From Saccharospirillum sp. (GTDB lineage: Bacteria; Pseudomonadota; Gammaproteobacteria; Pseudomonadales; Natronospirillaceae): DNA of 64,000 nt. Positions 1 through 64,000 of this stretch are shown in pieces. The translations under genes were made by a program, and so were the position numbers. Position 1 is the first letter of the stretch. Each line of letters opens with the position of its first letter. The DNA lies in NCBI GenBank assembly GCA_022565595.1, contig JAIUML010000006.1:1-64000 (forward strand), given 5' to 3'. Under the pieces are notes generated by a model, which was not told the DNA's origin, ran no database searches, and saw only the letters and a list, made by a program, of their open reading frames with translations.

Positions 1-579
1 CACGCGACGGAGATGGCCGAGTACCTGGAGGAGAACTGCGAGGACGACTGCAGCAGCGTGTCCTGCCGGGATGCGTTCCAGGTTGTGCTTGCGTTCCACG
101 ACAAATGCTCACCGTCTGAGGTGCCTCACGCTGTTGGGCATGCGCTTCACGACGTAGAGGATGTGTGCGCGGCGCAGAGCTGCAACACAGGTGACGAGGG
201 TGCCGACCCCAACACCTGCGACGACCACGACCACGACCACGACCCCGACCACGACCACGACCACGACCACGATCATGGCCACGACCACGATCATGATCAT
301 GGCCATGACCACAGTCACGACGATCACGGCCACGGCCATGATGACCACGGGCATGATGATCACGGCCACGGCCACGATCATGACCATGACCACGATGGTC
401 ATAGTGATGTGTACACCGAGTGGACCTTCCACTGTGATAACATTGACGCCCTTACGGACATTCAGGTTGGCCTGTTCGAAGCCTTCCCGAACCTGACCGA
501 GCTTGATGTTCAGTACCTGACAGAAGACAAGCAAGGTGCGGCAGAGCTGACACCACGGAACGCTCGATTGCGGTTCTGA
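1..579 (+). CDS. ZrgA-like (DUF2796) His-rich zinc-binding protein, 5' partial, possibly chimeric
   Basis: The reading frame is open from base 1, so the true start lies outside the window; the first internal ATG is at 13. The last 55 residues, from about nt 409, match the C-terminal part of DUF2796/ZrgA proteins: an aromatic-x-FHC motif, then a segment with LFEAFPNL and a final AAELTP. ZrgA proteins are periplasmic zinc-binding partners of an ABC importer. A tract of alternating Asp and His with some Gly (about nt 217-408) is a plausible metal buffer and resembles the linker of this family. The first 70 residues do not look like a DUF2796 N-terminus: they contain seven cysteines and no recognisable family motif. 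The following ABC, FtsX-like and DUF3299 genes support a zinc role for the C-terminal half. The front half could be a different domain or an assembly join through the low-complexity tract. Confidence 0.6.
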   Translation, partial: HATEMAEYLEENCEDDCSSVSCRDAFQVVLAFHDKCSPSEVPHAVGHALHDVEDVCAAQSCNTGDEGADPNTCDDHDHDHDPDHDHDHDHDHGHDHDHDHGHDHSHDDHGHGHDDHGHDDHGHGHDHDHDHDGHSDVYTEWTFHCDNIDALTDIQVGLFEAFPNLTELDVQYLTEDKQGAAELTPRNARLRF

Positions 580-590
580 TTGGCGCCAAA

Positions 591-638
591 AGCCGGTGGG
601 CTGACGCCCACTACGTCGATAAGGACATCGACGCTCCA
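591..638. repeat. Family A palindromic element, right-arm copy (A1)
   Basis: This segment carries the right arm of family A: a GCTGACGCC block, CTACGTCGAT, then ACATCGACGCTCCA. It starts 12 bases after the stop of the DUF2796 gene and fills most of the gap before the ABC gene. The left arm is absent. Confidence 0.7.
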
Positions 639-671
639 CATGCCTTCAATTTCATTACCAAGAGGTTTTTC

Positions 672-1367
672 ATGTCATTGGCTTTGCAAATCGAGTCCCT
701 GAAGTTTCGGTGGCACCCTAAAGCTGAGCCGATACTTTCTATCGATGCACTTGAACTGGAGCTGGGCCAGTCCTTGTTCATTCAAGGGGCCAGCGGCAGC
801 GGTAAAAGCACCCTGTTGAACCTGATGGCGGGTGTGTTAACGCCTCAGCAAGGCGTCATCAACTTGCTCGATCAGCCGGTGTCGAAGTGGCGTGGCAAGC
901 AACGCGATCAGTTTCGTGCACACCACATTGGTTACATTTTCCAGCAATTCAATTTGCTGCCTTATCTCACGGTAATGGCCAATGTGCTGTTGCCGTGCCG
1001 CCTATCTGCAGGGCGTAAAAAGCGAGCACTTGAGGCCTATGGAACACTCGAGGCCTCGGCCCACCATTGGCTGGGTCAACTGAACATCCCACAAGCACTT
1101 TGGCAGCGACCGGTGACTGAATTGAGCGTCGGCCAACAGCAGCGCGTAGCGGCAGCACGAGCCTTGATGGGTGCCCCCGAATTGATCATTGCCGACGAGC
1201 CAACCTCGGCGCTGGATCAGGATAACGTCGAGAACTTCATGTCGGTACTCAGCCAGCAATGTGCGGCCATTGGCAGTTCGCTGATTTTTGTCAGCCACGA
1301 TCGGTACCTGGCAAAGTGGTTTGATCAGACCCTGACGCTTGGCAAAGCGCGCGAGGTGGCCGCATGA
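672..1367 (+). CDS. ABC transporter ATP-binding protein of the zrg-like zinc system
   Basis: This is a 231-residue LolD/MacB-type ATPase. The Walker A motif GASGSGKST is near residues 39-47, the signature LSVGQQQR near 151, Walker B with LIIADEPTSALD near 171-182, and the switch histidine in SHDRY follows. It should energise the FtsX-like permease encoded next, with which it overlaps by four bases (ATGA). ATPases of this type couple to FtsX-fold permeases that act on periplasmic substrates rather than to classic importers. Its position between a DUF2796 gene and a DUF3299 gene matches the ZrgABCDE-type zinc loci described in Vibrio. The start follows an AAGAGG ribosome-binding site. The zinc role is inferred from context. 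Confidence 0.88.
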   Translation: MSLALQIESLKFRWHPKAEPILSIDALELELGQSLFIQGASGSGKSTLLNLMAGVLTPQQGVINLLDQPVSKWRGKQRDQFRAHHIGYIFQQFNLLPYLTVMANVLLPCRLSAGRKKRALEAYGTLEASAHHWLGQLNIPQALWQRPVTELSVGQQQRVAAARALMGAPELIIADEPTSALDQDNVENFMSVLSQQCAAIGSSLIFVSHDRYLAKWFDQTLTLGKAREVAA

Positions 1368-2626
1368 ACTGGATACAATTGGCACTGGCCAGCCTCTGGA
1401 ATCGTCGTTCAACTGTGGTGTTGACGCTGGCCATGGTGGCACTGAGTCTGTGCCTGTTGCTGACGGTTGATCGAATCCGTCAGGACACACGGTCCAGTTT
1501 CGCCAACACGCTTTCAGGTACCGACCTGATCATTGGCGGCCGCACGGGTAATCTGAACCTGCTGCTGTATTCGGTATTTCGTATTGGCAACGCCACCAAT
1601 AACATCAGTTGGCAAACCTACGACGACATTCGTAACAACAACGCCGTTGCCTGGACGATTCCGATTACGCTCGGTGATTCTCATCACGGCTATCGAGTGA
1701 TTGGCACCAACACCGATTACTTTGAGCACTACCAGTATGGGCGTCGGCAGAATCTGGCCCTGCAAAAAGGCCGTGCGTTCGATCGCGATGTCGTTTATGA
1801 GGCCGTGCTTGGTCATGAAGTTGCTCAGGTTCTGGATTATGATTTGGGTGATGAAATCGTCATTGCTCATGGCTTGGGTCGAACGTCCTTCGAAAACCAC
1901 GACGACAAACCCTTTGTTGTGGTCGGTATTCTGGCACCCACGGGCACGCCCGTGGATCGCTCGGTGCATATCCCGCTGGAGGGTTACACGGCCATCCATA
2001 TAGACTGGCAATCCGGTGCGCGCATTCCAGGTCTGACGATATCGGCCGAAGAAGCATTGGAGCGTGATCTGACACCGGACAGCGTCACCGCTGTTTTTGT
2101 CGGCATGAAATCCCGTATTCAGACCTTTCAGTTTCAGCGTCGAATTAACGAGTATCGGCAGGAGCCGCTCAGTGCCATTATTCCTGGCGCCACCTTGCAG
2201 GAGCTGTGGCAGATGATCGCCATCGCTGAGAATGCGCTGATAGCGGTGTCTTTTATGGTGGTTGTGACTGGGACTCTGGGCATGGTGGCTGTCATTCTGG
2301 CTGGCTTGAACGAGCGTCGCCGTGAAATGGCAATTTTGCGTGCCCTTGGCGCCAGGCCTGCCCATATTCTGGGGTTGTTGATGTTGGAATCCGGCTTTTA
2401 TGGGTTGCTGGGTTTGATGTTGGCGATACTGGTCCATTGGGGTCTGATAGCCGCTGTGGGTCTTTGGGTTCAAAGCCAATATGGCATATCATTGGCGATC
2501 ACCCTGCCGGATGCCACCCTATCGATGATTCTTGGTGGTTTTCTGGTGACGACCTTTCTGGTCGGGCTGGTGCCGGGCTGGAAAGCCTATCGTCAGTCAT
2601 TGGCGGATGGGTTGACGGCGAATTAG
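1364..2626 (+). CDS. FtsX-like ABC permease of the zrg-like zinc system
   Basis: The 420-residue protein has the FtsX/MacB plan. There is one N-terminal membrane helix (about residues 12-32), a large periplasmic domain (about 35-285), then three helices near 288-312, 333-365 and 388-408. The sequence ERRREMAILRALGA in the cytoplasmic loop after the second helix is typical of the FtsX core domain. It overlaps the ATPase gene by four bases and is probably translationally coupled to it. With the ATPase it would form a complex working with the DUF2796 and DUF3299 proteins. Transport direction and substrate are inferred from the conserved neighbourhood only. Confidence 0.87.
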   Translation: MNWIQLALASLWNRRSTVVLTLAMVALSLCLLLTVDRIRQDTRSSFANTLSGTDLIIGGRTGNLNLLLYSVFRIGNATNNISWQTYDDIRNNNAVAWTIPITLGDSHHGYRVIGTNTDYFEHYQYGRRQNLALQKGRAFDRDVVYEAVLGHEVAQVLDYDLGDEIVIAHGLGRTSFENHDDKPFVVVGILAPTGTPVDRSVHIPLEGYTAIHIDWQSGARIPGLTISAEEALERDLTPDSVTAVFVGMKSRIQTFQFQRRINEYRQEPLSAIIPGATLQELWQMIAIAENALIAVSFMVVVTGTLGMVAVILAGLNERRREMAILRALGARPAHILGLLMLESGFYGLLGLMLAILVHWGLIAAVGLWVQSQYGISLAITLPDATLSMILGGFLVTTFLVGLVPGWKAYRQSLADGLTAN

Positions 2627-2631
2627 GACAA

Positions 2632-2748
2632 TGGAGTGTCTTTGGAGTGTCGATGCCCCCATCGACACGGCGTGCGTAGCGCGCTTGGGTTTTGCGGCGG
2701 GGCCGGAAGGCTGGCGCCTGCTACGTCGATGATGATATCGACGCTCCA
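2632..2748. repeat. Family A palindromic element, full-length copy (A2)
   Basis: This is a long copy of family A. It begins with a short extra TGGAGTGTC, then TGGAGTGTCGATG, passes through a core containing GCGCGCTTGGGTTTT, and ends CTACGTCGATGATGATATCG followed by ACGCTCCA. The core is nearly identical to those at 16411-16517 and, reverse-complemented, 26202-26308. It starts six bases after the permease stop and separates the permease from the DUF3299 gene, so the polycistronic mRNA would carry a strong hairpin here. Confidence 0.85.
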
Positions 2749-2785
2749 TTCATCAATTCCTGGACTCCAGGATGCAGGCAAAGGT

Positions 2786-3313
2786 ATGAGGCAGTTTCTT
2801 TCTGGTTTGGTTGGCTTTTTGATCATGGTAACGTCCGCAAAGGCGGATGGTGCTGTGGAACTGCGCTGGGCGGACCTGATTCCTGAAGGCTTTAATGCTA
2901 CCAGCCTGACCGAAGAGCTCGATCTCGATCAATACAACCTCGCCAGCTTGTCGGATGACGACCCCGAAGCCCAGCGCCTCTACAACGACATGGTGCAGCT
3001 CTTTGCCAATGCGCCGGTGGTTGATCAGTACGATGGGACCGTGGTACGAATTCCCGGCTTTGTTGTGCCACTGGAGCTGGACGAAGACCGGGTGTTGAGC
3101 TTCCTGCTGGTCCCTTATTTTGGTGCCTGCATTCATACGCCACCACCACCGTCGAACCAGATTGTCTACGTCGAGACGGACGGCCAGTTCAGAGCGCCGG
3201 CGTTGGATGACCCGGTCTACGTGACCGGCCGGTTGCGTGTTGAACATCAGGATTCGGACCTCGGCAGTGCCGGCTACACCATTCAAGCGGCCAATCTGGA
3301 ATCCTTCCTGTAA
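2786..3313 (+). CDS. DUF3299 family exported protein (ZrgE-like)
   Basis: I place the start at 2786, where an AGGCAAAGG site precedes an ATG and the product begins with a clean signal peptide (MRQFLSGLVGFLIMVTSAKA). An upstream in-frame ATG at 2636 would translate through the repeat element and is unlikely. The mature protein of about 155 residues contains PGFVVPLE, then FLLVPYFGACIHTPPPP with its conserved Cys, His and proline run, and a late YVTGRL segment; these are hallmarks of DUF3299. Members are small periplasmic proteins found beside zinc ABC systems in Vibrio and Pseudomonas. The protein probably assists the transporter; its biochemical role is not established. Confidence 0.82.
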   Translation: MRQFLSGLVGFLIMVTSAKADGAVELRWADLIPEGFNATSLTEELDLDQYNLASLSDDDPEAQRLYNDMVQLFANAPVVDQYDGTVVRIPGFVVPLELDEDRVLSFLLVPYFGACIHTPPPPSNQIVYVETDGQFRAPALDDPVYVTGRLRVEHQDSDLGSAGYTIQAANLESFL

Positions 3314-3447
3314 GTGCCGGACCGTGCACAAGCCACATTTCCAGATATGGGCCACTAGTGAGCCCGATGGTATTCGGGTATTCTGTTTTTGGCAGTCCAG
3401 CCCTGAAATCACCGGCTGGGTAACTACGGCACAGGGAGCAGGACCGC

Positions 3448-4731
3448 ATGAGAAAAACCCTTCTTGTCTTTTTACTGGTGTTAGTCGTTCTCGGTGGCGG
3501 CTCTTATTATCTGGTGACCTCCCGGGTCGTGGACCAACTGCAACAGGCACAGCAGCAATTGGCGCCCGTTGGCACGCTGCAATACGGAGCGGTGCACATC
3601 ACCCCGGGTGGCACGCTGCAGGTTAATCAATTGGCGTTCTACCCTCACGCCAGTAACGATGTTTTGCGCGTTGAGCGCGTCTCCCTGGTGACCGACAGCA
3701 TTTTTACCCTGATGCAGATTGCTGCGGTTATGCAAAGCGACAGAACACCCGAGACATTGCGCTTTGAATTCAAGGGCGTAGAGATGGACTTTCGGGGTGA
3801 CTGGCTGGCGAACTTGACGGAAAGCCCGAGTGCTGGGCCGAGTCGGCATCTTTATGCAGCGGGCTGCGCTGAGCGAGACTACTTCAATTTTGCGGATCTG
3901 GACTTGATGGGTTACCAGAACCCCAGGTCGGATATGGCGCTGGAGTATCGTTGGTCAGTCAATACCTCCCGCCTGTTGATACTGGGTGAATTGACCACAG
4001 AGGGCATGTACCGGCTCGAGTTTAACGTGGACCTGGCAATCCAGGATGATGCAGCCGACCCCATGGCCGGCATGTTGGCCACCCAGTTGCGCCGTGCCGA
4101 ATTCAGTTACACCAATCTGGGCTTTACCAACAGCGTGATCAGCTATTGTGCGCGTGAAACTGGCCTGACCCAGGAAGCCTACCTCGAGCAGCACATCGAG
4201 GCCTGGCAGGAGATGTGGGGAAGCGCTCATGTCGAACTGGGCGATGAACTGGTCGATGGCTACCGTGAATTCATGCAGCAGCCGGAGCGGTTAACCATAG
4301 AAGCCTATCCTGGCGTCAGTATGATGCAACTTGCCATGGCAGGCTCTCCAGAGGCAATTCTGGAGCAACTGGCTCCTCAGATGACCGTCAACCAGGGCAC
4401 GCCTCGGCGGGTTGAACTGGCCTTTGTCGAGCGGCCGATTGAGCGAGCAAGATCGTCGGAATCAGCTCAAAGCAGCCCGCGCGCAACGGAAAGCCCTGCC
4501 ACTACACCGAGCCGATCGGCATCTCCCGGACGGGTATTGGCGGTGACTGAACTGGATAATTTTCTGGAGCGAGGTGTCGTTGTTCGTCTGAACGATGGGC
4601 GTCGTTACGAGGGGGTTATCGTCAGTGTGGAGAATGAACGGTTGCACCTGAGGCGAATTCTGTTTAACGGACAGATGGTAATGCCGGTGCGTTTCGATGA
4701 TATCGGTGAAGTTCGCTTGCGAGGCAGTTGA
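3448..4731 (+). CDS. Membrane-anchored protein of unknown function with a C-terminal Lsm-like domain
   Basis: The 427-residue protein starts with a single hydrophobic segment (about residues 4-24, signal anchor or signal peptide). An extracytoplasmic region with no family I recognise follows. A low-complexity Ser/Pro/Arg linker (about 335-357) leads to a final domain of about 65 residues. That domain (about 362-427) reads ELDNFLERGVVVRLNDGRR, then a YEGVIVSVENERLHLRR strand pair and a VMPVRFDDIGEVRL end, which resembles an Sm/Lsm beta-barrel. An Lsm-like fold outside the cytoplasm would more likely bind protein or polysaccharide than RNA. A GGAGCAGGA-type site precedes the ATG. The gene appears to be monocistronic. 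Confidence 0.72.
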   Translation: MRKTLLVFLLVLVVLGGGSYYLVTSRVVDQLQQAQQQLAPVGTLQYGAVHITPGGTLQVNQLAFYPHASNDVLRVERVSLVTDSIFTLMQIAAVMQSDRTPETLRFEFKGVEMDFRGDWLANLTESPSAGPSRHLYAAGCAERDYFNFADLDLMGYQNPRSDMALEYRWSVNTSRLLILGELTTEGMYRLEFNVDLAIQDDAADPMAGMLATQLRRAEFSYTNLGFTNSVISYCARETGLTQEAYLEQHIEAWQEMWGSAHVELGDELVDGYREFMQQPERLTIEAYPGVSMMQLAMAGSPEAILEQLAPQMTVNQGTPRRVELAFVERPIERARSSESAQSSPRATESPATTPSRSASPGRVLAVTELDNFLERGVVVRLNDGRRYEGVIVSVENERLHLRRILFNGQMVMPVRFDDIGEVRLRGS

Positions 4732-4767
4732 CCAAAAGATAGACGGCTGTTTAGCCGCTCAGCGGAT

Positions 4768-4817
4768 CAGAGGGCACCGAGCCAATGTTGGTATTGGCGT
4801 AACCGGTGCCCCCTCGG
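4768..4817. terminator. Possible bidirectional hairpin between convergent genes
   Basis: A nested inverted repeat lies between the convergent stops at 4731 and 4819. The outer arms are AGGGCACCG and CGGTGCCCC, with an inner GCCAAT/ATTGGC pair. There is no clear T run on either strand, so it may stabilise 3' ends rather than act as an intrinsic terminator. Confidence 0.4.
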
Positions 4818-4818
4818 G

Positions 4819-5052
4819 TTAAGCGCTAGATGGCCCGGCCCTCTCCTTCTTCGGTTTGGCAGCAGGCTCCTGCTGCTGGGCCGGAGTCTCCCAGACCAGT
4901 GGCTGCTCATAGGTCACGTTATCCAGACCCAGGTCCTTCCGCATGTGCGGACTCAGGTTATCCAGATCCAGACGTCCTCTACGTTGCTGCTTCAACCAGG
5001 AGTTCAGGTCGCGGCGTTGTTTTATGCGTTGAAACAGGTTCATTAATTTCAT
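4819..5052 (-). CDS. Small DUF1127-like protein
   Basis: The start is the ATG at 5052, which follows GGAG at a seven-base spacing; the longer frame to 5070 would begin at TTG. The 77-residue product begins MKLMNLFQRIKQRRDLNSWL. It then has LDNLSPHMRKDLGLD, which fits the DUF1127 core (an Arg-rich helix followed by Leu-Ser-x-x-x-x-x-Asp-Leu/Ile-Gly-Leu). The tail is Ala/Gln/Pro/Lys-rich and probably disordered. Small DUF1127 proteins in alphaproteobacteria affect phosphate and stress physiology and RNA handling; this role cannot be assumed here. Confidence 0.72.
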   Translation of the reverse strand: MKLMNLFQRIKQRRDLNSWLKQQRRGRLDLDNLSPHMRKDLGLDNVTYEQPLVWETPAQQQEPAAKPKKERAGPSSA

Positions 5053-5844
5053 GGTCTTTCTCCAGTGCAATCAAAAGGTTGCCAGCGGAGCTATGGATCA
5101 AGACCGAGGTTGCGCAGAACGGCGACAGGGCTAAAAGGGTGTCGCTTGATACAGGGCCGCGGTATTGATCCGCGGCTCGTGAGGCAGGGTTACACGAATC
5201 GCGGACGCAACGGAGCATTCGCTCCATGCCAGGTGACATTACCCATTACGGAACGGGGGCGTCGTTGTGTGCTGAGAGTATTGTGCTTGCTCATAATCAC
5301 TGCCTCCGGTCGTTAGTCTGCTTCGTGGTTGGGGTGTTGCCGGAAATCGGCCGACAACGGAACAAAGAATATCCTAAGCGCCGAGTGTCGACAAGATGTA
5401 AAGAAGAATTTTTTCTTTTTTATCCTTTGCCCAAAAAGAATTGGGCTGTCTATCAGATGATTTGCATATACTTTGGAAAACGGTACTGCGTCACAAAAAT
5501 ACGAATGGGATGGTAGAGTGAATTGACATCGGGCTGACAAAATCATTTCATAGCGCCCGTCCTCTGAGCCCATCGGGTTTGGAAACCAGGTTGGATGACC
5601 TGGCAAGACCTTAGCCTCCTGCCTGGACAGTCGGGGGTGAAAGGAAAAAGGAAAGCGATATTTTAGGGAATGAAACAAGGAAGATACCCACCTTGTCTCA
5701 TCGGTGCGAGCGTGCCTCCGGCGCGAAGTCGCCCGTGTTTCTCTTGAATATCGTTTTCTCTGGCGCATTAGCGCAAACCAAAAGGTGTTGGGTTCATGGA
5801 ACCTTGAACCCGACATGGACTTTGAACGTTCTCTGGAGAAAACA
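5053..5844. other. Long divergent intergenic region with AT-rich promoter candidates
   Basis: This stretch of 792 bases between the DUF1127 gene and the large lipoprotein holds no credible gene. It contains a T-rich block near 5408-5425 and a TATACT hexamer near 5467-5472 that could be a -10 element. There is also a CCAGGT/ACCTGG hairpin near 5585-5602 and a GGGTTC/GAACCC hairpin near 5789-5811, just upstream of the lipoprotein start. The long leader suggests control of the lipoprotein at the mRNA level, but I match no known riboswitch class. Confidence 0.4.
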
Positions 5845-8800
5845 ATGTCTGAAGGATTATGGAGCAAGAAAACCCTGGTTATCGCCATCGCCACAGGAAC
5901 ACTGGCACTGGCTGGTTGCAACGACGACAACGGCAACACCACCACCACACCCTCTGAGCAAAGCCAAAACACGACCAATAACTTTGCCTATGTGAGCAAC
6001 CCTCGTGGTTCCATCACAGGTCTGGTGACAGACACCAACGGTTACCCGATTGAGGGTGCAACGGTTTATCTCGGTAACAATACTGCGGTGACTAACGCCG
6101 GCGGTCAGTATTACTTTGATGACGTCGCGGTCACTCAGACCGTGAAGAACGATACCGACGGCTATGCACAGGCGCTGTCGCTGACCATTCTGCCGCCCTC
6201 TGGCTACCTGCGCGCAACGGTAACCGTACAGCCACAAGCGCAAATCTTCACTGGTACCCAGGAAGACTCTGCTGTAGAAGGCCCCATTACTACCTTCATT
6301 GATGGCTTCAATGCCTCTGCCGGTACTGCGGTACTGCCAGCGCTGACGGCTTCTGTTGAAGGTGTTCTGCGCCACGCCGAAACCGGTGAAGCCCTGGGCA
6401 ATGTACTGGTTGGTCTGGACATGGTCAGCACCTCTATCGGTGTGGATCAGGAGCAACCGCAGGATGGTGTCAGCACGAGCTATGGTACTCAAGGCTACAC
6501 AGCGACCACATCCAGCGATGGCAGCTTCAGCTTCAGCAATGTGCCTGCTGATGCCATTCTTCGCCTGGCCGCTCAAGGTTATGAGGTGGACGCCTCAGCC
6601 GATACTTCAGACGAACACACCGGTGTGAATCTGGGCAGCGTCGATGCAACTCCGATTCTCAGCGCCGATACCATTTCACCCTGGGTGAAGATGGTGCAGG
6701 AAGTGGTAGACCAGAATGCCGGCACTGGCATGCTGCGTAAAGGCACCACCAACAGCATTACTCTGCAATTCAGTGAGCGTATGGCCAACGGCCTGGACGG
6801 TCAGTCGGTTGTGGTTCGTGATGTGACTGACGCCACCTATCTGAACAGCACTCTGTCTTTCAACAGCAACCGTGATCGCTTGACCATCAACCTGAGCAGC
6901 CCTGCTCCGGAAGGTCATGATCTCGACATCCTGCTGCTGGTAGACGACTTCCAGGACGTTGCGCAACCCTCCAACGCTCTGACTACTGGTACCGATATCG
7001 GTTTCGACCAGATCATTACTACCGCCCAGGGTTCAACTTACGTCAAGTTGTCTCTGAAAGCCTATAAAGAAGCCAACCAGGACGCGACTCAAGTTACCGA
7101 CTACACCCAGCAAGAGCGGGATGAGTACGGCGTTGACAACCTGGGTCTGGTTCAAGCCATCAACAGCGCTTTTGCCGACGTAGACGATGGCCGTGAAGGC
7201 ATTCACCAGTTGAACTCCGCTCTGGACTACGACGGTATCAATGGTGCCGATTCAGCAGAGCGTTTGACGGCACTCCTGGGTCAAATTGCTGGTACCGTTG
7301 GCTTGCCAGGCGACACCACTGTTCATGTGGACAACGCTTTGGTTCATTTTGAGCCTACCAACGCTTCCTACTACCGCGTAGAAGTACTCGACAAGGACAA
7401 TGAGTCCAAGTGGAATGCTCTGGCTGCGAAAGAACTGAAAGGCCCAGGTGAGCTGGATACCACCATCGATCCTGACTTCGGTCAGGTTGTTGCGCACGGT
7501 GCCAACACCGTTGAGCTGTTGTTTGACGGTGTGGTTCCTGGCGACAAAGTGGTTGTCACGCCTTTCGACGACTTCGGCTATGCTGGCAACCCAAGCACTC
7601 TGCTGCTGGTTGACAATGTACCGCCAACGACTGCACTGCAAACCTCCTATGGTGCTGGTGATCAGGACTCAGGTCTGGTTGTTGCCTTGCAGTACGGTAG
7701 TGGTGGTGAGCAATCGGCCATTTCCAATGTTGAAGTGGGCACGCCCTACCTCGACCTGACGCCTCGCCTCTTCGGTGAAGTGAACGGTACCAGCGAAGGC
7801 TCACAGGGTGATGAAGACTACATCAACACCTTCAAGCGTCTGTTTGAATACAACACCCGCAACCCTTTCGGTTCAAACAACCAGACCGTGGCGCAGGGTG
7901 ACTACTTCATCGAAGCCGATACTGGCATTTACGACCGTCTTGGCTTTGCGGCCTGGAAAGCCGGCGCAGACCTGAACCGCACCGTTGGTGTGGCTTTCAC
8001 CGAAGCTCTGGCCGACGACCTGCTGTTGGAACCGCTTTATGAACAGGTAGCGGGTACGGTTGTTCCAGAAAACTTTGTCGTCAACAACCATGTCTTCCGC
8101 AACGACAACGACTCTTTCGCTGTCAATGCTGATCTGGTTCAGTTCGACGTAAGCGACATCTACACCTTCGCTCTGCAAGAGTCTGGTGCTGTGATCGACT
8201 TTACCGACAGCGTTGCAGACAAAGCCGGCAACGTAGCAACGGCCGACGCCAACCCGAAAGTTGTGGTTCGCGACATGGTTCCGCCTATGGTTGAATCTGC
8301 CGTGTTCGAAGGTCGTAACCTGATTGTGGTATTCGACAAGGTCATCGACATCGATGCCATTGAAGACCCAAGCAGCGCCATGAGCCTGAATGGCGTCAAC
8401 ATCGACCTGTCTGACTCCAACTTCTATAGCTGGAATGCTGCGACTCGTACTTTGACCGTAAACCGTCGCAACAACATCGAAGGGGAGTACGATGACCTGG
8501 GCTTCTCAGCCTTTGACATCGCTACTGTATTCGATGCTGGTCAGTTCAACGATGCCAACCTCGGTGCCAACGTCAGCAGTGACGTGCTGCGCTTCCGTCA
8601 CGGCGCTCTAGACTTCAGTAAAATCCCGAACGCGAACGGTGCCGCCTGGGCGGACTATGACGATGCGACCACAGCACGCTTCTTTGAAGCGCCTGAGTTT
8701 GCCGTTATGAACCGCGTACGTGCCTTTACGGTCTCCAGTTCCTATGACCTGTTCTCAGGTGCGAACCCACGCATAGAAGTCAGCTACAGCTTCACGCATG

Positions 8801-9072
8801 AAGTCGACTTCAGCGCTGCAGACGCAAACAGCAATGGTGTGTTGAGCTCACTCGAAATCGCAAACATGTTCACCCTGGACAGCGATGCGAACATCACAGA
8901 TGCGGACAACACCCTGTCTATCACTGAACAGGATGACGGCTCTGTGGTCTACAGCTTCGTGCTGACAGTTGATAACGACATCGCGGTCAATGAAGAGCTG
9001 ACTCTGGACGGGCCATACACCAGCCTGTACACCGGCGCCAACATTGGTGCCAACACCATTCAGTTCAACTGA
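5845..9072 (+). CDS. Large multidomain lipoprotein with carboxypeptidase-regulatory-like and Ig-like domains
   Basis: The start at 5845 has GGAG seven bases upstream and gives a lipoprotein signal peptide ending LALAGC; the longer frame to 5704 lacks this. The mature protein is about 1050 residues. Two carboxypeptidase-regulatory-like beta-sandwiches (about 56-115 and 170-265) carry the typical GxVTDxxGxPIxGAxV and DGSFSFxNV signatures. An SbsA-type Ig-like domain (about 276-372, with ITLQFSERM) follows, and another such segment occurs near 812-918 (PPMVESAVFEGRNLIVVFDK). Near 990-1010 a DANSNGVLSSLEI loop looks like an EF-hand-type calcium site. The protein is probably a surface or periplasmic adhesion or scaffold lipoprotein; no enzyme domain is visible. 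It is followed by a strong terminator and appears monocistronic. Confidence 0.82.
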   Translation: MSEGLWSKKTLVIAIATGTLALAGCNDDNGNTTTTPSEQSQNTTNNFAYVSNPRGSITGLVTDTNGYPIEGATVYLGNNTAVTNAGGQYYFDDVAVTQTVKNDTDGYAQALSLTILPPSGYLRATVTVQPQAQIFTGTQEDSAVEGPITTFIDGFNASAGTAVLPALTASVEGVLRHAETGEALGNVLVGLDMVSTSIGVDQEQPQDGVSTSYGTQGYTATTSSDGSFSFSNVPADAILRLAAQGYEVDASADTSDEHTGVNLGSVDATPILSADTISPWVKMVQEVVDQNAGTGMLRKGTTNSITLQFSERMANGLDGQSVVVRDVTDATYLNSTLSFNSNRDRLTINLSSPAPEGHDLDILLLVDDFQDVAQPSNALTTGTDIGFDQIITTAQGSTYVKLSLKAYKEANQDATQVTDYTQQERDEYGVDNLGLVQAINSAFADVDDGREGIHQLNSALDYDGINGADSAERLTALLGQIAGTVGLPGDTTVHVDNALVHFEPTNASYYRVEVLDKDNESKWNALAAKELKGPGELDTTIDPDFGQVVAHGANTVELLFDGVVPGDKVVVTPFDDFGYAGNPSTLLLVDNVPPTTALQTSYGAGDQDSGLVVALQYGSGGEQSAISNVEVGTPYLDLTPRLFGEVNGTSEGSQGDEDYINTFKRLFEYNTRNPFGSNNQTVAQGDYFIEADTGIYDRLGFAAWKAGADLNRTVGVAFTEALADDLLLEPLYEQVAGTVVPENFVVNNHVFRNDNDSFAVNADLVQFDVSDIYTFALQESGAVIDFTDSVADKAGNVATADANPKVVVRDMVPPMVESAVFEGRNLIVVFDKVIDIDAIEDPSSAMSLNGVNIDLSDSNFYSWNAATRTLTVNRRNNIEGEYDDLGFSAFDIATVFDAGQFNDANLGANVSSDVLRFRHGALDFSKIPNANGAAWADYDDATTARFFEAPEFAVMNRVRAFTVSSSYDLFSGANPRIEVSYSFTHEVDFSAADANSNGVLSSLEIANMFTLDSDANITDADNTLSITEQDDGSVVYSFVLTVDNDIAVNEELTLDGPYTSLYTGANIGANTIQFN

Positions 9073-9112
9073 TGCGGTGAATACGTCCAGGTTTTACCAG
9101 GCGTAGTAAAGC

Positions 9113-9141
9113 AAAGCCCGGCCATGTGCCGGGCTTTTTTA
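9113..9141 (+). terminator. Rho-independent terminator of the large lipoprotein gene
   Basis: A perfect 10-bp stem (AAAGCCCGGC / GCCGGGCTTT) with a five-base loop runs into a T run, about 40 bases after the stop at 9072. Confidence 0.92.
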
Positions 9142-9165
9142 TTTTAGGCTCTGAAGTCGCTTTCC

Positions 9166-9195
9166 TGGAGTGTCGATGTCCCCATTGACGCTCCA
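9166..9195. repeat. Family A mini-palindrome (A3)
   Basis: This 30-bp sequence begins TGGAGTGTCGATG and ends TTGACGCTCCA, forming one hairpin. It corresponds to the two family A tips joined without the core, and lies just beyond the terminator. Confidence 0.7.
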
Positions 9196-9292
9196 ACAGG
9201 TGGCGCGCTATTAAGCATTCGACGCAATTCCATGAATTGGCTACTATCCTGTTCTGAATCTGACAACTCACGCCGTAATGCAAGGAACCCGC

Positions 9293-10621
9293 ATGAGCAC
9301 TGATACCAACCCCGGCAGCAAGAAAGAGATTTTCGGCTGGGCAATGTACGACATTGCCAACCAGGCCTATACCACCATCGTCATCTCCTTCGTCTACGGC
9401 GCTTTTTTTGTCAGTCACATCGTGCCGCAGGACAGCGCCTGGCGCGACAGCTACTGGACCATTGCCCTGATCGGCTCCATGCTCGCCGCCATGGTGCTGT
9501 CACCCATGGTCGGTCAATGGATCGACAAGGGCGCCAGCAAGAAGAAGCTGCTGGCCTGGTCGACGGCCTTTTGTGTGGTGTTCACCTCGTCGCTGTTCTG
9601 GGTGGAGCCGGGGTACATCTGGTTGGGTATTGGCTTCTTGATCTTCAGTAACACGGCGTGGATGTTGGGCGAAGCCATTATTTCCTCTTTTCTGCCAGAT
9701 ATCTCCAGCCGCAAGAACATGGGAGTCATTTCCGGTATTGGCTGGGGAGTTGGCTATATCGGCGGCCTGATCAGCATGATTCTGGTCACCATTCTCATGG
9801 TCACTGCCGATCCGGTCACTGAACCAGCGCTCTACATTCGCCAGGTGCAGTGGAGTATGGTCGCCATTTCAATCTACTTCCTGGTGTTCGCCATACCCAC
9901 CTTCATTTTCTTGAAAGACCGCAAAGTGACGCCAGACCCGACCGTGGTACGCAAGCCCTTGAGACAAAGCCTGAACCTGTTTCAGACCTACCGCGAGCAA
10001 CCGGTGCTGATGCAGTTCTTTATGGCCTTTCTGTTCTACACCGCTGGTGTACAGGCCGTCATCAAGTTCATCGGCATCTATACCTCCAGCGAACTGGGCA
10101 TGTCGGCCGCGGAGCTGGTGCCCATCTTTCTGGCTACCCAGTTCAGCGCCATGTTTGGTGCGGTAGCCTTTGGTTTTCTCGATCGGCGCATTGGCGCTCG
10201 CGCTACGCTCTTTCTTACCATTGGCATCTGGCTGGTCGCCATTACCGGCATGCATCAATTGCAGAATCTGGCTGCCCTGGTGGGCACCGAGGCCAAGTCA
10301 CTCTTTGTATACATCGCACTGTTGGCTGGCACAGGCATCGGTTCCATTCAGTCCTCCAGTCGTTCACTGGTCGGCCAGTTGACACAGAAAACCCATGCCG
10401 GCAGTGCCTTCGGGTTGTGGGGGTTCTTTCTGCGTTCCGCTGCCATATTGGCTGCCATGTTTGGCGTTGTCGCCGACATCTTCAGCCGCCAGAATGCCCT
10501 GTTGATGGTCATCGGCTTCTTTATTCTGGGTGCTATTCTATTGGCGCGCGTGCCCCTGGGGAGAACGCTCAAGGAACGTTACGCAGAGGATGCACGACTG
10601 GCCGGGTCGTCGGCAGGCTGA
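9293..10621 (+). CDS. MFS transporter of the UMF1/Atg22-like family
   Basis: The start at 9293 has AAGGA at a good distance; the frame also has an ATG at 9278. The 442-residue protein has about twelve membrane segments. It opens with IFGWAMYDIANQAYTT, the characteristic first-helix signature of the UMF1 (Atg22-like) branch of the major facilitator superfamily, and continues with SPMVGQWIDKGASKKK, a motif-A-like loop. Members are putative effluxers of small molecules; the substrate is unknown. The last codons (GSSAG) and the stop fall inside the family A element that follows, so the C-terminus was probably altered by the repeat. Confidence 0.85.
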   Translation: MSTDTNPGSKKEIFGWAMYDIANQAYTTIVISFVYGAFFVSHIVPQDSAWRDSYWTIALIGSMLAAMVLSPMVGQWIDKGASKKKLLAWSTAFCVVFTSSLFWVEPGYIWLGIGFLIFSNTAWMLGEAIISSFLPDISSRKNMGVISGIGWGVGYIGGLISMILVTILMVTADPVTEPALYIRQVQWSMVAISIYFLVFAIPTFIFLKDRKVTPDPTVVRKPLRQSLNLFQTYREQPVLMQFFMAFLFYTAGVQAVIKFIGIYTSSELGMSAAELVPIFLATQFSAMFGAVAFGFLDRRIGARATLFLTIGIWLVAITGMHQLQNLAALVGTEAKSLFVYIALLAGTGIGSIQSSSRSLVGQLTQKTHAGSAFGLWGFFLRSAAILAAMFGVVADIFSRQNALLMVIGFFILGAILLARVPLGRTLKERYAEDARLAGSSAG

Positions 10622-10655
10622 CGCCTGCTACGTCGATGAGGACATCGACGCTCCA
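10611..10655. repeat. Family A right-arm copy overlapping a stop codon (A4)
   Basis: GGCAGGCTGACGCCTGCTAC, then GTCGATGAGGACATCGACG and CTCCA, forms the family A right arm. The stop codon of the MFS gene (10619-10621) lies inside it. Confidence 0.78.
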
Positions 10656-10664
10656 GTGTGCGGT

Positions 10665-10770
10665 GGGCATGCCCCGAAAATTGCTCCTGCATTTTCGGGA
10701 TACCGCTCATCCCTGGGCATGCCCCAAAAATTGCTCCTGCATTTTCGGGATACCGCCCATCCCTGGGCAT
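10665..10770. repeat. Two-copy 50-bp tandem repeat with internal palindromes
   Basis: Two 50-bp units (10665-10714 and 10715-10764) differ at only about two positions and are followed by the first six bases of a third. Each unit has a GGGCATGCCC palindrome and a CCCGAAAAT ... ATTTTCGGG hairpin (the second copy has one change). The repeats lie between the convergent MFS and glycosidase genes. They are unrelated to families A and B. Confidence 0.85.
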
Positions 10771-10792
10771 AAAAAAGCGGCCCGTGGGCCGC
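10771..10792 (-). terminator. Rho-independent terminator of the glycosidase/ABC operon
   Basis: On the minus strand the sequence is a GCGGCCC/GGGCCGC stem with a two-base loop followed by six T, about 20 bases beyond the stop of the glycosidase gene. Confidence 0.88.
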
Positions 10793-10810
10793 AAAGGACG
10801 AAGTACTTCT

Positions 10811-11806
10811 TTAGTTCGCGCTGAGCGATTGGATTAGTGCGATTTCATCCGGTCGGTAGGGTGTCTGGTCGGGGTAGTAGAGGTCGTGAAACCAGAGCAT
10901 TGGCGCCTCGTTCGAGGGCTGTGACTCCCAGGGGTAGTTGGTCTGGGTGCGCCCGGCGACAAAGCCCCAGTTCAATGCACCAATGCCTTTTTCTTTAAAG
11001 TAGGGCAGATGGGTACTTAATTCTGACCCTTGCGACCTGGCCATATATTCCGTGCAGAGGATGGGACGCTTTAACGGCAAGAGACGCTCTACCGCCGCTT
11101 GCGTGACCGCCAGATCTTCGTAATCGTGAAAGCTCAGAATATCGGCATTGGCCAGGTGACATTCATTGATGGCCTTGAACCCCTCCGTCCAACGAAAGGC
11201 ACCGGTGGTCAGCGGCTGACTCGGGTTCACTTCCCGTGCCCACTGGTACACGGCTTCCAGCAAAGGCAGAGAGTTACCAAGCATGCCTTCATTGCCGGGC
11301 TCGTTATAGAGGTCCCAACCGAAGATACGCCGATCGTCTGAAAAGTGCGCCAGAACTCCCTGCACATAGGCCTTCAGTCGCGGCCAACTGTCCGGGTTGA
11401 TCACATGACGCGCGCCGGGCGATTGCAACCATTGGCTGTTGTGCACCCCGGGCCGTGGCTCCGGTTGAGGGCCGGGAAAGGCGTAGTTGTTCCAGCAGTC
11501 GTCGAAGAACACGAACAGCACGGTCAACTGGTGTTTTTCTACCATTGCCAGGAACTGTTCAATGCGTTTCACAAAGCCGTCTGAATCGGCTTTCCAGACC
11601 AGGTCGTGCAGGTACACTCGAATCAGGTTGAACCCGGTTGCATGAGCGAGTGCCAGTTCACGATCAATGGTTGCCGGGTCAAAGCTCTCGGCTTGCCAGA
11701 ACTCCAACTGATTGCAGGCCGTACTGGGGATAAAATTGCACCCCAACGGCCAGGGGTGTTGCTGATACCATTCCCGGGCTTGTTCGGGTGTCCAACGTTG
11801 AGTCAT
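10811..11806 (-). CDS. Clan GH-A (GH5-like) glycoside hydrolase
   Basis: The 331-residue protein lacks a signal peptide, so it should act in the cytoplasm on imported oligosaccharides. The TIM-barrel pattern is clear. There is an early LIRVYLHD strand and a WDLYNEPGN motif giving the likely acid/base Glu169. An LSFHDYED strand and PILCTEYMAR, giving the likely nucleophile Glu253, follow. This Asn-Glu-Pro plus distant Glu arrangement is typical of retaining beta-glycosidases of clan GH-A. The gene is last in an operon with a carbohydrate ABC importer, from which it is separated by a family B palindrome. The exact sugar cannot be told from the sequence; cello-, manno- or xylo-oligosaccharides are all possible. 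Confidence 0.8.
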   Translation of the reverse strand: MTQRWTPEQAREWYQQHPWPLGCNFIPSTACNQLEFWQAESFDPATIDRELALAHATGFNLIRVYLHDLVWKADSDGFVKRIEQFLAMVEKHQLTVLFVFFDDCWNNYAFPGPQPEPRPGVHNSQWLQSPGARHVINPDSWPRLKAYVQGVLAHFSDDRRIFGWDLYNEPGNEGMLGNSLPLLEAVYQWAREVNPSQPLTTGAFRWTEGFKAINECHLANADILSFHDYEDLAVTQAAVERLLPLKRPILCTEYMARSQGSELSTHLPYFKEKGIGALNWGFVAGRTQTNYPWESQPSNEAPMLWFHDLYYPDQTPYRPDEIALIQSLSAN

Positions 11807-11844
11807 TTTGCTTTTGCCTTATTCGCTAGGGTCCGCATCAGCTA

Positions 11845-11951
11845 CCGGTGGTGCCTCTGCAGGGTCGGGCGGAGTGCCGCCCACTCAACCCGTCCATGGG
11901 GCCTAGACCACAGCATCCATGCTGTGGACTCCCCTGCAGAGGCACCACCGG
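11845..11951. repeat. Family B palindromic element (B1) inside the sugar operon
   Basis: A perfect 20-bp inverted repeat (CCGGTGGTGCCTCTGCAGGG at 11845-11864 and its complement at 11932-11951) flanks a core. The core contains CGTCCATGGGGCCTAGACC and a CACAGCATCCATGCTGTGG palindrome. It lies between the binding-protein and glycosidase genes of one operon and would form a very stable mRNA hairpin. Confidence 0.85.
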
Positions 11952-11989
11952 CATCTGCCGCTTACTCTGTGCCTTAATGAAAAATGGAA

Positions 11990-13276
11990 TCACCGAATCC
12001 GATTGATCTCACGCTCGGCATCGGCCAGCGCCCGCTCAATGTCCTTGCCCTGCAGCCAGATGGATTGCAGTTCCCGGTTCAACACATCCTGAATGGCGCT
12101 GTAGCGAACCGAAGCCGGGGTGTCGCGGGCAATGTTCACGGTGTTGGCGTATTCATCGCGGTGTGGCAACGACTGATAGGCATCCGAGGCCAGTACCGAT
12201 TCGCGCACAGCGAGGTGGCCGGTGCGTGCCCAATCAATGTTGTGGTCGTTCAGCCAGGCGAGGAAGCTTAGCGCTGCTTCGTATTTCTCGGGTTCACCGG
12301 CGATGGTGGATGGCAGTGACCAGAGGTGGGAATCAGCCCAGGTGGCCGGGGTTCCGAACAGGGTCGGAAAGTCGGCTGCGTAGTAGTCGTTCAGGGCCAC
12401 GTCCGCCTTGGCGGCCTCGGCGTCGTAGAAGTCCACTACCCAGGTGCCGTTGACCAGAATCGCTGCTTCACCGGCGAGGAAGGCCTGCTGTGAATCGTTG
12501 TAGTTCAGGTTAGGGCGAGCGTAGCCACCATCGAAGAGTGACATGATGGTCTCGACCGCGCGGCGTGCTTCGGGCGTGTTGACCGTGACATTGTCGCCGT
12601 CAAAAATGTTGGTGTCTTGCTGCCAAAGCATGGCGAGTACCAGGCGAACGCCAATCGGGAACTCGGCAAAGTCGGCGGTCAGGTAGTCGACCCCAGTGGC
12701 CTCTTTGACCATGCGGGCGTGCTCAACCAGCTCTTCCGGTGAACTCGGCAGTATCGGCTCGCCAGCGTCATTGACCAGGCCGGCTGCTTCCATCAGCCCC
12801 ATGTTGATGTGCCAGAGGTTGGCGTGGAAGTCCATCGGCACGCCATACAGTTCGCCGTTGTAGCTGACCGCTTCGCGTGCGCGTGGTGCCCAGTCGCCCG
12901 GGTCGATGCCGGCGTTACGCAAGTCTTCTTCGGGCAGGGCCTTAAGCGCACCGAGGGAGGCAAACTGGGCAATACGATGCTTGTGGATGACATGCACATC
13001 CGGGGCGTTACGGCCAGCATACATGGCCATCAACTGGTCGTAGTAGTTACCCCAGTCAGTGGGCAGGGTGTCAACCCTTACGCCATTGTCTTCGGCATCA
13101 AAGGAATTGATGATGCTTTGAATAATGCAGGCTTCGCCTACGGCGGCGCTGACATCGGTACCGGCATTGTCGCAGTCGCCAAAGAAGCGTGCCAGTTCGA
13201 GGGTGGTCTGTGCCTGGGCGATACTGGCTGTAGCACAGCAGGCGGCCAGGGCGGTGGAGATAAGTGCTTTGTTCAT
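11990..13276 (-). CDS. Carbohydrate ABC transporter substrate-binding protein (CUT1 type)
   Basis: The ATG at 13276 follows a GGAG site and gives a signal peptide (MNKALISTALAACCATASIAQA). The upstream frame to 13351 lacks both. The 428-residue protein has the family 1 extracellular solute-binding pattern: TTLELARFF, a DAEDNGVRVDTLPTDWGNYY segment, then SPEELVEHARMVKEATGVDY, and late AAILVNGTWVVDFY. It would capture an oligosaccharide in the periplasm for the two permeases encoded upstream. No ATPase gene is in the operon, so a shared MsmK/UgpC-type ATPase encoded elsewhere is expected, as is common for CUT1 systems. Confidence 0.9.
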   Translation of the reverse strand: MNKALISTALAACCATASIAQAQTTLELARFFGDCDNAGTDVSAAVGEACIIQSIINSFDAEDNGVRVDTLPTDWGNYYDQLMAMYAGRNAPDVHVIHKHRIAQFASLGALKALPEEDLRNAGIDPGDWAPRAREAVSYNGELYGVPMDFHANLWHINMGLMEAAGLVNDAGEPILPSSPEELVEHARMVKEATGVDYLTADFAEFPIGVRLVLAMLWQQDTNIFDGDNVTVNTPEARRAVETIMSLFDGGYARPNLNYNDSQQAFLAGEAAILVNGTWVVDFYDAEAAKADVALNDYYAADFPTLFGTPATWADSHLWSLPSTIAGEPEKYEAALSFLAWLNDHNIDWARTGHLAVRESVLASDAYQSLPHRDEYANTVNIARDTPASVRYSAIQDVLNRELQSIWLQGKDIERALADAEREINRIR

Positions 13277-13328
13277 GGTGTGACTCCGTATTGTTGTTGT
13301 GAATATCCGCATACGCGGAAGTTGATGG

Positions 13329-14168
13329 TTATTTATCAGTTGATAATGCAATGCCTTTCAATATGTATTTCTGGAATACCAGGTAGAGGATGATCACCGG
13401 GAGTGAGGCGAGCACGCCGGAGGCCATCAATTGTCCCAGTCCTTGAGATTGTGCGAAGTTGCCCTGAATTTTGGCGAGGCCCACGGTAATGGTGAAAAAC
13501 TCGCGGCGCTGCGCCGAGACCAGGGGCCAGAGGTAGTCGTTCCAGCTGTACAGGAAGGTGATGATGGTCAGGGTGATCAGCATCGGCCTTGCCAGTGGCA
13601 GCATGATGGAGATGAAGATGCGCCAGTGTCCGCAGCCTTCCAGGCGGGCGGCTTCTTCGAGCGACATCGGCACGTCCTTGAAGAACTGCGTCATCAGGAA
13701 AACGCCGATGGGCAGGGCGACACGGGGCAGCGCCAGGGTTGAGAGCGAGTTGTGTGCATCCAGGTCGCTGAAGAAGATGTACAGCGGAATGAAGACCACC
13801 TGCTCCGGCACCATCAGCCCGGCCAGAACCAGAGGGTAGACCACCCGACGGCCGTAGAAGGGAATGCGGGCAAAGGCGTAACCGGCCAGGGTCGACGTCG
13901 CCAGCACCAGCAAGGTGGAAGTACCGGAGACGATTAAACTGTTCAGGAACCAGCGCGGCGTATCGCCGATGTCGAGAATCGCCTTGTAGTTATCCAGGGT
14001 GAAAGGAATGGGTACCAGGCCGAGAAAGGTATTGGCCGTGGTGCGGCTGAGCAGGTCGTTGGGCTGTAGCGAGAGCGAGAACATCCACAGCACAGGAATC
14101 AGCCAGAAGAACGCCAGCAGACTGATGCTGAGCATGAGCCATATTGGGGGTTTATTATCGTGCATCAT
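13329..14168 (-). CDS. Carbohydrate ABC transporter permease (MalG-like)
   Basis: The 279-residue protein has six predicted membrane segments and the permease EAA loop (EEAARLEGCGHWRIF then IMLPLARP) that contacts the ATPase. The start at 14168 or 14165 follows a GGAG site. The gene begins two bases after the stop of the MalF-like gene, implying tight coupling. The C-terminus ends ILKGIALSTDK, close to the typical MalG/LacG end. It forms the channel with the MalF-like subunit for the sugar bound by the 11990-13276 product. Confidence 0.9.
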   Translation of the reverse strand: MMHDNKPPIWLMLSISLLAFFWLIPVLWMFSLSLQPNDLLSRTTANTFLGLVPIPFTLDNYKAILDIGDTPRWFLNSLIVSGTSTLLVLATSTLAGYAFARIPFYGRRVVYPLVLAGLMVPEQVVFIPLYIFFSDLDAHNSLSTLALPRVALPIGVFLMTQFFKDVPMSLEEAARLEGCGHWRIFISIMLPLARPMLITLTIITFLYSWNDYLWPLVSAQRREFFTITVGLAKIQGNFAQSQGLGQLMASGVLASLPVIILYLVFQKYILKGIALSTDK

Positions 14169-14170
14169 GA

Positions 14171-15250
14171 TCAGGACTCCTGGCGCTTGGTCACCCAGAA
14201 CTGGATGACGGAAAAGATCAGCATGAAGGCAAACAGCAAGGTGGCCATGGCCGAGGCGTAGCCGATTTCAGAATCCCGAAAAGCCGACTGATAGATATAT
14301 CGCACCCAGACGTTGGTGGAGTCCCCCGGGCCGCCCTGGGTCATCAATTGGGATTGGCCGAAGACCTGAAAGTGCAACACGATCTGCATGATCATCACGA
14401 ACTGAACGGTGCGGATGATCGACGGAATGATGATGTAGAACAGCTTGCGCCAGCCGGTGGCACCATCGAGCGTGGCCGCTTCGAGACGGTCTCCCGGAAT
14501 CTGCTGCAAGCCGGCCAGGAACAGAATCAGCGCAAAACCAACCGACCACCAAATGGTAGTGAAGGCAATGGCCCCCATGGCCAGGCTGTCGTCGGTCAGC
14601 CAGTTGGGTGAGGCGATGTTGAAGGGCGCGAGGAGGTTGGCGATGAAGCCGTTGCGCACGCCGTACATCAATTGCCAGATCAGGGTGACCACGGTCACCG
14701 AGAGTATCTGTGAAAAGAAAAACAGGGAGCGCATGGTGGCCGCCCAGCGACCGGGGCGGTTCAATGCGATCGCCAGCAGCAAGGCCAGAAGGGTGGTGGC
14801 TGGCACGACAATGGCCACGAAGACGACGGTGTTGCGCACGACCGTCCAGAAACGTGGGTCGTACCAGTCGCCGGTGAGGCCGAGCAGCACGACACTGACA
14901 AAGAGGACCGCCAACAGGGTGATCAGCCGACCGCGGTTGAATCCGGCGGCCTGAACCGCCCGCCAGTAGAAGTACAGGGCGCCTCCAGTCACGATGAGCC
15001 GGAAGATCGGAAACTGGGTCAGGGACCAGGAAAGGTTGTCACCCCAGAGCAGATTGACGTAATTCTCTAAACCGATAAACACCTTGGCGCTTGGATTGAA
15101 GGTTACAGCGAGCAGGTTCCAGTCGTGAAAGCTGATCCAGATGCCGCGGAAAAATGGCCAAAGCAGCAAGGGCACGAAGGCGATCAGGTAGGGCAGTATG
15201 AAGGCCCAGCCCGACAGGGTGTTGTGACTCATCCAGGGTGAAGAACGCAT
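14171..15250 (-). CDS. Carbohydrate ABC transporter permease (MalF-like) with an extra membrane hairpin
   Basis: The 359-residue protein is a CUT1 permease with the EAA loop EAATLDGATGWRKLFYIIIP and typical late QSQLMTQGGPG and IYQSAFRDSEIGYASA motifs. Common relatives are about 290-310 residues. Here about 50 residues (roughly 80-130), containing IFRLIVTGGALYFYW and LITLLAVLFVSVVLLGLTG, are inserted between the first periplasmic segment and the permease core, adding two hydrophobic helices. It is the first gene of the minus-strand operon and faces the ArsR-type regulator across an AT-rich promoter region. Confidence 0.88.
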   Translation of the reverse strand: MRSSPWMSHNTLSGWAFILPYLIAFVPLLLWPFFRGIWISFHDWNLLAVTFNPSAKVFIGLENYVNLLWGDNLSWSLTQFPIFRLIVTGGALYFYWRAVQAAGFNRGRLITLLAVLFVSVVLLGLTGDWYDPRFWTVVRNTVVFVAIVVPATTLLALLLAIALNRPGRWAATMRSLFFFSQILSVTVVTLIWQLMYGVRNGFIANLLAPFNIASPNWLTDDSLAMGAIAFTTIWWSVGFALILFLAGLQQIPGDRLEAATLDGATGWRKLFYIIIPSIIRTVQFVMIMQIVLHFQVFGQSQLMTQGGPGDSTNVWVRYIYQSAFRDSEIGYASAMATLLFAFMLIFSVIQFWVTKRQES

Positions 15251-15321
15251 CGGTAAAACCTTGGTTGTTGTTTTTTTAAAATAATGGGTTAAGTTGGTGA
15301 TAACGGCAAGGCCGCTGTGTT

Positions 15322-15353
15322 ATTTCAAATAGTTTAGTAACTTATTGAAAAAT
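15322..15353. promoter_or_regulatory. Candidate operator dyad between the ABC operon and its ArsR-type regulator
   Basis: An AT-rich imperfect dyad reads ATTTCAAATAGTT, a short centre, and AACTTATTGAAAAAT. It lies in the middle of the 168-base divergent intergenic region. Its size and symmetry suit a winged-helix dimer. That the 15419-16384 product binds it is inference. Confidence 0.4.
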
Positions 15354-15418
15354 ATAGATAAAAAAGGATTTTTGGTTTATTTAAACCTACGGCTGGTCAG
15401 ATTAAAGGTTTCATAAAA

Positions 15419-16384
15419 ATGGAAACAAAGGGGCGTTTGCAGTCCGATCGTGTTCATGTGTCGCCGACTCTGGTCATCCGACCGGAGTCGGATGAGGGGC
15501 TGGTTTTGATCAAGGCGCTGGCCAATAACATCCGTGTCGACATTCTCAGTGAGCTGGCGGAGGGGTTGCGCAGTGTTGGCGATCTGGCCAGTGCGTTAGG
15601 GCAGCCTTTATCCACAGTGTCGCAGCATGTGAAGAAGCTTGAGCAGTGTGGCCTGGTGCATATCGAGGAAAAGCCCGGTGAGCGTGGAGTGCAGCGCATC
15701 TGCCAGCGGGTCTATGACAGAGTGGTGATAGATTTACCCACTCATGGCGAGCCGACGCATGAGCATCCGATCTGGGAGTTCACCTGGCCGGTAGGTGCTT
15801 ACAGCGATTTTCAAGTGACGCCTACCTGTGGGCTGACAAGCGAGGAAGGGCTGATTGGTTTAACCGATGACCCCGCCTCCTTTTATGAGCCGGATCACCC
15901 CAGGGCACAGTTGGTGTGGTTCAAGTCCGGTTTTCTTGAGTACCGCATTCCCAATCGTCTGCCCCAGTCGGTTACCCCCAGAAACATCTGGCTGACGATG
16001 GAGATCTGCTCAGAGGCGCCCATGTATCACCCGGACTGGCCGTCCGACATTACCCTTTGGATCAACGGCGTCGAGATTGGCACCTGGACATCACCGGCCG
16101 ACTTTGGTGACCAAAGGGGCTTGTTGAACCCGCCCTGGTGGGAGGACCGCAATACCCAGCATGGTTTGTTGAAAGGCTGGCGCGTTACCGAGCGGGGGAG
16201 CTTTATTGATGGCATCTGGTTATCGGCCATTACCTGTGCGGACCTGGATTTGATGAGTCATCGGTTTATCAGTGTTCGAATCGGTGTGAAGGAAGATGCT
16301 CGCCATGTCGGCGGCATCAATTTGTTCGGGCGGCATTTTGGCAATTACGAGCAGGATATCGTGTTGCGGGTGGAGTATTTGTGA
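15419..16384 (+). CDS. ArsR-type winged-helix regulator with a large C-terminal ligand-like domain
   Basis: The 321-residue protein has an ArsR-like DNA-binding domain (about 25-95). It includes VDILSELAEGLRSVGDLA, then ALGQPLSTVSQHVKKLEQCG as the recognition helix-turn-helix, and the wing. The remaining 220 residues are rich in Trp and aromatic residues and include WPSDITLWINGVEIGTW and SVRIGVKEDARHVGGINLFG. This resembles a beta-sandwich carbohydrate-binding-like fold, but I do not recognise a named family with certainty. Transcribed divergently from the sugar ABC operon, it is the obvious local regulator, possibly sensing the transported sugar through its C-terminal domain. Only a weak AAAGG site precedes the ATG. 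Confidence 0.78.
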   Translation: METKGRLQSDRVHVSPTLVIRPESDEGLVLIKALANNIRVDILSELAEGLRSVGDLASALGQPLSTVSQHVKKLEQCGLVHIEEKPGERGVQRICQRVYDRVVIDLPTHGEPTHEHPIWEFTWPVGAYSDFQVTPTCGLTSEEGLIGLTDDPASFYEPDHPRAQLVWFKSGFLEYRIPNRLPQSVTPRNIWLTMEICSEAPMYHPDWPSDITLWINGVEIGTWTSPADFGDQRGLLNPPWWEDRNTQHGLLKGWRVTERGSFIDGIWLSAITCADLDLMSHRFISVRIGVKEDARHVGGINLFGRHFGNYEQDIVLRVEYL

Positions 16385-16387
16385 CGC

Positions 16388-16517
16388 TGGAGTGTTGATG
16401 CGCGGTGTTTTGGAGTGTCGATATCACCATCGACACGGCGTGCGTTAGCGCGCTTGGGTTTTACGGCCGGGGCGGCAGGCTGGCGCCTGCTACGTCGATG
16501 ATGATATCGACGCTCCA
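16388..16517. repeat. Family A palindromic element, full-length copy (A5)
   Basis: This 130-bp copy has an outer TGGAGTGTTGATG tip, then TGGAGTGTCGATATCACC and a core with GCGCGCTTGGGTTTTACGG. It continues with GGCAGGCTGGCGCCTGCTAC and ends GATATCGACGCTCCA. It lies between convergent genes, starts four bases after one stop, and overlaps the last codons of the AraC gene. It matches the reverse complement of 26202-26332 almost base for base. Confidence 0.9.
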
Positions 16518-17518
16518 CTTTGCTGCGTCCAATGTTTACGGGCCTTTGCTGGTGTGGTTCCTGTCCAGCGGCGATAGGCTCGATTAAAAGCGCTTTGTTC
16601 CGAATATCCCAGCAATAGCGCTATGTCACTCAACGCCAGCCCCGGGTCCTGCAGGTAGTGAGTCGCCAACTCTTCTCGGCTGCTGTCGAGCCATTCCTGC
16701 CAACTGAGGCCGCGTTCGGCGAGGCGTCTTTGCAGGGTGCGGGGCGAGAGATGCATCACTTTTGCCGCCTGTTCCAGGTTGGCCTGGCCGTCACTGAGCA
16801 ATCTGGGAAGCACCTGGTGCAGGGCGCTGTCGAGCTCGGTGCGGGCGGGCAGGGCGCGCAGCAGTGCCTGGGCTTGCTGGTCGAGCAGGGCCTTGAGCGT
16901 TGGGTCCCTTCTGGGCATGGGTTTGGTTAATTGGGCGACGGGAAAGCGAACTCTGACGTGGCTGTCCTCTGTGGTGACCGGACAGTTGAAAAACGCCTCA
17001 TAAGCGCTCTGTGCCGCCAGGCTCAGGCTGCCGGTAAAACAGACCCGGCTGGGCGGAGGTGGGTTGTCCATTTGCCGTCTCATGAAGGTCACCAGGGCAG
17101 CGATGGAGACGCCATCGGCCCGTTGCCCCAGGGGTGGCTCGGCCTTTGGCCAGCGGATTTCAACATCTTCACCCACGGCCTCAACCTCGGCCAGATTGAT
17201 GCCATAGAACAACCGCTCATAGCGCTGGTAGGCGAGCAGGGCTTCTCCCAGAGTATCCGATGCCAGCACCAGATAAGCCATGACGCCGACATGAGCCGGG
17301 GTGACGCAGGCACCCACAGCCAGCTCCGGTGCAGCCTGCTCAGGTGCCAGCGCCAGACCTCTCGCCAGCAACTCACGCCAGATCGGGATGGGGACGGTTT
17401 CATGCTGGCTCCAGCGGCTCAATGCGCCGCGCAGTTCCGGTGCTGTGATGGCGTTGGCGTCAAACCAGTCCTGCAGCAGACGAGTCCAGGCGCCCGTCAC
17501 GCGCATGACCTGAGCCAT
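16490..17518 (-). CDS. AraC-family regulator with N-terminal AraC ligand-binding-like domain
   Basis: The 342-residue protein has an N-terminal domain of about 220 residues of the type found in OruR-like AraC regulators, with WRELLARGLALAP and YQRYERLFYG. It ends in a double helix-turn-helix: NLEQAAKVMHLSPRTLQRRL, then LSDIALLLGYSEQSAFNRAY and RRWTGTTPAKAR. The last nine residues (SGASISSST) and the stop are encoded by the family A element, so the native C-terminus has been replaced or extended. It is divergent from the hydroxylase gene across 102 bases holding a dyad, and probably activates that gene. Effectors of relatives are often amino acids or lipids; here unknown. Confidence 0.85.
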   Translation of the reverse strand: MAQVMRVTGAWTRLLQDWFDANAITAPELRGALSRWSQHETVPIPIWRELLARGLALAPEQAAPELAVGACVTPAHVGVMAYLVLASDTLGEALLAYQRYERLFYGINLAEVEAVGEDVEIRWPKAEPPLGQRADGVSIAALVTFMRRQMDNPPPPSRVCFTGSLSLAAQSAYEAFFNCPVTTEDSHVRVRFPVAQLTKPMPRRDPTLKALLDQQAQALLRALPARTELDSALHQVLPRLLSDGQANLEQAAKVMHLSPRTLQRRLAERGLSWQEWLDSSREELATHYLQDPGLALSDIALLLGYSEQSAFNRAYRRWTGTTPAKARKHWTQQSGASISSST

Positions 17519-17541
17519 TATTGCCTTCCTCTTTAATCCAG

Positions 17542-17581
17542 ATTGACGCCTATTGTCAAAAAGCTGGCGTAAATCGTCAAT
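17542..17581. promoter_or_regulatory. Candidate AraC-regulator binding region
   Basis: ATTGACG (17542-17548) and its complement CGTCAAT (17575-17581) frame a region with an internal TTGAC/GTCAA palindrome and GACGCC/GGCGT arms. It sits immediately upstream of the position expected for a -35 element of the hydroxylase promoter. Confidence 0.45.
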
Positions 17582-17613
17582 CGGTTAGAGCCTTCCAGGT
17601 GGAAAATACTCTG

Positions 17614-17619
17614 TATAAA
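17614..17619 (+). promoter_or_regulatory. Candidate -10 element of the hydroxylase gene
   Basis: TATAAA lies one base before the annotated ATG at 17621. The hexamer 17 bases upstream (CCTTCC) is a poor -35, as expected for an activator-dependent promoter. If real, translation would start downstream at GTG 17642, which has GAGGTG before it. Confidence 0.35.
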
Positions 17620-17620
17620 A

Positions 17621-18598
17621 ATGAATCAACGAGGTGTGCAAGTGCTGCTGGAATCCATCCTGACCGTTATCGAGCGCAGTGGCCTGATGCCACTCTGGCT
17701 CTGGGCCAACCAGTGGCTGGCGCTGGACGCGCGCCAATTGATTTTTGTGGTGGCAACGCCGATCTTTGTCGGGGTGGCGGTCTGGGAATATCTGCGCATT
17801 CGCCACGACCCGAAACGGATGAACGGGCCTGAAGCAGTGCGCAACTTCCTGTTGGGTGCTGGTTATCAGACATCGGAGCTGCTCTTTGCCGGCATCATTG
17901 CCTTTCCGGTTTATGCTCTGGTGTATCAGTTCCGATGGTTTGATCTGGAATTGACCTGGTGGACGGTGTTGCTCACCTTTATTGGCGTGGAGTTCTGCTT
18001 CTACTGGATGCACCGAAGCAGCCATCGCATTCGCTGGTTCTGGGCAGCTCATGTGGTGCACCATTCCTCCGAGCGAATGAACTTCACCACCGCCATGCGC
18101 CAGAATGCGACCAACATTTTCAACGGCAACTGGTGGTTCTACATCCCCCTGGTGTGGATCGGCTTTAACCCGGTCTGGGTGGGCATCGCCTTTGCCCTGT
18201 CGTTGGTCTATCAGTTTTTCATCCACACCACTGTGGTTGGCCGCTTGCCGGCCTGGGTGGAGTGGTTCTTCAATACGCCCAGCCACCATCGTGTTCACCA
18301 TGGCCGGAATCCGGGTTATATCGACAAGAATTATGGCGGTGTGGTCATCATCTGGGATCGGCTGTTCGGCACCTTTATTGATGAAAAGGCACAGGACCCG
18401 CCCGATTACGGCATTACCAAACCGGTGCCCTCCAACAACCTGATCACCCTCTGGACCCACGAGTATGTGGATCTGTTCCGGGAGATGGCACAGCCGGGGC
18501 CCTTGCTGGAGCGACTGAAACACCTGTGGAAGCCACCGGAATGGCAGCGCAGCTCGGAGTCTGAACCACCCAGGTCCGTGACTGCAAACAAACCATAA
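17621..18598 (+). CDS. Fatty acid hydroxylase / sterol desaturase superfamily membrane enzyme
   Basis: The protein of up to 325 residues is a membrane-bound di-iron enzyme. Its histidine boxes are HRSSH (about residues 130-134), HVVHH (about 144-148) and HHRVHH (about 222-227), with hydrophobic segments before and between. Such enzymes hydroxylate or desaturate lipids, sterols or carotenoids using oxygen. The substrate is unknown. The ATG at 17621 has no good ribosome-binding site, while the in-frame GTG at 17642 does, so the protein may be seven residues shorter. The divergent AraC gene is its likely regulator, suggesting control by a lipid or related signal. Confidence 0.85.
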   Translation: MNQRGVQVLLESILTVIERSGLMPLWLWANQWLALDARQLIFVVATPIFVGVAVWEYLRIRHDPKRMNGPEAVRNFLLGAGYQTSELLFAGIIAFPVYALVYQFRWFDLELTWWTVLLTFIGVEFCFYWMHRSSHRIRWFWAAHVVHHSSERMNFTTAMRQNATNIFNGNWWFYIPLVWIGFNPVWVGIAFALSLVYQFFIHTTVVGRLPAWVEWFFNTPSHHRVHHGRNPGYIDKNYGGVVIIWDRLFGTFIDEKAQDPPDYGITKPVPSNNLITLWTHEYVDLFREMAQPGPLLERLKHLWKPPEWQRSSESEPPRSVTANKP

Positions 18599-18682
18599 CC
18601 TCCCCAATTCATGTGATACCGCTGCTAGCCTTCACAGGCCATGATTCCCTGTCGCTCACACCCGGGAAACAGGAGAGATGGA

Positions 18683-21028
18683 ATGAATGCCGGTCAATGG
18701 ACTTTTTTTGCGGTGGTTTTGGCAACCCTTTTAGTCAGCGCTTGTGGTGGTGGCGGCAGTGATGGCCCCCAGGCTACCTTGCCCGAGTATACAGTGGCGA
18801 CGTCCTTTAACGATGGTGGCAGCCTTTCCCCTGCCAGCCAGGAGGTCTCTGAAGGTGAGGCAGTAGCGCTTTCGGTAGCAACCGACGAGGGCTTCAGCCT
18901 GGCCAGCATTCAAGGGTGCGGTGGCAGCTTGTCAGGTACGGTCTTTACCACCGGACCGGTAGAAGCAGCCTGTACGGTAACAGCCAATTTTGCACTGAAC
19001 CAATACGACCTGACCGGCAATGCCAGCAGCGGTGGTGCCATCGCACCCGAGTCGCAAAGCGTCGATCACGGCAGCAGTGCAGAATTTACCCTGAGTGCTG
19101 ATCTCGGTTACAGGCTGGATTCTGTCAGCGGTTGCGATGGCACCCTATCGGGTGATGTCTTTACCACAGGCCTGGTCACCGAAGCCTGCAGTGTCAGTGC
19201 GGTTTTTTCTCTGCTGGCGCTTTCTGCTCCAGCCAATCCCGAAGCCAGTGCTGGCGTGCGACGGGTACAAATCCAGTGGGATGAGGTGGACGATGCCGCC
19301 CAATACAACCTGTTCTACGGCACGGACCCGGGCATTGATATCAACAACTCTGCGAGCTATCTCGACCAGGTGATGGATGTCTCCAGCCCGGTTTGGGTGG
19401 ATGACCTGACCAACGGCGATGATTATTATTTTGTCGTTATAGCGGCCACAGGCCCGGCGGAATCGCCCGCCAGTGCAGAAGTGACGGCGCAACCTTTCGC
19501 CGGTGCGGTGTCGACCTTTTTTGGTACCTCTGGCCAAAGCCATGAATCCCTGGCGGTTTTACAGCACCCAATCAACTCGGATGTCTATGCGCTGCTGATG
19601 GTCAATGACCCGGTCGCACCGACAACGCCTGGGGCCTGGATCACCAGCGACCCGGGCTGCACAGGTACCAGCCGGTGCAGTATGGTGGTTCGTTTTTCTG
19701 CCGATTTGAGTGAGCTGATCAGTGCTACCTACCTGCCGTTCAGTGGTTTTTTCAATGCCAATACAAGGGCAGGCGGCAATGCCATGATCGTCGATCCTGC
19801 CTTAGGGGATCTGATCATCGCCGGTGCAACGGGCAATACAATGACGGCACAGGGCCTGCGTGATCAAAGCGGTACGCCAGTGATCGACCCGGATACCGGC
19901 GTGGCTTACCAGCCTTTTCAGTCCAGCGCGATAGAAACCAGTGCTGCCATCGTGCGCCTGAAAGCAGACCTCTCAGCACCATTGGCGGCGACTTATTATG
20001 GCACCAGTGGCACTCAGTCATTCACCGGCGTGGTGTTGCACCCGCTTAATGGTGACCTCTATCTCACCGGTTACACCACAAGCAATGCCGCTTTGCCTGA
20101 AGTTACCGGGGGGGCTCAGCCGACCTTTGCCGGAGGCAGTAATGACTTGATATTGGTTCGGTTCAGCCCGGAGCTGCATCAGGTTCGGCAGTCGACCTTT
20201 CTCGGTGGCGGCGGCAGCACGGCCCTGGGCGTGGACTGGGGCGCCAGCAATGATAAAACCCATAATGGGATTGCCATCCACCCGACCAGCGGCGATGTGT
20301 ATGTCGTCAATTCAACCGCCTCCACAAGTTTTCCGACAACCTCAGGCGCGCTTCAGGAATCGAAACCAGGCACCAGCACCGATGGATTTGTCTCACGGCT
20401 GAATGCCGACCTGACCGAGCTGCTGAGTTCCACCTATTTCGGCGGCTCCAATCAGTGGAATGTGACCGCCATTGCGGTGAACGAAAACGGCGAAGTGGTG
20501 ATAGCGGGGCGCGCCTCTTTTAATTTGCCCGGCCGAGAGGGTGGCGCTCAACCCCAATTATTGGGCGGTGCAGGCAATGCCGGTTATGTCGCCCGCCTTG
20601 AGCCGGATCTGAGCGCTGTGGTGCAGTCCACTTATTATGGTGTTCCTTCGTCGGCGGGCGTAGTACAAACGGTGAAGGCGCTCGTACTTCACCCGATAAC
20701 AAGGGAGGTTTATGTGGTCGGGCATGCCTCTGGCGATTTGCCAGAGCTTGACTTTGCCTTGCTGGAAGAGAATCCAAACCCTGCTCGCCAGGGCGCTTTT
20801 ATGGCGCGATTCAACAGCGACCTGACCGAACTGCACCAGTCGACCTGGATGGGCAGTCGTGTCAAAAGCCCGCACAGCGTGGCGATCAGTCAGGATGGAG
20901 ACTGGGCCTATTCGCTCTTTGTAGACACTGCCGGGTCGCATCCCTTTTCCGCGGAAGGCGCTAACCCAACCAACCCGGGTGGCGAATCGGTACTGGTGAT
21001 TCGGCTCAGAAGCAGCCTCTCGCGTTAG
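18683..21028 (+). CDS. Lipoprotein with FN3-like module and seven-repeat SBBP beta-propeller
   Basis: An AGGAGAG site precedes the ATG at 18683. The signal peptide ends LLVSAC, so the 781-residue product is a lipoprotein. Two copies of a bacterial surface repeat (ending SGCGGSLSGTVFTTGPVEAAC and a similar SGCDG unit) are followed by an FN3-like domain (VQIQWDEVDDAAQYNLFYGT). The rest contains about seven repeats beginning [SA]T[FYW][FLYM]G, typical of SBBP beta-propeller repeats; seven repeats would make one closed propeller. The first part is closely similar to the next gene. It is probably surface-exposed; its ligand is unknown. The two genes are 75 bases apart and may be cotranscribed. Confidence 0.83.
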   Translation: MNAGQWTFFAVVLATLLVSACGGGGSDGPQATLPEYTVATSFNDGGSLSPASQEVSEGEAVALSVATDEGFSLASIQGCGGSLSGTVFTTGPVEAACTVTANFALNQYDLTGNASSGGAIAPESQSVDHGSSAEFTLSADLGYRLDSVSGCDGTLSGDVFTTGLVTEACSVSAVFSLLALSAPANPEASAGVRRVQIQWDEVDDAAQYNLFYGTDPGIDINNSASYLDQVMDVSSPVWVDDLTNGDDYYFVVIAATGPAESPASAEVTAQPFAGAVSTFFGTSGQSHESLAVLQHPINSDVYALLMVNDPVAPTTPGAWITSDPGCTGTSRCSMVVRFSADLSELISATYLPFSGFFNANTRAGGNAMIVDPALGDLIIAGATGNTMTAQGLRDQSGTPVIDPDTGVAYQPFQSSAIETSAAIVRLKADLSAPLAATYYGTSGTQSFTGVVLHPLNGDLYLTGYTTSNAALPEVTGGAQPTFAGGSNDLILVRFSPELHQVRQSTFLGGGGSTALGVDWGASNDKTHNGIAIHPTSGDVYVVNSTASTSFPTTSGALQESKPGTSTDGFVSRLNADLTELLSSTYFGGSNQWNVTAIAVNENGEVVIAGRASFNLPGREGGAQPQLLGGAGNAGYVARLEPDLSAVVQSTYYGVPSSAGVVQTVKALVLHPITREVYVVGHASGDLPELDFALLEENPNPARQGAFMARFNSDLTELHQSTWMGSRVKSPHSVAISQDGDWAYSLFVDTAGSHPFSAEGANPTNPGGESVLVIRLRSSLSR

Positions 21029-21103
21029 TTGCACCTGATTGTGCAGGAGGCTTGAGCGTATCAGGCCTTACTGGTTAACGATTGCTTGAACTAAGGATAC
21101 TGG

Positions 21104-23716
21104 ATGAACACTTCAGGCAAGGCAGGACTGTTGATTACCTTAGTGCTGGCACTTTTGTTGGCGGCTTGTGGTGGAGGCAGCACGTCGAGTGGGTCTTCTC
21201 GTTTTCTCGTCACTGCCAGTGCCAGCAACGGTGGCTCCATTACCCCGCAAGAAATCACCGTCGATCGTGGTAGTAGTACAACCTTTACTCTCAGCGCGGA
21301 CCTGGGCTATCAGTTGACGTCTGTGTCGGGTTGCAACGGCACTTTGCAGGGTCATTCATATACCACCGGGTTGATCAGTGAAGTCTGCAGTGTCAGCGCC
21401 GAGTTCACTTTACAGGAACTCGCAGCGCCCCATAATGTTGAGGCCCTGGCAGGCGAATCCCGAGTGCAGGTCCAGTGGGACGAAGTAGCGGGGGCTGAAC
21501 AGTATTCGGTGTTTTACGGTACGAATGCCGGCATCGACATCAACATTGCGGCGACTTACGAAGGCCAGTTGATTGGGGTCACCAGCCCACTGTGGGTAGA
21601 GGATCTGACGCAAGGCACCCATTACTACTTTGTTATCGTCGCCGCAAGCGGACCCGCAGAATCACCCGCCAGTGTTGAAGTGACGGCTCAGACGTTTGGC
21701 ACCGTTCCGCGCTTTGCCTATGTCGCAAACGAAGGCGATAACACCCTCTCCATCTACGCGGTGAACGCGAGCACAGGGCAATTGCGGTCGCGTGGTTATG
21801 TATTGACAGGCAGCAACCCTCAAAACGTCACCGTGGATCCGAGTGGGCGCTTTGCCTATGTGGCGAACTTCAACTCCTACGATATATCGGCCTATAAGAT
21901 CGATGCCCGCACCGGCGCACTCAGCCCCATCGGCCCTGCCGTAGCCGCGGGCACCAATCCCCGCTCGGTCACGGTCGATCCCAGCGGGCGTTTTGCCTAT
22001 GTGGCGAATCAGGGTTCGAATAACATTGCGGCCTACCGAATCGACACCAGGACAGGCGCGCTTGAGTTCGTTGGGGATTTCGTCGCTGCGGGAATCAGCC
22101 CCTGGTCGGTAACCGTCGACCCGAGTGGGCGCTTTGCCTACGTGTTGAACTTCGGTTCCAACACGATCCTGGCCTACACCATCGACGACAGCACCGGTGC
22201 GCTCACTGCGGTTGGCAGTGCTGTCGATACCCAAAGCAGCCCTACCTCTTTTGCCGTCGACCCGCTTGGGCGTTTTGCTTTTGTGTCTAGTGTGGGTTCG
22301 AATAATGTCACTACCTATATCATTGATGACAGTTCTGGTGCGCTTACCCCTGGCACCACTGTGGCCGATGGTTTTGGCCCGGTCTCTGTCGCTGTCGACC
22401 CGAGTGGGCGTTTCGTTTATGTCGCGAATTCCGGCTCGAACAACGTTTCGGTCTACGCCATGGATCAAAGCAACGGCGCTCTCACCCCGATCATCAGTCC
22501 CGTGGCTGCGGGTAGTAGTCCTCGTTCGGTGACAGTCGATCCGAGTGGGAAGTACGCCTATGTGGTGAATCGGTTTTCAAACTCTGTGCTGGCATACAGG
22601 ATCAGCGCAACTTCCGGGACGCTCACGCCGCTGGCGAATGGCTTCACAGTCATCGGCCGGGTGGCCCCGGCTTCCATTGCGGTATCACGCGGTGCAGCAG
22701 AAGTCAGTGTTCGGGCGGGGTTTGCCTATGTGTCGAATTACAATTCGGACAGTATTTCGGGCTACAGTGTCGATGCCAGCAGTGGCGCTCTGACTTCCGT
22801 GGACACTGGGGTCGTGGCGTGCTGTATGCCCCGTTCCGTCACGGTTGACCCGAGCGGGCGATTTGTCTATACGGCGAATGGCCTCTCCAACAATGTCTCC
22901 ACCTTCACCATCAATGCCAGTACCGGTGCGCTTGGTTTGATCGGCAGTCCTGTCTCGGCTGGCAGTGGGCCCATCGCCATTACGGTCGAGCCGAGCGGAC
23001 GTTTTGCTTATGTGGCCAACCAGGGGGCCAACACCCTTTCGATGTACAGTGTTGACGACAGCACAGGTGCGCTTACCCTGATAGACCCGGATGACGGTGA
23101 CGTGGCAACAGACAACAACCCCTTCTCCATCGCCGTCGCGCCCAACGGGCGCTTCGTCTATGTGGCGAATCAGGGTTCGGACTTTGTTTCAGTCTACTCC
23201 ATCGATGCCGCCAGCGGCGCGCTGAGCCCGGTTATGAGTGCCGGGGACACGGGTGTTTCGCCCTTCGCCATTGCTGTCGACCCGAGCGGGCGCTTCGCCT
23301 ATGTGGCGAATCATGGTTCGGACACTGTCTCGGTCTTCTCCATCGATGCCAGTACGGGCGCCCTCAATTCCGTGGGGGATCCTGTAGTGACGGGCATCGA
23401 TCCTTACTCGGTCGCTGTTGATCCGACCGGTCGTTTTGCCTTTGTCGCGAACTTCGGCTCGAATGGCGTCTGGGTTTTCACAATAGACAACAATACGGGT
23501 GAATTGAGTCTCAGCGATACCGAGTTCGCCGGTAACGCCCCTATTTTTGTCACCGCCGATCCGAGTGGTCGTTTCGTCTATGCGGTTAATTACAGCTCGA
23601 ACGATGTCTCCATCTACACCATCGATGCCAGGGCCGGCGCTCTCGGTTTGGCTGGCGGACCGTTCGTTGCAGGGACGGGGCCGACGTCGATCACCATGAC
23701 GACCATTTTCGAATGA
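21104..23716 (+). CDS. Lipoprotein with FN3-like module and 14 YVTN-type propeller repeats
   Basis: The ATG at 21104 follows AAGGA and gives a lipobox LLLAAC. After one copy of the SGCNG surface repeat and the FN3-like domain shared with the upstream paralogue come fourteen repeats of about 45 residues. Each has the form FAYVAN..SN.[VI]..Y.ID..TGAL...........P.S[VI][TA]VDPSG, as in lactonase/YVTN propellers. Repeat 7 ends irregularly (SRGAAEVSVRAG in place of the DPSG turn), which divides the array into two sets of seven, suggesting two seven-bladed propellers in tandem. DNA identity between repeats is high, so the copy number may vary among strains. No catalytic residues were identified; a binding or surface role is more likely. 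Confidence 0.85.
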   Translation: MNTSGKAGLLITLVLALLLAACGGGSTSSGSSRFLVTASASNGGSITPQEITVDRGSSTTFTLSADLGYQLTSVSGCNGTLQGHSYTTGLISEVCSVSAEFTLQELAAPHNVEALAGESRVQVQWDEVAGAEQYSVFYGTNAGIDINIAATYEGQLIGVTSPLWVEDLTQGTHYYFVIVAASGPAESPASVEVTAQTFGTVPRFAYVANEGDNTLSIYAVNASTGQLRSRGYVLTGSNPQNVTVDPSGRFAYVANFNSYDISAYKIDARTGALSPIGPAVAAGTNPRSVTVDPSGRFAYVANQGSNNIAAYRIDTRTGALEFVGDFVAAGISPWSVTVDPSGRFAYVLNFGSNTILAYTIDDSTGALTAVGSAVDTQSSPTSFAVDPLGRFAFVSSVGSNNVTTYIIDDSSGALTPGTTVADGFGPVSVAVDPSGRFVYVANSGSNNVSVYAMDQSNGALTPIISPVAAGSSPRSVTVDPSGKYAYVVNRFSNSVLAYRISATSGTLTPLANGFTVIGRVAPASIAVSRGAAEVSVRAGFAYVSNYNSDSISGYSVDASSGALTSVDTGVVACCMPRSVTVDPSGRFVYTANGLSNNVSTFTINASTGALGLIGSPVSAGSGPIAITVEPSGRFAYVANQGANTLSMYSVDDSTGALTLIDPDDGDVATDNNPFSIAVAPNGRFVYVANQGSDFVSVYSIDAASGALSPVMSAGDTGVSPFAIAVDPSGRFAYVANHGSDTVSVFSIDASTGALNSVGDPVVTGIDPYSVAVDPTGRFAFVANFGSNGVWVFTIDNNTGELSLSDTEFAGNAPIFVTADPSGRFVYAVNYSSNDVSIYTIDARAGALGLAGGPFVAGTGPTSITMTTIFE

Positions 23717-23791
23717 TATGGAGGGTGTTTTAGTGTGCTTGATATCGCTGCAGAGGGCTGTTTGCTAATTCCGAAACTGCGGAACATCTCC

Positions 23792-23900
23792 TGGAGTGTC
23801 GATGTCCTCATCGACACCGTCGGTGCCAAACGACTGGCCGGGCTGGAGGGTCAAACCAGCGGGCTTTGTCCGCCGCGTCGATGGGGACATCGACCCTCCA
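23792..23900. repeat. Family A element, second subtype (A6)
   Basis: It begins TGGAGTGTCGATGTCCTCAT, has the core CGACTGGCCGGG ... GGTCAAACCAGCGGGCT, and ends ACATCGACCCTCCA. The core differs from that of A2/A5/A8 but matches the element at 51302-51414, defining a second subtype. Confidence 0.82.
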
Positions 23901-23914
23901 ATACGGACCACCGC

Positions 23915-24010
23915 CCTGTAGGGTCGAGTTGTACTCGACGCTGGGGGCGTGAGCCCACTGAATTCTGGTTGGCTAACGCCAACTACGTCGATGATGATAT
24001 CGACGCTCCA
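23915..24010. repeat. Family A element, divergent copy (A7)
   Basis: The left part has a GGGTCGAGTTGTACTCGACG hairpin. The right part is a typical family A right arm (GGCTAACGCCAACTACGTCG and GATGATATCGACGCTCCA). It follows A6 after about 14 bases. Confidence 0.7.
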
Positions 24011-24032
24011 GTGGAAGTTTGGCCTATCGGCT

Positions 24033-24482
24033 CTATAGCAGCTCCAGCTCCAGAGATAAAAACAACGACTCGAACACGTCACCGGCGCCATTGTCGGGTG
24101 AATCAAAGTGGATTTGTATCACTCGGCATTCACTGTCACTTGGCTGGCTGTACAAGGTTACATTGACTTCGGGTAGGGCTGTTGAGTTTAGCCGGTACCG
24201 GTTCTGCTCGTAGGGTTGGTTGTTCAGCTCATCGCCCACAGAAATCCTGTAAAAGACACCTGACTGTTCTGCATCAAGGGGCTGTGCTGGCCCGCTCAGC
24301 CCCAGCCCTTGATGGATACCGATAAGCTGCCTGGTATAGGTGGGGCGATCTGGCCCTGGCAGGTATTGGGCGGCAATTACCACATTGCCTGCGGCGATAC
24401 CCTCCGCCACGCTTTGCTCGCAGGCGTGGCTGCTGAAGGCCAGGCCGATGCCCAGACCAAGCACTGTGAGGTGTTTTTTCAT
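24033..24482 (-). CDS. Exported protein of unknown function
   Basis: The 149-residue product has a signal peptide (MKKHLTVLGLGIGLAFSSHA) followed directly by a Cys, so processing by signal peptidase I or II are both conceivable. An AGGAGG site lies nine bases before the ATG. The mature part has two cysteines, an early hydrophobic AEGIAAGNVVIAAQYL and a C-terminus rich in Leu and Glu. I recognise no family. It is separated from the next minus-strand gene by 124 bases without features. Confidence 0.6.
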   Translation of the reverse strand: MKKHLTVLGLGIGLAFSSHACEQSVAEGIAAGNVVIAAQYLPGPDRPTYTRQLIGIHQGLGLSGPAQPLDAEQSGVFYRISVGDELNNQPYEQNRYRLNSTALPEVNVTLYSQPSDSECRVIQIHFDSPDNGAGDVFESLFLSLELELL

Positions 24483-24606
24483 GGGCGCTGGGCCTCCTGT
24501 TTCTCAAAGCGGACACTCTACTCCATAGCCCTATGCCAACCAAGGGGGGTTGCTTTTGTTTGTATTCGGAGAGCTCGAGTCGGCGAAGTAACGTGTAGCT
24601 GAGTTT

Positions 24607-24912
24607 CTATTGATCAAGCTGAAAGTGACAATCGCCGGTGGCGGCGTAACCAATGATGGTGCCGTCGGCGCGGGTCGAGACGTTGTTCATGCAGCCATCG
24701 ATGTCCCAGATGTACAGCTTCCGCTCCTGACCGGCAGTGTCGGATGTGTAATTCGGCTCACCCCATTGCTGATACAAAACGCTGATGGGTTGACCCATCA
24801 GTTCGTCGCTGTTGTTCGCGGTGGTCGCCGGGCTCATCGCGCAGCCAGACATCAGGGCCATTGTCAGCAGCCCTGTAAGGGTCATTTTGCCTGTTGTTCC
24901 AGGGTGTATCAT
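24607..24912 (-). CDS. Small lipoprotein, possibly SmpA/BamE-like fold
   Basis: The 101-residue protein has a hydrophobic leader ending LMSGC, a good lipobox, and an AAGGA site before the ATG. The mature 78 residues include MGQPISVLYQQWGEPNY, which recalls the helix and the trGxP/gxP turn of SmpA/BamE-type domains, then KLYIWDIDGC and a C-terminal GYAATGDC. The two late cysteines could form a disulfide. It is divergent from the beta-lactamase-like gene. The BamE comparison rests on a short motif and is tentative. Confidence 0.65.
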   Translation of the reverse strand: MIHPGTTGKMTLTGLLTMALMSGCAMSPATTANNSDELMGQPISVLYQQWGEPNYTSDTAGQERKLYIWDIDGCMNNVSTRADGTIIGYAATGDCHFQLDQ

Positions 24913-25054
24913 CTTATTCCTTCCTGAGTTTCTATTTCAAACCTGCAAAGATGACTTCTGGTGCTTGGTCTGGTGCTCAGACTCCGCTATTACTGGTGCA
25001 TTAAATGCACCGGAATGCAGATTTCCGTCTTTCAAGGTAACCCTGGATTTCGCA

Positions 25055-26194
25055 ATGAACAAGGTTCACGCTCGAAATGGTCGTTTAATACCTACTGTCG
25101 GCATGATACTGGCTTTGCTGTCTTTCGGCAGTCAGGCCAACGAAAAGGAGCAAAGTATGGTAGATGCATGGCTGCAACAAAAACAGTTGGAAACCGGTCT
25201 GGTCGGTATGGCGGGTGTGGTCTTTCAGGCTGGTGAAGTTCGTTACCTGGCGGCCGCCGGGGAGCGGAAGAAGGGCTCAGGTGTGGCAGTGACGGTGGAT
25301 GATCGCTGGCATATAGGGTCGATCACCAAATCCATGACGGCGACTCTCTTGGCTGTCCTGGTAGAGGCCGGTGAGCTGGATTGGGACGCGCCTTTATTGC
25401 CTTTGCTGGATATGGCAGAGGCGGCACACCCGGACTGGCAGGGCTTGACCCTGGCTCAGGTGCTGAGTCATACCTCGGGACTGCCGGCCAATTTTTCCAT
25501 GATGCTTAATCTGAGGTCGTCACCGGAGGAAACCGAGCGCCCTGATGCCCGGCGTCAGGCGGTTTTGCGGGTTCTGGAAAAGCCACCCAAGCACAGTCCC
25601 GGAACGACATTTGTCTACTCCAATGTTGGCTATACCCTGGCAGGGGTGGTGATCGAGACGCTGACCGGCCAGAGCTGGGAGCAGGCCATGCGGGAGCGTT
25701 TGTTTGAGCCGTTGGCACTGGGCAGTGCGGGCTTCGGGCCGCCGCGGAGTGAGGGTGATGAACTGACTGAGCCGCGTGGGCATCAGCATTTGTTGGGTTT
25801 CACCAGGGCTGTGAGTGAGACCGCGGACAATACGGCCATCATGGGGCCTGCGGGCACGGTGCACATGGGGCTGGTGGATCTGGCGCGGTATGGCTATGAG
25901 CATCTGGCCGGTGAGCGAGGTGAGGGAACCCTGTTGAATGCGGAGAGTTACCAGAGCCTGCATCGGCCGAATATGGAGAATTACGCCTACGGTTGGGTGT
26001 TGCGTGACGACAAGCCGGAGGCCGGGCCCATGCTCTGGCACAATGGCTCCAATACCTTCTGGTATGGCTTGTTGGTGTTGGTGCCAGAACAGGATGCCGT
26101 AGTCGCCATGGTGTTCAACGATGGCAACATTGGCAAGGCCGACCCGGTGGCGTGGCAATGGGTCGAACAGAGCTTGTTATGGTTAGCTGAGTAA
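25055..26194 (+). CDS. Serine beta-lactamase-like hydrolase (class C/DD-peptidase fold), exported
   Basis: The start at 25055 gives a signal peptide (MNKVHARNGRLIPTVGMILA with LLSFGSQA); the longer frame to 24812 lacks one. The 379-residue protein has the three active-site elements of the penicillin-binding fold. SITK has the nucleophile Ser89 and Lys92, YSN begins at Tyr188, and HNG at 329-331 replaces the KTG box, as in many esterase or peptidase members. It probably acts in the periplasm on an ester or peptide. True beta-lactamase activity cannot be assumed, because HNG is more usual in non-lactamase members. Confidence 0.85.
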   Translation: MNKVHARNGRLIPTVGMILALLSFGSQANEKEQSMVDAWLQQKQLETGLVGMAGVVFQAGEVRYLAAAGERKKGSGVAVTVDDRWHIGSITKSMTATLLAVLVEAGELDWDAPLLPLLDMAEAAHPDWQGLTLAQVLSHTSGLPANFSMMLNLRSSPEETERPDARRQAVLRVLEKPPKHSPGTTFVYSNVGYTLAGVVIETLTGQSWEQAMRERLFEPLALGSAGFGPPRSEGDELTEPRGHQHLLGFTRAVSETADNTAIMGPAGTVHMGLVDLARYGYEHLAGERGEGTLLNAESYQSLHRPNMENYAYGWVLRDDKPEAGPMLWHNGSNTFWYGLLVLVPEQDAVVAMVFNDGNIGKADPVAWQWVEQSLLWLAE

Positions 26195-26201
26195 TGTTCT
26201 C

Positions 26202-26332
26202 TGGAGCGTCGATATCATCATCGACGTAGCAGGCGTAAGCCTGCCGGCCCAGCCGTAAAACCCAAGCGCGCTGACGCACGCCGTGTCGATGGTGATATCG
26301 ACACTCCAAAGGCACCGCGCATCGACACTCCA
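26202..26332. repeat. Family A palindromic element, full-length copy in reverse orientation (A8)
   Basis: Read on the minus strand this 131-bp element nearly reproduces 16388-16517, including the outer TGGAGTGTCGATGCGCGGTG tip, the GCGCGCTTGGGTTTTACGG core and the GATATCGACGCTCCA end. It starts eight bases after the stop of the hydrolase gene. Confidence 0.9.
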
Positions 26333-26424
26333 GACCAGAGTCTGGTCGTGAGCCATTCCATTTCCCCCTCAATCTCCTGAACACCTCTCTCCGAAAATAA
26401 ATTTACGCTGTTATCTTTACATCA

Positions 26425-26463
26425 TTAACTAAGCAGTGGTAACTTTGTGTCGTTAACTAAGCA
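26425..26463. promoter_or_regulatory. Direct repeat upstream of the exporter operon, candidate operator
   Basis: TTAACTAAGCA occurs at 26425-26435 and 26453-26463, 28 bp apart (just under three helical turns), 35-75 bases before the exporter start. Related TTAAC words occur in the same stretch. The downstream TetR-type regulator is a candidate binder, though TetR sites are usually palindromic. Confidence 0.4.
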
Positions 26464-26497
26464 ACGTAAACATTAACCATCACACAGGAGCAAGGTG

Positions 26498-28846
26498 ATG
26501 CCGACTTTTATCAATGCCTGGGCCAGGGCCATTGTGGCCGGGCGCTGGGGGGTGATTGCAGGGGTGGTGCTGGCTTTGGGGCTGGCGGTTCTACCGATGA
26601 GCAATCTCTATTACGACAATTCCAATGAGCGCTTTTTCCTCGAGAACGACCCCAATTTGCTGGCGTTCAACGATCTGCTGGAGCGCTTTGGTGATGTGGA
26701 ATATCTGTCTGTGGGCGTGGTCGCGCCGGAAGGAGATGCCGACCTCTTTACCCCCGAGACGCTGGGTGTGATCGCCGAGCTGACCGACTTTCTGGAGAAC
26801 CGACCGGAAGTCACTCAGGTGCGGTCGCTGTCGAAATACCAGTACACCCATTCCGGTGGTGGCATGTTGAGTACCGATGAGGTGTTTGACAGTTGGGACG
26901 ACCCGACAGAACTGGCGCAAGCGCGGAGCATCATGCTGGGTGAGGAGATGGCGCTGGGTTCCTTGCTGACGGACGATTTGCGCCACACCCGCATAGCGGC
27001 GCGAGTGCAGTATGAGGTGGGTGAAAGCGAGTTGAAGATGTCGCTGATGGCGGCGGTGCGCGATTTTATCGACCAGCAAGGCTATGAATCTCGCGGCTAC
27101 CCCCTGCACCTTAGCGGTCAGCCGGTCTTTACCGAACAGTTCGAAGTGCTCTCCAAGAACGACCAGGCCTGGATCAACCCGGCCATGGCGCTGGTAATGA
27201 TCGTGATTCTGGCCATCACCTTCCGGTCGGTCACCGGCACCCTGGTGCCCTGGTTGCTGATCGGTAGCACCATCACCCTGGTCAGCGGCATACAAGGGTT
27301 GATGGTCTGGCCGCATTCGGTGGTTGAATCTGCCCTGGTGCCGGCGTTGATTATCATCGGTGTTGGGGTCTCGGTGCATGTGTTGGTCGAGTTTTACCGC
27401 TTCCGCAGTGAGGGCCAGTTACCGCCGGAAGCGGCGCGAAGCACGGTAGAGCATCTCTGGGTGCCGGCCTTTTTCACGGCTTTCACTACAGCGGCCGGTT
27501 TTATGGCACTGAGCGTTACCCAACTGGTGCCGGTTCAGCAATTTGCCTGGCTCGGTGCCATTGGTTCCATGCTGATGTTCCTGTTGGCGATGACGCTGTT
27601 GCCTGCGGTGCTCAGCTTTATCCCCTGGTTTTCTGAGCGTACCCGCCACACTGTGGATACCGGCATGGTGGCTCGTATTACTCATGCCGTACCGGGCTTC
27701 ACTTACCGCTACCGTCGGCCATTGACGGCGCTGGGTGCTCTGTTGCTCACCGCCAGCCTGGTATTGATTCCGCGTATCGAGGTCGACTCCAACTTCATTA
27801 CCTACTTCAAACAGGAAAACCCGGCCCGCGCAGATCTGTTGTATTTCGATGACCATTACAACGGCATCCAGAATGTGGACCTGATGATCGACAGCGGCGA
27901 AGCGGGTGGCATTCATGAACCCGAATTCCTGAGCCAGGTTGAGGAACTGCAAGCCTGGCTGCACGCCCAACCGGAAACCGGTCGCATCAACTCGCTTGTC
28001 GACTTCCACAAGCGCATCAACCAGTCACTGAACTTTGATGACCCGGCTTACCTGAAATTGCCCGACAGCCGACCGATGGCGGCGCAATTCCTGCTGCTTT
28101 ACGACAACAGCGGCAGCGATGAAGACCTCACCGACCTGAAGGATTTTGACGAGCGCTGGCTGCGCGTTTCTGTGCCGATTCGCAACATGGCCGCCAGTGA
28201 GACCAGTGCTTTTCTTGGTCGATTGTCAGCTCAGCTGGAAGACAACTACGCCAATCTACCAGTAGAAATCAGCGGCAGTCTGGTCATGTACAACGCTCAG
28301 GATGAGTACATCAACACCGGCATGTTCCAGTCCTTCCTAGTGGCACTGGCCATAATGGCATTGAGTTTTATGGTGTTGTTCCGTTCCTTTAAATACGGGC
28401 TAATCGCTCTGGTGCCGAGCATTGTCCCCATCCTGATGACCGGTGCCTTGTTGGTCCTGCTCGGCATTCCACTGAACCTCGGCACCATGGTGGTCGGTGC
28501 CATGACCATGGGCATCGCCGTGGACGACGCCATTCACATGATGAACCGCTATCTGCGTGCCCGTAAAGCTGGCAAAACCGCCGAACAGGCCATTACTGCC
28601 GCGGCCAACCAGGCCGGACGGGCGGTGATTTTTACCTCCATCGTGCTGGTGCTCGGTTTCAGCATGATGCTGTTCGGCTCCTTTATTCCCTACATCTACA
28701 CCGGTCTTTTTGCCGCCAGCATCATGGCCCTGGCGCTGATCGGTGATCTGATATTCCTGCCTGCGCTGCTGCATCTGATCGATGGCCGACGCGAGCAGGT
28801 ACCGCAACCGAAGTTGATTGAATCCACAGGAGGATCCCTGTCATGA
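26498..28846 (+). CDS. RND superfamily (MMPL-type) exporter
   Basis: The 782-residue protein starts at ATG 26498 after GGAG; a GTG three bases earlier is also possible. It has two RND halves, each a membrane helix, a large periplasmic loop and five further helices. The first periplasmic loop starts YYDNSNERFFLENDPNL, and the second half has MTMGIAVDDAIHMMNRY near residue 670, the conserved Asp pair of proton-driven RND pumps. The two-half size fits the hydrophobe/MMPL branch rather than the three-component drug pumps of about 1000 residues. Together with the LolA-like and barrel genes it probably moves a lipid or other hydrophobic cargo towards the outer membrane. Confidence 0.88.
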   Translation: MPTFINAWARAIVAGRWGVIAGVVLALGLAVLPMSNLYYDNSNERFFLENDPNLLAFNDLLERFGDVEYLSVGVVAPEGDADLFTPETLGVIAELTDFLENRPEVTQVRSLSKYQYTHSGGGMLSTDEVFDSWDDPTELAQARSIMLGEEMALGSLLTDDLRHTRIAARVQYEVGESELKMSLMAAVRDFIDQQGYESRGYPLHLSGQPVFTEQFEVLSKNDQAWINPAMALVMIVILAITFRSVTGTLVPWLLIGSTITLVSGIQGLMVWPHSVVESALVPALIIIGVGVSVHVLVEFYRFRSEGQLPPEAARSTVEHLWVPAFFTAFTTAAGFMALSVTQLVPVQQFAWLGAIGSMLMFLLAMTLLPAVLSFIPWFSERTRHTVDTGMVARITHAVPGFTYRYRRPLTALGALLLTASLVLIPRIEVDSNFITYFKQENPARADLLYFDDHYNGIQNVDLMIDSGEAGGIHEPEFLSQVEELQAWLHAQPETGRINSLVDFHKRINQSLNFDDPAYLKLPDSRPMAAQFLLLYDNSGSDEDLTDLKDFDERWLRVSVPIRNMAASETSAFLGRLSAQLEDNYANLPVEISGSLVMYNAQDEYINTGMFQSFLVALAIMALSFMVLFRSFKYGLIALVPSIVPILMTGALLVLLGIPLNLGTMVVGAMTMGIAVDDAIHMMNRYLRARKAGKTAEQAITAAANQAGRAVIFTSIVLVLGFSMMLFGSFIPYIYTGLFAASIMALALIGDLIFLPALLHLIDGRREQVPQPKLIESTGGSLS

Positions 28847-29652
28847 CGAAACATTTTTATCAAAGCCTTGCCGTTATTCTGCTTACCTTCAGTGGCTTTG
28901 CTCAGGCAGAGAACCTGACCGCGCGCGAGATCATGGAGCGAGTGGACAACCGCTACACCGGAGACTCGGCCGTATCCGAAGCCCAGTTGATTCTGATTGA
29001 CCGCAACGAACGTGAGCGCGTGCGCGACCTGCGCCTGTTCTCCCTGGAGGAAGAGGGTGTTACCAAAGCCATCACCTTCTTCCTCGCCCCGGCCGACGTC
29101 GCAGGCACCGCCTATTTAAGCTACGACCACGATGCCCGGGACGACGAAGCCTGGTTGTATCTGCCTGCGCTCAAGCAGGTGCGTCGTGTCGCCGCCAGTG
29201 ATCGCTCCAGTTCCTTTATGGGCAGTGATTTTACCTACTCGGATTTGAATGGCACCACCATTGACTGGTACGACTATCAGTTGATCAGTGACAACGAAGA
29301 AGTCGACGGTCATCGCGCCTGGTTGATCGAATCAACGCCCAAGGCCGAATACCGTGAGCGGGTGTCCAGCGAAACCGGATACGAACGCTCGCGCCTGTGG
29401 ATTCGCCAGGACAACTTCATGCAGGTACAGGCGCAAATCTGGCTCGAACGCGGAGGTCGCATCAAGTATTTCACCGCGCGCGACATCCGCGAAGTTGACG
29501 GCATCTGGACGGCCCATCGCATTCAGATGATCACCACCCGCAACGGTCAACGCGAGCACGGCAGCGTCTTTCAGATTCATGACGTCACCTACAACCAGCA
29601 CAGCGACCCGAGCCTGTTTACCACCGCAGCCATGCAGCGAGGCCCGCAATGA
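28843..29652 (+). CDS. Outer-membrane lipoprotein-sorting-like (LolA-like) periplasmic protein
   Basis: The gene overlaps the exporter by four bases and has AGGAGG before its ATG. The 269-residue product has a signal peptide (MTKHFYQSLAVILLTFSGFA followed by QA). Mature motifs include LTAREIMERVDNRYTGDS, a DEAWLYLPALKQVRRVA segment, then SSSFMGSDFTYSDL. These fit the LolA-like family commonly encoded beside MMPL-type RND exporters. It should carry hydrophobic cargo through the periplasm between the pump and the outer membrane barrel encoded next. The cargo is unknown. Confidence 0.87.
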   Translation: MTKHFYQSLAVILLTFSGFAQAENLTAREIMERVDNRYTGDSAVSEAQLILIDRNERERVRDLRLFSLEEEGVTKAITFFLAPADVAGTAYLSYDHDARDDEAWLYLPALKQVRRVAASDRSSSFMGSDFTYSDLNGTTIDWYDYQLISDNEEVDGHRAWLIESTPKAEYRERVSSETGYERSRLWIRQDNFMQVQAQIWLERGGRIKYFTARDIREVDGIWTAHRIQMITTRNGQREHGSVFQIHDVTYNQHSDPSLFTTAAMQRGPQ

Positions 29653-30998
29653 CACCGCGTTCTCCTTGGGTCTGGGTACCAGTGCTGGCGACCATCGCCA
29701 GCCTGGCCCAGGCCGATTTTTTTGGCGACATCGATACCACCTCAGCACCACCCAGAGCGCAGTCGGAACGCCCGATCACCTGGATGGGCTGGGTACAGCA
29801 CAAAACAGCCTACGGTTATGGCACGCCAGCACCGGGCGTCAATCGCAGCCAACCCGACCTGACGCGTTTCGAGACCCAGCTCTATGGCCAGGTCAACTGG
29901 CGTCAGGACGCCTGGTCAGCACGCCTTGCCGGCTCCATCGCTCAGGATTGGTTGCCAGACCTGCAGGAAGCCGAGGTATGGCAAGGGGATGAGTTCAATG
30001 AGGACCAGAAAGACGCCCGCCGTTGGCAATGGCAATGGGCCGACAGCTACCTCGGCTGGCAAAGCGGCGACGCCTGGCTAAAGGCCGGCTACCAGACCCT
30101 GGCCTGGGGCGAAGCCGAATCCTTGATCGTCACTGACGTCCTCGCCCGGCGTGACCAGCGCTGGCCCGGCCAGCAGGACCTCGAAGACACCCGCCTACCG
30201 ATACCAGCGCTCACACTCAACTGGGCCGGCCAACTCGACCTGGTCATACTCAGGTGGGCCGACACCGATCGCCTCGCCAGTGCCTACGACGACTTCGACA
30301 CCCTGGCCGGACTGCGAGCCACCGGTGCCGACATCAACCAACGCAAAGCTGAAAACCCCTTTGGCTACGCACTACGCTGGCAACACAGCGGCAACGGCTA
30401 CGACCTCTCCCTGATGGCTGCAGACGTCAATACCTACCAGCCCAGCCTGGAAGCCATAACCCTGGGCAGTGAAGGCCCGGAAGCCTTCACCTTCAGGCCC
30501 GACCGCCGCCAGATAATAGGCGCAGGCGCCCAATGGGTACAAGGCGCCTGGCTATTGCGCACCGAGCAGGCCCTGCACCAGGGCGAACGACTCGCCACCC
30601 CCAACCCCATAGAGCCCTGGGCCAAAACCACTCAATGGCGCAACATGGTTGGTGTCGAATACAGCGGTATCCGTCAACTCACACTAACCCTGGAACTCGG
30701 CAGCCAATACCTGCTGGACTCAGCCGAACCACTGGCGGCGGCCGATTGGCAATTCTCGCAATCCGCACGAGCCCGCTACACCACCTGGAACGACCGACTC
30801 GCCCTGACTGCACAACTGGTCGGCCTGCCAGGCAATGAAGGCCTCGTCTCAAGACTCGCAGCCGATTGGCAAGTCTCAGACCCTCTGTCCGCCGGCTTAC
30901 AATGGGTCGACTATCAGGCCTGGGAAGAAAACCAGACACTCCACCCGTACCGCCACCAGGACGCAGTGGTACTGAACCTCAGATATGGATTCTACTGA
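29649..30998 (+). CDS. DUF1302-like outer-membrane beta-barrel protein
   Basis: The 449-residue protein overlaps the LolA-like gene by four bases. It has a signal peptide (MTPRSPWVWVPVLATIASLA and QA) and many alternating amphipathic strands rich in Trp and Tyr. The end is VLNLRYGFY, with a C-terminal aromatic residue as in BAM-folded barrels. The segment YQTLAWGEAESLIVTDVLA resembles the conserved early region of DUF1302 proteins. With the exporter and LolA-like protein it completes an inner-membrane, periplasm and outer-membrane route. Codon use becomes rich in C-ending codons in this gene compared with its upstream neighbours. Confidence 0.8.
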   Translation: MTPRSPWVWVPVLATIASLAQADFFGDIDTTSAPPRAQSERPITWMGWVQHKTAYGYGTPAPGVNRSQPDLTRFETQLYGQVNWRQDAWSARLAGSIAQDWLPDLQEAEVWQGDEFNEDQKDARRWQWQWADSYLGWQSGDAWLKAGYQTLAWGEAESLIVTDVLARRDQRWPGQQDLEDTRLPIPALTLNWAGQLDLVILRWADTDRLASAYDDFDTLAGLRATGADINQRKAENPFGYALRWQHSGNGYDLSLMAADVNTYQPSLEAITLGSEGPEAFTFRPDRRQIIGAGAQWVQGAWLLRTEQALHQGERLATPNPIEPWAKTTQWRNMVGVEYSGIRQLTLTLELGSQYLLDSAEPLAAADWQFSQSARARYTTWNDRLALTAQLVGLPGNEGLVSRLAADWQVSDPLSAGLQWVDYQAWEENQTLHPYRHQDAVVLNLRYGFY

Positions 30999-31434
30999 CT
31001 TACCAATTCGCGGTCGTAACGGATACCAGAACCCGCGCCGGCTATACGGTACCCCACTCTGGGGTCGTCGTAGATCCGTCCATGGAGACTAGACCGCAGC
31101 CGTCCAGGCTGCGGACTCCCCCAGAGTGGGGTACCGCACATCCGTCGCTAGCCAGAGATAGCGTTGGCCGAATTAGTAATTCCGGTATCGGAATACACTG
31201 GGGGCTAGCGCCGGATGCTGGGTAGACCTATCCGGGGATGTCGGCAGCCTGGATGGCTGCCGCCAAGCCCCCATGGATGGGTTTACGGCGACCCCGGATA
31301 GGTCTACCCAGTAGCCGGCGCGGGTTCTGGTGCTATAGCGAACCTCAGGAAAATGAGTGAAGGGCAGAGTTGAGAAACAGACAACCCAAAGTGGCATCTG
31401 GTAGACTTGTGAGGTGTTCATGACAGGTAGCACC
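30999..31434. other. Intergenic region occupied by a composite palindromic element
   Basis: These 436 bases between the barrel gene and the TetR gene hold no coding sequence. About 305 of them are the nested composite at 31026-31330, and the remaining 104 bases before the regulator should contain its promoter. Confidence 0.75.
31026..31330. mobile_element. Composite nested inverted-repeat element carrying two family B palindromes
   Basis: A perfect 19-bp outer inverted repeat (CCAGAACCCGCGCCGGCTA at 31026-31044 and its complement at 31312-31330) encloses two family B units in opposite orientation. The first has 18-bp perfect arms (31047-31064 and 31119-31136) and the second 20-bp perfect arms (31218-31237 and 31292-31311). 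The cores share CCATGGRG..CT.G.C and a GCAGCC/GGCTGC palindrome with the unit at 11845-11951. A small TTCCG/CGGAA palindrome lies between the units. The structure resembles a non-autonomous mobile unit or a paired REP-type element; no open frame is inside. Confidence 0.75.
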
Positions 31435-32115
31435 ATGAGTCGTCAGAAAAAATCCGCCTACCATCACGGTAACTTGCGCGCCGCCCTCATCGACGCCGGT
31501 TTTAAAAGCATCGAACAGGGCGACCTCGATAGCCTCAGTCTGCGTGCGCTCGCCAAAGAAGTCGGGGTGACACCCACCGCCGCCTACAACCACTTTGCCG
31601 ACAAAATGGCCCTGATGGTTGAAATGAAAACCGAAGGCTTTGTGCGCTTCGACGCCTTTCTGCATGAAGCCCTCGCCGGTAAAGAAGACGCCAGCCCCGA
31701 AGACAAGGTCCGTATACTCGGCCGCGCCTACATGCGCTTTGCTTTCGAGCACTCCGGCGTATTCAATTTGATCTTCTTCTGGACCCCCGAACAGCATTAC
31801 CTGACCCCCGAACTGATCAAAGCATCCGCCTGCTCCGAAAAATTGCTCGAATCCCTCATCAGCGACATGCTGGAGCTCCAGGGTGAAAAACTCACCGACT
31901 ACCAGAGAGCGGTCGCCTCCTTTAGCGCCTGGTCCATGGTGCATGGGGTCTCCCTCCTGCTGAAAACCGGCATTGTCGATGCGGTCACCTATTGCGGTGA
32001 ATGGCCTGAGCAGTTTGCTTCCAGCAATGTCGAAGCTCAGGCGCGTGTACTTGAACACCTCTTTGCCATTCAGATCCAGGGCCTCAAGCAGACCCTCCCC
32101 AGCGTCAACCCCTGA
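31435..32115 (+). CDS. TetR-family transcriptional regulator
   Basis: The 226-residue protein starts at ATG 31435 (MSRQKKSAYHHGNLRAALID). The N-terminal helix-turn-helix SLRALAKEVGVTPTAAYNHF (about residues 36-55) is typical of TetR, and the C-terminal domain matches the WHG/TetR_C-like effector type. It lies downstream of the exporter, LolA-like and barrel genes and may control them through the direct repeats at 26425-26463. The intervening composite element makes cotranscription doubtful. Confidence 0.88.
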   Translation: MSRQKKSAYHHGNLRAALIDAGFKSIEQGDLDSLSLRALAKEVGVTPTAAYNHFADKMALMVEMKTEGFVRFDAFLHEALAGKEDASPEDKVRILGRAYMRFAFEHSGVFNLIFFWTPEQHYLTPELIKASACSEKLLESLISDMLELQGEKLTDYQRAVASFSAWSMVHGVSLLLKTGIVDAVTYCGEWPEQFASSNVEAQARVLEHLFAIQIQGLKQTLPSVNP

Positions 32116-32333
32116 CACCAGAACCGCAATTTTAATCCGGGTAAATACCCGCAAGGGTGAGACCGGGTTAACCCAAACGGGTTACTGCATTTGCGGGATA
32201 GCCGCCCGGAAAGGACTTCGGTATGGTCTACTTGACTATAAAATGACAATGTTTGACGAATCACTGACCCGAGAAATGGCGCTTTGCTCCATTGCCTGAG
32301 GCAGTTCAGTGTGAGTCAGCCAGGGATGTACAT
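32116..32333. promoter_or_regulatory. Leader region of the four-gene giant-protein operon
   Basis: The 218 bases contain a CGGGTA/TACCCG hairpin near 32134-32149 and a CCCGCAA/TTGCGGG pair further apart, either of which could end the TetR transcript. An AT-rich TATAAAAT lies at 32237-32244 as a candidate -10. No convincing -35 accompanies it. An AGGGA site is placed seven bases before the ATG at 32334. Confidence 0.35.
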
Positions 32334-35300
32334 ATGGCCAAATTGTTGCCCAGAGGGCTTGTCTGGATTCTCAGCCTGTTGTTGGTTCTGCTGTTGACCG
32401 CTGGTTGTGACGGTGGCTCGGCTGCTGTTCCGGACGATACCGATACGCCGCCAGCAACGGACCCGGATCAGGACACTGATCCCGACCCCGACCCTGAGCC
32501 CGATCCCGATCCCGATCCAGACCCGGATCCAGACCCGACACTCCCCGATACCTACAGCCTGGGTGGCCACTTGAATGGCCTGCTCGATGGTAATGAGTTG
32601 GTCGTGCAAAACCTGGACGGCGACGATCTGGTGCTGACGGCCAATGGTGGCTTCACCTTCCCGACGGCCCTGGAAGATTCTGCCGAGTTCTCGGTCAAGA
32701 TTGCGCAGCAGCCCGATGCGCCAGTGCAGAGTTGTAGCGTTGCTGCCGGTGAGGGGGTCATCAGTGGTGCCGATTATCAGGACATCGTCATAGATTGCAC
32801 CTTTACCGTCAGCGGCCGTGTTGTCAAAGGGCCTTTCCGGTCGTTGCAGGTTCACGCCCAGCGCTACGAGGCGTCGATCAAAGGCTGGGGAGATGCCTTT
32901 GAAGTCGAAGTCTCGGGAGACAAGTACCACTTCGACGCCATGATTGGCGAGACGTTTAAGCTGGAAGCGACTGGGGCCTTTATTGACGAACTCAGTGGCG
33001 AACTCGTCCAGTTAGCGCAACCGCTTTCTGCCGTCTTTATGGCCGACCCTGAACCCCAGAACGTTCACCTCTTTACCGATCTGGCAGCAGCGATGCTGGA
33101 CGGGCAATGGCCGCCTGATGGCAGCCCGGAAAAGCAGATCGGTGAGACGGAGAAGAATCTCGTTGCTGCGCTGGGCCTGGCACCTGAAACCAGGCTGGGT
33201 GCCCTTTTCCCCGATGAATTTGACGACAAGGCACCGCTGGATGACCCGAACCTGAGTCTTTTGTTGTTGTCCGGTTCTGTCATGAACCTGCCGCGTTCAG
33301 GTGACCAGATGCCTGGCGACTATTACGGCCTCTTGCAGGGCCTGCGCAGCGGCGTACCTGTGGAGCAGGGGTTGTCGGTTCTGGCCGGAATGGATGCTGC
33401 GGATATCTACCAACAGATTCGTGATAGCCAGGCCTTTGGGGAGTTACCCACGCTCGACGATCTGGTCGACGTTACCTGGCTGTGCGACCCCCACTGCGTC
33501 TGGTTTGAATTTGCCGAGCCCAGCATATCGGTAGCGGATGTGGTGGCTTATGAAGCCCGGGGCGAAGCGCTGATTACCGTGCGGCGTACTGGCCTGTCCT
33601 TCCTGTTGGCTAAGGAGCGCATTCGGTTGACGACCACCGAAGGCAGCGCCCTGGCGGGCTATGACTTTCTGGAGACGGACCTCGAGCTGGAGTTTGAAGC
33701 TGGGCAGCGCAGCCTCACTCTGCCAGTGCCGTTGATTGTCGATGCCGTTCAGGACCCGATCAAAACCTTCACGGTCCGATTGTCGGATAGCAGCCTGGCG
33801 GTGGCACGCGGGCAGGCCCAGGTCAGCATTCTGGACGAAATACCAGAGACGGCTCTGGCCCTGGCAGAGGCCTCACTGGTTGATTTCTCGGCCTGTTTCC
33901 TGTTCTCCGGAGCACCCAAAAACCCACTGCTTGGAGAATGCAGCGACAGTCTGGCGCCGGTAGTCAATATCCCGCTGGAAGACCCCTATGCGCTTGGCCT
34001 GGCTTTTGGCCTGCACGCCAATTGTGGCGAAGACGAAGAGTGCGCTCTACCAGGGCCTGAATGGCTGATGGAACTGAGGCTGCTGGCAGAGGAACAAGGT
34101 GAACTCAAGGACAGCATTCGCCTGGCAGATTACCTTTACCCGGCGGATGCGGTAACCAATGTCCGGTTGTCCAGTACGCCTGAGCGCGGAGTGCTGGCGT
34201 CCCTGAACCAACTGACGATTTATGGCTTTTTGTCCGACGCCTGGCAACAGGGCTGGACCGTGCGGCTCAAGGCAAGCTTGCCGTCGAGTGAGGCAGAGGA
34301 TCTGGTGGCCGAGTCCGATCTGCCGGCCTATTTTCCATTGCCTGATCATATTGCCTTTGGCCCGGAGCGGTTGCAGCTGGACCCGGACGACCTTGTGATC
34401 AACACGGCGGCCGACAGTGCAGGCCAGTGTGAGGCGGGCAGTATTCTGGTGTCAGGCACCTATACCAGGCCCTTTTTCTTTATGGAGCAAGAGGTTGCGC
34501 TCTCGGTCGATGGTGAGGTCTGTGTAACGGCCGATTCGGCCTCAACGGAGCCAGCGCTGGTGGTCACTGCCGGCACCATCGTGCTGGATGGCAAGGTCAT
34601 CCCCGTGCCGGATTTTCACCGGGTGTTGTATTCGGCCAACCTTTATCCGCTATTTCAGGAAGGTGAGAACGAGTGGAAACGCCCTGTTCAGTCACTGCCC
34701 TATTTACAGGTGCCCACTCGGCCAGACGGTGAACAAGGCCAGGTGCTGATCAAGATGATTCTGGCTTCCGAACACCTGCCCTTTGGCTACTGGATATCCG
34801 GTGCAGATCTGGGGCCCGATGGCTTTGAACTGTTGTACGCTGGCACGGAAATGATTGTCGACCCCCACCTGAATCCGTCGGACCCTCGTTTTGGTCAGGT
34901 ACCTTCGAATACGGTGCCATTTTACCATGGTGAGCCCGGTACCTTGCTCCTGAGCGATGCCGGCATCACAGCAACCACCCAATTTGCCTCGGGCAGTGGC
35001 CGCAGCGGTTGGCCGAGTGGCGACCTGGATTGGCAGTCGTTCAGTGTTGCGGTCAGCAATAGTCGCCTGGTGTCGGGTGACCTGGATCTGGCGTTCACTC
35101 TGGAGCAGAACACCTCCTGTCGTGAAGCGGCCTGCCTGCCTGGGCAAACGGCAGAGCACCAGGTCAGCGGTAATGCCCAGGTCGGTGCCGATGGCACCTT
35201 TATCGGTGCTGTTGTGGCCGACAGCAGCGACGGTGTTCGCTGGGGAGCCAGGGCCGATGGTGACGCCTGGCAAAGGCCGAACGATTTGCAGCCAGGAGAT

Positions 35301-38300
35301 GCCGCCACCCTCGTCCTGCCGGGCTTTATCGTGCCTGCCGATAGTGTGGCCGCACAGCGATTGCGCGCGCATCGGGCGCAGCAACCGGGCGAGGTTGTGG
35401 CTCATGATCCCGGCTCACCAGCCTACAGGCGCGGCAACTATTTCGCACCGGGCATCAACCTGGGGCCGGAGTACTACGCCAATGCACTGGGCCAGCCAGA
35501 AGTTGGGCAGGGTTTCGATTATGGCGCTCGACCCTTGACCGTAAACCTGGGCAGTGACGAGTTGTCACTGGTGGGTCATACGGCCACCAAGCTGGTGTTG
35601 TCCAACGCCGGTGTGACCGGGGTATTCAATGCCGACCTGTCCGCCATAACAGAGCCACCGCTGGTCTATGGCTACCCCATGGCGTTCGATCGCTTTGCCG
35701 TGCGCCTGGAAAACAACCGGATGGACAAGCGGAACTGGGTCGACGGTGGTATCGACCTGCCTGGTGATGCCGATTTCCCCGTGGCTTTCGAGAGTCTGGA
35801 CATTAACTGCAGCGGCCAACTCGGTACCGCGCGCATCGCTTCCGGGCAATGCGAAGGCGGTTGTGAGCTGGGTGCCTGGCAAGCTCAGACGCGGCTGTTT
35901 GAATTGGAATTCACCAACAGCCAGGGCTTGCCATCGGCCCAATGTTCGGTGGCCGATCAATACCTGACCCTGATGCAGGAAGCCGACTTCCTGGCCCTGG
36001 ATAAATCCCTCCTGCTGGACGTGACCTGGTCTGCCCTTGGCGAGGTCATGCGTTCGACCACTCAGCATCAGGATCAATATCGATTCGATGCCAATGAAGA
36101 TCACCCGGGTTTCCCGATGACGGCCACGGCTGGCGAACTGGGTGAGCCCTGGAATGACAACGGCGGGCGCTATGGCACCGCTCTGCTCAGTGGTCAGGTG
36201 GCGGTCCCTTTCTGGCAGGCGTTGGAAAGCGATGTGCGCCTGGCGAACCGCATCAACTTTGCCGCGATCGAGGCTGAGCCTTCGGTTGTGGCGCCTCGGC
36301 AAAGCCTTTTTGGCGACAGTCCGACCATGCCGCTTGCACTGGTTCAGCAACCCAACCGCAGCCTGGTGCTGGATCTCGCCAATGAGCCCGACTTCGATCT
36401 CTCCGCTCGTTACGAGTGGGGCAATACCGGTTTTGGTTTTTCCTTGCCGGTCTATTACGACCTGACCGACCCCGGCCGCAGCCCGCAGTTTCTGGGTCGG
36501 CGTTGGGAGCAGGATCTGTTCGTGCTCGAAGCCAATGCCGGCATTGACTACATCACCCCGGAACGCACCAAACTCAGTTTTGGCGCCAGTGCGGATTTTG
36601 AGCGATTGCAGGAACTGCGCTTTCAGGTGGACCTGAACAACACCGCCAGTCTGGAAAAAGTCGATGAGTTGTTGATGCAAGCGGGCCTGATTCAGGAGCC
36701 GTTGATCGCCCCCACCCTGGGTGGTTTGTCGCAGCAAATGGAGCGCATTACGAACTTTTCTCAGCAGGGTGTCGATACGGTTCTGGAAAAAGCCCTGCTG
36801 GTTGGGCTCGAGCAAGTTGGTGCCGCCGCTGCGCCGCTGATGCCCACCAACGAAGACCCGGTTGTGGTGTTGGCCAACACCATGGCTCAGGTGCGTACCC
36901 TGCCGGATCAATTGCTGGCACGCATAGACACCGAATTACTGGCACCGGTTTACGCGGAGCTCGATACCCGAGAGTTGCAGTTAAGAGGCTACCTGTTGGA
37001 ACTGGTGACGGACCTGGAGGATTTTGCCAATGAAGTGGAAGGCGCCAAATCGCCAGAGCAACTCGAAGCGGCCATCGACCAGGTGATCAACTATGGGCGC
37101 GGCCTGAAAAACGAGATCAGTGCCATCAGCAACCAGATTCGCCAACCCCTGGCGGATGCCCGAACTCAGCTCGATCGCTTGCCGACCCTGATCAACGAGG
37201 TCCAACTGGCCTTGACCGAAGTCGATATGCTGGCAGAACAGATCAGCGGCTTTGCACAAGCCCAGTGTCAGGTCAGTGGTTCCGGCCTGGGTATGGAAGT
37301 CAATGGCTTCCTGAACAGTGCCTGGCAGCATCTGGATAATCTCCGTGCCGTTCTGGATGTGCTGGAGGGTGGTGAATTGCTGGGCCTGCTGGCCGACAGC
37401 ATTGTCGAGGATCCGGCGACTCGCAATGCCATGGACGACGCCCGCAGAACTCTGTCGCGCAATGCCGAGAGCCTGACGCAGAAGCTTGAAGAAGCGGAGT
37501 CGGCGTTGCGTTCTCGATTGTGTGAATCGGATATTCAGCAGGTGGTCGCCCAGGTACAGGATTTTGTCAACCAGACGCGCCAGGGTGTGGTTGCGATTGC
37601 TGGTTTCGTAGCGGATGTCGAGAGTACGCTGGATCAGATAGAAAACAGCCTGACAACGGTTGAAACCATCATCAATATTCCAATGGAATTCATTATTGGT
37701 CAATTGAATAGCGTCAAGGAGCAAATCAGTCTGGGCGACCAGACCGAGCTGTACTTCTCGGTCGCCGCCATTGATCGGGAAATCGCTCGCGCTACAAACG
37801 ACAACATTACCGTTCTGGTGTCGCGCGAAGAAGACGATGTGGATGTGTTTGATTTCTCCTTTAATCTGGTTCGTGATGGCCTGAGTTTGCAGCGCAATAA
37901 CCTGGCGGAAATTCTGACCGAGCAGATGGATGGACGTCTGCCATTGGCAACCTTCTCGGCCGATCAGTTGCGTCGCTATATCGTCAGCAAAATCATGGAT
38001 TCAGAGCCGGTCAAGGATGTCCGCGAAGCGTTGAATGAGCAACTTGCCGAGCTGGGTCGGCAACTCAACGATAACCTGATGATGCTGGCGGACCAGGCCA
38101 ATGAGGCCATTCGCCAGGCGTTGCAGCAGGTCGAAAATCAGGTCAATGAGGTACTCGAGCAGGCGCAGGCAGCGGTGCGAGATGTGCCGTTGAAAAGCGC
38201 ATCACTCGATGGTTATGGCGTCATTGCGGGCCATGAGCTGGAAAGGGCGCACATTCAAGCCGAGTGGACCATGGCCCCGGCCAGCGAGGGGGAACCCGGC

Positions 38301-39158
38301 AATACCTTTGGTGCCTCGCTCACGGCCGTGAGCTGGAGTGCCAACGACAAGGACATGGCTTGCGACGTACCCGATGCCGCCAGTACCCTGGATGTCACCA
38401 TCGCAGCGATGAACCTGCCGGCTCGTATAGGCACCTCGGACATCACGCTGAAGAAGGTCTACCTCGGCTTTACCCTGAACAATTCCGATAACCCGGCGTT
38501 CGCTTTGCAGCCAACCGGTGTTTTTGGTGGCCTGGCGGTGGTCGGTGATATCGGCTTTACCGAGTTCGTGATTTACGACCCGGCCTTTGCTGCAGGCCTG
38601 GGCAGCCAGGAAGTCTATCTGGGCGCTGCCGCTGGTGCCGTCTTCAGTGACATTCAGGCCGAGGTCGCCTTCCTGGTGGGCCGAACCTGTGATCAGGAAG
38701 TGTTGCTGGAACTGGACCCGGATGTAGCCAAGTTCATACCCATTCCAGACTCGGGTTTCTCCGGGGCTTATGTGCGCGGCTCGGCTTCGATTCCCGTCTG
38801 GACAAATGGCTGCCCGCTGACCATTGGTGTCTCCGCTGATATGGGCGCCTGGGTGCTGGCAGGCCCACCAGTAACGGTCGGTGGTCTGGTCGGTGGCGGT
38901 GCTTATGGCAAGGTGTTGTGCATTGGCTCCTTGCGCGGCCAGGTGCGGGCGCTCGGCAGTGTCACGGCAGACGGCGATATCTCCTTTGTCGGAGAAGGAT
39001 TCGGTGTGGCCGGTGCGGGTTTGTGTGAACCGGCGACCTGGACATCGGTACCGCGTTCACGCGAAGACAGTTGGTGTGGAACGGGCGATGCCCGTTTCCA
39101 GGCAGGCTATCAAAATGGCTGGTCCATCATGGACCTGACCACCAGTGCGGTGCATTAA
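32334..39158 (+). CDS. Giant lipoprotein with Calx-beta domain and long helical region (first gene of the giant operon)
   Basis: The 2274-residue product has a lipoprotein signal ending LLTAGC (Cys25), followed by an Asp-Pro linker (about 36-75). A YSLGGHLNGLLDGNELV-type bacterial surface repeat (about 80-160) comes next. A Calx-beta-like domain (about 390-505) contains ITVRRTGLSFLLA, then GYDFLETDLELEFEAGQ. A beta-rich central region without clear family follows (about 510-1420). A largely helical, coiled-coil-prone stretch (about 1420-1950) has many Gln, Glu and Leu and few prolines. The last 315 residues are Gly- and beta-rich with paired cysteines. I recognise no complete homologue family. 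It is probably attached to the outer membrane. The next gene starts 16 bases after its stop. Confidence 0.8.
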   Translation: MAKLLPRGLVWILSLLLVLLLTAGCDGGSAAVPDDTDTPPATDPDQDTDPDPDPEPDPDPDPDPDPDPTLPDTYSLGGHLNGLLDGNELVVQNLDGDDLVLTANGGFTFPTALEDSAEFSVKIAQQPDAPVQSCSVAAGEGVISGADYQDIVIDCTFTVSGRVVKGPFRSLQVHAQRYEASIKGWGDAFEVEVSGDKYHFDAMIGETFKLEATGAFIDELSGELVQLAQPLSAVFMADPEPQNVHLFTDLAAAMLDGQWPPDGSPEKQIGETEKNLVAALGLAPETRLGALFPDEFDDKAPLDDPNLSLLLLSGSVMNLPRSGDQMPGDYYGLLQGLRSGVPVEQGLSVLAGMDAADIYQQIRDSQAFGELPTLDDLVDVTWLCDPHCVWFEFAEPSISVADVVAYEARGEALITVRRTGLSFLLAKERIRLTTTEGSALAGYDFLETDLELEFEAGQRSLTLPVPLIVDAVQDPIKTFTVRLSDSSLAVARGQAQVSILDEIPETALALAEASLVDFSACFLFSGAPKNPLLGECSDSLAPVVNIPLEDPYALGLAFGLHANCGEDEECALPGPEWLMELRLLAEEQGELKDSIRLADYLYPADAVTNVRLSSTPERGVLASLNQLTIYGFLSDAWQQGWTVRLKASLPSSEAEDLVAESDLPAYFPLPDHIAFGPERLQLDPDDLVINTAADSAGQCEAGSILVSGTYTRPFFFMEQEVALSVDGEVCVTADSASTEPALVVTAGTIVLDGKVIPVPDFHRVLYSANLYPLFQEGENEWKRPVQSLPYLQVPTRPDGEQGQVLIKMILASEHLPFGYWISGADLGPDGFELLYAGTEMIVDPHLNPSDPRFGQVPSNTVPFYHGEPGTLLLSDAGITATTQFASGSGRSGWPSGDLDWQSFSVAVSNSRLVSGDLDLAFTLEQNTSCREAACLPGQTAEHQVSGNAQVGADGTFIGAVVADSSDGVRWGARADGDAWQRPNDLQPGDAATLVLPGFIVPADSVAAQRLRAHRAQQPGEVVAHDPGSPAYRRGNYFAPGINLGPEYYANALGQPEVGQGFDYGARPLTVNLGSDELSLVGHTATKLVLSNAGVTGVFNADLSAITEPPLVYGYPMAFDRFAVRLENNRMDKRNWVDGGIDLPGDADFPVAFESLDINCSGQLGTARIASGQCEGGCELGAWQAQTRLFELEFTNSQGLPSAQCSVADQYLTLMQEADFLALDKSLLLDVTWSALGEVMRSTTQHQDQYRFDANEDHPGFPMTATAGELGEPWNDNGGRYGTALLSGQVAVPFWQALESDVRLANRINFAAIEAEPSVVAPRQSLFGDSPTMPLALVQQPNRSLVLDLANEPDFDLSARYEWGNTGFGFSLPVYYDLTDPGRSPQFLGRRWEQDLFVLEANAGIDYITPERTKLSFGASADFERLQELRFQVDLNNTASLEKVDELLMQAGLIQEPLIAPTLGGLSQQMERITNFSQQGVDTVLEKALLVGLEQVGAAAAPLMPTNEDPVVVLANTMAQVRTLPDQLLARIDTELLAPVYAELDTRELQLRGYLLELVTDLEDFANEVEGAKSPEQLEAAIDQVINYGRGLKNEISAISNQIRQPLADARTQLDRLPTLINEVQLALTEVDMLAEQISGFAQAQCQVSGSGLGMEVNGFLNSAWQHLDNLRAVLDVLEGGELLGLLADSIVEDPATRNAMDDARRTLSRNAESLTQKLEEAESALRSRLCESDIQQVVAQVQDFVNQTRQGVVAIAGFVADVESTLDQIENSLTTVETIINIPMEFIIGQLNSVKEQISLGDQTELYFSVAAIDREIARATNDNITVLVSREEDDVDVFDFSFNLVRDGLSLQRNNLAEILTEQMDGRLPLATFSADQLRRYIVSKIMDSEPVKDVREALNEQLAELGRQLNDNLMMLADQANEAIRQALQQVENQVNEVLEQAQAAVRDVPLKSASLDGYGVIAGHELERAHIQAEWTMAPASEGEPGNTFGASLTAVSWSANDKDMACDVPDAASTLDVTIAAMNLPARIGTSDITLKKVYLGFTLNNSDNPAFALQPTGVFGGLAVVGDIGFTEFVIYDPAFAAGLGSQEVYLGAAAGAVFSDIQAEVAFLVGRTCDQEVLLELDPDVAKFIPIPDSGFSGAYVRGSASIPVWTNGCPLTIGVSADMGAWVLAGPPVTVGGLVGGGAYGKVLCIGSLRGQVRALGSVTADGDISFVGEGFGVAGAGLCEPATWTSVPRSREDSWCGTGDARFQAGYQNGWSIMDLTTSAVH

Positions 39159-39174
39159 AGGAGGGTTGTTCGGG

Positions 39175-42100
39175 ATGTTGTTTATGCGCCAATGGCTTAC
39201 AGTTTTGATTCTGGTACTGATGTCCACATCAGTCTGGGCCGATAGCCCCTTTTATTTTATAGCCAAGCAGGCACCAGAGGGTGCCATGTCGGCCCAGGGG
39301 CAAGACCAGAAGCGCGTCTATTTGCGTTGGGACCTGGTCGAAGGCAACCTGCCGGAAGACATCGCTTATTTCAGTCTGTATAGAGGCGATGAACGTCTAA
39401 AAACCTTTCCCGCCCGTGGCGTGATGAGTGCGGCGCAAATCACCGCGCTCTACCAGGCGCCTTCGGAGCAGCAGCGCTTGCTGGAGACCCTGGGGCAATT
39501 GCAGGAAGAAGCCTTGCTGGAGGGTCTGGGTGCAGGCTTCAATGCCAGCCAGTTTGGGCAAATTTTGCACGATCGCCTGAACGATCAACCCTTCTGGGGG
39601 CATCTGGCGTCGCGCATGGACTTTAACCTGGCCATCGCCCGCTATCGCGGCTGGCATGATCAGCCAGAAGAGCCCGGCACCTACCTTTATGAATTGCGCG
39701 CCCATAACGGAGAAGGCGAAAGCCGTCGCGTTGGTCTGGCCGAGGTCAATACCCTTGAAGCGCAGCAAATACTGGCACCGGAGCAGTTCTTCCAGATCGA
39801 GCAGGCCTTTTGTGATCGGCCCGATTTTCGGGATCACTACAGCGTCGCCTTGAACTGGGCAGAACCCGGTGCCGACAACGCGGCCGATCGTCTTGCCAAC
39901 CAATTATTCATCAGTGGTTACAACCTCTACCGCAGCCGTGACAATGTGGATGACGCGCCACCGCGTGATCTGGCCAGCGAGGCCGCACAGCGGCCGCACG
40001 ATGAACGCGGCCGGGTGATCTTCGACGACCTCGAACGGGTAAACGATACGCTGCTGACCATCACTCCAGACGACGACCCCATGGTACCGGAGTGGCTCGA
40101 AACTCAGGATGACCTGATGACGGCTGGGTTGAAGCCGGGCGATCGGCGTGCCTACTATCTGGTGCCCCGAACCCTGGCGGGCCACTATGGTCCGACGGTC
40201 GAAACCCTGGTGGTTGTGCGTGATATGGCTCGTCCTCCGGCGCCCTGGGATGTACGTCCCTATCTTGATGAAGCCAATCAGAGAGTTGAGCTGACCTTCG
40301 ATGCCATAGGCCTCAACAGCTATCGCGCTGCTTTTGGTCGTGAGCGTCGTTTTTGTAATCTCAATACGGCCCAGGACGATGGCTTTCTGGAATTCGTGAC
40401 CAGTGATGAAGATTGCGCTACCGATGTGCGCCGTCGAGTGCAACTGGAAGTGACGGAGTATCTGGTGTATCGCTTCGATACCTATCACGAAGCCGCTCGT
40501 TTTCAGGACAGCGATGGCGATGGTTATGCTGATCACCTGGAACGGCCTCTGGGCACTCAGTGCCAACCCGTTGAGCCTTTCGGTGGGCAGCGTATCGAGG
40601 TAGAGGAGCAGCGTGTGTCACTGCAAGGTGGCGATCAGATCGTTCTGCTCGATGAGATGCCCGCAAAGGAAAAGGGTGAAGTTTTCTGGTATCGACTTGC
40701 CAGCCGCAGCAAGACTGACCGGCTCAGCCTGCTCAGTGAGCCGGTGCGGGTCAACTTCCCGGACAGGACGATGCCCGAGCCACCTTTGGTAGAAGTAACG
40801 CAACCCGAACGTGGCCTATGCGGTTGCACGGTAGGCGGTCAGTTCGGCAAGGACGATTGGCAGTTCCTGAGTTACATGCCTTCTGCGGGTGCCCTGACCT
40901 TTCAATGCAGCAAGGATGGTTTTACGACCGATGAATATCCTGCGACTCAGGCCATGATCGGCGACAACGATGCCCAGCTTTGCGCCAACCCGGACAAGGA
41001 TTTCTTCTACAACTGTGGCTCCGATTCTGTGCGCACCTTTTTCTATCGGGAAGGCGAAACCGAAGTCAGTTGTTCACTGCCGGCGGATGGAAATACACCC
41101 GGTATGTGTGGCCAGGGTACGGTGGGCGTTACGCCTCAATACTGTGAACAGGATAAAGCAGCACCCGAAGGCGTCGTTGTTGGGCCGATTACCATTCGAG
41201 TGACACCCGTAAATCCGGAGCATTGTGTCACGCTGAATCAACAAGTCAGCGGCACGACTTCGGCGGTTTTAACCAGTTGTGGCAGCACAGAGTCCGAGCT
41301 GGTTTTTGAGCACAGCTTTGGTGAGTTCTGTGGATTTGCAGTCACCCGTGATGCCAATAACAATGTCTCTACGACGACTCAAATCGGTTGTCGCTATGTA
41401 CCCGGCCAATCTGAACAGGTTCGCCTGGCACCGCCTCAGCCGATCAGCATGACCTCGATCAGCAACCGCATGGATCTTGAATGGGCTGCATCGACTCAGG
41501 CGCAGTCTTCGGTAGAAATCGAGCTGAGCCGTTTGTCGCCAGATGGGCTGGCGCCCATTGTTGAGCGTTTGCCAGTAGTGGAATTGAGCGGCGGTGGCGA
41601 TCAACTGACGCAACTGGACATACCCGAACGTGAGGCCGATGAAGAAGAGTGGTGTGTGCGTATGCGATCCTTTGGCCCCTCGGCCATTGTTGGTGAACCG
41701 CGTTACTCCAACTGGAGTGCATCGCTGTGCGATACACGGTTGGCCAACCCGGCAGACCCTCCTCCTCAATGGCTGCCCTGGCCGACGGTGTCTGAGCCAG
41801 AGCAGGGGCCGACGTTGACTGTGCGTGATGGCCAGTCGGTCTATGTGATACGTGGAGCAGGAGGCGGTAGCCAGGTGCCGGTTGCCAATGGTCTGTACAT
41901 TCCATTGGGTGAGTTCACGCTGAACAATGAATACGACTGCCTGCAATTCGTGTACACCTATGACGTGGTGAATTACGAAGACGAAGATCTGGTCGTGCCG
42001 CAACGAATGGATTATCTGGCCGACGTTCTGTGTCGGCCAAGCGCCTATGCCCAGTACAACGGGGTATTGAGCGAACATCGGGATTTCATGGTGTACCGTC

Positions 42101-42420
42101 AGGCCCGTTCACCCGGCGGTGAGGTATCTGATTTTGTTCAGGTCAGCCCAATGATCGATTATGTGCACTGGTTAACGGGCTATTTCCCGCCAACCGCTAT
42201 GGATAATTTTGGTGGTCACTGGGTGCATTGGTTGCGTGATCCCTACATCTGGACCATTGCCAGTGAGCATCGCCCTGAACGTTTGAGGGTCGCATTTTAT
42301 GATCGCGCTGGGTTGAAGTCAGGCTATGACTACCGCTATCAATTTGTCTATTTCGATTCAGAAAAACGCATTCGCAGTTGGCGCAGTTCGGACTGGTTTG
42401 CCTATCAACTGCAAGACTAA
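39175..42420 (+). CDS. Large exported FN3-like protein (second gene of the giant operon)
   Basis: AAAGGAGG precedes the ATG at 39175; an ATG at 39184 is also possible. The 1081-residue protein has a signal peptide (MLFMRQWLTVLILVLMSTSV and WA) with no lipobox. Several segments have an FN3-like form: a WD or LEW strand followed by Y.LYR, as in RVYLRWDLVEG, FISGYNLYRSRDN, EYLVYRFDTYH and MDLEWAAST. One DSDGDGYADHLE calcium-binding TSP3-type motif lies near residue 445. The part from about 545 to 760 is cysteine-rich and may be disulfide-linked. No enzymatic signature is visible. The stop is followed after 15 bases by the next start. Confidence 0.78.
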   Translation: MLFMRQWLTVLILVLMSTSVWADSPFYFIAKQAPEGAMSAQGQDQKRVYLRWDLVEGNLPEDIAYFSLYRGDERLKTFPARGVMSAAQITALYQAPSEQQRLLETLGQLQEEALLEGLGAGFNASQFGQILHDRLNDQPFWGHLASRMDFNLAIARYRGWHDQPEEPGTYLYELRAHNGEGESRRVGLAEVNTLEAQQILAPEQFFQIEQAFCDRPDFRDHYSVALNWAEPGADNAADRLANQLFISGYNLYRSRDNVDDAPPRDLASEAAQRPHDERGRVIFDDLERVNDTLLTITPDDDPMVPEWLETQDDLMTAGLKPGDRRAYYLVPRTLAGHYGPTVETLVVVRDMARPPAPWDVRPYLDEANQRVELTFDAIGLNSYRAAFGRERRFCNLNTAQDDGFLEFVTSDEDCATDVRRRVQLEVTEYLVYRFDTYHEAARFQDSDGDGYADHLERPLGTQCQPVEPFGGQRIEVEEQRVSLQGGDQIVLLDEMPAKEKGEVFWYRLASRSKTDRLSLLSEPVRVNFPDRTMPEPPLVEVTQPERGLCGCTVGGQFGKDDWQFLSYMPSAGALTFQCSKDGFTTDEYPATQAMIGDNDAQLCANPDKDFFYNCGSDSVRTFFYREGETEVSCSLPADGNTPGMCGQGTVGVTPQYCEQDKAAPEGVVVGPITIRVTPVNPEHCVTLNQQVSGTTSAVLTSCGSTESELVFEHSFGEFCGFAVTRDANNNVSTTTQIGCRYVPGQSEQVRLAPPQPISMTSISNRMDLEWAASTQAQSSVEIELSRLSPDGLAPIVERLPVVELSGGGDQLTQLDIPEREADEEEWCVRMRSFGPSAIVGEPRYSNWSASLCDTRLANPADPPPQWLPWPTVSEPEQGPTLTVRDGQSVYVIRGAGGGSQVPVANGLYIPLGEFTLNNEYDCLQFVYTYDVVNYEDEDLVVPQRMDYLADVLCRPSAYAQYNGVLSEHRDFMVYRQARSPGGEVSDFVQVSPMIDYVHWLTGYFPPTAMDNFGGHWVHWLRDPYIWTIASEHRPERLRVAFYDRAGLKSGYDYRYQFVYFDSEKRIRSWRSSDWFAYQLQD

Positions 42421-42435
42421 GGCAAGGAGCGGATC

Positions 42436-45400
42436 ATGATCAGGACAAAGGCACTCATTATCGCCTGTCTTCTAGGGCTGCCTGCTTTCGTCTGGGGCTC
42501 GGCTCTCTTTGATGACCGGGCTGCCAACTTCTGGTTGGTCGACACCGTTGATGGCAAAGTCACCAGCTACAGTGCTGGAGATTGGGTGCTGGATTACGAT
42601 CAACTGACCAACCCACCCGCATTGTCCGGGCCCCATCAGACATTGGTGAACAGCTTACCGAAAAGCTCAGTTTCGATGAGTGCCGGGCAGCCTGGAGTTT
42701 CGGTGATCGGCCTGGCTGAGGCAGACCGCATTCTGGGAGAGGACAGCGGCCCCAAACCGTTAAGAGTACTGCCGGCAGACGGCTATTACACCGAAACTCT
42801 GGCCATTCGCCTGCAAGTGGATGACAGCCTGAGCGGCCATTACATCTTGCGCTGGCGTTTTAATGAAGGTAGCTGGATCTCCGAAACCTTGACGCCTCAG
42901 TCCTTTGACGAGGTGAGCGGTGGTTATCTCGAGCGCGTGCACTACCTGGTGCACGATGGGGACTATGACCTCGAAGTCGAGTTGCGCTCCAACATTGGCG
43001 TGTTGGTGGACGACGTTGTACGCGAATACAAGCTTTACAGCACCCATGAGGATGGCCACCGTCGTGACACCTCAGGCGATGGCATTCCCGATCTGGTAAA
43101 AATCGCCATGGGGTTGAGCCCGCTTTCAGCCGATGATGGTGAGCCGGGTAGCGATGGCAACTGGAGCCGTTTTGACCTCTGGCTGCGTTGCGCAGAGATT
43201 GAGTTTGATGAGGAAGTCTGTGTTGAACCCGAAGATCGGGACAAGGACGGCTGGAGTGATTTTGATGAGGAGCTCAGAGGCACCCGCCCGGATGACCCGG
43301 CAACGCTGACCTTTATCGATGGCCCGGAAGAAGGGAGTGTCGAGCACCAGAATGAACGTCAGCGCTTCAAGGAGTATCCGGCCGCTCGGCGGCTCTATGA
43401 GGTGGAGTATCGACTCGATGGTACTAACCTTGGGATGCCAGTGGACACCCTAAGTGCTACCACCCTTTATGGTGATATTGCCTGGGACCCGGAACGATTG
43501 GTCACCCCGACGGATCTGGACAATGCGCAATTGTCTGAAATCGACGTTGCCGCTTCTCGATTGCGTGAGCTGGCTGATAAAGCTCTGGATGAAAATCAAT
43601 GGCCCGCCATGCGCTTACCCGCCGGTGTCAGAACTCTGGTGCGCGCCAGCCGGGTGGTCGCCGTTGGCGATTCAACCGCACGCCAGGTCTTTTTATTGAC
43701 CTTGCCGATCCAACCCGATTTGACACCCAGGCTATTCAGCACGGTGGCTGATGAATGGGTTGGTGATTGGGACACCGTCGAAGAATGGCGTGCAGGCTAC
43801 CTGAAGTGGCTGAGAGAGACTCTGGTTCAGGATATCAGGCCTGAATTTGATGCCGACCAGTCCCTGGTCTTGCTGGTGCTCGAGCAATTGCTCGCACAGG
43901 AAGCACGACTGAGAGGCATTGGTGGCCTCGAACGTCTGGGCCAGCCCGGTGCCCGCTTGCGCTGGGTTCGCGAGTTCAACACCACCCTGGCGGAGCGTCA
44001 TGAGGGGCACAATATAACGGCCGTTATTGAGCAGCTCGAGAAGGCACTGCTCGACGACGGGTTGCTGAAGGATGATGCTCGGACCATACAGACATGGCTC
44101 GAAGACACACCGGAGGGCCTGGACAGCAGCGCATGGCTGAGACAAAAGCTGGATTTCAATCAGGCAGGGCGTGATCTGGGCTGTTTTGTCAGTGATGATG
44201 ACTGGGCCAGATTGAACGAAGAAGGCAACGAAGTTCTGCTCGACCAGTTCCTCACCGACTGCCCGACGCATTACCTGGGTTCGGAGCTGCTGCAGTGGCA
44301 AACCGAAAGTCTCGATTTGCGTTACCGGCTGCGGCTGATGTTGCTGGCCGAAGGCCTGATGCGCCTCGGCCATGATAACAGCCTGGCTTCGGCTGCTGCG
44401 GATTCCGACGAAGACGGCCTGACCAATGCCGATGAAATCATGCGGCGGCCCTATCGCTGGCACACTCTGCCCTGGTTGGCCGATACCGACGGCGATGGCC
44501 TGATCGACAGTGTAGACCGTTGCCCACTCGACCCGCTTAACGGTTGTACTGGCACACCGGATGGCAATCAACTTTATCTGGGCTCAGATCTGACACTGTC
44601 CAAACCTTACCAGATGGGCATGGTTCTGCTCAGCATTGAACTGGATCGACCCGCACTGGAAGCCATCAGGGTGAGCTATCAGGTGTTGGCCAATGATGGC
44701 GACAGTGCCATCGATGGCGAAGACTTTATTGCCAGCAGTGGCGAGGTCTGGTTGCAGCCGGGCCAGTCGGCGGTGTTGATACCGGTTACGCTGCTTAACG
44801 AAGGTGAAGGCTCGACCTTCCGCCTTCAGGTAACAGAGGTCGAGGGTGCCAGCCTCGCCGGCAGCGACTCCACCCTGGTCACCCTGACGCCATACGAACC
44901 CTCTGAGCCCAGGGCGGTGTTGCTGGCCAGCAATCTGGTGGTGCACGAGAACGAGTCGATCACCCTCGATGCCAGTGCCAGTTACGACCCGGATGGGCGG
45001 CCGTTGAGCTTTGTATGGCAACCGGTTTCTGGCCCGGATGTTGTGCTCAGCAACTCGGAAAACGCCATCACCGAATTGACGGCGCCAGAATTGTTGGCAG
45101 ACACCTCTGCGCTGCTTGAAGTGACGGTGAGCAACGATGCCGGCCTGACCAACAGCGCTGAGTTGTCCTTGCTGATTACCGCAGAAGACGACCCGCCCAT
45201 AGTGCTGGCCACGCCCCAGTTCAACAAGGAGCGTGGTGCTGAACTCTACATCAACTTTGCCGAGCTGGAAGCCTATATCGAAGACCCTGAGCAGCAGCCG
45301 TTGAGCTTCTTTCTGCGGCCGAACCAGCCCCTGGGCGCACGCGTCAGTGAAAGCGGTTCGGGATTGTTGGTTGATGGGGGAATCGCCGAGGCCGTGTTGT

Positions 45401-46680
45401 TGGCGCCTGAAGAACCGAGCCAGTTCTCGGCAGTGCCCTGGGGGCAAGGCGGTGTCGCCTTTATCAGTCGTGATGCAACTGGCCATCACTCAGTATGGGT
45501 CTGGCACTATAGCTTTGGTTTGATGTTGATTCATAGCACTGAACATGACATTGATAATCTGATGGCCAACCCGGCGTCAGACTCGCTTTACTTCGATGAA
45601 ACAATAGCCGATAAAACCGTACTCAATTGGCTGTCTCCTGGAAACTCCGTGCAGAAGTGGAGTACGGATGGCTTGCCGGAGGGTACCGATGCTCGATTGG
45701 CGAGCCCCTTTACCGAAGATCTGTATTTCTGCCGCGACAATATGACCTGGTCCTACCTGGACGTGAAAACCGGCAACCAGGTCAACAGCGAGTACCCCTG
45801 TAGTGGCGAAGCGGCGAAGGTCATCGCCAATAAACAACAGGTCTGTCTGGTGTCTGATGATCTCCTCTGTACTGAGCCTGGCAGCATGAGTTCCGAGGTG
45901 AGTAATTGGCTGTCGCTGGACGGTGCAACGATGCGTGGACTACATGCCTTTGGTGAGCTTACCGTGGTGATGGCTGATTACGGTACTGAGTATGGTTTTT
46001 ATGCGCTCTCCCCGACAGAACCCATGCAAGCCGTGGCGTTTCATTACGTCGACAGTGCTGACGTGAGCAGTGCGGAACTTGCCTACACCCTGAACACGAG
46101 CGGTGATGTTCTGCTCGGTTTGTTGTTGGTGGATGGCGGGTATGATGTGATTCGCTGGGAGCCCGGTGATAACGATGCCACCCTGCTGGCGAGTGGTTTG
46201 CTGGCGGGTGTGCCGCAGGAGGCTGATTCACCCAAACCCCTGATCGAGATGAATGGTCAGTACTACTGGCTGGCCGATGTTGGTGTGGACCGCTGGGCCG
46301 TGCAACGTATTGACCCGGAGTCTGGCAGCGTGCAGACCCTTAACGAATTGACGGTCGGCAGTTATGGTGTTGAGTCCATACAAGGTTATCAGTTGGTAAG
46401 CTCGCCTCGAGGCCTGGTGTTGTCTGGTCAATATGGAGATGGATTGTGTTTCTGGCAACGACTCGATGGCAGCGGCGTTTTACGTTCGGTTCATTTCGAC
46501 GACGTTCTCTGTGAGCAGAGTGTCACGGCCAGCTCGATAGAGCTTCATCGGAAGGGTGAGCGCTATTACCACATTCAGGGAGGTGACTTCCTGGGCAGTA
46601 CCGGCTTCTCGGTCGATGTCAGTGATGGTGTCAACGAGGTTGAGCTGCCGATCAAGCTGATCATAGAGGAGGCAGACTGA
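42436..46680 (+). CDS. Large exported TSP3/Calx-beta/PKD-type protein (third gene of the giant operon)
   Basis: The 1414-residue product follows an AAGGAGCGG site and has a signal peptide (MIRTKALIIACLLGLPAFVW with GSA). Calcium-binding TSP3-like motifs are DTSGDGIPDL (about 211), DRDKDGWSDF (about 268), DSDEDGLTNADE (about 656) and DTDGDGLIDSVDRCP (about 683). A Calx-beta-like domain (about 720-810) and a PKD/REJ-like domain with ESITLDASASYDPDG (about 835-915) follow. Residues about 970-1370 form WD- or propeller-like repeats of short strands. The stop codon overlaps the next start (TGATG), so translation is coupled. The protein probably needs calcium for folding outside the cell; its function is unknown. 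Confidence 0.8.
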   Translation: MIRTKALIIACLLGLPAFVWGSALFDDRAANFWLVDTVDGKVTSYSAGDWVLDYDQLTNPPALSGPHQTLVNSLPKSSVSMSAGQPGVSVIGLAEADRILGEDSGPKPLRVLPADGYYTETLAIRLQVDDSLSGHYILRWRFNEGSWISETLTPQSFDEVSGGYLERVHYLVHDGDYDLEVELRSNIGVLVDDVVREYKLYSTHEDGHRRDTSGDGIPDLVKIAMGLSPLSADDGEPGSDGNWSRFDLWLRCAEIEFDEEVCVEPEDRDKDGWSDFDEELRGTRPDDPATLTFIDGPEEGSVEHQNERQRFKEYPAARRLYEVEYRLDGTNLGMPVDTLSATTLYGDIAWDPERLVTPTDLDNAQLSEIDVAASRLRELADKALDENQWPAMRLPAGVRTLVRASRVVAVGDSTARQVFLLTLPIQPDLTPRLFSTVADEWVGDWDTVEEWRAGYLKWLRETLVQDIRPEFDADQSLVLLVLEQLLAQEARLRGIGGLERLGQPGARLRWVREFNTTLAERHEGHNITAVIEQLEKALLDDGLLKDDARTIQTWLEDTPEGLDSSAWLRQKLDFNQAGRDLGCFVSDDDWARLNEEGNEVLLDQFLTDCPTHYLGSELLQWQTESLDLRYRLRLMLLAEGLMRLGHDNSLASAAADSDEDGLTNADEIMRRPYRWHTLPWLADTDGDGLIDSVDRCPLDPLNGCTGTPDGNQLYLGSDLTLSKPYQMGMVLLSIELDRPALEAIRVSYQVLANDGDSAIDGEDFIASSGEVWLQPGQSAVLIPVTLLNEGEGSTFRLQVTEVEGASLAGSDSTLVTLTPYEPSEPRAVLLASNLVVHENESITLDASASYDPDGRPLSFVWQPVSGPDVVLSNSENAITELTAPELLADTSALLEVTVSNDAGLTNSAELSLLITAEDDPPIVLATPQFNKERGAELYINFAELEAYIEDPEQQPLSFFLRPNQPLGARVSESGSGLLVDGGIAEAVLLAPEEPSQFSAVPWGQGGVAFISRDATGHHSVWVWHYSFGLMLIHSTEHDIDNLMANPASDSLYFDETIADKTVLNWLSPGNSVQKWSTDGLPEGTDARLASPFTEDLYFCRDNMTWSYLDVKTGNQVNSEYPCSGEAAKVIANKQQVCLVSDDLLCTEPGSMSSEVSNWLSLDGATMRGLHAFGELTVVMADYGTEYGFYALSPTEPMQAVAFHYVDSADVSSAELAYTLNTSGDVLLGLLLVDGGYDVIRWEPGDNDATLLASGLLAGVPQEADSPKPLIEMNGQYYWLADVGVDRWAVQRIDPESGSVQTLNELTVGSYGVESIQGYQLVSSPRGLVLSGQYGDGLCFWQRLDGSGVLRSVHFDDVLCEQSVTASSIELHRKGERYYHIQGGDFLGSTGFSVDVSDGVNEVELPIKLIIEEAD

Positions 46681-49600
46681 TGCGTACCGCCTTATGGATG
46701 CTGATCCCCATTGTTTTGCTGGGTTGCAACACTGAAACGGCCAAGTGGGATGCCTCCAATTCCACCAGTGCCGATGCAGAGAACCAGGCGGAATCTCCGA
46801 ACGCCTTGCCGGTTGCAGAAGAACCCAGAGCTGCGGACGCAGAAAACACCACGCCAGACTGGTTACGCTACGGCGGTCCAACCCCCTGGGTACAGGACAG
46901 TGACGGCGATGGCATCCCCGATGAGTTCGATGCCGATCCCTATAACCCGCCTCTGGTGGTTACCTCTGGGCCAGCACTGCGGATTGACCGGCTTTATACC
47001 CCGAGGCCTGGTGTTGAGCTGGACGATCAGGTGATGCCGGGTGCGGATCTGGTTATTGAATCCACGGGGCTGTTTCACTATGGCGGCCCCTGGTGGCTGC
47101 GCTGGCACCATGCCAATGGCATTTTCGCTCAGGAAGTCTTCCCGGATGGCGAGGGTCGCATAGCGGTTCAACAGCCGGAAATCATGCCACATGCGGTCAG
47201 TCTGGTAGCGGCAACCTATGCCACCACTGAACATTCGGTGCAGGCACTCAAAGCCAATACACCACTGCTTTACCCTCTGGAAGAACCGTTGCGTGCCGGT
47301 GCTCAGGTCACCTTGAAAGGTGAGCGCCTGGATCAGATGCGCGCCTTGCGTTTGGGTGACCAGCCGTTGCCGGTTGATCAGATACGGCCGAATGCCATTG
47401 TTGTCAGCTTGCCTGACTTGCCGATCAGCCAGACATTTAACTGGGAAGACGACCGCGGCGATTATTATTATCTGCAAGCGACGATCATGCGACCGGTGAC
47501 GATAGATACGGCGAATCAACTCATTGAGCCGCTGGACTGGTCCGTTCTGACGGATTCCGGGCTGCTTCGCCTGGGCGAGGAAGCGACCTACTGGGTCCCA
47601 GCTGGTATGAGCCGGACACTGCGTTTCTACCAGGATGACAACCCCTTGTCGGTGAGTGCCGTTGTCTTGCCGCACCAGACCAGGGTCGAGCTGGGTGCGC
47701 GCAGTTCTCTGAAAGAGTGGATTTGGTCCTATCACGTTGGGGCGCACACTACAGCAAACCATGACTATGGCTATTCATTACCCCTGGTTGCTGATCAACT
47801 GTCGGAGGTTGAAAGCCTGTTGCTGGATGGCTTGAATGGTGATCTGAACGCAGGCTTTTACGCACGCCAGGCCTTCCATAGCCAGGTTAAAGACATTGCC
47901 TATTGGCCCGAGCCCGCTCAGGTGCTGCAGGAGCGTTCATGGTGGCGTCTGGAATTTCTGGGGGACACCGTAGAAGCCATTATGGCCGGTGGCAACCTGT
48001 ATCAGCCCATCGTCAAGGTGATTCTTGAGGATGCGGTGTCCGGTACCTCCAGTTATGCCAATATCAATATTGGTTACCACCGTAGCCTGACCGAATGCAC
48101 TGGTATGGGTGCATTGAGTCGCCCGTCCGACATGTGGCCATCTGACCTCTGTGTACAGAATATGGGGCCTTATTATGTGAGCTTGCGTGTCGTTGACTCA
48201 CGAAGTGGCGAAGTGTTGAAAGATCACATTACCCATCCCTTTGATACGGATATGCTTGGTGGCTCCAATTTCGGCTTTTTTAACGTGCCTTCTGTCGCTT
48301 ATTTGACCGGCAATAACCAGTCCCTATGCAAAATGCGTCCCTGTCATGTTGAAGTACTGACGGGTGGGTTAGGCTGGCTGGCGAGTTACGAACTGAACCA
48401 AAGTGAGCGCGCTATTGCCAACCAGGTTTTGGGTCGGACTTTGTTGGAGCTGGTAGTGATGCCTGCCATTGGTTGGGCTACCAACTCCTCAAGCAACAGT
48501 AAAGGCGTCAAATGTATTGCTGAATCGCTCTTGGTACCTTCAGTGGCCGATACTTTTAATTACGGTGTGGCAATAGACGCCTGGATGCAAGGCGTTAACC
48601 AGTCCAGTACTCCCTCAGAGCTTACTTTGGTTACAGCAAGTACCATTATTTCCCCTGTAATAGATCTTTTAATCGGTATGGCAGGGAATGATCGTTTTGC
48701 TGAGTGTTTAATCGAATTGGGAGAAAGTACTACAAATCAAATGGTGAGTAGCGCGTCCAATCGACTGGGTAGTGCTTCGCGCAGCGCCAGTGTTCCAGTA
48801 TTTATATTGAACAGGCTTAATGACGCCTATCAAGGTTGGCAACTATTGACGGCTCCCCGCAAAATCATTTTTGATGTTGCACCCAGAGCCTCGATCACCG
48901 AGATTACCACCAGCAGCGGTCGTTTCGATGAGCGAGTGCTCTATTCCAATAACGAAAATGACTTTTTAAGGCTCTATGGCACCCATCTGGCAGACCCGCT
49001 AGACGATGGGTACTGGCCGACACTGGTGTTGACGGATCGCAGTGGCCGCCAGGAGCGGTTGGCGTTGAACAGCAGCCATGCATTCGATACTTCTGATATG
49101 TCCTGGGTGGACTTGCGTATCCGCGTTCAGGACTTGCGGCCCCTGGTACAAGGTCTCAGTGGCAACGTCTTTAATGTGAGCCTGGAGTTGGATCATGGCA
49201 ACTACAGTGAGTTCCCGGACGGTGTCTTGCCATTGCCGGGCACCGAGGTCGAATGGATCGGAGATGCCCGTTTGACCGGGGTGATCCGGCCCATTTTGAT
49301 GCCCGGTGAGCGAGGCATATCACTTTATGGTGAAAACCTGGGGCTGTTCAATCAGCCGGGTTTGGCGCTGGAATTCACCAACGAAGATGGTGAAATATTC
49401 CCCGCCGACCGTGTCCTGTACAACTCGTCAACCAGTATACGCTTTGGTTTAAGTGAGGATATGCCTCCGGGGCGCTATCACTTGACGCTGCTGCTGGGTC
49501 TGATCAAGACACTGGATCTGGATCAGCCCATTGAGGTGGTGAGTGCCGATTCCTCGTTCGTCGGCTTACTCGACAGAGGGCCGGTGCTGGACGACGAAAT

Positions 49601-49916
49601 AGAGATGTGGTTGCTAACCGGTAATGGTGATGCATTGACACCCTTTGGGGAGCCAGTCACTTTTGCTATTCCGTCACCCAACAAGGACTATTCGATGATC
49701 ATAGCCTGGGAGCAAGACACTCTGATGAACTTCGCTGAGCAGGTTCGTGACCCAGCGAGAATTCAAATCTATTGCGTTGATGGTGGCGATGACGGTACCT
49801 GTACCTGGCGCGTTCAAGGTCGCATAGTGGGTTTTCTGGGGCAAGTCAGCCTTTTTAATGAGAGTGGCAGCCTTGCCGAGGATGCCTTCTTCGAGTTCGA
49901 CCTGAATTACCAATAG
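46680..49916 (+). CDS. Large lipoprotein with IPT/TIG-like domains (fourth gene of the giant operon)
   Basis: The start overlaps the preceding stop. The signal ends IVLLGC, giving a 1078-residue lipoprotein. A TSP3 motif (DSDGDGIPDEFDADPYNP, about 75-92) is followed by IPT/TIG-like segments: one near 195-255 with LRAGAQVTLKGERLD, another near 858-945 with ILMPGERGISLYGENL. A middle stretch (about residues 590-730) is more hydrophobic and helical, and its DNA (about 48460-48870) is visibly richer in A and T than its surroundings. The gene ends the operon; no clear intrinsic terminator was seen before the next gene at 50070. Function unknown. Confidence 0.78.
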   Translation: MRTALWMLIPIVLLGCNTETAKWDASNSTSADAENQAESPNALPVAEEPRAADAENTTPDWLRYGGPTPWVQDSDGDGIPDEFDADPYNPPLVVTSGPALRIDRLYTPRPGVELDDQVMPGADLVIESTGLFHYGGPWWLRWHHANGIFAQEVFPDGEGRIAVQQPEIMPHAVSLVAATYATTEHSVQALKANTPLLYPLEEPLRAGAQVTLKGERLDQMRALRLGDQPLPVDQIRPNAIVVSLPDLPISQTFNWEDDRGDYYYLQATIMRPVTIDTANQLIEPLDWSVLTDSGLLRLGEEATYWVPAGMSRTLRFYQDDNPLSVSAVVLPHQTRVELGARSSLKEWIWSYHVGAHTTANHDYGYSLPLVADQLSEVESLLLDGLNGDLNAGFYARQAFHSQVKDIAYWPEPAQVLQERSWWRLEFLGDTVEAIMAGGNLYQPIVKVILEDAVSGTSSYANINIGYHRSLTECTGMGALSRPSDMWPSDLCVQNMGPYYVSLRVVDSRSGEVLKDHITHPFDTDMLGGSNFGFFNVPSVAYLTGNNQSLCKMRPCHVEVLTGGLGWLASYELNQSERAIANQVLGRTLLELVVMPAIGWATNSSSNSKGVKCIAESLLVPSVADTFNYGVAIDAWMQGVNQSSTPSELTLVTASTIISPVIDLLIGMAGNDRFAECLIELGESTTNQMVSSASNRLGSASRSASVPVFILNRLNDAYQGWQLLTAPRKIIFDVAPRASITEITTSSGRFDERVLYSNNENDFLRLYGTHLADPLDDGYWPTLVLTDRSGRQERLALNSSHAFDTSDMSWVDLRIRVQDLRPLVQGLSGNVFNVSLELDHGNYSEFPDGVLPLPGTEVEWIGDARLTGVIRPILMPGERGISLYGENLGLFNQPGLALEFTNEDGEIFPADRVLYNSSTSIRFGLSEDMPPGRYHLTLLLGLIKTLDLDQPIEVVSADSSFVGLLDRGPVLDDEIEMWLLTGNGDALTPFGEPVTFAIPSPNKDYSMIIAWEQDTLMNFAEQVRDPARIQIYCVDGGDDGTCTWRVQGRIVGFLGQVSLFNESGSLAEDAFFEFDLNYQ

Positions 49917-50069
49917 CAGGATGATGCTGTCTCGGCACAGCCGGGTAGAGTGGCAAAGTTCTCGAATCGTTACAGTTTCAAGGAGTTGGCATTCCTGAAC
50001 ACCGCTTTGCGGCCTTTCGATCAGTGGTACACTCGGTTTTTCCGATGCTGAGCTTTCCAGGACTGAAAG

Positions 50070-51299
50070 ATGAAATCCAGATACGGCCAGAGCCTGGCCG
50101 TTAAGCCTGCACTGCGCTTACCCGAATTTGTCGCCCTCATGGCACTGATGACTTCTTTGGTCGCCATGAGCATCGATACCATGCTGCCTGCCTTGCCAGA
50201 AATTGGCCGAGATCTGAATGCGGCAGACATCGCGCAAACACAGCTGATCATTTCCTTTGTAATCCTCGGCATGGGTGTGGGGCAGTTGTTTTTCGGGCCA
50301 CTGTCGGACGCCATTGGGCGCAGGCCTACCATTCTGGCTGGACTGGTCATTTTTATGGCGGGCTCGGCCGTCTCCATGCTGGCCGAGAGCATGGAAGTCA
50401 TGTTGTTGGGGCGTCTGATCCAGGGTTTTGGCGTTTCCGGCCCGCGTATTGTATCCATTGCTCTAATACGGGATCAGTTTGTCGGCCGAAACATGGCGCA
50501 GGTGATGTCCTTTATCATGACGGTCTTTATTCTGGTGCCCATGCTGGCGCCAGCGGTCGGGCAGGGTGTGGTTTTGCTCAGCCATTGGCGCGGCATCTTT
50601 GCAGTATTTATTGCTCTGGCTTTGATCGTAGGCATCTGGTTCGGCCTTCGCCAACCGGAGACCCTGGCTGTGGAAAAACGCCAACCGGTATCGCTGCCCA
50701 ATTTGTGGCGATCAACCCGCTTTGTCTTTGCGCAGAAGACCACGCTCTGGTTTGTGGCCTCGGCGGGTTTTGTTTTCGGCAGTTTCCTGACCTACCTCGG
50801 CAGTGCCCAGGCCATCTTTGTTGATCTCTATGATGTAGGGCTCAGGTTTCCGCTTTATTTCGCTATTCTGGCCGGAGTGATTGGCCTTTCTTCTTTTACC
50901 AACGGAAAACTGGTGCAACGCTTCGGCATGAAACGCATCAGCTATGTGGCGCTCATCGGCTTTATAGGCAGTTTTGGCATTTTGCTGGTTTTGGCGTTGT
51001 TGCAGGGCGGGGTGCCCCCCTTGATGCAATTCATGGTGTTCGGTTGCCTGGGCTTTTTCTGGGTCGGGCTGATGTTCGGCAACTTCAATGCCTTGGCGAT
51101 GAAGCCTCTGGGCGCAGTAGCAGGTATAGGCGCTGCTCTGGTCGGCTCCCTGACCAACTTTATCTCGGTGCCGCTGTCGATCCTCGCCGGCCTGTTTTAC
51201 AACGAAACCCTGGTGCCCTTGTTGCTGGTTTTCGTCGCCTTTGGCATCGCCTCACTCTTCTGCGCACACAAGGGACTAACCCACTTCGAAGACGACTGA
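50070..51299 (+). CDS. Bcr/CflA-type multidrug MFS transporter
   Basis: The 409-residue protein has twelve membrane segments. It carries the Bcr/CflA signature: ALMTSLVAMSIDTMLPALPE in the first helix, GQLFFGPLSDAIGRRPTILA as motif A, and RLIQGFGVSGPRIVSIALIRD in helix 4-5. Such proteins are drug:proton antiporters of the inner membrane, exporting bicyclomycin, sulfonamides or chloramphenicol in relatives. A family A element begins three bases after the stop. No regulator is adjacent. Confidence 0.88.
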   Translation: MKSRYGQSLAVKPALRLPEFVALMALMTSLVAMSIDTMLPALPEIGRDLNAADIAQTQLIISFVILGMGVGQLFFGPLSDAIGRRPTILAGLVIFMAGSAVSMLAESMEVMLLGRLIQGFGVSGPRIVSIALIRDQFVGRNMAQVMSFIMTVFILVPMLAPAVGQGVVLLSHWRGIFAVFIALALIVGIWFGLRQPETLAVEKRQPVSLPNLWRSTRFVFAQKTTLWFVASAGFVFGSFLTYLGSAQAIFVDLYDVGLRFPLYFAILAGVIGLSSFTNGKLVQRFGMKRISYVALIGFIGSFGILLVLALLQGGVPPLMQFMVFGCLGFFWVGLMFGNFNALAMKPLGAVAGIGAALVGSLTNFISVPLSILAGLFYNETLVPLLLVFVAFGIASLFCAHKGLTHFEDD

Positions 51300-51301
51300 A
51301 C

Positions 51302-51414
51302 TGGAGTGTCGATGTCCTCATCGACGTAGTCGGCGCCAGCCGACTGGCCGGGGTGCGGGGTCAAACCAGCGGGCTGCGCTCCCCTGGAGTGTCGATGAGG
51401 ACATCGACACTCCA
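51302..51414. repeat. Family A element, second subtype (A9)
   Basis: This 113-bp copy shares the CGACTGGCCGGG ... GGTCAAACCAGCGGGCT core with 23792-23900. Its tips, TGGAGTGTCGATG and CATCGACACTCCA, are perfect complements over the outer 24 bases. It lies between the convergent transporter and folA genes and could end both transcripts. Confidence 0.85.
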
Positions 51415-51448
51415 GGGGAGCGTTTGAATCTTGAGGCTCCAAAATGGG

Positions 51449-51958
51449 TTACTGGACGACCCGCTCATACACCACAAAGGAATAATCATAAGGGTTGGGC
51501 CCTTCCGCCTTGAAGTCTTCCCGCGCCCGCTCCTGATAGGCGTTCAGGTCTATCGCCGGAAAGCGCGCATCGCCCTCCACCTCAGCATGCACCAGCGTCA
51601 CATAAAGCCGGTCCGCCCGTGGCAAGGCCTGTTCATAAATCTGGGCGCCACCCATCACAATCACCTCATCACTGCCCCCGACCAGACACTCCGCCTCAGC
51701 CAATTCAATAGCCGCCACCAGCGAATGCACGACCTTGACGCCTTCAGCCTGAAAACCGGCATCCCGCGTGATGACGATGTTGGTGCGATTGGGTAATGGC
51801 TTACCAATGCTGTCGTAGGTCTTGCGGCCCATGATGACGGGCTTGCCGGTGGTGACCTGCTTGAAGTACTTGAGGTCGTTGGGCAGGTACCAGGGCAGCT
51901 TGTTGTCGCGGCCGATCACGCCGTTGCTGGCCATGGCCCAGATCAAGGCAATGCGCAT
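51449..51958 (-). CDS. folA: Dihydrofolate reductase
   Basis: The 169-residue protein has the complete DHFR pattern. It has IWAMASNGVIGRDNKLPW, then LPNDLKYFK with catalytic Asp28, and GKPVIMGRKTYDSIGKPLP for NADPH binding. IVMGGAQIYEQALPRADRLY and a late FPAIDL follow. It reduces dihydrofolate to tetrahydrofolate for thymidylate and purine synthesis in the cytosol and is the target of trimethoprim. A GGAG site precedes the ATG at 51958. It is divergent from the phosphoribosyltransferase gene, a nucleotide-metabolism pairing. Confidence 0.96.
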   Translation of the reverse strand: MRIALIWAMASNGVIGRDNKLPWYLPNDLKYFKQVTTGKPVIMGRKTYDSIGKPLPNRTNIVITRDAGFQAEGVKVVHSLVAAIELAEAECLVGGSDEVIVMGGAQIYEQALPRADRLYVTLVHAEVEGDARFPAIDLNAYQERAREDFKAEGPNPYDYSFVVYERVVQ

Positions 51959-52016
51959 TGAATTCTCCTGTATTTCGAGTGCCGTTATACTATCATTGAG
52001 TGGCTTGTATAGTCCC

Positions 52017-52045
52017 TTGCACAGCTCGGTAATACCGGCTAAAGT
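52017..52045 (+). promoter_or_regulatory. Candidate sigma-70 promoter of the phosphoribosyltransferase gene
   Basis: TTGCAC at 52017-52022 and TAAAGT at 52040-52045 are separated by 17 bases, and lie 36 bases before the ATG at 52081. Confidence 0.45.
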
Positions 52046-52080
52046 TCGCTACCCCAAAAATCCTGACCATTGAGGCAGTA

Positions 52081-52638
52081 ATGACCGCCATCCCCTCCGA
52101 TATCCAGCAAGTATGGAACGAGGCAGATTGCCTCTTTACAGAAGCTCAGGTCGAGCACGCCATCGATACCATGGCCACGGAAATTTCCAAGGACCTGGCC
52201 GATAAAAACCCCATCGTTTTCAGCGTGATGAATGGCGGTCTGGTGCTGACCGGCAAACTGGTGACCAAACTCGGTTTCCCGCTCGAAATCAGCTATTTAC
52301 ACGCCACCCGTTACCGCGACAAGACGCGCGGTGCCGATCTGGAGTGGCGAACCTACCCACAACAGTCCCTGAAAGACCGCGCCATCCTCATTGTCGATGA
52401 CATCTACGACGAAGGCGCCACCCTGGGCGCCATTGTCGATCACAGCCGCAAAGAAGGCGCGGGCGAGATCCACATCGCCGTTCTGGTCGACAAACAACAC
52501 GATCGCAAAGCCCGCCCGGACATCATTCCCGACTACATCGGTTTGCAATGTGAAGACCGTTATGTGTTTGGCTATGGCATGGATTACAAGGGTTACTGGC
52601 GCAATGCGCCGGGGATTTATGCGGTGAAGGGGCTTTAA
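52081..52638 (+). CDS. Hypoxanthine-guanine phosphoribosyltransferase
   Basis: The 185-residue protein is a type I phosphoribosyltransferase. The PRPP-binding loop is AILIVDDIYDEGATLG, and the early FSVMNGGLVLTGKL and ISYLHATRYRDKTRGADLEW segments match the HPRT branch found in pseudomonads and related bacteria. It salvages hypoxanthine and guanine to IMP and GMP with PRPP. A GAGG site precedes the ATG. A GGGGCTTTAAGCCCC hairpin covers its stop (52630-52644). It may be called hpt, but I leave the symbol open because naming varies in this branch. Confidence 0.88.
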   Translation: MTAIPSDIQQVWNEADCLFTEAQVEHAIDTMATEISKDLADKNPIVFSVMNGGLVLTGKLVTKLGFPLEISYLHATRYRDKTRGADLEWRTYPQQSLKDRAILIVDDIYDEGATLGAIVDHSRKEGAGEIHIAVLVDKQHDRKARPDIIPDYIGLQCEDRYVFGYGMDYKGYWRNAPGIYAVKGL

Positions 52639-52644
52639 GCCCCT

Positions 52645-52673
52645 CTGTAACACAACCGTCATCCAACCGTCAT
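52645..52673 (+). promoter_or_regulatory. PhoB box upstream of ppk
   Basis: Three 7-mers, CTGTAAC (52645-52651), CCGTCAT (52656-52662) and CCGTCAT (52667-52673), are spaced exactly 11 bp apart with four-base A/C-rich linkers. This is the architecture of Pho boxes (consensus CTGTCAT repeats). It lies 31 bases before the ppk start, so phosphate starvation probably induces ppk, as known in other proteobacteria. Confidence 0.8.
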
Positions 52674-52703
52674 ACACTGCACTCAACCAGCAGGAGGTGC
52701 AGT

Positions 52704-54785
52704 ATGTCATCCAGTCCCATCAGCCACGAACACTTCATCAACCGTGAACTCTCGTTGCTGGCGTTCCACGATCGGGTGCTGTCTCAGGCGCTGGATAGCG
52801 AGATTCCGCCACTGGAGCGGCTGCGCTTCCTGTGCATTTCCAGCACCAACCTGGACGAATTCTTCGAAATACGGGTCGGTGGCCTCAAGGAACGCTTCGA
52901 AGCGGGCTCTACCCTGACCGGGCCGGATGGCATTACACCCAGCAAACAGCTCAGTCTGATCGCTGATCAGGCTCACGACCTGGTCACTCGCCAGTACGAT
53001 ATCCTCAACAACCAGTTGCTGCCTCTGTTGGAGCAGCACGACATCCGGATCATCAAGCGCGAAGACTGGTCGGCGACACAGACACAATGGCTGCAACAGT
53101 ACTTCGAGCACGAGGTTCTGCCGTTGCTGAGCCCGATCGGGCTGGATCCGGCGCACCCCTTTCCTCGCATTCTCAATAAAAGCCTTAACTTCATCGTCAA
53201 ACTCGAAGGCAAGGATGCCTTTGGTCGCAACAGTGGCCAGGCCATCGTCCAGTGCCCGCGAGCCCTGCCGGACATGATTCGTCTGCCGGCTGACGAAACC
53301 GGCTCCGGCGCCAACGATTTCGTATTCCTCTCGTCGGTCATTCACTTCTTCATGGATGAAATCTTCTTTGGCATGAAGGTGCTGGGCTGTTACCAATTCC
53401 GGGTGACGCGCAACTCGGACCTGTTTGTCGACGAAGAGGAAACCGGTGATTTACGCCGCGCCATCGAAGGCGAGCTGGTGTATCGTCAGTACGGCGATGA
53501 AGTGCGGTTGGAAGTCGCCACCAACTGCCCGGACGAACTGGTGCAGTTCCTGTTCAAGCAATTCGAAATTACCGAAATCGACCTGTACCGTGCGGATGGC
53601 CCGGTCAACCTCAATCGACTGGTTAATCTTATTGAGCTGGCCAACCGGCCAGATCTGCTTTACCCACCCTTTGACGCTCGCATCCCTAAGGTGTTGCGCC
53701 GCAAGGCCAACATGTTCGATGCCATTAGCAAGAACGATATTCTGCTGCATCATCCTTTCGACTCCTTTATGCCTGTGGTTGATTTGATTCGACAGGCCGC
53801 CAAGGACCCGACCGTACTGACCATCAAACAGACGCTGTACCGAACCGGGGCAAACTCCATCATAGTTGAGGCGTTGGTGTCAGCAGCCAAGGCAGGCAAG
53901 GAAGTCACCGTCATCATCGAGTTACTGGCTCGCTTTGACGAGGAGGCCAACGTTGCCCTGGCCGAGCGACTGCAGGAATACGGCATCCATGTCGTTTACG
54001 GCATTGTCGGCTACAAGACTCACGCCAAGATGTTGTTGATTGCTCGACGCGAAGGCAACAAGCTGCGCCATTATGTGCACCTGGGAACCGGAAACTACCA
54101 GGCCAGAACGGCACAGATTTACACCGACTACGGGCTGATGACGTGCAACAAGCAAGTTGGCGATGATGTGTACCGAATCTTTCTGCAAATGACCAGTCTG
54201 GGCAAGGTCAGCAAGCTTGAAAAGCTTTATCAATCTCCCTTTACGCTGCACAAGACGCTGATGCGTAAAATCGATCAGGAGATAGGGAATGCCAGGGCGG
54301 GGAAGAGCGGGCGCATCATCGCCAAGATGAACTCACTCTACGAAGAACAATTGACGCGAAAGCTCTGTGAAGCCAGCCAGGCCGGCGTTCAGATAGACCT
54401 CATTATTCGAGGCATCTGTCAAATCCGGCCAGGCTTGCCGGGCATTTCTGAGAATATCCGGGTTCGTTCCGTTATTGGTCGATTTCTGGAACACACCCGT
54501 GCCTTTTACTTCATGAACGATGGTGATCCTGAAGTGATCCTGGCCAGTGCCGACTGGATGAGCCGCAACATGTTTTATCGGGTAGAGACTGGGTTTCCGT
54601 TGCTGAACAAACGGCTCAGAGACAAGGTGATACGTGATCTGGAGCTGTATCTGTCGGACAATCAGCAAGCCTGGCAATTGGATGCGCAAGGGCAGTATCA
54701 GCGCTGTAGGCCAGAAGGCAAGGACGCAATATCGGCACAAGGTCAGTTGTTGGCAGACACCCTGGGAAACGTCTCAAGCGCTTAG
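52704..54785 (+). CDS. ppk: Polyphosphate kinase
   Basis: The 693-residue protein is a full-length PPK1. The N-terminal FINRELSLLAFHDRVL and LRFLCISSTNLDEFFEIRVG are diagnostic. The phospholipase-D-like catalytic halves contain His440 in YKTHAKMLL, the likely phospho-acceptor, and His597 in FLEHTRAFYF, the second catalytic His. It makes polyphosphate from ATP reversibly at the inner membrane and cytosol. AGGAGGTG is four bases before the ATG. The PhoB box just upstream links it to the phosphate regulon. No ppx gene follows. Confidence 0.96.
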   Translation: MSSSPISHEHFINRELSLLAFHDRVLSQALDSEIPPLERLRFLCISSTNLDEFFEIRVGGLKERFEAGSTLTGPDGITPSKQLSLIADQAHDLVTRQYDILNNQLLPLLEQHDIRIIKREDWSATQTQWLQQYFEHEVLPLLSPIGLDPAHPFPRILNKSLNFIVKLEGKDAFGRNSGQAIVQCPRALPDMIRLPADETGSGANDFVFLSSVIHFFMDEIFFGMKVLGCYQFRVTRNSDLFVDEEETGDLRRAIEGELVYRQYGDEVRLEVATNCPDELVQFLFKQFEITEIDLYRADGPVNLNRLVNLIELANRPDLLYPPFDARIPKVLRRKANMFDAISKNDILLHHPFDSFMPVVDLIRQAAKDPTVLTIKQTLYRTGANSIIVEALVSAAKAGKEVTVIIELLARFDEEANVALAERLQEYGIHVVYGIVGYKTHAKMLLIARREGNKLRHYVHLGTGNYQARTAQIYTDYGLMTCNKQVGDDVYRIFLQMTSLGKVSKLEKLYQSPFTLHKTLMRKIDQEIGNARAGKSGRIIAKMNSLYEEQLTRKLCEASQAGVQIDLIIRGICQIRPGLPGISENIRVRSVIGRFLEHTRAFYFMNDGDPEVILASADWMSRNMFYRVETGFPLLNKRLRDKVIRDLELYLSDNQQAWQLDAQGQYQRCRPEGKDAISAQGQLLADTLGNVSSA

Positions 54786-55050
54786 GTTTAAAGCTAAAGG
54801 AGATAACCGGGCGCATATTTAGTCTATAAAAATATATTCAATAAAAACAAATGCTTAGTCCTGTCTGCCCCTTTCCCGTTTGCCTAAATGGACTCGCCTG
54901 CCTTTTCCGCAGTAAAGAACCCCCTATCAAGGGTAGGATCATCGTTCAACCACTGCTAAACTGAAAGTGATGCATTCATGGCCTCCGCCGATTGCGACCA
55001 CCAGGGAATGGCATCGATCGTGAGTGAACGTCAGTCGACCGGAGTCAGTG

Positions 55051-58000
55051 ATGGAGTACTTTCAGGATCCCGCCACCCAGCGTTTCAGCTTTCAATCCTA
55101 CGCTGCCAGTGCATCTCAAACCACCTTCGCCGTATTGCGTTTTAAAGGGCTTGAAGCCATTTCGACGCCCTACCAGTTCGACATCATGCTGGTCTCGGGT
55201 GAAGCCGATCTGGATTTATCCGAAATACTGCAATCCCAGGCGGTGTTTACCATGCACCGTGAAGCGGGTGACGATGTCCATTACAACGGCATACTTGCGG
55301 AGTTTGAACAGCAGCATGCCTACAATGGGCATTATTTCTATAGAGCGCGTCTGGTACCCAAACTCTGGTGGTTGATGCAGACCCAGCACAACCAGGTCTT
55401 TCTGGACCAGGCAGTACCGGAAATCATCGAGCGTGCCCTGACCGATGGCGGCATGGATTCCCTGGATTACGACCTCGGCGCACTCGAAGGCACCTACAAC
55501 CCGATCGAATACGTCTGCCACTATCACGAAAGCCACTTCAGCTTTATTTCGCGCTGGATGGAACGCGAAGGCATCTACTATTATTTTTACCACGATGCCG
55601 ATGGTGACCGCCTGATTCTCTCCGACAGTGCCTTCTCGCATGAACCCATGCGTCAGGGGGCTGACCTGAAATTTTCGCCCATATCCGGTATGGAACAGGG
55701 GCATCGCGACGAAATCGTGCTCGACTTTACCTGCCGCCAGATTCAATTGCCCCATACCATTGCGCTCAAAGACCACAACCCGGAACGCCCGTCACTGGAG
55801 ATGGTGGTGCGGGCTGATGTGGACCCCAATGGCCGCGGTGAGAGTTTTATTTATGGCGAGCATTATCAGACGCCAGAGGAAGGCGAACGCCTGGTTCAGT
55901 TCCGTGCCGAAGAGTTGTTGTGCCAGAAACAGTCGTTTTACGGTGGCAGTACTGTCCCTTTCCTGACGCCCGGCTTCAAGTTCAATTTGCAGCAGCATTA
56001 CCGCGACAGCTTCAACCAGGAATACATGGTGGTTGAAGTGACTCACGAAGGCGACCAGACCAACCTGTTGAAAACCTCGGTCATCGGTAGCCTGGCGGAA
56101 GGCGCAGACATCAACATCTACAGCAACTCGTTCAAGGCCATACCGGCCTCGGTGCAATATCGCCACCCACGCCAGACCAGTCAACCCAAGGTGGCGGGCA
56201 CCCTGCATGGCAAGATCGATGGCGAACAGGACAGCCCTTACGCCCAACTGGATGAACAGGGCCGCTACAAGGTCAGGCTGCCGTTCGACATCAACGACGA
56301 ACATCAGGACGGCAAAGCCAGCGCCCGCATTCGTATGATGCAACCCTACGCGGGCGAAGGCAAAGGCATGCAGTTCCCGCTGACCAAGGGCACTGAGGTG
56401 TTGCTGACCTTTATCGACGGCAACCCGGATCGGCCGGTAATCGCCGGAGCAGTATCAACGGAGACAACGCCCAGCCCGGTCAGTGCCGAAAACCAGACAG
56501 AATCCGTCATACGAACCGCCGGCAACAACCGTATTCGGATGGAGGACAAGTCGGGCAAAGAACGCATCGTTATGCAAAGCCCGTCCTCTGGCACCTGGTC
56601 TCGCATCGGTGAGCCGAACGACCCCATGTTCATGATTGGCGCCTCTCCCTTCTTCCAGCAGGAAGGCGAAGCCTGGGGAGACCCTGGCGCCTACATTATT
56701 GATGAAAACGAGAAGGTAACCTCTACCGTCGTCCATGCAACCTGGTTGCGTAAAGAGTCGGAAGTGGATGACGCTAATGCGGACGACTACCTGGGTGAAG
56801 ACCTTGATGCAGGTGAGTACATTGCCGAATACCAGGACGGGGATGATACGGTCCGACGCAAGGTCTGGGCGTTTGATCTGAACGATGAGGATCATCCCAA
56901 TTATACCCGCCCTTCGGCTGGTATGCGCGACATTACCAGTGGATCCTATTGGCTGGAAGTCGCCAGTCGTGCCGGCAGTTACCAGGGAGGGTTTCCCGAT
57001 GTCCGCCAGATTGCCCGCAGCAACGATGATCAGCGTCCGCTGATCGGTGATATGCTCGCCAACTTCATTGATGACGATCCGGACTACAACCCGACAGGCT
57101 TGAAAGACTTTCACACCAATGGCGATGTTCCTAATCTGAAGTCCATCATGAGGCGAGCCAATGTCGAGCTCTCCAGTTACGACACCATTACCACTCAGGA
57201 AGGTAATATCTATGACTTTGGTGGGTACTGGAATTACAACCTGGGTAACAGTTATGAGGAAGCGCATATTGACCAGAAGGCGATCCTGAATCGACCTGGG
57301 TCGCTGGATAATAGTGCTAAAGACGATGATGCATTAATCTTCGGTGATATCCTGGCGACGGGAGGGCCTGGTTGGGCTGAGATCAATTGGATAACTGACA
57401 AAGACGTGGATACAGAATTGCCAGGGGAGTGGACATCAGACAACGTCTGGACCACCAAGGAGTTTGGCAATTCCTATGACTTCCGTGAAGGACACGCTAT
57501 ATCAGTGACCAATGGTTCCAGCCTGGATATCAGCTATACCGGAAACAAGTCCATTGAGCTGGTCATGCGAAAAAGTGGTGACCCGGCTTCATGGACGCAC
57601 TCTGCCGGTGGTGTGACTCAAGAGAAAAAGTGGACCAGTACCGGCATTGTTTCACACGAGAGCATTTCATCTCCTGTCAAAGGCATCGATGATGTCGTCA
57701 TTGGGCGAAGTTCAGCGACGACCAAACGAGATGTCATCACTGGAGGCATACAGAATTACAAAGCCGAAGCGTCTTCTGGAATGGCCTCCACCAGTTTCGA
57801 GTTTGATTATGGCAACAGTGCGACCGCCAAGTTTGCCTTTTCTTCCTCTCTGGCCTTCAACACCAGTGCTTCAGCGAATATTGCCATGTCGATATCCGCC
57901 ACGCTGAACCTGAGTCTAGATATTAATGCTTTGGAGTTGAGCCTTAAAGCACCCTTCTCGGGCATAACCGTTTCCAGTGATTACAAAGGTGGTACCAAAA

Positions 58001-58170
58001 TCAGCGTACCAGGCTGTTCAATTGACATCGAAGGCCCGGGCCCGACCATCAAGGTGAAGACCTCGGCACCCACGCTTGAGGTCTCTTCTGCCACCTTCAA
58101 GAAAGTGGTCTCCGAGTTGGAGTGGTCGGAAGTCAATCTGGCTGGCGGTATGGTGAAGATCTTTGGTTAA
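55051..58170 (+). CDS. Type VI secretion spike VgrG/TssI with a long C-terminal extension
   Basis: The ATG at 55051 has GGAG six bases upstream; a GTG at 55024 in frame is less likely. The 1039-residue protein has the VgrG core: gp27/GPD-like part (about 30-350) with HYHESHFSFISRWMEREGIY, then the gp5-like OB fold (about 380-470) with GRYKVRLPFDIN and KGTEVLLTFIDGNPDRPVI. After the usual NNRIRMEDKSGKERI start of the needle, an unusual region of about 400 residues (about 510-900) interrupts before a repetitive beta-helix-like end. This insert is acidic and has no family I recognise; it could be an effector or an adaptor platform. It opens an operon of accessory T6SS genes. Confidence 0.88.
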   Translation: MEYFQDPATQRFSFQSYAASASQTTFAVLRFKGLEAISTPYQFDIMLVSGEADLDLSEILQSQAVFTMHREAGDDVHYNGILAEFEQQHAYNGHYFYRARLVPKLWWLMQTQHNQVFLDQAVPEIIERALTDGGMDSLDYDLGALEGTYNPIEYVCHYHESHFSFISRWMEREGIYYYFYHDADGDRLILSDSAFSHEPMRQGADLKFSPISGMEQGHRDEIVLDFTCRQIQLPHTIALKDHNPERPSLEMVVRADVDPNGRGESFIYGEHYQTPEEGERLVQFRAEELLCQKQSFYGGSTVPFLTPGFKFNLQQHYRDSFNQEYMVVEVTHEGDQTNLLKTSVIGSLAEGADINIYSNSFKAIPASVQYRHPRQTSQPKVAGTLHGKIDGEQDSPYAQLDEQGRYKVRLPFDINDEHQDGKASARIRMMQPYAGEGKGMQFPLTKGTEVLLTFIDGNPDRPVIAGAVSTETTPSPVSAENQTESVIRTAGNNRIRMEDKSGKERIVMQSPSSGTWSRIGEPNDPMFMIGASPFFQQEGEAWGDPGAYIIDENEKVTSTVVHATWLRKESEVDDANADDYLGEDLDAGEYIAEYQDGDDTVRRKVWAFDLNDEDHPNYTRPSAGMRDITSGSYWLEVASRAGSYQGGFPDVRQIARSNDDQRPLIGDMLANFIDDDPDYNPTGLKDFHTNGDVPNLKSIMRRANVELSSYDTITTQEGNIYDFGGYWNYNLGNSYEEAHIDQKAILNRPGSLDNSAKDDDALIFGDILATGGPGWAEINWITDKDVDTELPGEWTSDNVWTTKEFGNSYDFREGHAISVTNGSSLDISYTGNKSIELVMRKSGDPASWTHSAGGVTQEKKWTSTGIVSHESISSPVKGIDDVVIGRSSATTKRDVITGGIQNYKAEASSGMASTSFEFDYGNSATAKFAFSSSLAFNTSASANIAMSISATLNLSLDINALELSLKAPFSGITVSSDYKGGTKISVPGCSIDIEGPGPTIKVKTSAPTLEVSSATFKKVVSELEWSEVNLAGGMVKIFG

Positions 58171-58182
58171 GGCACTGACATT

Positions 58183-60963
58183 GTGAAAGTCATCAAATCC
58201 ATGCACTCCGGCATTATTCACCGCACGACGGAGGTTTTTGATCAGCACCTGTTTACGCTGTCATCGCTCTGGGCATTTGAGTTATCAACGGGCAAGCCAA
58301 TACTCGAGCAGTCGATGTGGCGCACCATAGCCGCGGCGATAGCAGAGGGTGAACTCTTCGATGCCGGTTTTCCGAAGGTCCAAGCGGAGTATCTGGTCGC
58401 CGGGTCTTTTCTCTCACCTGGGCCGGTGCCCGGTGGCATGGTTGAGGTGGAACTGGGTACGCGCACAAAAACACTCTCTGTGTTTGGTGACCGTTATTGG
58501 AGTCGCAGTGGTTTTACCGGCCCGGAAGCCGTGACCGAAGTGCCAATCCGCTATGAATTGGCCTTCGGTGGGAAGGGCTCAACACTTAACCCGGTGGGCA
58601 AAGGGTTGGATGAGGTCACTTTCGAAGGCGTCAAGCGTACGCCCTTGCCCAATGTGGAATACCATCAACGCATCATGACTGCCGCATCCGATCGGCCACC
58701 CCCAGCCTCCTTGAACCGGGTCGATCCTGTCTGGCCGGTGCGTCAGGCGTTGGGAGGGACCTACGATCAAAAGTACATAGAAGAGCGCATGCCGGGTTTT
58801 CCGGAAGATTTGAATCCTGTGTTTTTTAATGATGCGGCCTCCGACCAGCAATTTGACGGATATCTGACGGGAAAAGAACGCTACCGGATATCGGGTATGA
58901 ACCTGGAATATCCCACCTTGAGTGGGCAGCTACCGGGGATCGTCGCACGACTCTATATCGAAGTTGAACAGGATGGTTCATCCCACTTTATTGAACTGGA
59001 AAGTAAGCTGGATACGGTCTGGTTCTTTCCCAATGACAATATGGGTGTATTGATCCATAGAGGCAATTATCCTGCACAGAGCATGAACGCGAGTGAAATC
59101 ACCAGAGTATTAATCGGTCACGAGTACTCGACGGATGAACCCAGATCGAAAGCGCACTACCAGGAGCAATTGATCAAACGTTCGGACCCGGAAGACGGGG
59201 TCAAATACATGTTGAATACCGTTGACCTTATTCCGGCCGGTGTAACCTGTGGCTTCGAGTCTTTGTTGGCGGAATCTGATATGCCCATCAAAGGGTATGC
59301 GGAGGACAATACTCAGGCCTTTATAGAGACGCAAACCGCCACGGTCACCGATCAGATGAAGAATCGTCTGGATGATCTTGAACACACTCCTCCAGCAGAC
59401 TTTCAGCCACCCAGTATCGAGGAGGTGGTTCAGCAGAAACCTCAGGCTTCAGAGGAACAGAAACGTATAGAAACGTTGATCGACAAAGTCATACCAGGCT
59501 ATGCAGAATCCGAGAGCGGTATTGATTTCACTCGCATGGACCTCAAAGCTCTGGATGAATTGAGCGACTACATCTCAAGTTTAACGCGTGAGCACGAAGA
59601 AAAAGCGGTGTCGGCGGTTCGCGAACGTATTGAAGCCATGAGAGAGCAGAACCTGGATCCGGATCTGGCCGATCAGTTAGAGCAATCGCTTGATCAACGC
59701 CATCAGCCACCCCCCCTCCCCAGAGTGTCCAGAGAGTTGGATGCGCAGTTGGAAACCATTAGAGCGCAGGTGGAAGCGGCCGAAAAAGAACTGATGATTC
59801 TGCAGTCCATGGGCATTGAACCGGATGCGATACAACAGCAATTGGTTGATATGGATGACTTACAGGAAAAACTGTCTTATAGCAAAGTAGAGGCAGAAAA
59901 AGGGTATCGACTCAGTGCGCACCTGATAGAAGATGCTCGCTCGCCTCATCCCGTCCCGCCGCCGGATTTACGCTCCGATTTTCAGCGCCGATTGGACCAG
60001 GCCGAAGGTCTGGCTGGTTGGGATGGTGCCTTTGCCGATCTAAAGGGCGTTCAGGTCAGCGGTGTTGGAATGAACAACGCCTATCTGGAGTACGCAGAAG
60101 CTCCCGACAGTGTTTGGGTCGATGTCGATTTTACCGAGGCACTTTGGGTTCATGCCAATCTGACGGGTGCGCGCTTTACTCGGTGTCGATTCAATGACGC
60201 CAATCTCGGCGCCAGCCAGATAGAAAATGCGACCTTTGTTGATTGCCTCTTTGACGGTGCGGGCTTTGGCAAGGCGTCCCTGGTAAACAGCCACTTTGAG
60301 ACCTGTGTTTTTACCGGCAGAATGGATGCTTTTCAAGAGGCAAGGTTGTCCGGTGTTGTGTTTATCGATTGTCAAATCCAGCGGAATAATTTTTATGAGT
60401 TGGACATGACAGGGTGCCGCTTCGAGCGGTCCGTTCTGGATGAGTCGAATGTTCTGGGCTGTGATCTGACCAGAGCTGTTTTCGAACAGTGCTCTTTGAA
60501 AAGCGTGAACGTGGTCTCCAGTGACTTGACAGAATCTCGCTTTGACCACTCGGATTTAAACAACATTCGTTTTGTTAAAGACTGCGTATTAACGAAAGCC
60601 AGTTTTCGCAAGGTATCAGCGGAGTTGGCGAATTTTCGGGAATGTCAGTTGGAGCAGGCAGACTTTAGCCAGGCGACCATTGGTCGATGTGACTTTAGTG
60701 GGGCTCAGATGGTTCAGGCCGTGATGGATGGTGCTTTTTCGCGAGGCTCCCTCTTTATTAACAGCAATCTGGAAAAGGCCAGTCTGGTTAAATTGGATGC
60801 GATGGAAGCCTCTTTTCAGGACGCGAGAATCACTGCGACCAATTTTCAAAAGGCGAATCTTTATGGCGCGAACTTTTACGGTGTGGTTGTTGGGGAAACC
60901 GATTTCCGCAATGCCAATCTGAAGAAAACACTGTTCAAGGATTGGAGGCCTGGTCGTGAATAA
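58183..60963 (+). CDS. DUF2169 protein fused to a pentapeptide-repeat domain (T6SS adaptor)
   Basis: The GTG start at 58183 lies 12 bases after the VgrG stop, with TAAGG upstream. The 926-residue protein has a DUF2169 domain (about 10-385), recognised by HRTTEVFDQHLFTLSSLWAF, then RYELAFGGKG and WFFPNDNMGVLIHRG. A proline-rich and coiled-coil-prone linker (about 395-600) follows. A pentapeptide-repeat domain (about 625-926) has the A(D/N)LxxxxF pattern and many Cys at the i-2 positions. DUF2169 proteins act as adaptors or chaperones loading effectors onto VgrG in type VI systems. The beta-helix may extend the spike or bind cargo. It overlaps the next gene by eight bases. Confidence 0.85.
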   Translation: MKVIKSMHSGIIHRTTEVFDQHLFTLSSLWAFELSTGKPILEQSMWRTIAAAIAEGELFDAGFPKVQAEYLVAGSFLSPGPVPGGMVEVELGTRTKTLSVFGDRYWSRSGFTGPEAVTEVPIRYELAFGGKGSTLNPVGKGLDEVTFEGVKRTPLPNVEYHQRIMTAASDRPPPASLNRVDPVWPVRQALGGTYDQKYIEERMPGFPEDLNPVFFNDAASDQQFDGYLTGKERYRISGMNLEYPTLSGQLPGIVARLYIEVEQDGSSHFIELESKLDTVWFFPNDNMGVLIHRGNYPAQSMNASEITRVLIGHEYSTDEPRSKAHYQEQLIKRSDPEDGVKYMLNTVDLIPAGVTCGFESLLAESDMPIKGYAEDNTQAFIETQTATVTDQMKNRLDDLEHTPPADFQPPSIEEVVQQKPQASEEQKRIETLIDKVIPGYAESESGIDFTRMDLKALDELSDYISSLTREHEEKAVSAVRERIEAMREQNLDPDLADQLEQSLDQRHQPPPLPRVSRELDAQLETIRAQVEAAEKELMILQSMGIEPDAIQQQLVDMDDLQEKLSYSKVEAEKGYRLSAHLIEDARSPHPVPPPDLRSDFQRRLDQAEGLAGWDGAFADLKGVQVSGVGMNNAYLEYAEAPDSVWVDVDFTEALWVHANLTGARFTRCRFNDANLGASQIENATFVDCLFDGAGFGKASLVNSHFETCVFTGRMDAFQEARLSGVVFIDCQIQRNNFYELDMTGCRFERSVLDESNVLGCDLTRAVFEQCSLKSVNVVSSDLTESRFDHSDLNNIRFVKDCVLTKASFRKVSAELANFRECQLEQADFSQATIGRCDFSGAQMVQAVMDGAFSRGSLFINSNLEKASLVKLDAMEASFQDARITATNFQKANLYGANFYGVVVGETDFRNANLKKTLFKDWRPGRE

Positions 60964-62014
60964 AGAGCGTTTGCTGAACTGGGTAAAAGGGCAAGGGGAT
61001 ACGCCGATACTGATTGATGCGGATTGTTCGGGCGAGGACTATCGGCGTATTGAGTTGCATGGCGGGCAATTCCACCGAGTCAATTTCAGCGGTTGTCAGT
61101 TCAATGAAGGGGAGATTGCCGAGTGTCAGTTTATTGAGTGTGTATTTGACCGGGCTGTTCTGGATGGTTGTCGGGTGGTGATGAGCAATTTCATCAACTG
61201 TTCCTTGCGGACGCTTCAGGCCGATCAAATGGTGTTAAGCTATGTCAATTGTCAGGAGTGCTCATTCAACGAAAGCAGTTTGATCAAGGCTGAGTTCGGC
61301 AAGACCAATTTTGTTAATTGTGATCTGAGGCAAGCGGTACTGAGCAGCCTGGTGAGCGACAATTGTGCCTGGCTCAATTGCGCTCTTGATCGTGTCGATC
61401 TTGCTTACAGCCAGCATGAGCGTGCCAACTTTATCGATATTACTCTGGAGGCGATACAGCTTGAAGGGGCTCAGTTCAATACGCCCTATTTCAGAAGCAT
61501 CGATTTTACCGGCTTTGATTTCAGTCGCACGAAATTCTTTCAGCCTCAATTCCAGGAAGTGATTCTGACTCAGGCCGACTTCTCAAAGGTCGACCTGAAA
61601 CAGGCAGGCTTCTCTGGCGCCGTGATGACGGGGTGTAACTTCAGCGGTGCCTGTCTGGACAATGCCCTGTTTATTGGAAGTGAAGTAACGGGTAGCCGAT
61701 TTGAGCAGGCGCACCTCAAGCAAGCCATGTTTAACGACGCGATCCTTAATTTCTGTGATTTTACGAAGGCTTATCTGGAGCAAGCACAGTTTACGCAAAG
61801 TCAGTGTCGTGATTCCGTGTTTGAGAAGGCAGACCTGACCTATGTGGATTTCTCTCATGCCGACCTGTCGGGTTCGGTGGTACTGGATTCCGAGCTCTAT
61901 CGAACGAATTTGCATCAGATCGTGGAAGAAAAAACCCTATGGACAGGCTCCAACCGGGCAGTAGCCCTGGAAACCGACGAGGAACGTGCTCAGGCCGAGC
62001 GCGGTCCGGCTTGA
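60956..62014 (+). CDS. Pentapeptide-repeat protein of the T6SS cluster
   Basis: A GTG start at 60956 with GGAGG upstream overlaps the preceding gene by eight bases. The 352-residue protein is pentapeptide repeats over almost its full length, for example FSGCQFNEGEIAECQF and ADFSKVDLKQAGFSGAVM, which would fold as a right-handed quadrilateral beta-helix. It resembles the C-terminal part of the upstream DUF2169 fusion, suggesting duplication or fission. In comparable T6SS clusters such proteins accompany DUF2169, DUF3540 and DUF4150 genes; their exact role is not established. Confidence 0.85.
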   Translation: MNKERLLNWVKGQGDTPILIDADCSGEDYRRIELHGGQFHRVNFSGCQFNEGEIAECQFIECVFDRAVLDGCRVVMSNFINCSLRTLQADQMVLSYVNCQECSFNESSLIKAEFGKTNFVNCDLRQAVLSSLVSDNCAWLNCALDRVDLAYSQHERANFIDITLEAIQLEGAQFNTPYFRSIDFTGFDFSRTKFFQPQFQEVILTQADFSKVDLKQAGFSGAVMTGCNFSGACLDNALFIGSEVTGSRFEQAHLKQAMFNDAILNFCDFTKAYLEQAQFTQSQCRDSVFEKADLTYVDFSHADLSGSVVLDSELYRTNLHQIVEEKTLWTGSNRAVALETDEERAQAERGPA

Positions 62015-62070
62015 TATTGACGATGAGAGCCTATCACTATGTTTAGATGCATGCTACTCAGGAGGCAATT

Positions 62071-62700
62071 ATGAGACCATCCGTAGTCCCCATGGCTTCG
62101 CCACAGCAGGATTGCCGCATGGAAGAAGCTCGAGTACAGAGTACCGAGGGTGGCCGAGTGCTGTTGCAAACCGCAGCGGGTATTGAGACAGGTCGACGTG
62201 CCGTCTCTTGCCTTGTCAACCCGGAACCGGGTGATTGGGTGCTGCTCAGCCGTAGTCAGAGAACCCTTTATGTATTGTCCGTTCTGGAACGGCGGGAAAA
62301 CGAGCAGGCAGAGGTGACCCTGGGGTTTAGCGGACCGGTCAAATTGACCAGTCCAGATCAGGTTACCATCCGCTCCCAGAGTGCCCACTGGATCAATCAG
62401 GAAACGCAGCTTTCTACCCGGCAGTTGTCCGTAGCTGCAACGAACCTGGACGCGGTATCCGATAAGGCAACACTGCACAGCGGTACCTTGCGCTTGATTA
62501 GCCAAAGCCTGGATGTCATCAGCGACCGTATTTGTCGTCATGCGCGCACCCTGATCAGCATGGTGCGCGGTCAGGAAGTCCGACAGGCACATCAATTGTC
62601 AGAGCAAGTCATCAACACGCATCTGCAGCAAAGCAAGCAAACGGTTGTCGATGCCCGCAAGGATCTAAGAATGAATGCCGAACGCATTCACATGGGTTAA
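62071..62700 (+). CDS. DUF3540 domain protein (T6SS accessory)
   Basis: AGGAGG precedes the ATG at 62071; the longer frame from 62047 is not needed. The 209-residue protein has the DUF3540 pattern. A small OB-like or SH3-like N-terminal part comes first (GGRVLLQTAAGIETGRRAVS, then LVNPEPGDWVLLSR). A repeated helical-beta section follows, with SLDVISDRICRHARTLISMV and a C-terminal MNAERIHMG. DUF3540 genes occur between pentapeptide and DUF4150 genes in T6SS clusters and are thought to help assemble the spike tip. It is 10 bases upstream of the DUF4150 gene. Confidence 0.82.
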   Translation: MRPSVVPMASPQQDCRMEEARVQSTEGGRVLLQTAAGIETGRRAVSCLVNPEPGDWVLLSRSQRTLYVLSVLERRENEQAEVTLGFSGPVKLTSPDQVTIRSQSAHWINQETQLSTRQLSVAATNLDAVSDKATLHSGTLRLISQSLDVISDRICRHARTLISMVRGQEVRQAHQLSEQVINTHLQQSKQTVVDARKDLRMNAERIHMG

Positions 62701-62710
62701 GGAGCGTACC

Positions 62711-63124
62711 ATGGTATTTGTTAAAACACAGATGGCCGGTATGGATTTTGCCATGCCGGATGTATGTCTGACCCCCATCCCTACACCCGCGGGGCCGGTA
62801 CCGACACCCATCCCTTATCCGAACATTGCCATGCCCATGACCTCCATACCCTCTCAGGTCAAGGTTCTGGTCATGGCGATGCCGGCTCATAACATGATGA
62901 CAGTGACACCGATGAGTAATGGCGACAATGCGGGGGTGAACACCAACCCGTTGTCCGGCATGGTGATGGGCCCAACTCGAAACATGCTGGGCAGTTTTAC
63001 GACCTTGATGGGTGGCTTACCGGTTACCCGGATGCTGTCCCCCACCGGACAGAACGGTATGAGCCCTGGTGCTTTTGGTGCCTCTCTCGTACCGAGCCAG
63101 GTCAAGGTCATGTCACTGTCATAA
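62711..63124 (+). CDS. DUF4150 PAAR-like T6SS tip protein
   Basis: AAGGAG precedes the ATG at 62711. The 137-residue protein is Pro- and Met-rich with PDVCLTPIPTPAGPVPTPIP, YPNIAMP, and SGMVMGPTRNMLGS, all typical of DUF4150, a PAAR-like family. PAAR-like proteins cap the VgrG spike and may carry effector domains; here no toxin extension is present, so this is a stand-alone tip. The position after VgrG and DUF2169 genes fits this role. Confidence 0.86.
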   Translation: MVFVKTQMAGMDFAMPDVCLTPIPTPAGPVPTPIPYPNIAMPMTSIPSQVKVLVMAMPAHNMMTVTPMSNGDNAGVNTNPLSGMVMGPTRNMLGSFTTLMGGLPVTRMLSPTGQNGMSPGAFGASLVPSQVKVMSLS

Positions 63125-63150
63125 CATCGATTAAATGATAGAGAAGTCTT

Positions 63151-63474
63151 ATGATAGATTCAGAAAGGGGTAGTGATGCAAGGGGTGAGAACGGCTCATC
63201 GCCTGCAACGCAAGAGGAACCCACTCGCGTTCAAGTTCAGTTTGCAGAGGGCATTGATTACCGATACCGAGACGTGTTGAATATTTTTGTCGGACGAGGC
63301 GAAGTGGTTTTTGAGCTGGGAAATATCCATCGCAGTGTGCCGAATCAAGCAACCATATCGGATCGGATTGTCGTTTCCATGGCCAATGCCTACGATTTTC
63401 ATGCTCGGCTAGGGCAATCACTGAAAGAAGCTCAGCAGGCACTGCAAAAAGAAATGGCTCAAACCAAAGCCTGA
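63151..63474 (+). CDS. Small DUF3467-like protein in the T6SS cluster
   Basis: The 107-residue product starts 26 bases after the DUF4150 stop. After a disordered acidic N-terminus it has VQVQFAEGIDYRYRDVLN, then VVFELGNIHRS and SDRIVVSMANAYDFHARL, which follow the DUF3467 pattern (two strands, an Arg-Ile-x-x-Ser motif, then a helix). DUF3467 proteins are small and of unknown role. As the last gene of the operon it might be a T6SS accessory or immunity protein, but there is no direct evidence. The stop is followed by the repeat at 63489-63584. Confidence 0.6.
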   Translation: MIDSERGSDARGENGSSPATQEEPTRVQVQFAEGIDYRYRDVLNIFVGRGEVVFELGNIHRSVPNQATISDRIVVSMANAYDFHARLGQSLKEAQQALQKEMAQTKA

Positions 63475-63488
63475 GCGCTGGATCACCG

Positions 63489-63584
63489 GGGCGTCGGGTT
63501 GTATCCGACGACGTGGCCTGCAAGGCCGCCGGGTTTCCTGGTCCCGGCGTTGCCGGCCTGTGTCGGTAGCAAACCGACACTCCA
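63489..63584. repeat. Divergent family A-like element between convergent T6SS genes (A10)
   Basis: The left end has a GTCGGGTTGTATCCGAC hairpin, the centre GGCCTGCAAGGCC and GCCGGGTTTCC blocks, and the right end GTGTCGGTAGCAAACCGACA before CTCCA. The right tip matches family A, but the arms differ. It occupies nearly the whole gap between convergent stops and could act as a bidirectional terminator. Confidence 0.55.
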
Positions 63585-63592
63585 GGGTGGCG

Positions 63593-64000
63593 TTAACTCA
63601 GTTGATAAGTAAACCTCTGCTGTTGATCATCCAGTGCGATATGCACTGAGCCTATGGTGTGACCCTCAGCCATCTGCCCCAGACACTGGGTGGCCAGCTC
63701 CGGCAGAATGCTGCGGCTGATAACATTTTCGACATTGCGGGCACCGGTATCCGGGTCCTGGCAGCGGTCCACGATGGCCTGCACCGCCGCGTCGTCGTAA
63801 CTGAACGTTGCGCCATACTGTTCCCTGACTCGGCGTTCGATGCGTTTCATGTTGATGCCCACAATCGTCGCCAGCACTTCACGCGACAGGGGTGAGTAAG
63901 GAATGATGGTTGTGCGGCCAAGGAAGGCGGGCCTGAAGTGACCCAGCAGTTCAGGGCGAACTGCCTCCAGTAATTCCTTGTCGTTGAATACGGGGTTCCG
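63593..64000 (-). CDS. T6SS ATPase ClpV/TssH, 3' part only
   Basis: The frame is open to the window edge, so only the C-terminal 135 residues are present. They include DKELLEAVRPELLGHFRPAF, then LGRTTIIPYSPLSREVLATI, and the D2 small-domain sequence DPDTGARNVENVISRSILPE. GARNV replaces the GARPL of ClpB and, with ISRSILPELA, is characteristic of ClpV rather than ClpB. ClpV recycles the contracted sheath of the type VI machine in the cytosol. Its orientation towards the accessory operon suggests that the main T6SS cluster lies beyond the right edge. Confidence 0.88.
   Translation of the reverse strand, partial: RNPVFNDKELLEAVRPELLGHFRPAFLGRTTIIPYSPLSREVLATIVGINMKRIERRVREQYGATFSYDDAAVQAIVDRCQDPDTGARNVENVISRSILPELATQCLGQMAEGHTIGSVHIALDDQQQRFTYQLS

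Follow-up and report, generated by a model that had tools for sequence, protein, structure and literature searches.

Giant adhesins of bacteria often consist of one protein, with export machinery for partners, and the calcium-dependent adhesins of the RTX and BapP types are giant surface proteins with calcium-linked modules. In Vibrio fischeri, one report describes TasL, a putative lipoprotein of more than 380 kDa with FN3-like repeats, encoded in a type VI secretion system (T6SS) island, that promotes cell-cell contact and is thought to extend from the outer membrane, making specific contacts between cells (Speare et al., 2022; PMC9040878). Calcium promotes aggregation in the same host, according to a second report (PMC9972734). 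Here we describe a block of genes from a marine bacterium encoding in tandem four very long exported proteins, P1 to P4 (Table 1), which looks like an undescribed, transferable system for contact or capture at the cell surface; in the open-licence literature, searched with limited terms, no paper on it was found by title or by the start of the abstract.

Likened by description, TasL and the block both combine a giant putative lipoprotein with FN3-like modules, whereas TasL is one gene in a T6SS island and the block comprises three or four proteins, with T6SS-like genes recognised nearby only in the window (the whole stretch of DNA analysed, 64,000 nucleotides). In the block the FN3-like protein, P2, has no lipid anchor, and the lipoprotein P1 has no called FN3. 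The precedent of TasL, together with T6SS-like genes (VgrG, PAAR-like and ClpV by eye) that start 5.1 kb downstream of the block in the window, might suggest a contact factor helping a T6SS to hold its target, but no T6SS genes were recognised by eye in the approximately 10-20 kb read beside other copies, and TasL, a single gene with no operon, is alike by description; we consider this role very unlikely. The block resembles RTX and BapP-type adhesins in its giant calcium-linked modules, and RTX repeats occur in P3 at two myxobacterial loci, M806 and M836 (E 4e-48 and 1.5e-42, six P3 proteins scanned), but its proteins bear N-terminal export signals, not those of type I secretion. Beside the block in the window, neither a type I exporter nor an ABC exporter or membrane fusion protein was recognised by eye, and Pfam matched no RTX repeats in window P1-P4. 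The lack of any recognisable exporter dedicated to the block counts against an adhesion assembly, as does the inconstancy of P4.

Other resemblances are local. P1 recalls the SslE/AcfD-type lipoproteins in the Asp/Pro-rich linker that follows its anchor, residues 15-69 matching SslE (E 0.001; 16.5 bits, cut-off 3000) and an AcfD homologue (E 0.13) weakly, but the match is limited to the low-complexity anchor and no peptidase domain was found in P1. What P3 has in common with the NCBIfam models for the gliding-motility lipoprotein CglD (E 6.9e-6; 24.1 against a cut-off of 400 bits) and for M36 peptidases (E 8e-15; 53.1 against 1500 bits) consists, by position, of TSP3 and PKD-type modules only. 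Modules of the block also occur in secreted enzymes, and this, with the PKD part common to P3 and the M36 models, speaks against an adhesion assembly. A Campylobacterota pair (L149) likewise has a DUF6603-like giant followed in tandem by an FN3 protein, but it has no P3 and its DUF6603 match is below cut-off; kinship of this giant to P1 was dropped, no relation being detectable (hhalign probability 1.3).

The four tandem frames of the initial annotation were re-derived, with spacings of 16, 15 and -1 (a 1-base overlap), and all four carry export signals as it had claimed, lipoboxes in P1 and P4 and Sec-type signals, recognised by eye, in P2 and P3. The good ribosome-binding site it had granted to each gene is clear for P2 (ggaggg), P3 (aagga) and P4 (gaggagg) and weaker for P1 (caggga). 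A scan of the junctions gave no promoter-like or terminator-like match on the operon strand, which says little about the transcript because none was found directly before P1 or after P4 either. That these are real genes beyond chance follows from full-length homologues of P1-P4 in S. salsuginis (44-55% identity) and from the low dN/dS of P1, P2 and P3 (0.09-0.14, from a single Thalassolituus pair with dS near saturation); in that pair dS is saturated for P4 and no ratio was formed. Neither a catalytic domain, peptidases included, nor a secretion ATPase stands above cut-off in window P1-P4 (Pfam, NCBIfam), in keeping with the first reading of no enzyme, toxin or secretion ATPase. Nor does each protein fall into a known, unrelated family: no named family scores above cut-off with P2, with P4 or with the conserved domain at the C terminus of P1. 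Among the PADLOC anti-phage models, only the helical part of P1 gave a match (E 0.045), and P2-P4 gave none.

Table 1. Features of the block, in window coordinates
Feature	Position	Strand	Basis
P1, giant lipoprotein of 2274 aa, opens the conserved core	32334..39158	+	ORF; homologues
P1 lipobox T-A-G-C25 after L21, Asp at +2	32397..32408	+	read directly; homologues compared
P1 N-terminal module, residues ~74-156	32553..32801	+	homologue comparison
P1 Calx-beta, residues 391-502	33504..33839	+	Pfam PF03160 E 5.7e-13
P1 helical/coiled-coil-like region, residues ~1430-1990 (limits approximate)	36621..38303	+	coiled-coil type matches
P1 C-terminal domain, ~300 residues, five invariant Cys	38253..39155	+	alignment A9
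P2, 1081 aa, Sec-exported, Cys-rich, FN3-like	39175..42420	+	ORF; homologues
P2 calcium-loop motif DSDGDGYADHLE, residues 445-456	40507..40542	+	alignment and pattern
P3, 1414 aa, Sec-exported, TSP3-like loops, PKD, variable C terminus	42436..46680	+	ORF; homologues
P3 N-terminal TSP3-like calcium loops, residues 211-283	43066..43284	+	key residues invariant, 12 rows
P3 second TSP3-like cluster, residues 656-696	44401..44523	+	alignment
P3 PKD, residues 833-912	44932..45171	+	Pfam PF22352 E 2.9e-9
P3 variable C-terminal part, residues ~1000-1414	45433..46677	+	no Pfam match in window
P4, 1078 aa lipoprotein, accessory, gammaproteobacterial genomes	46680..49916	+	ORF; homologues
P4 calcium-loop motif DSDGDGIPDEFD, residues 73-84	46896..46931	+	alignment

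Homologues of P2 occur in 20 loci, from Gammaproteobacteria, Myxococcota and one Sulfurimonas MAG. Wherever the contig permits the check, P1 lies directly upstream of P2 (19/19) and P3 directly downstream (18/18); of the four genes, P1-P2-P3 stay together elsewhere, the check that the initial annotation had asked for, and form the core, while P4 is optional. Partial matches through common modules, seen for P1 (N-terminal module or Calx-beta) in 29 of 96 relatives and for P3 (PKD, TSP3) in 23 of 96, were left out of the member counts, and two proteins matching the P2 profile (G709, G1108) were rejected as members, being FN3 cross-matches. A contig labelled 'Helicobacteraceae' (L094) has a GC content of 61.5%, against 33.5% in the Sulfurimonas contig (L087); it may be mis-binned and was left out as a Campylobacterota case.

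The distance matrices of P1, P2 and P3 correlate at 0.96, 0.92 and 0.93 (15 of the 20 loci), as linkage alone would also yield. The three trees agree, and a single clade for the three Saccharospirillum copies, a group defined by taxonomy and tested once the trees had been viewed, is rejected by each of them (AU p 3e-10, 1e-15 and 0.012), a pattern of joint descent and joint transfer which suggests that the genes of the block travel together. Phage or plasmid carriage was rejected: tblastn with P2 found no match in 72,556 plasmid records, and profile searches of viral contigs with P2 and with the C-terminal domain of P1 turned up no relative. Four independent exported proteins merely sharing a promoter would also give similar trees, as linked genes always do, and P4 does come and go; yet the order P1-P2-P3 is kept over three phyla and through transfer, and full-length homologues of P2 are not scattered singly, none having been found alone in the surveys, which leaves this explanation highly improbable. 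That three giant exported families keep company in three phyla and even after transfer implies a surface structure built of several proteins, its base conserved and its head changeable. We give an even chance to the block being one operon for a cell-surface adhesion or recognition assembly, inherited and transferred as a unit. A stronger version, that P1-P2-P3 make a previously undescribed surface machine for which all three proteins are obligatory, in which a conserved anchor and connector bear interchangeable P3 heads and an optional fourth lipoprotein, and which spreads between phyla as a complete device for contact, can be put forward only tentatively.

The most conserved part of P1 is its C-terminal domain, with 27 invariant columns in the 15 rows of alignment A9 and present in 18 of the 19 P2 loci whose contig includes the end of P1; at locus M970 it was not found, and P1 matches there in the middle only. 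No named relative of this domain was found, and FAD_binding_4 matches in the C terminus, seen in 3 of 15 members and below cut-off (best E 0.0044), were rejected as due to chance in a Gly-rich stretch. PDB profile hits of P1 on coiled coils and viral spikes were discounted as reflecting composition, and those on sodium/calcium exchangers stem from the Calx-beta domain of other rows; in window P1, Calx-beta stands above the Pfam cut-off, as initially annotated. The N-terminal module, which other proteins of the genus also contain, is missing from S. salsuginis P1. Asp at +2 of the lipobox, also present in 2 of 9 other gammaproteobacterial P1 proteins examined, is in Escherichia coli an inner-membrane retention signal. 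The two lipid anchors claimed for the block are present in the window, but in Myxococcota a P1 lipobox was found by pattern in 0 of 6, and the anchor therefore differs there. This Asp, the myxobacterial P1 devoid of lipobox and the M970 P1 devoid of C-terminal domain all tell against an adhesion assembly.

The calcium-loop motif of P2 is kept in 20 of 20 loci, with D445, D447, D449, G450, D453 and E456 invariant in 13 aligned rows and the loop present in 7 further loci, and its Cys are conserved in the alignment. Its description as FN3-like follows indirectly, because Pfam fn3 is called in two proteins that match a portion of the P2 profile; in window P2 itself (P0002) Pfam calls no FN3.

P3 is a conserved base with an exchangeable C-terminal module, identity with the window dropping to 14-18% in residues 901-1400. 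The TSP3 calcium motifs of the base were borne out by direct reading of DxDxDG loops, found by pattern in six further copies as well (M806, M836, M874, M965, M970 and G598), and the PKD/REJ assignment is above the Pfam cut-off. Besides RTX, the six C-terminal parts scanned include FG-GAP_2 (E 5e-51), a Lactonase-type propeller (E 4e-8; the family includes enzymes), one PKD with a below-cut-off match to an H-type lectin and one PKD/cadherin; TSP3 arrays also occur among the relatives, and one myxobacterial P3 ends in what we take, by eye, to be a PEP-CTERM-like tail. A structural matrix or sheath set with no specific target, comparable to a surface layer or biofilm scaffold that calcium holds together, would suit proteins so large and rich in modules, the conserved calcium loops and P2 Cys, and the 26 TSP3-type loops counted by pattern in the P3 of M965. 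The swapped C-terminal modules, however, suggest specific targets, and a basic part of the envelope would not usually occur so sporadically (8 of 390 genomes of the order), which makes a plain matrix a distinctly unlikely explanation.

P4 was seen only in gammaproteobacterial genomes, where it is not constant; in one MAG, P3 is followed by a different lipoprotein of ~990 residues. Its lipobox is LLG-C16 with Asn at +2, and in its calcium loop D73, D75, D77, G78, D81 and D84 are invariant in seven rows, the motif missing from the divergent G598 copy. The TIG-like character noted at the outset was matched in one of seven homologues (E 0.0025). Such TIG modules, with PKD and lectin-like ones, could hold a polymer or glycan for other enzymes in a surface scaffold serving nutrient use. 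The P4 profile weakly matches the surface glycan-binding protein SGBP-B (E 0.0037), one P3 has the lectin match mentioned above, and the block of S. impatiens adjoins a sugar ABC transporter and a gene resembling a glycoside hydrolase (names by eye); in the window a similar set ends ~16 kb upstream of the P1 gene. These matches are weak, however, and inspection by eye of the other loci read showed no hydrolase or TonB receptor immediately next to the block. The block differs from Sus-like glycan capture in that no SusC-type TonB receptor with a SusD partner was seen by eye beside it (window, Saccharospirillum, Alcanivorax, Thalassolituus). Capture of this kind seems unlikely.

The best reading remains an adhesion or recognition assembly, tethered to the outer membrane and stabilised by calcium, that would work somewhat as TasL may do. 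The content and order of the genes, their common descent and transfer, the modularity and the conserved loop motifs are established; export beyond the outer membrane to the surface, a physical complex, disulfides, calcium binding and an adhesive function we infer. P1 would be the anchor, lipidated in gammaproteobacteria, with a long helical or coiled-coil part and the Cys-containing C-terminal domain; P2, FN3-like and rich in disulfides, would serve as spacer or connector; P3, with a calcium-loop base, would carry the exchangeable distal module (propeller, RTX, PKD, TSP3 array or lectin-like) that contacts the target; and P4 may be an accessory lipoprotein of gammaproteobacteria. Calcium would rigidify the loops, and the early suggestion of a calcium-stabilised structure draws support from the conserved DxDxDG loops. 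The block places many 'hypothetical' giant proteins in one system and would offer a testable model for the choice of surfaces or partner cells by environmental and predatory bacteria. In several hosts, two-component or LuxR-type regulators adjoin the block, and through them its expression may be locally controlled.

P1, P2 and P3, the first three of the four tandem genes for exported proteins in the window, form a block that recurs in other bacteria, with the lipoprotein gene P4 as an accessory in gammaproteobacterial genomes. Profiles of P1 to P4, run on the ORFs of surveyed loci, yielded 20 loci with P2: the window, S. salsuginis, S. impatiens, Alcanivorax sp. S71-1-4, three Thalassolituus, Glaciecola sp. 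MH2013, one gammaproteobacterial MAG, genomes G167 and G335, one Sulfurimonas MAG, G598 (a fragment) and seven Myxococcota (M400, M403, M806, M836, M874, M965, M970), MAG taxonomy being as deposited. That the genes stay together elsewhere was confirmed for these three, on the same strand throughout: P2 is immediately preceded by P1 in 19 of 19 loci (G598 excluded, at a contig end) and immediately followed by P3 in 18 of 18 (one Thalassolituus and M403 excluded, likewise), often with an ATGA-type overlap at the P2/P3 junction. In drawn samples that share at least the genome of the window, P2 was met in 8/390 genomes of the order, 3/369 of the class, 1/398 of the phylum (the window itself), 7/282 Myxococcota and 2/150 Campylobacterota; one match each in the class and Campylobacterota samples was rejected as an FN3 cross-match. 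A search of 96 relatives turned up P4 in 2 and P2 in 3; P1 and P3 matched in 29 and 23, mostly in part, by way of Calx-beta, PKD or TSP3 stretches or an N-terminal module. In a GTDB-based collection, P4 alone had zero matches and the P1 alignment retrieved 16 loci; where P2 was missing there (L084, L089, L092-L095), the contig ended in each case. One of these loci, L094, labelled Helicobacteraceae, has a GC content of 61.5% and may be mis-binned.

The ORF check of the window recovered all four genes with the places, lengths and spacings (16, 15 and -1 bases) of the initial annotation. Its export signals were also confirmed, with lipoboxes in P1 and P4 and, by eye, Sec-type leaders in P2 and P3; of its good ribosome-binding sites, a Shine-Dalgarno-like stretch stands before all four starts, that of P1 being the weakest. 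A scan gave no operon-strand promoter-like or terminator-like match at the junctions, just before P1 or after P4, promoter-like matches being in no excess (11, against 8.5 ± 2.9 in shuffles). The genes lie between a TetR-type regulator on the upstream side and an MFS transporter on the downstream side (names by eye). Full-length homologues exist in S. salsuginis (P1 to P4 at 52, 55, 46 and 44% identity) and S. impatiens (P1 to P3 at 38, 38 and 32%). Between two Thalassolituus genomes, dN/dS is 0.09, 0.12 and 0.14 for P1, P2 and P3, with dS about 2; P4 dS is saturated, leaving no ratio.

Pairwise distances correlate at 0.96 (P1-P2), 0.92 (P1-P3) and 0.93 (P2-P3) over 15 of the 20 loci (L088, L087, M403, M970 and G598 left out), which linkage by itself would also yield. 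A single clade for the window, S. salsuginis and S. impatiens was rejected (P1, p 3e-10; P2, 1e-15; P3, 0.012) in a topology test whose group was fixed by taxonomy but which was run after the trees were seen, with a simpler model and a quick search. The window and S. salsuginis copies cluster with Alcanivorax (support 94, 66 and 97 in P1, P2 and P3). By contrast, the window's LolA-like, porin-like and TetR neighbours are nearer S. impatiens (77, 58 and 69%) than S. salsuginis (71, 54 and 59%), and thus differ in history from the block, which is absent from the 7-12 kb read behind the same set in both species. Because of this conflict and this absence, the block is seen to occupy different genomic sites and appears to move whole. 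The sites in the window and S. impatiens may not be fully independent, since a glycoside-hydrolase/sugar-ABC/regulator locus directly adjoins the block in S. impatiens (G001:C12) and a like one lies upstream of it in the window (see table). The constancy of gene order through such transfer argues for one putative functional unit.

P4 directly follows P3 in seven loci: the window, S. salsuginis, Alcanivorax, two Thalassolituus, Glaciecola and, as a divergent copy, G598. The first six form one branch (support 100, 99 and 97 in the P1, P2 and P3 trees), with G598 outside it (P2 and P3 trees only). The third Thalassolituus has P4 on a separate contig, behind an ORF unmatched by the P3 profile. P4 was not found after P3 in S. 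impatiens, G167, G335 or the Myxococcota loci with sequence past P3 (M400, M806, M874, M965, M970). In the gammaproteobacterial MAG, a different lipoprotein of about 990 residues occupies the P4 slot, its first 447 residues having no Pfam match; a TIG protein weakly resembling P4 is encoded on a separate contig. P4 itself matches TIG and SGBP-B weakly; its calcium-loop motif is invariant in 7 rows and absent from the G598 copy.

P1 runs from a lineage-specific N terminus, mostly gapped in Myxococcota, through Calx-beta, a conserved middle (about 1000-1500) and a helical part to a C-terminal domain of 300 residues with 27 invariant columns across 15 rows, 5 of them Cys. This domain is present in 18 of the 19 P2 loci where the P1 end is available (M970 lacks it); PDB gave it nothing below E 1.5, and Pfam nothing above the cut-off. 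The N-terminal module occurs in several copies in one G003 protein and also matches an unnamed phage family. A pattern scan found the P1 lipobox in 9/10 gammaproteobacterial as against 0/6 myxobacterial copies; the tenth, the window's own, was overlooked owing to Thr at -3 and accepted by eye. At +2, P1 has Asp in the window and in two of the Thalassolituus copies, and Gly or Ser in the rest; P4 has Asn, Glu, Gly, Gln, Ser and Gly, with Asp in G598. The P4 lipobox of T. maritimus, overlooked by the pattern, has Asn there by eye. P2, FN3-like as judged from its relatives, has invariant Cys residues; its DxDxDG loop is invariant in 13 rows and was also seen in the 7 further loci, giving 20/20. 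TSP3-like loop residues of P3 are invariant in 12 rows, with loops in six further copies (M806, M836, M874, M965, M970, G598). The modules of the block argue for a predicted extracellular role. The base of P3 is conserved up to about residue 800; PKD comes next, and the part beyond it, whose mean identity is 14-18%, was scanned in six proteins (see table); the window's own C terminus has no Pfam match, and M965 (L131/L132) carries a long TSP3-type array (26 loops by pattern), mainly in the C-terminal half. Such a conserved base with an exchanged head argues for a candidate recognition function.

Coordinates and content of features in the window and other loci (G, genomes; M, Myxococcota; L, loci)
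Feature	Where	Position	Content
P1 to P4	window	32334-49916 (+)	2274, 1081, 1414 and 1078 aa
P1 N-terminal module	window	32553-32801	residues 74-156; also found in other proteins of the genus
P3 variable part	one MAG		FG-GAP repeats
P3 variable part	G167		lactonase-type propeller
P3 variable part	M806 and M836		RTX repeats
P3 variable part	M874		PKD; lectin match below cut-off
P3 variable part	Glaciecola		PKD/cadherin-like
Glycoside-hydrolase/sugar-ABC/regulator locus	window	10811-16384	end lies about 16 kb before P1
Lipoprotein pair	window	18641-23716	adjoining; common N-terminal repeat and FN3-like stretch; second has long YVTN-like propeller
T6SS-like cluster (by eye)	window	55024-63474	VgrG, DUF2169/pentapeptide and PAAR-like proteins; ClpV-like ORF (minus strand) at window end
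Broken P1	L087 (Sulfurimonas MAG)	2-4918	one in-frame stop near C-terminal domain
Lipoprotein in P4 slot	L152; L091	17975 onward (L091)	about 990 aa
Giant/FN3 tandem	L149 (Campylobacterota)	7579-16001	giant protein (>2100 aa, weak DUF6603 match); FN3 protein
Gene run (by eye)	L148 (gammaproteobacterial)	2555-11597	FN3 protein, 378-aa exported protein, barrel-like 732-aa protein, PKD/propeller-like lipoprotein, histidine kinase

The nearest precedent for how the block may work is TasL of Vibrio fischeri, a giant FN3 lipoprotein able to promote specific cell contacts (PMC9040878, PMC9972734). This likeness is not evidence that the block belongs with TasL, because TasL is a single gene inside a T6SS island (PMC9040878). 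The T6SS-like cluster 5 kb from the block in the window has no counterpart beside the other copies read. The giant/FN3 pair of L149 is analogous to the block, with no detectable relation to it, and the L148 run may be another surface system.

Regulators adjoin several copies: T. maritimus, G025 and G167 have response regulators or histidine kinases, M806, M836 and G167 have regulators of the LuxR type, and Glaciecola has a GGDEF protein. Nine of the ten neighbours scanned had been picked for a regulator-like look; the remaining one, a beta-propeller protein, lies upstream of P1 in M806. Beside the Saccharospirillum and Alcanivorax copies, no regulator was recognised except the TetR of the window. 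Also in the window, the two adjoining lipoproteins at 18641-23716 may be duplicates whose heads have been swapped.
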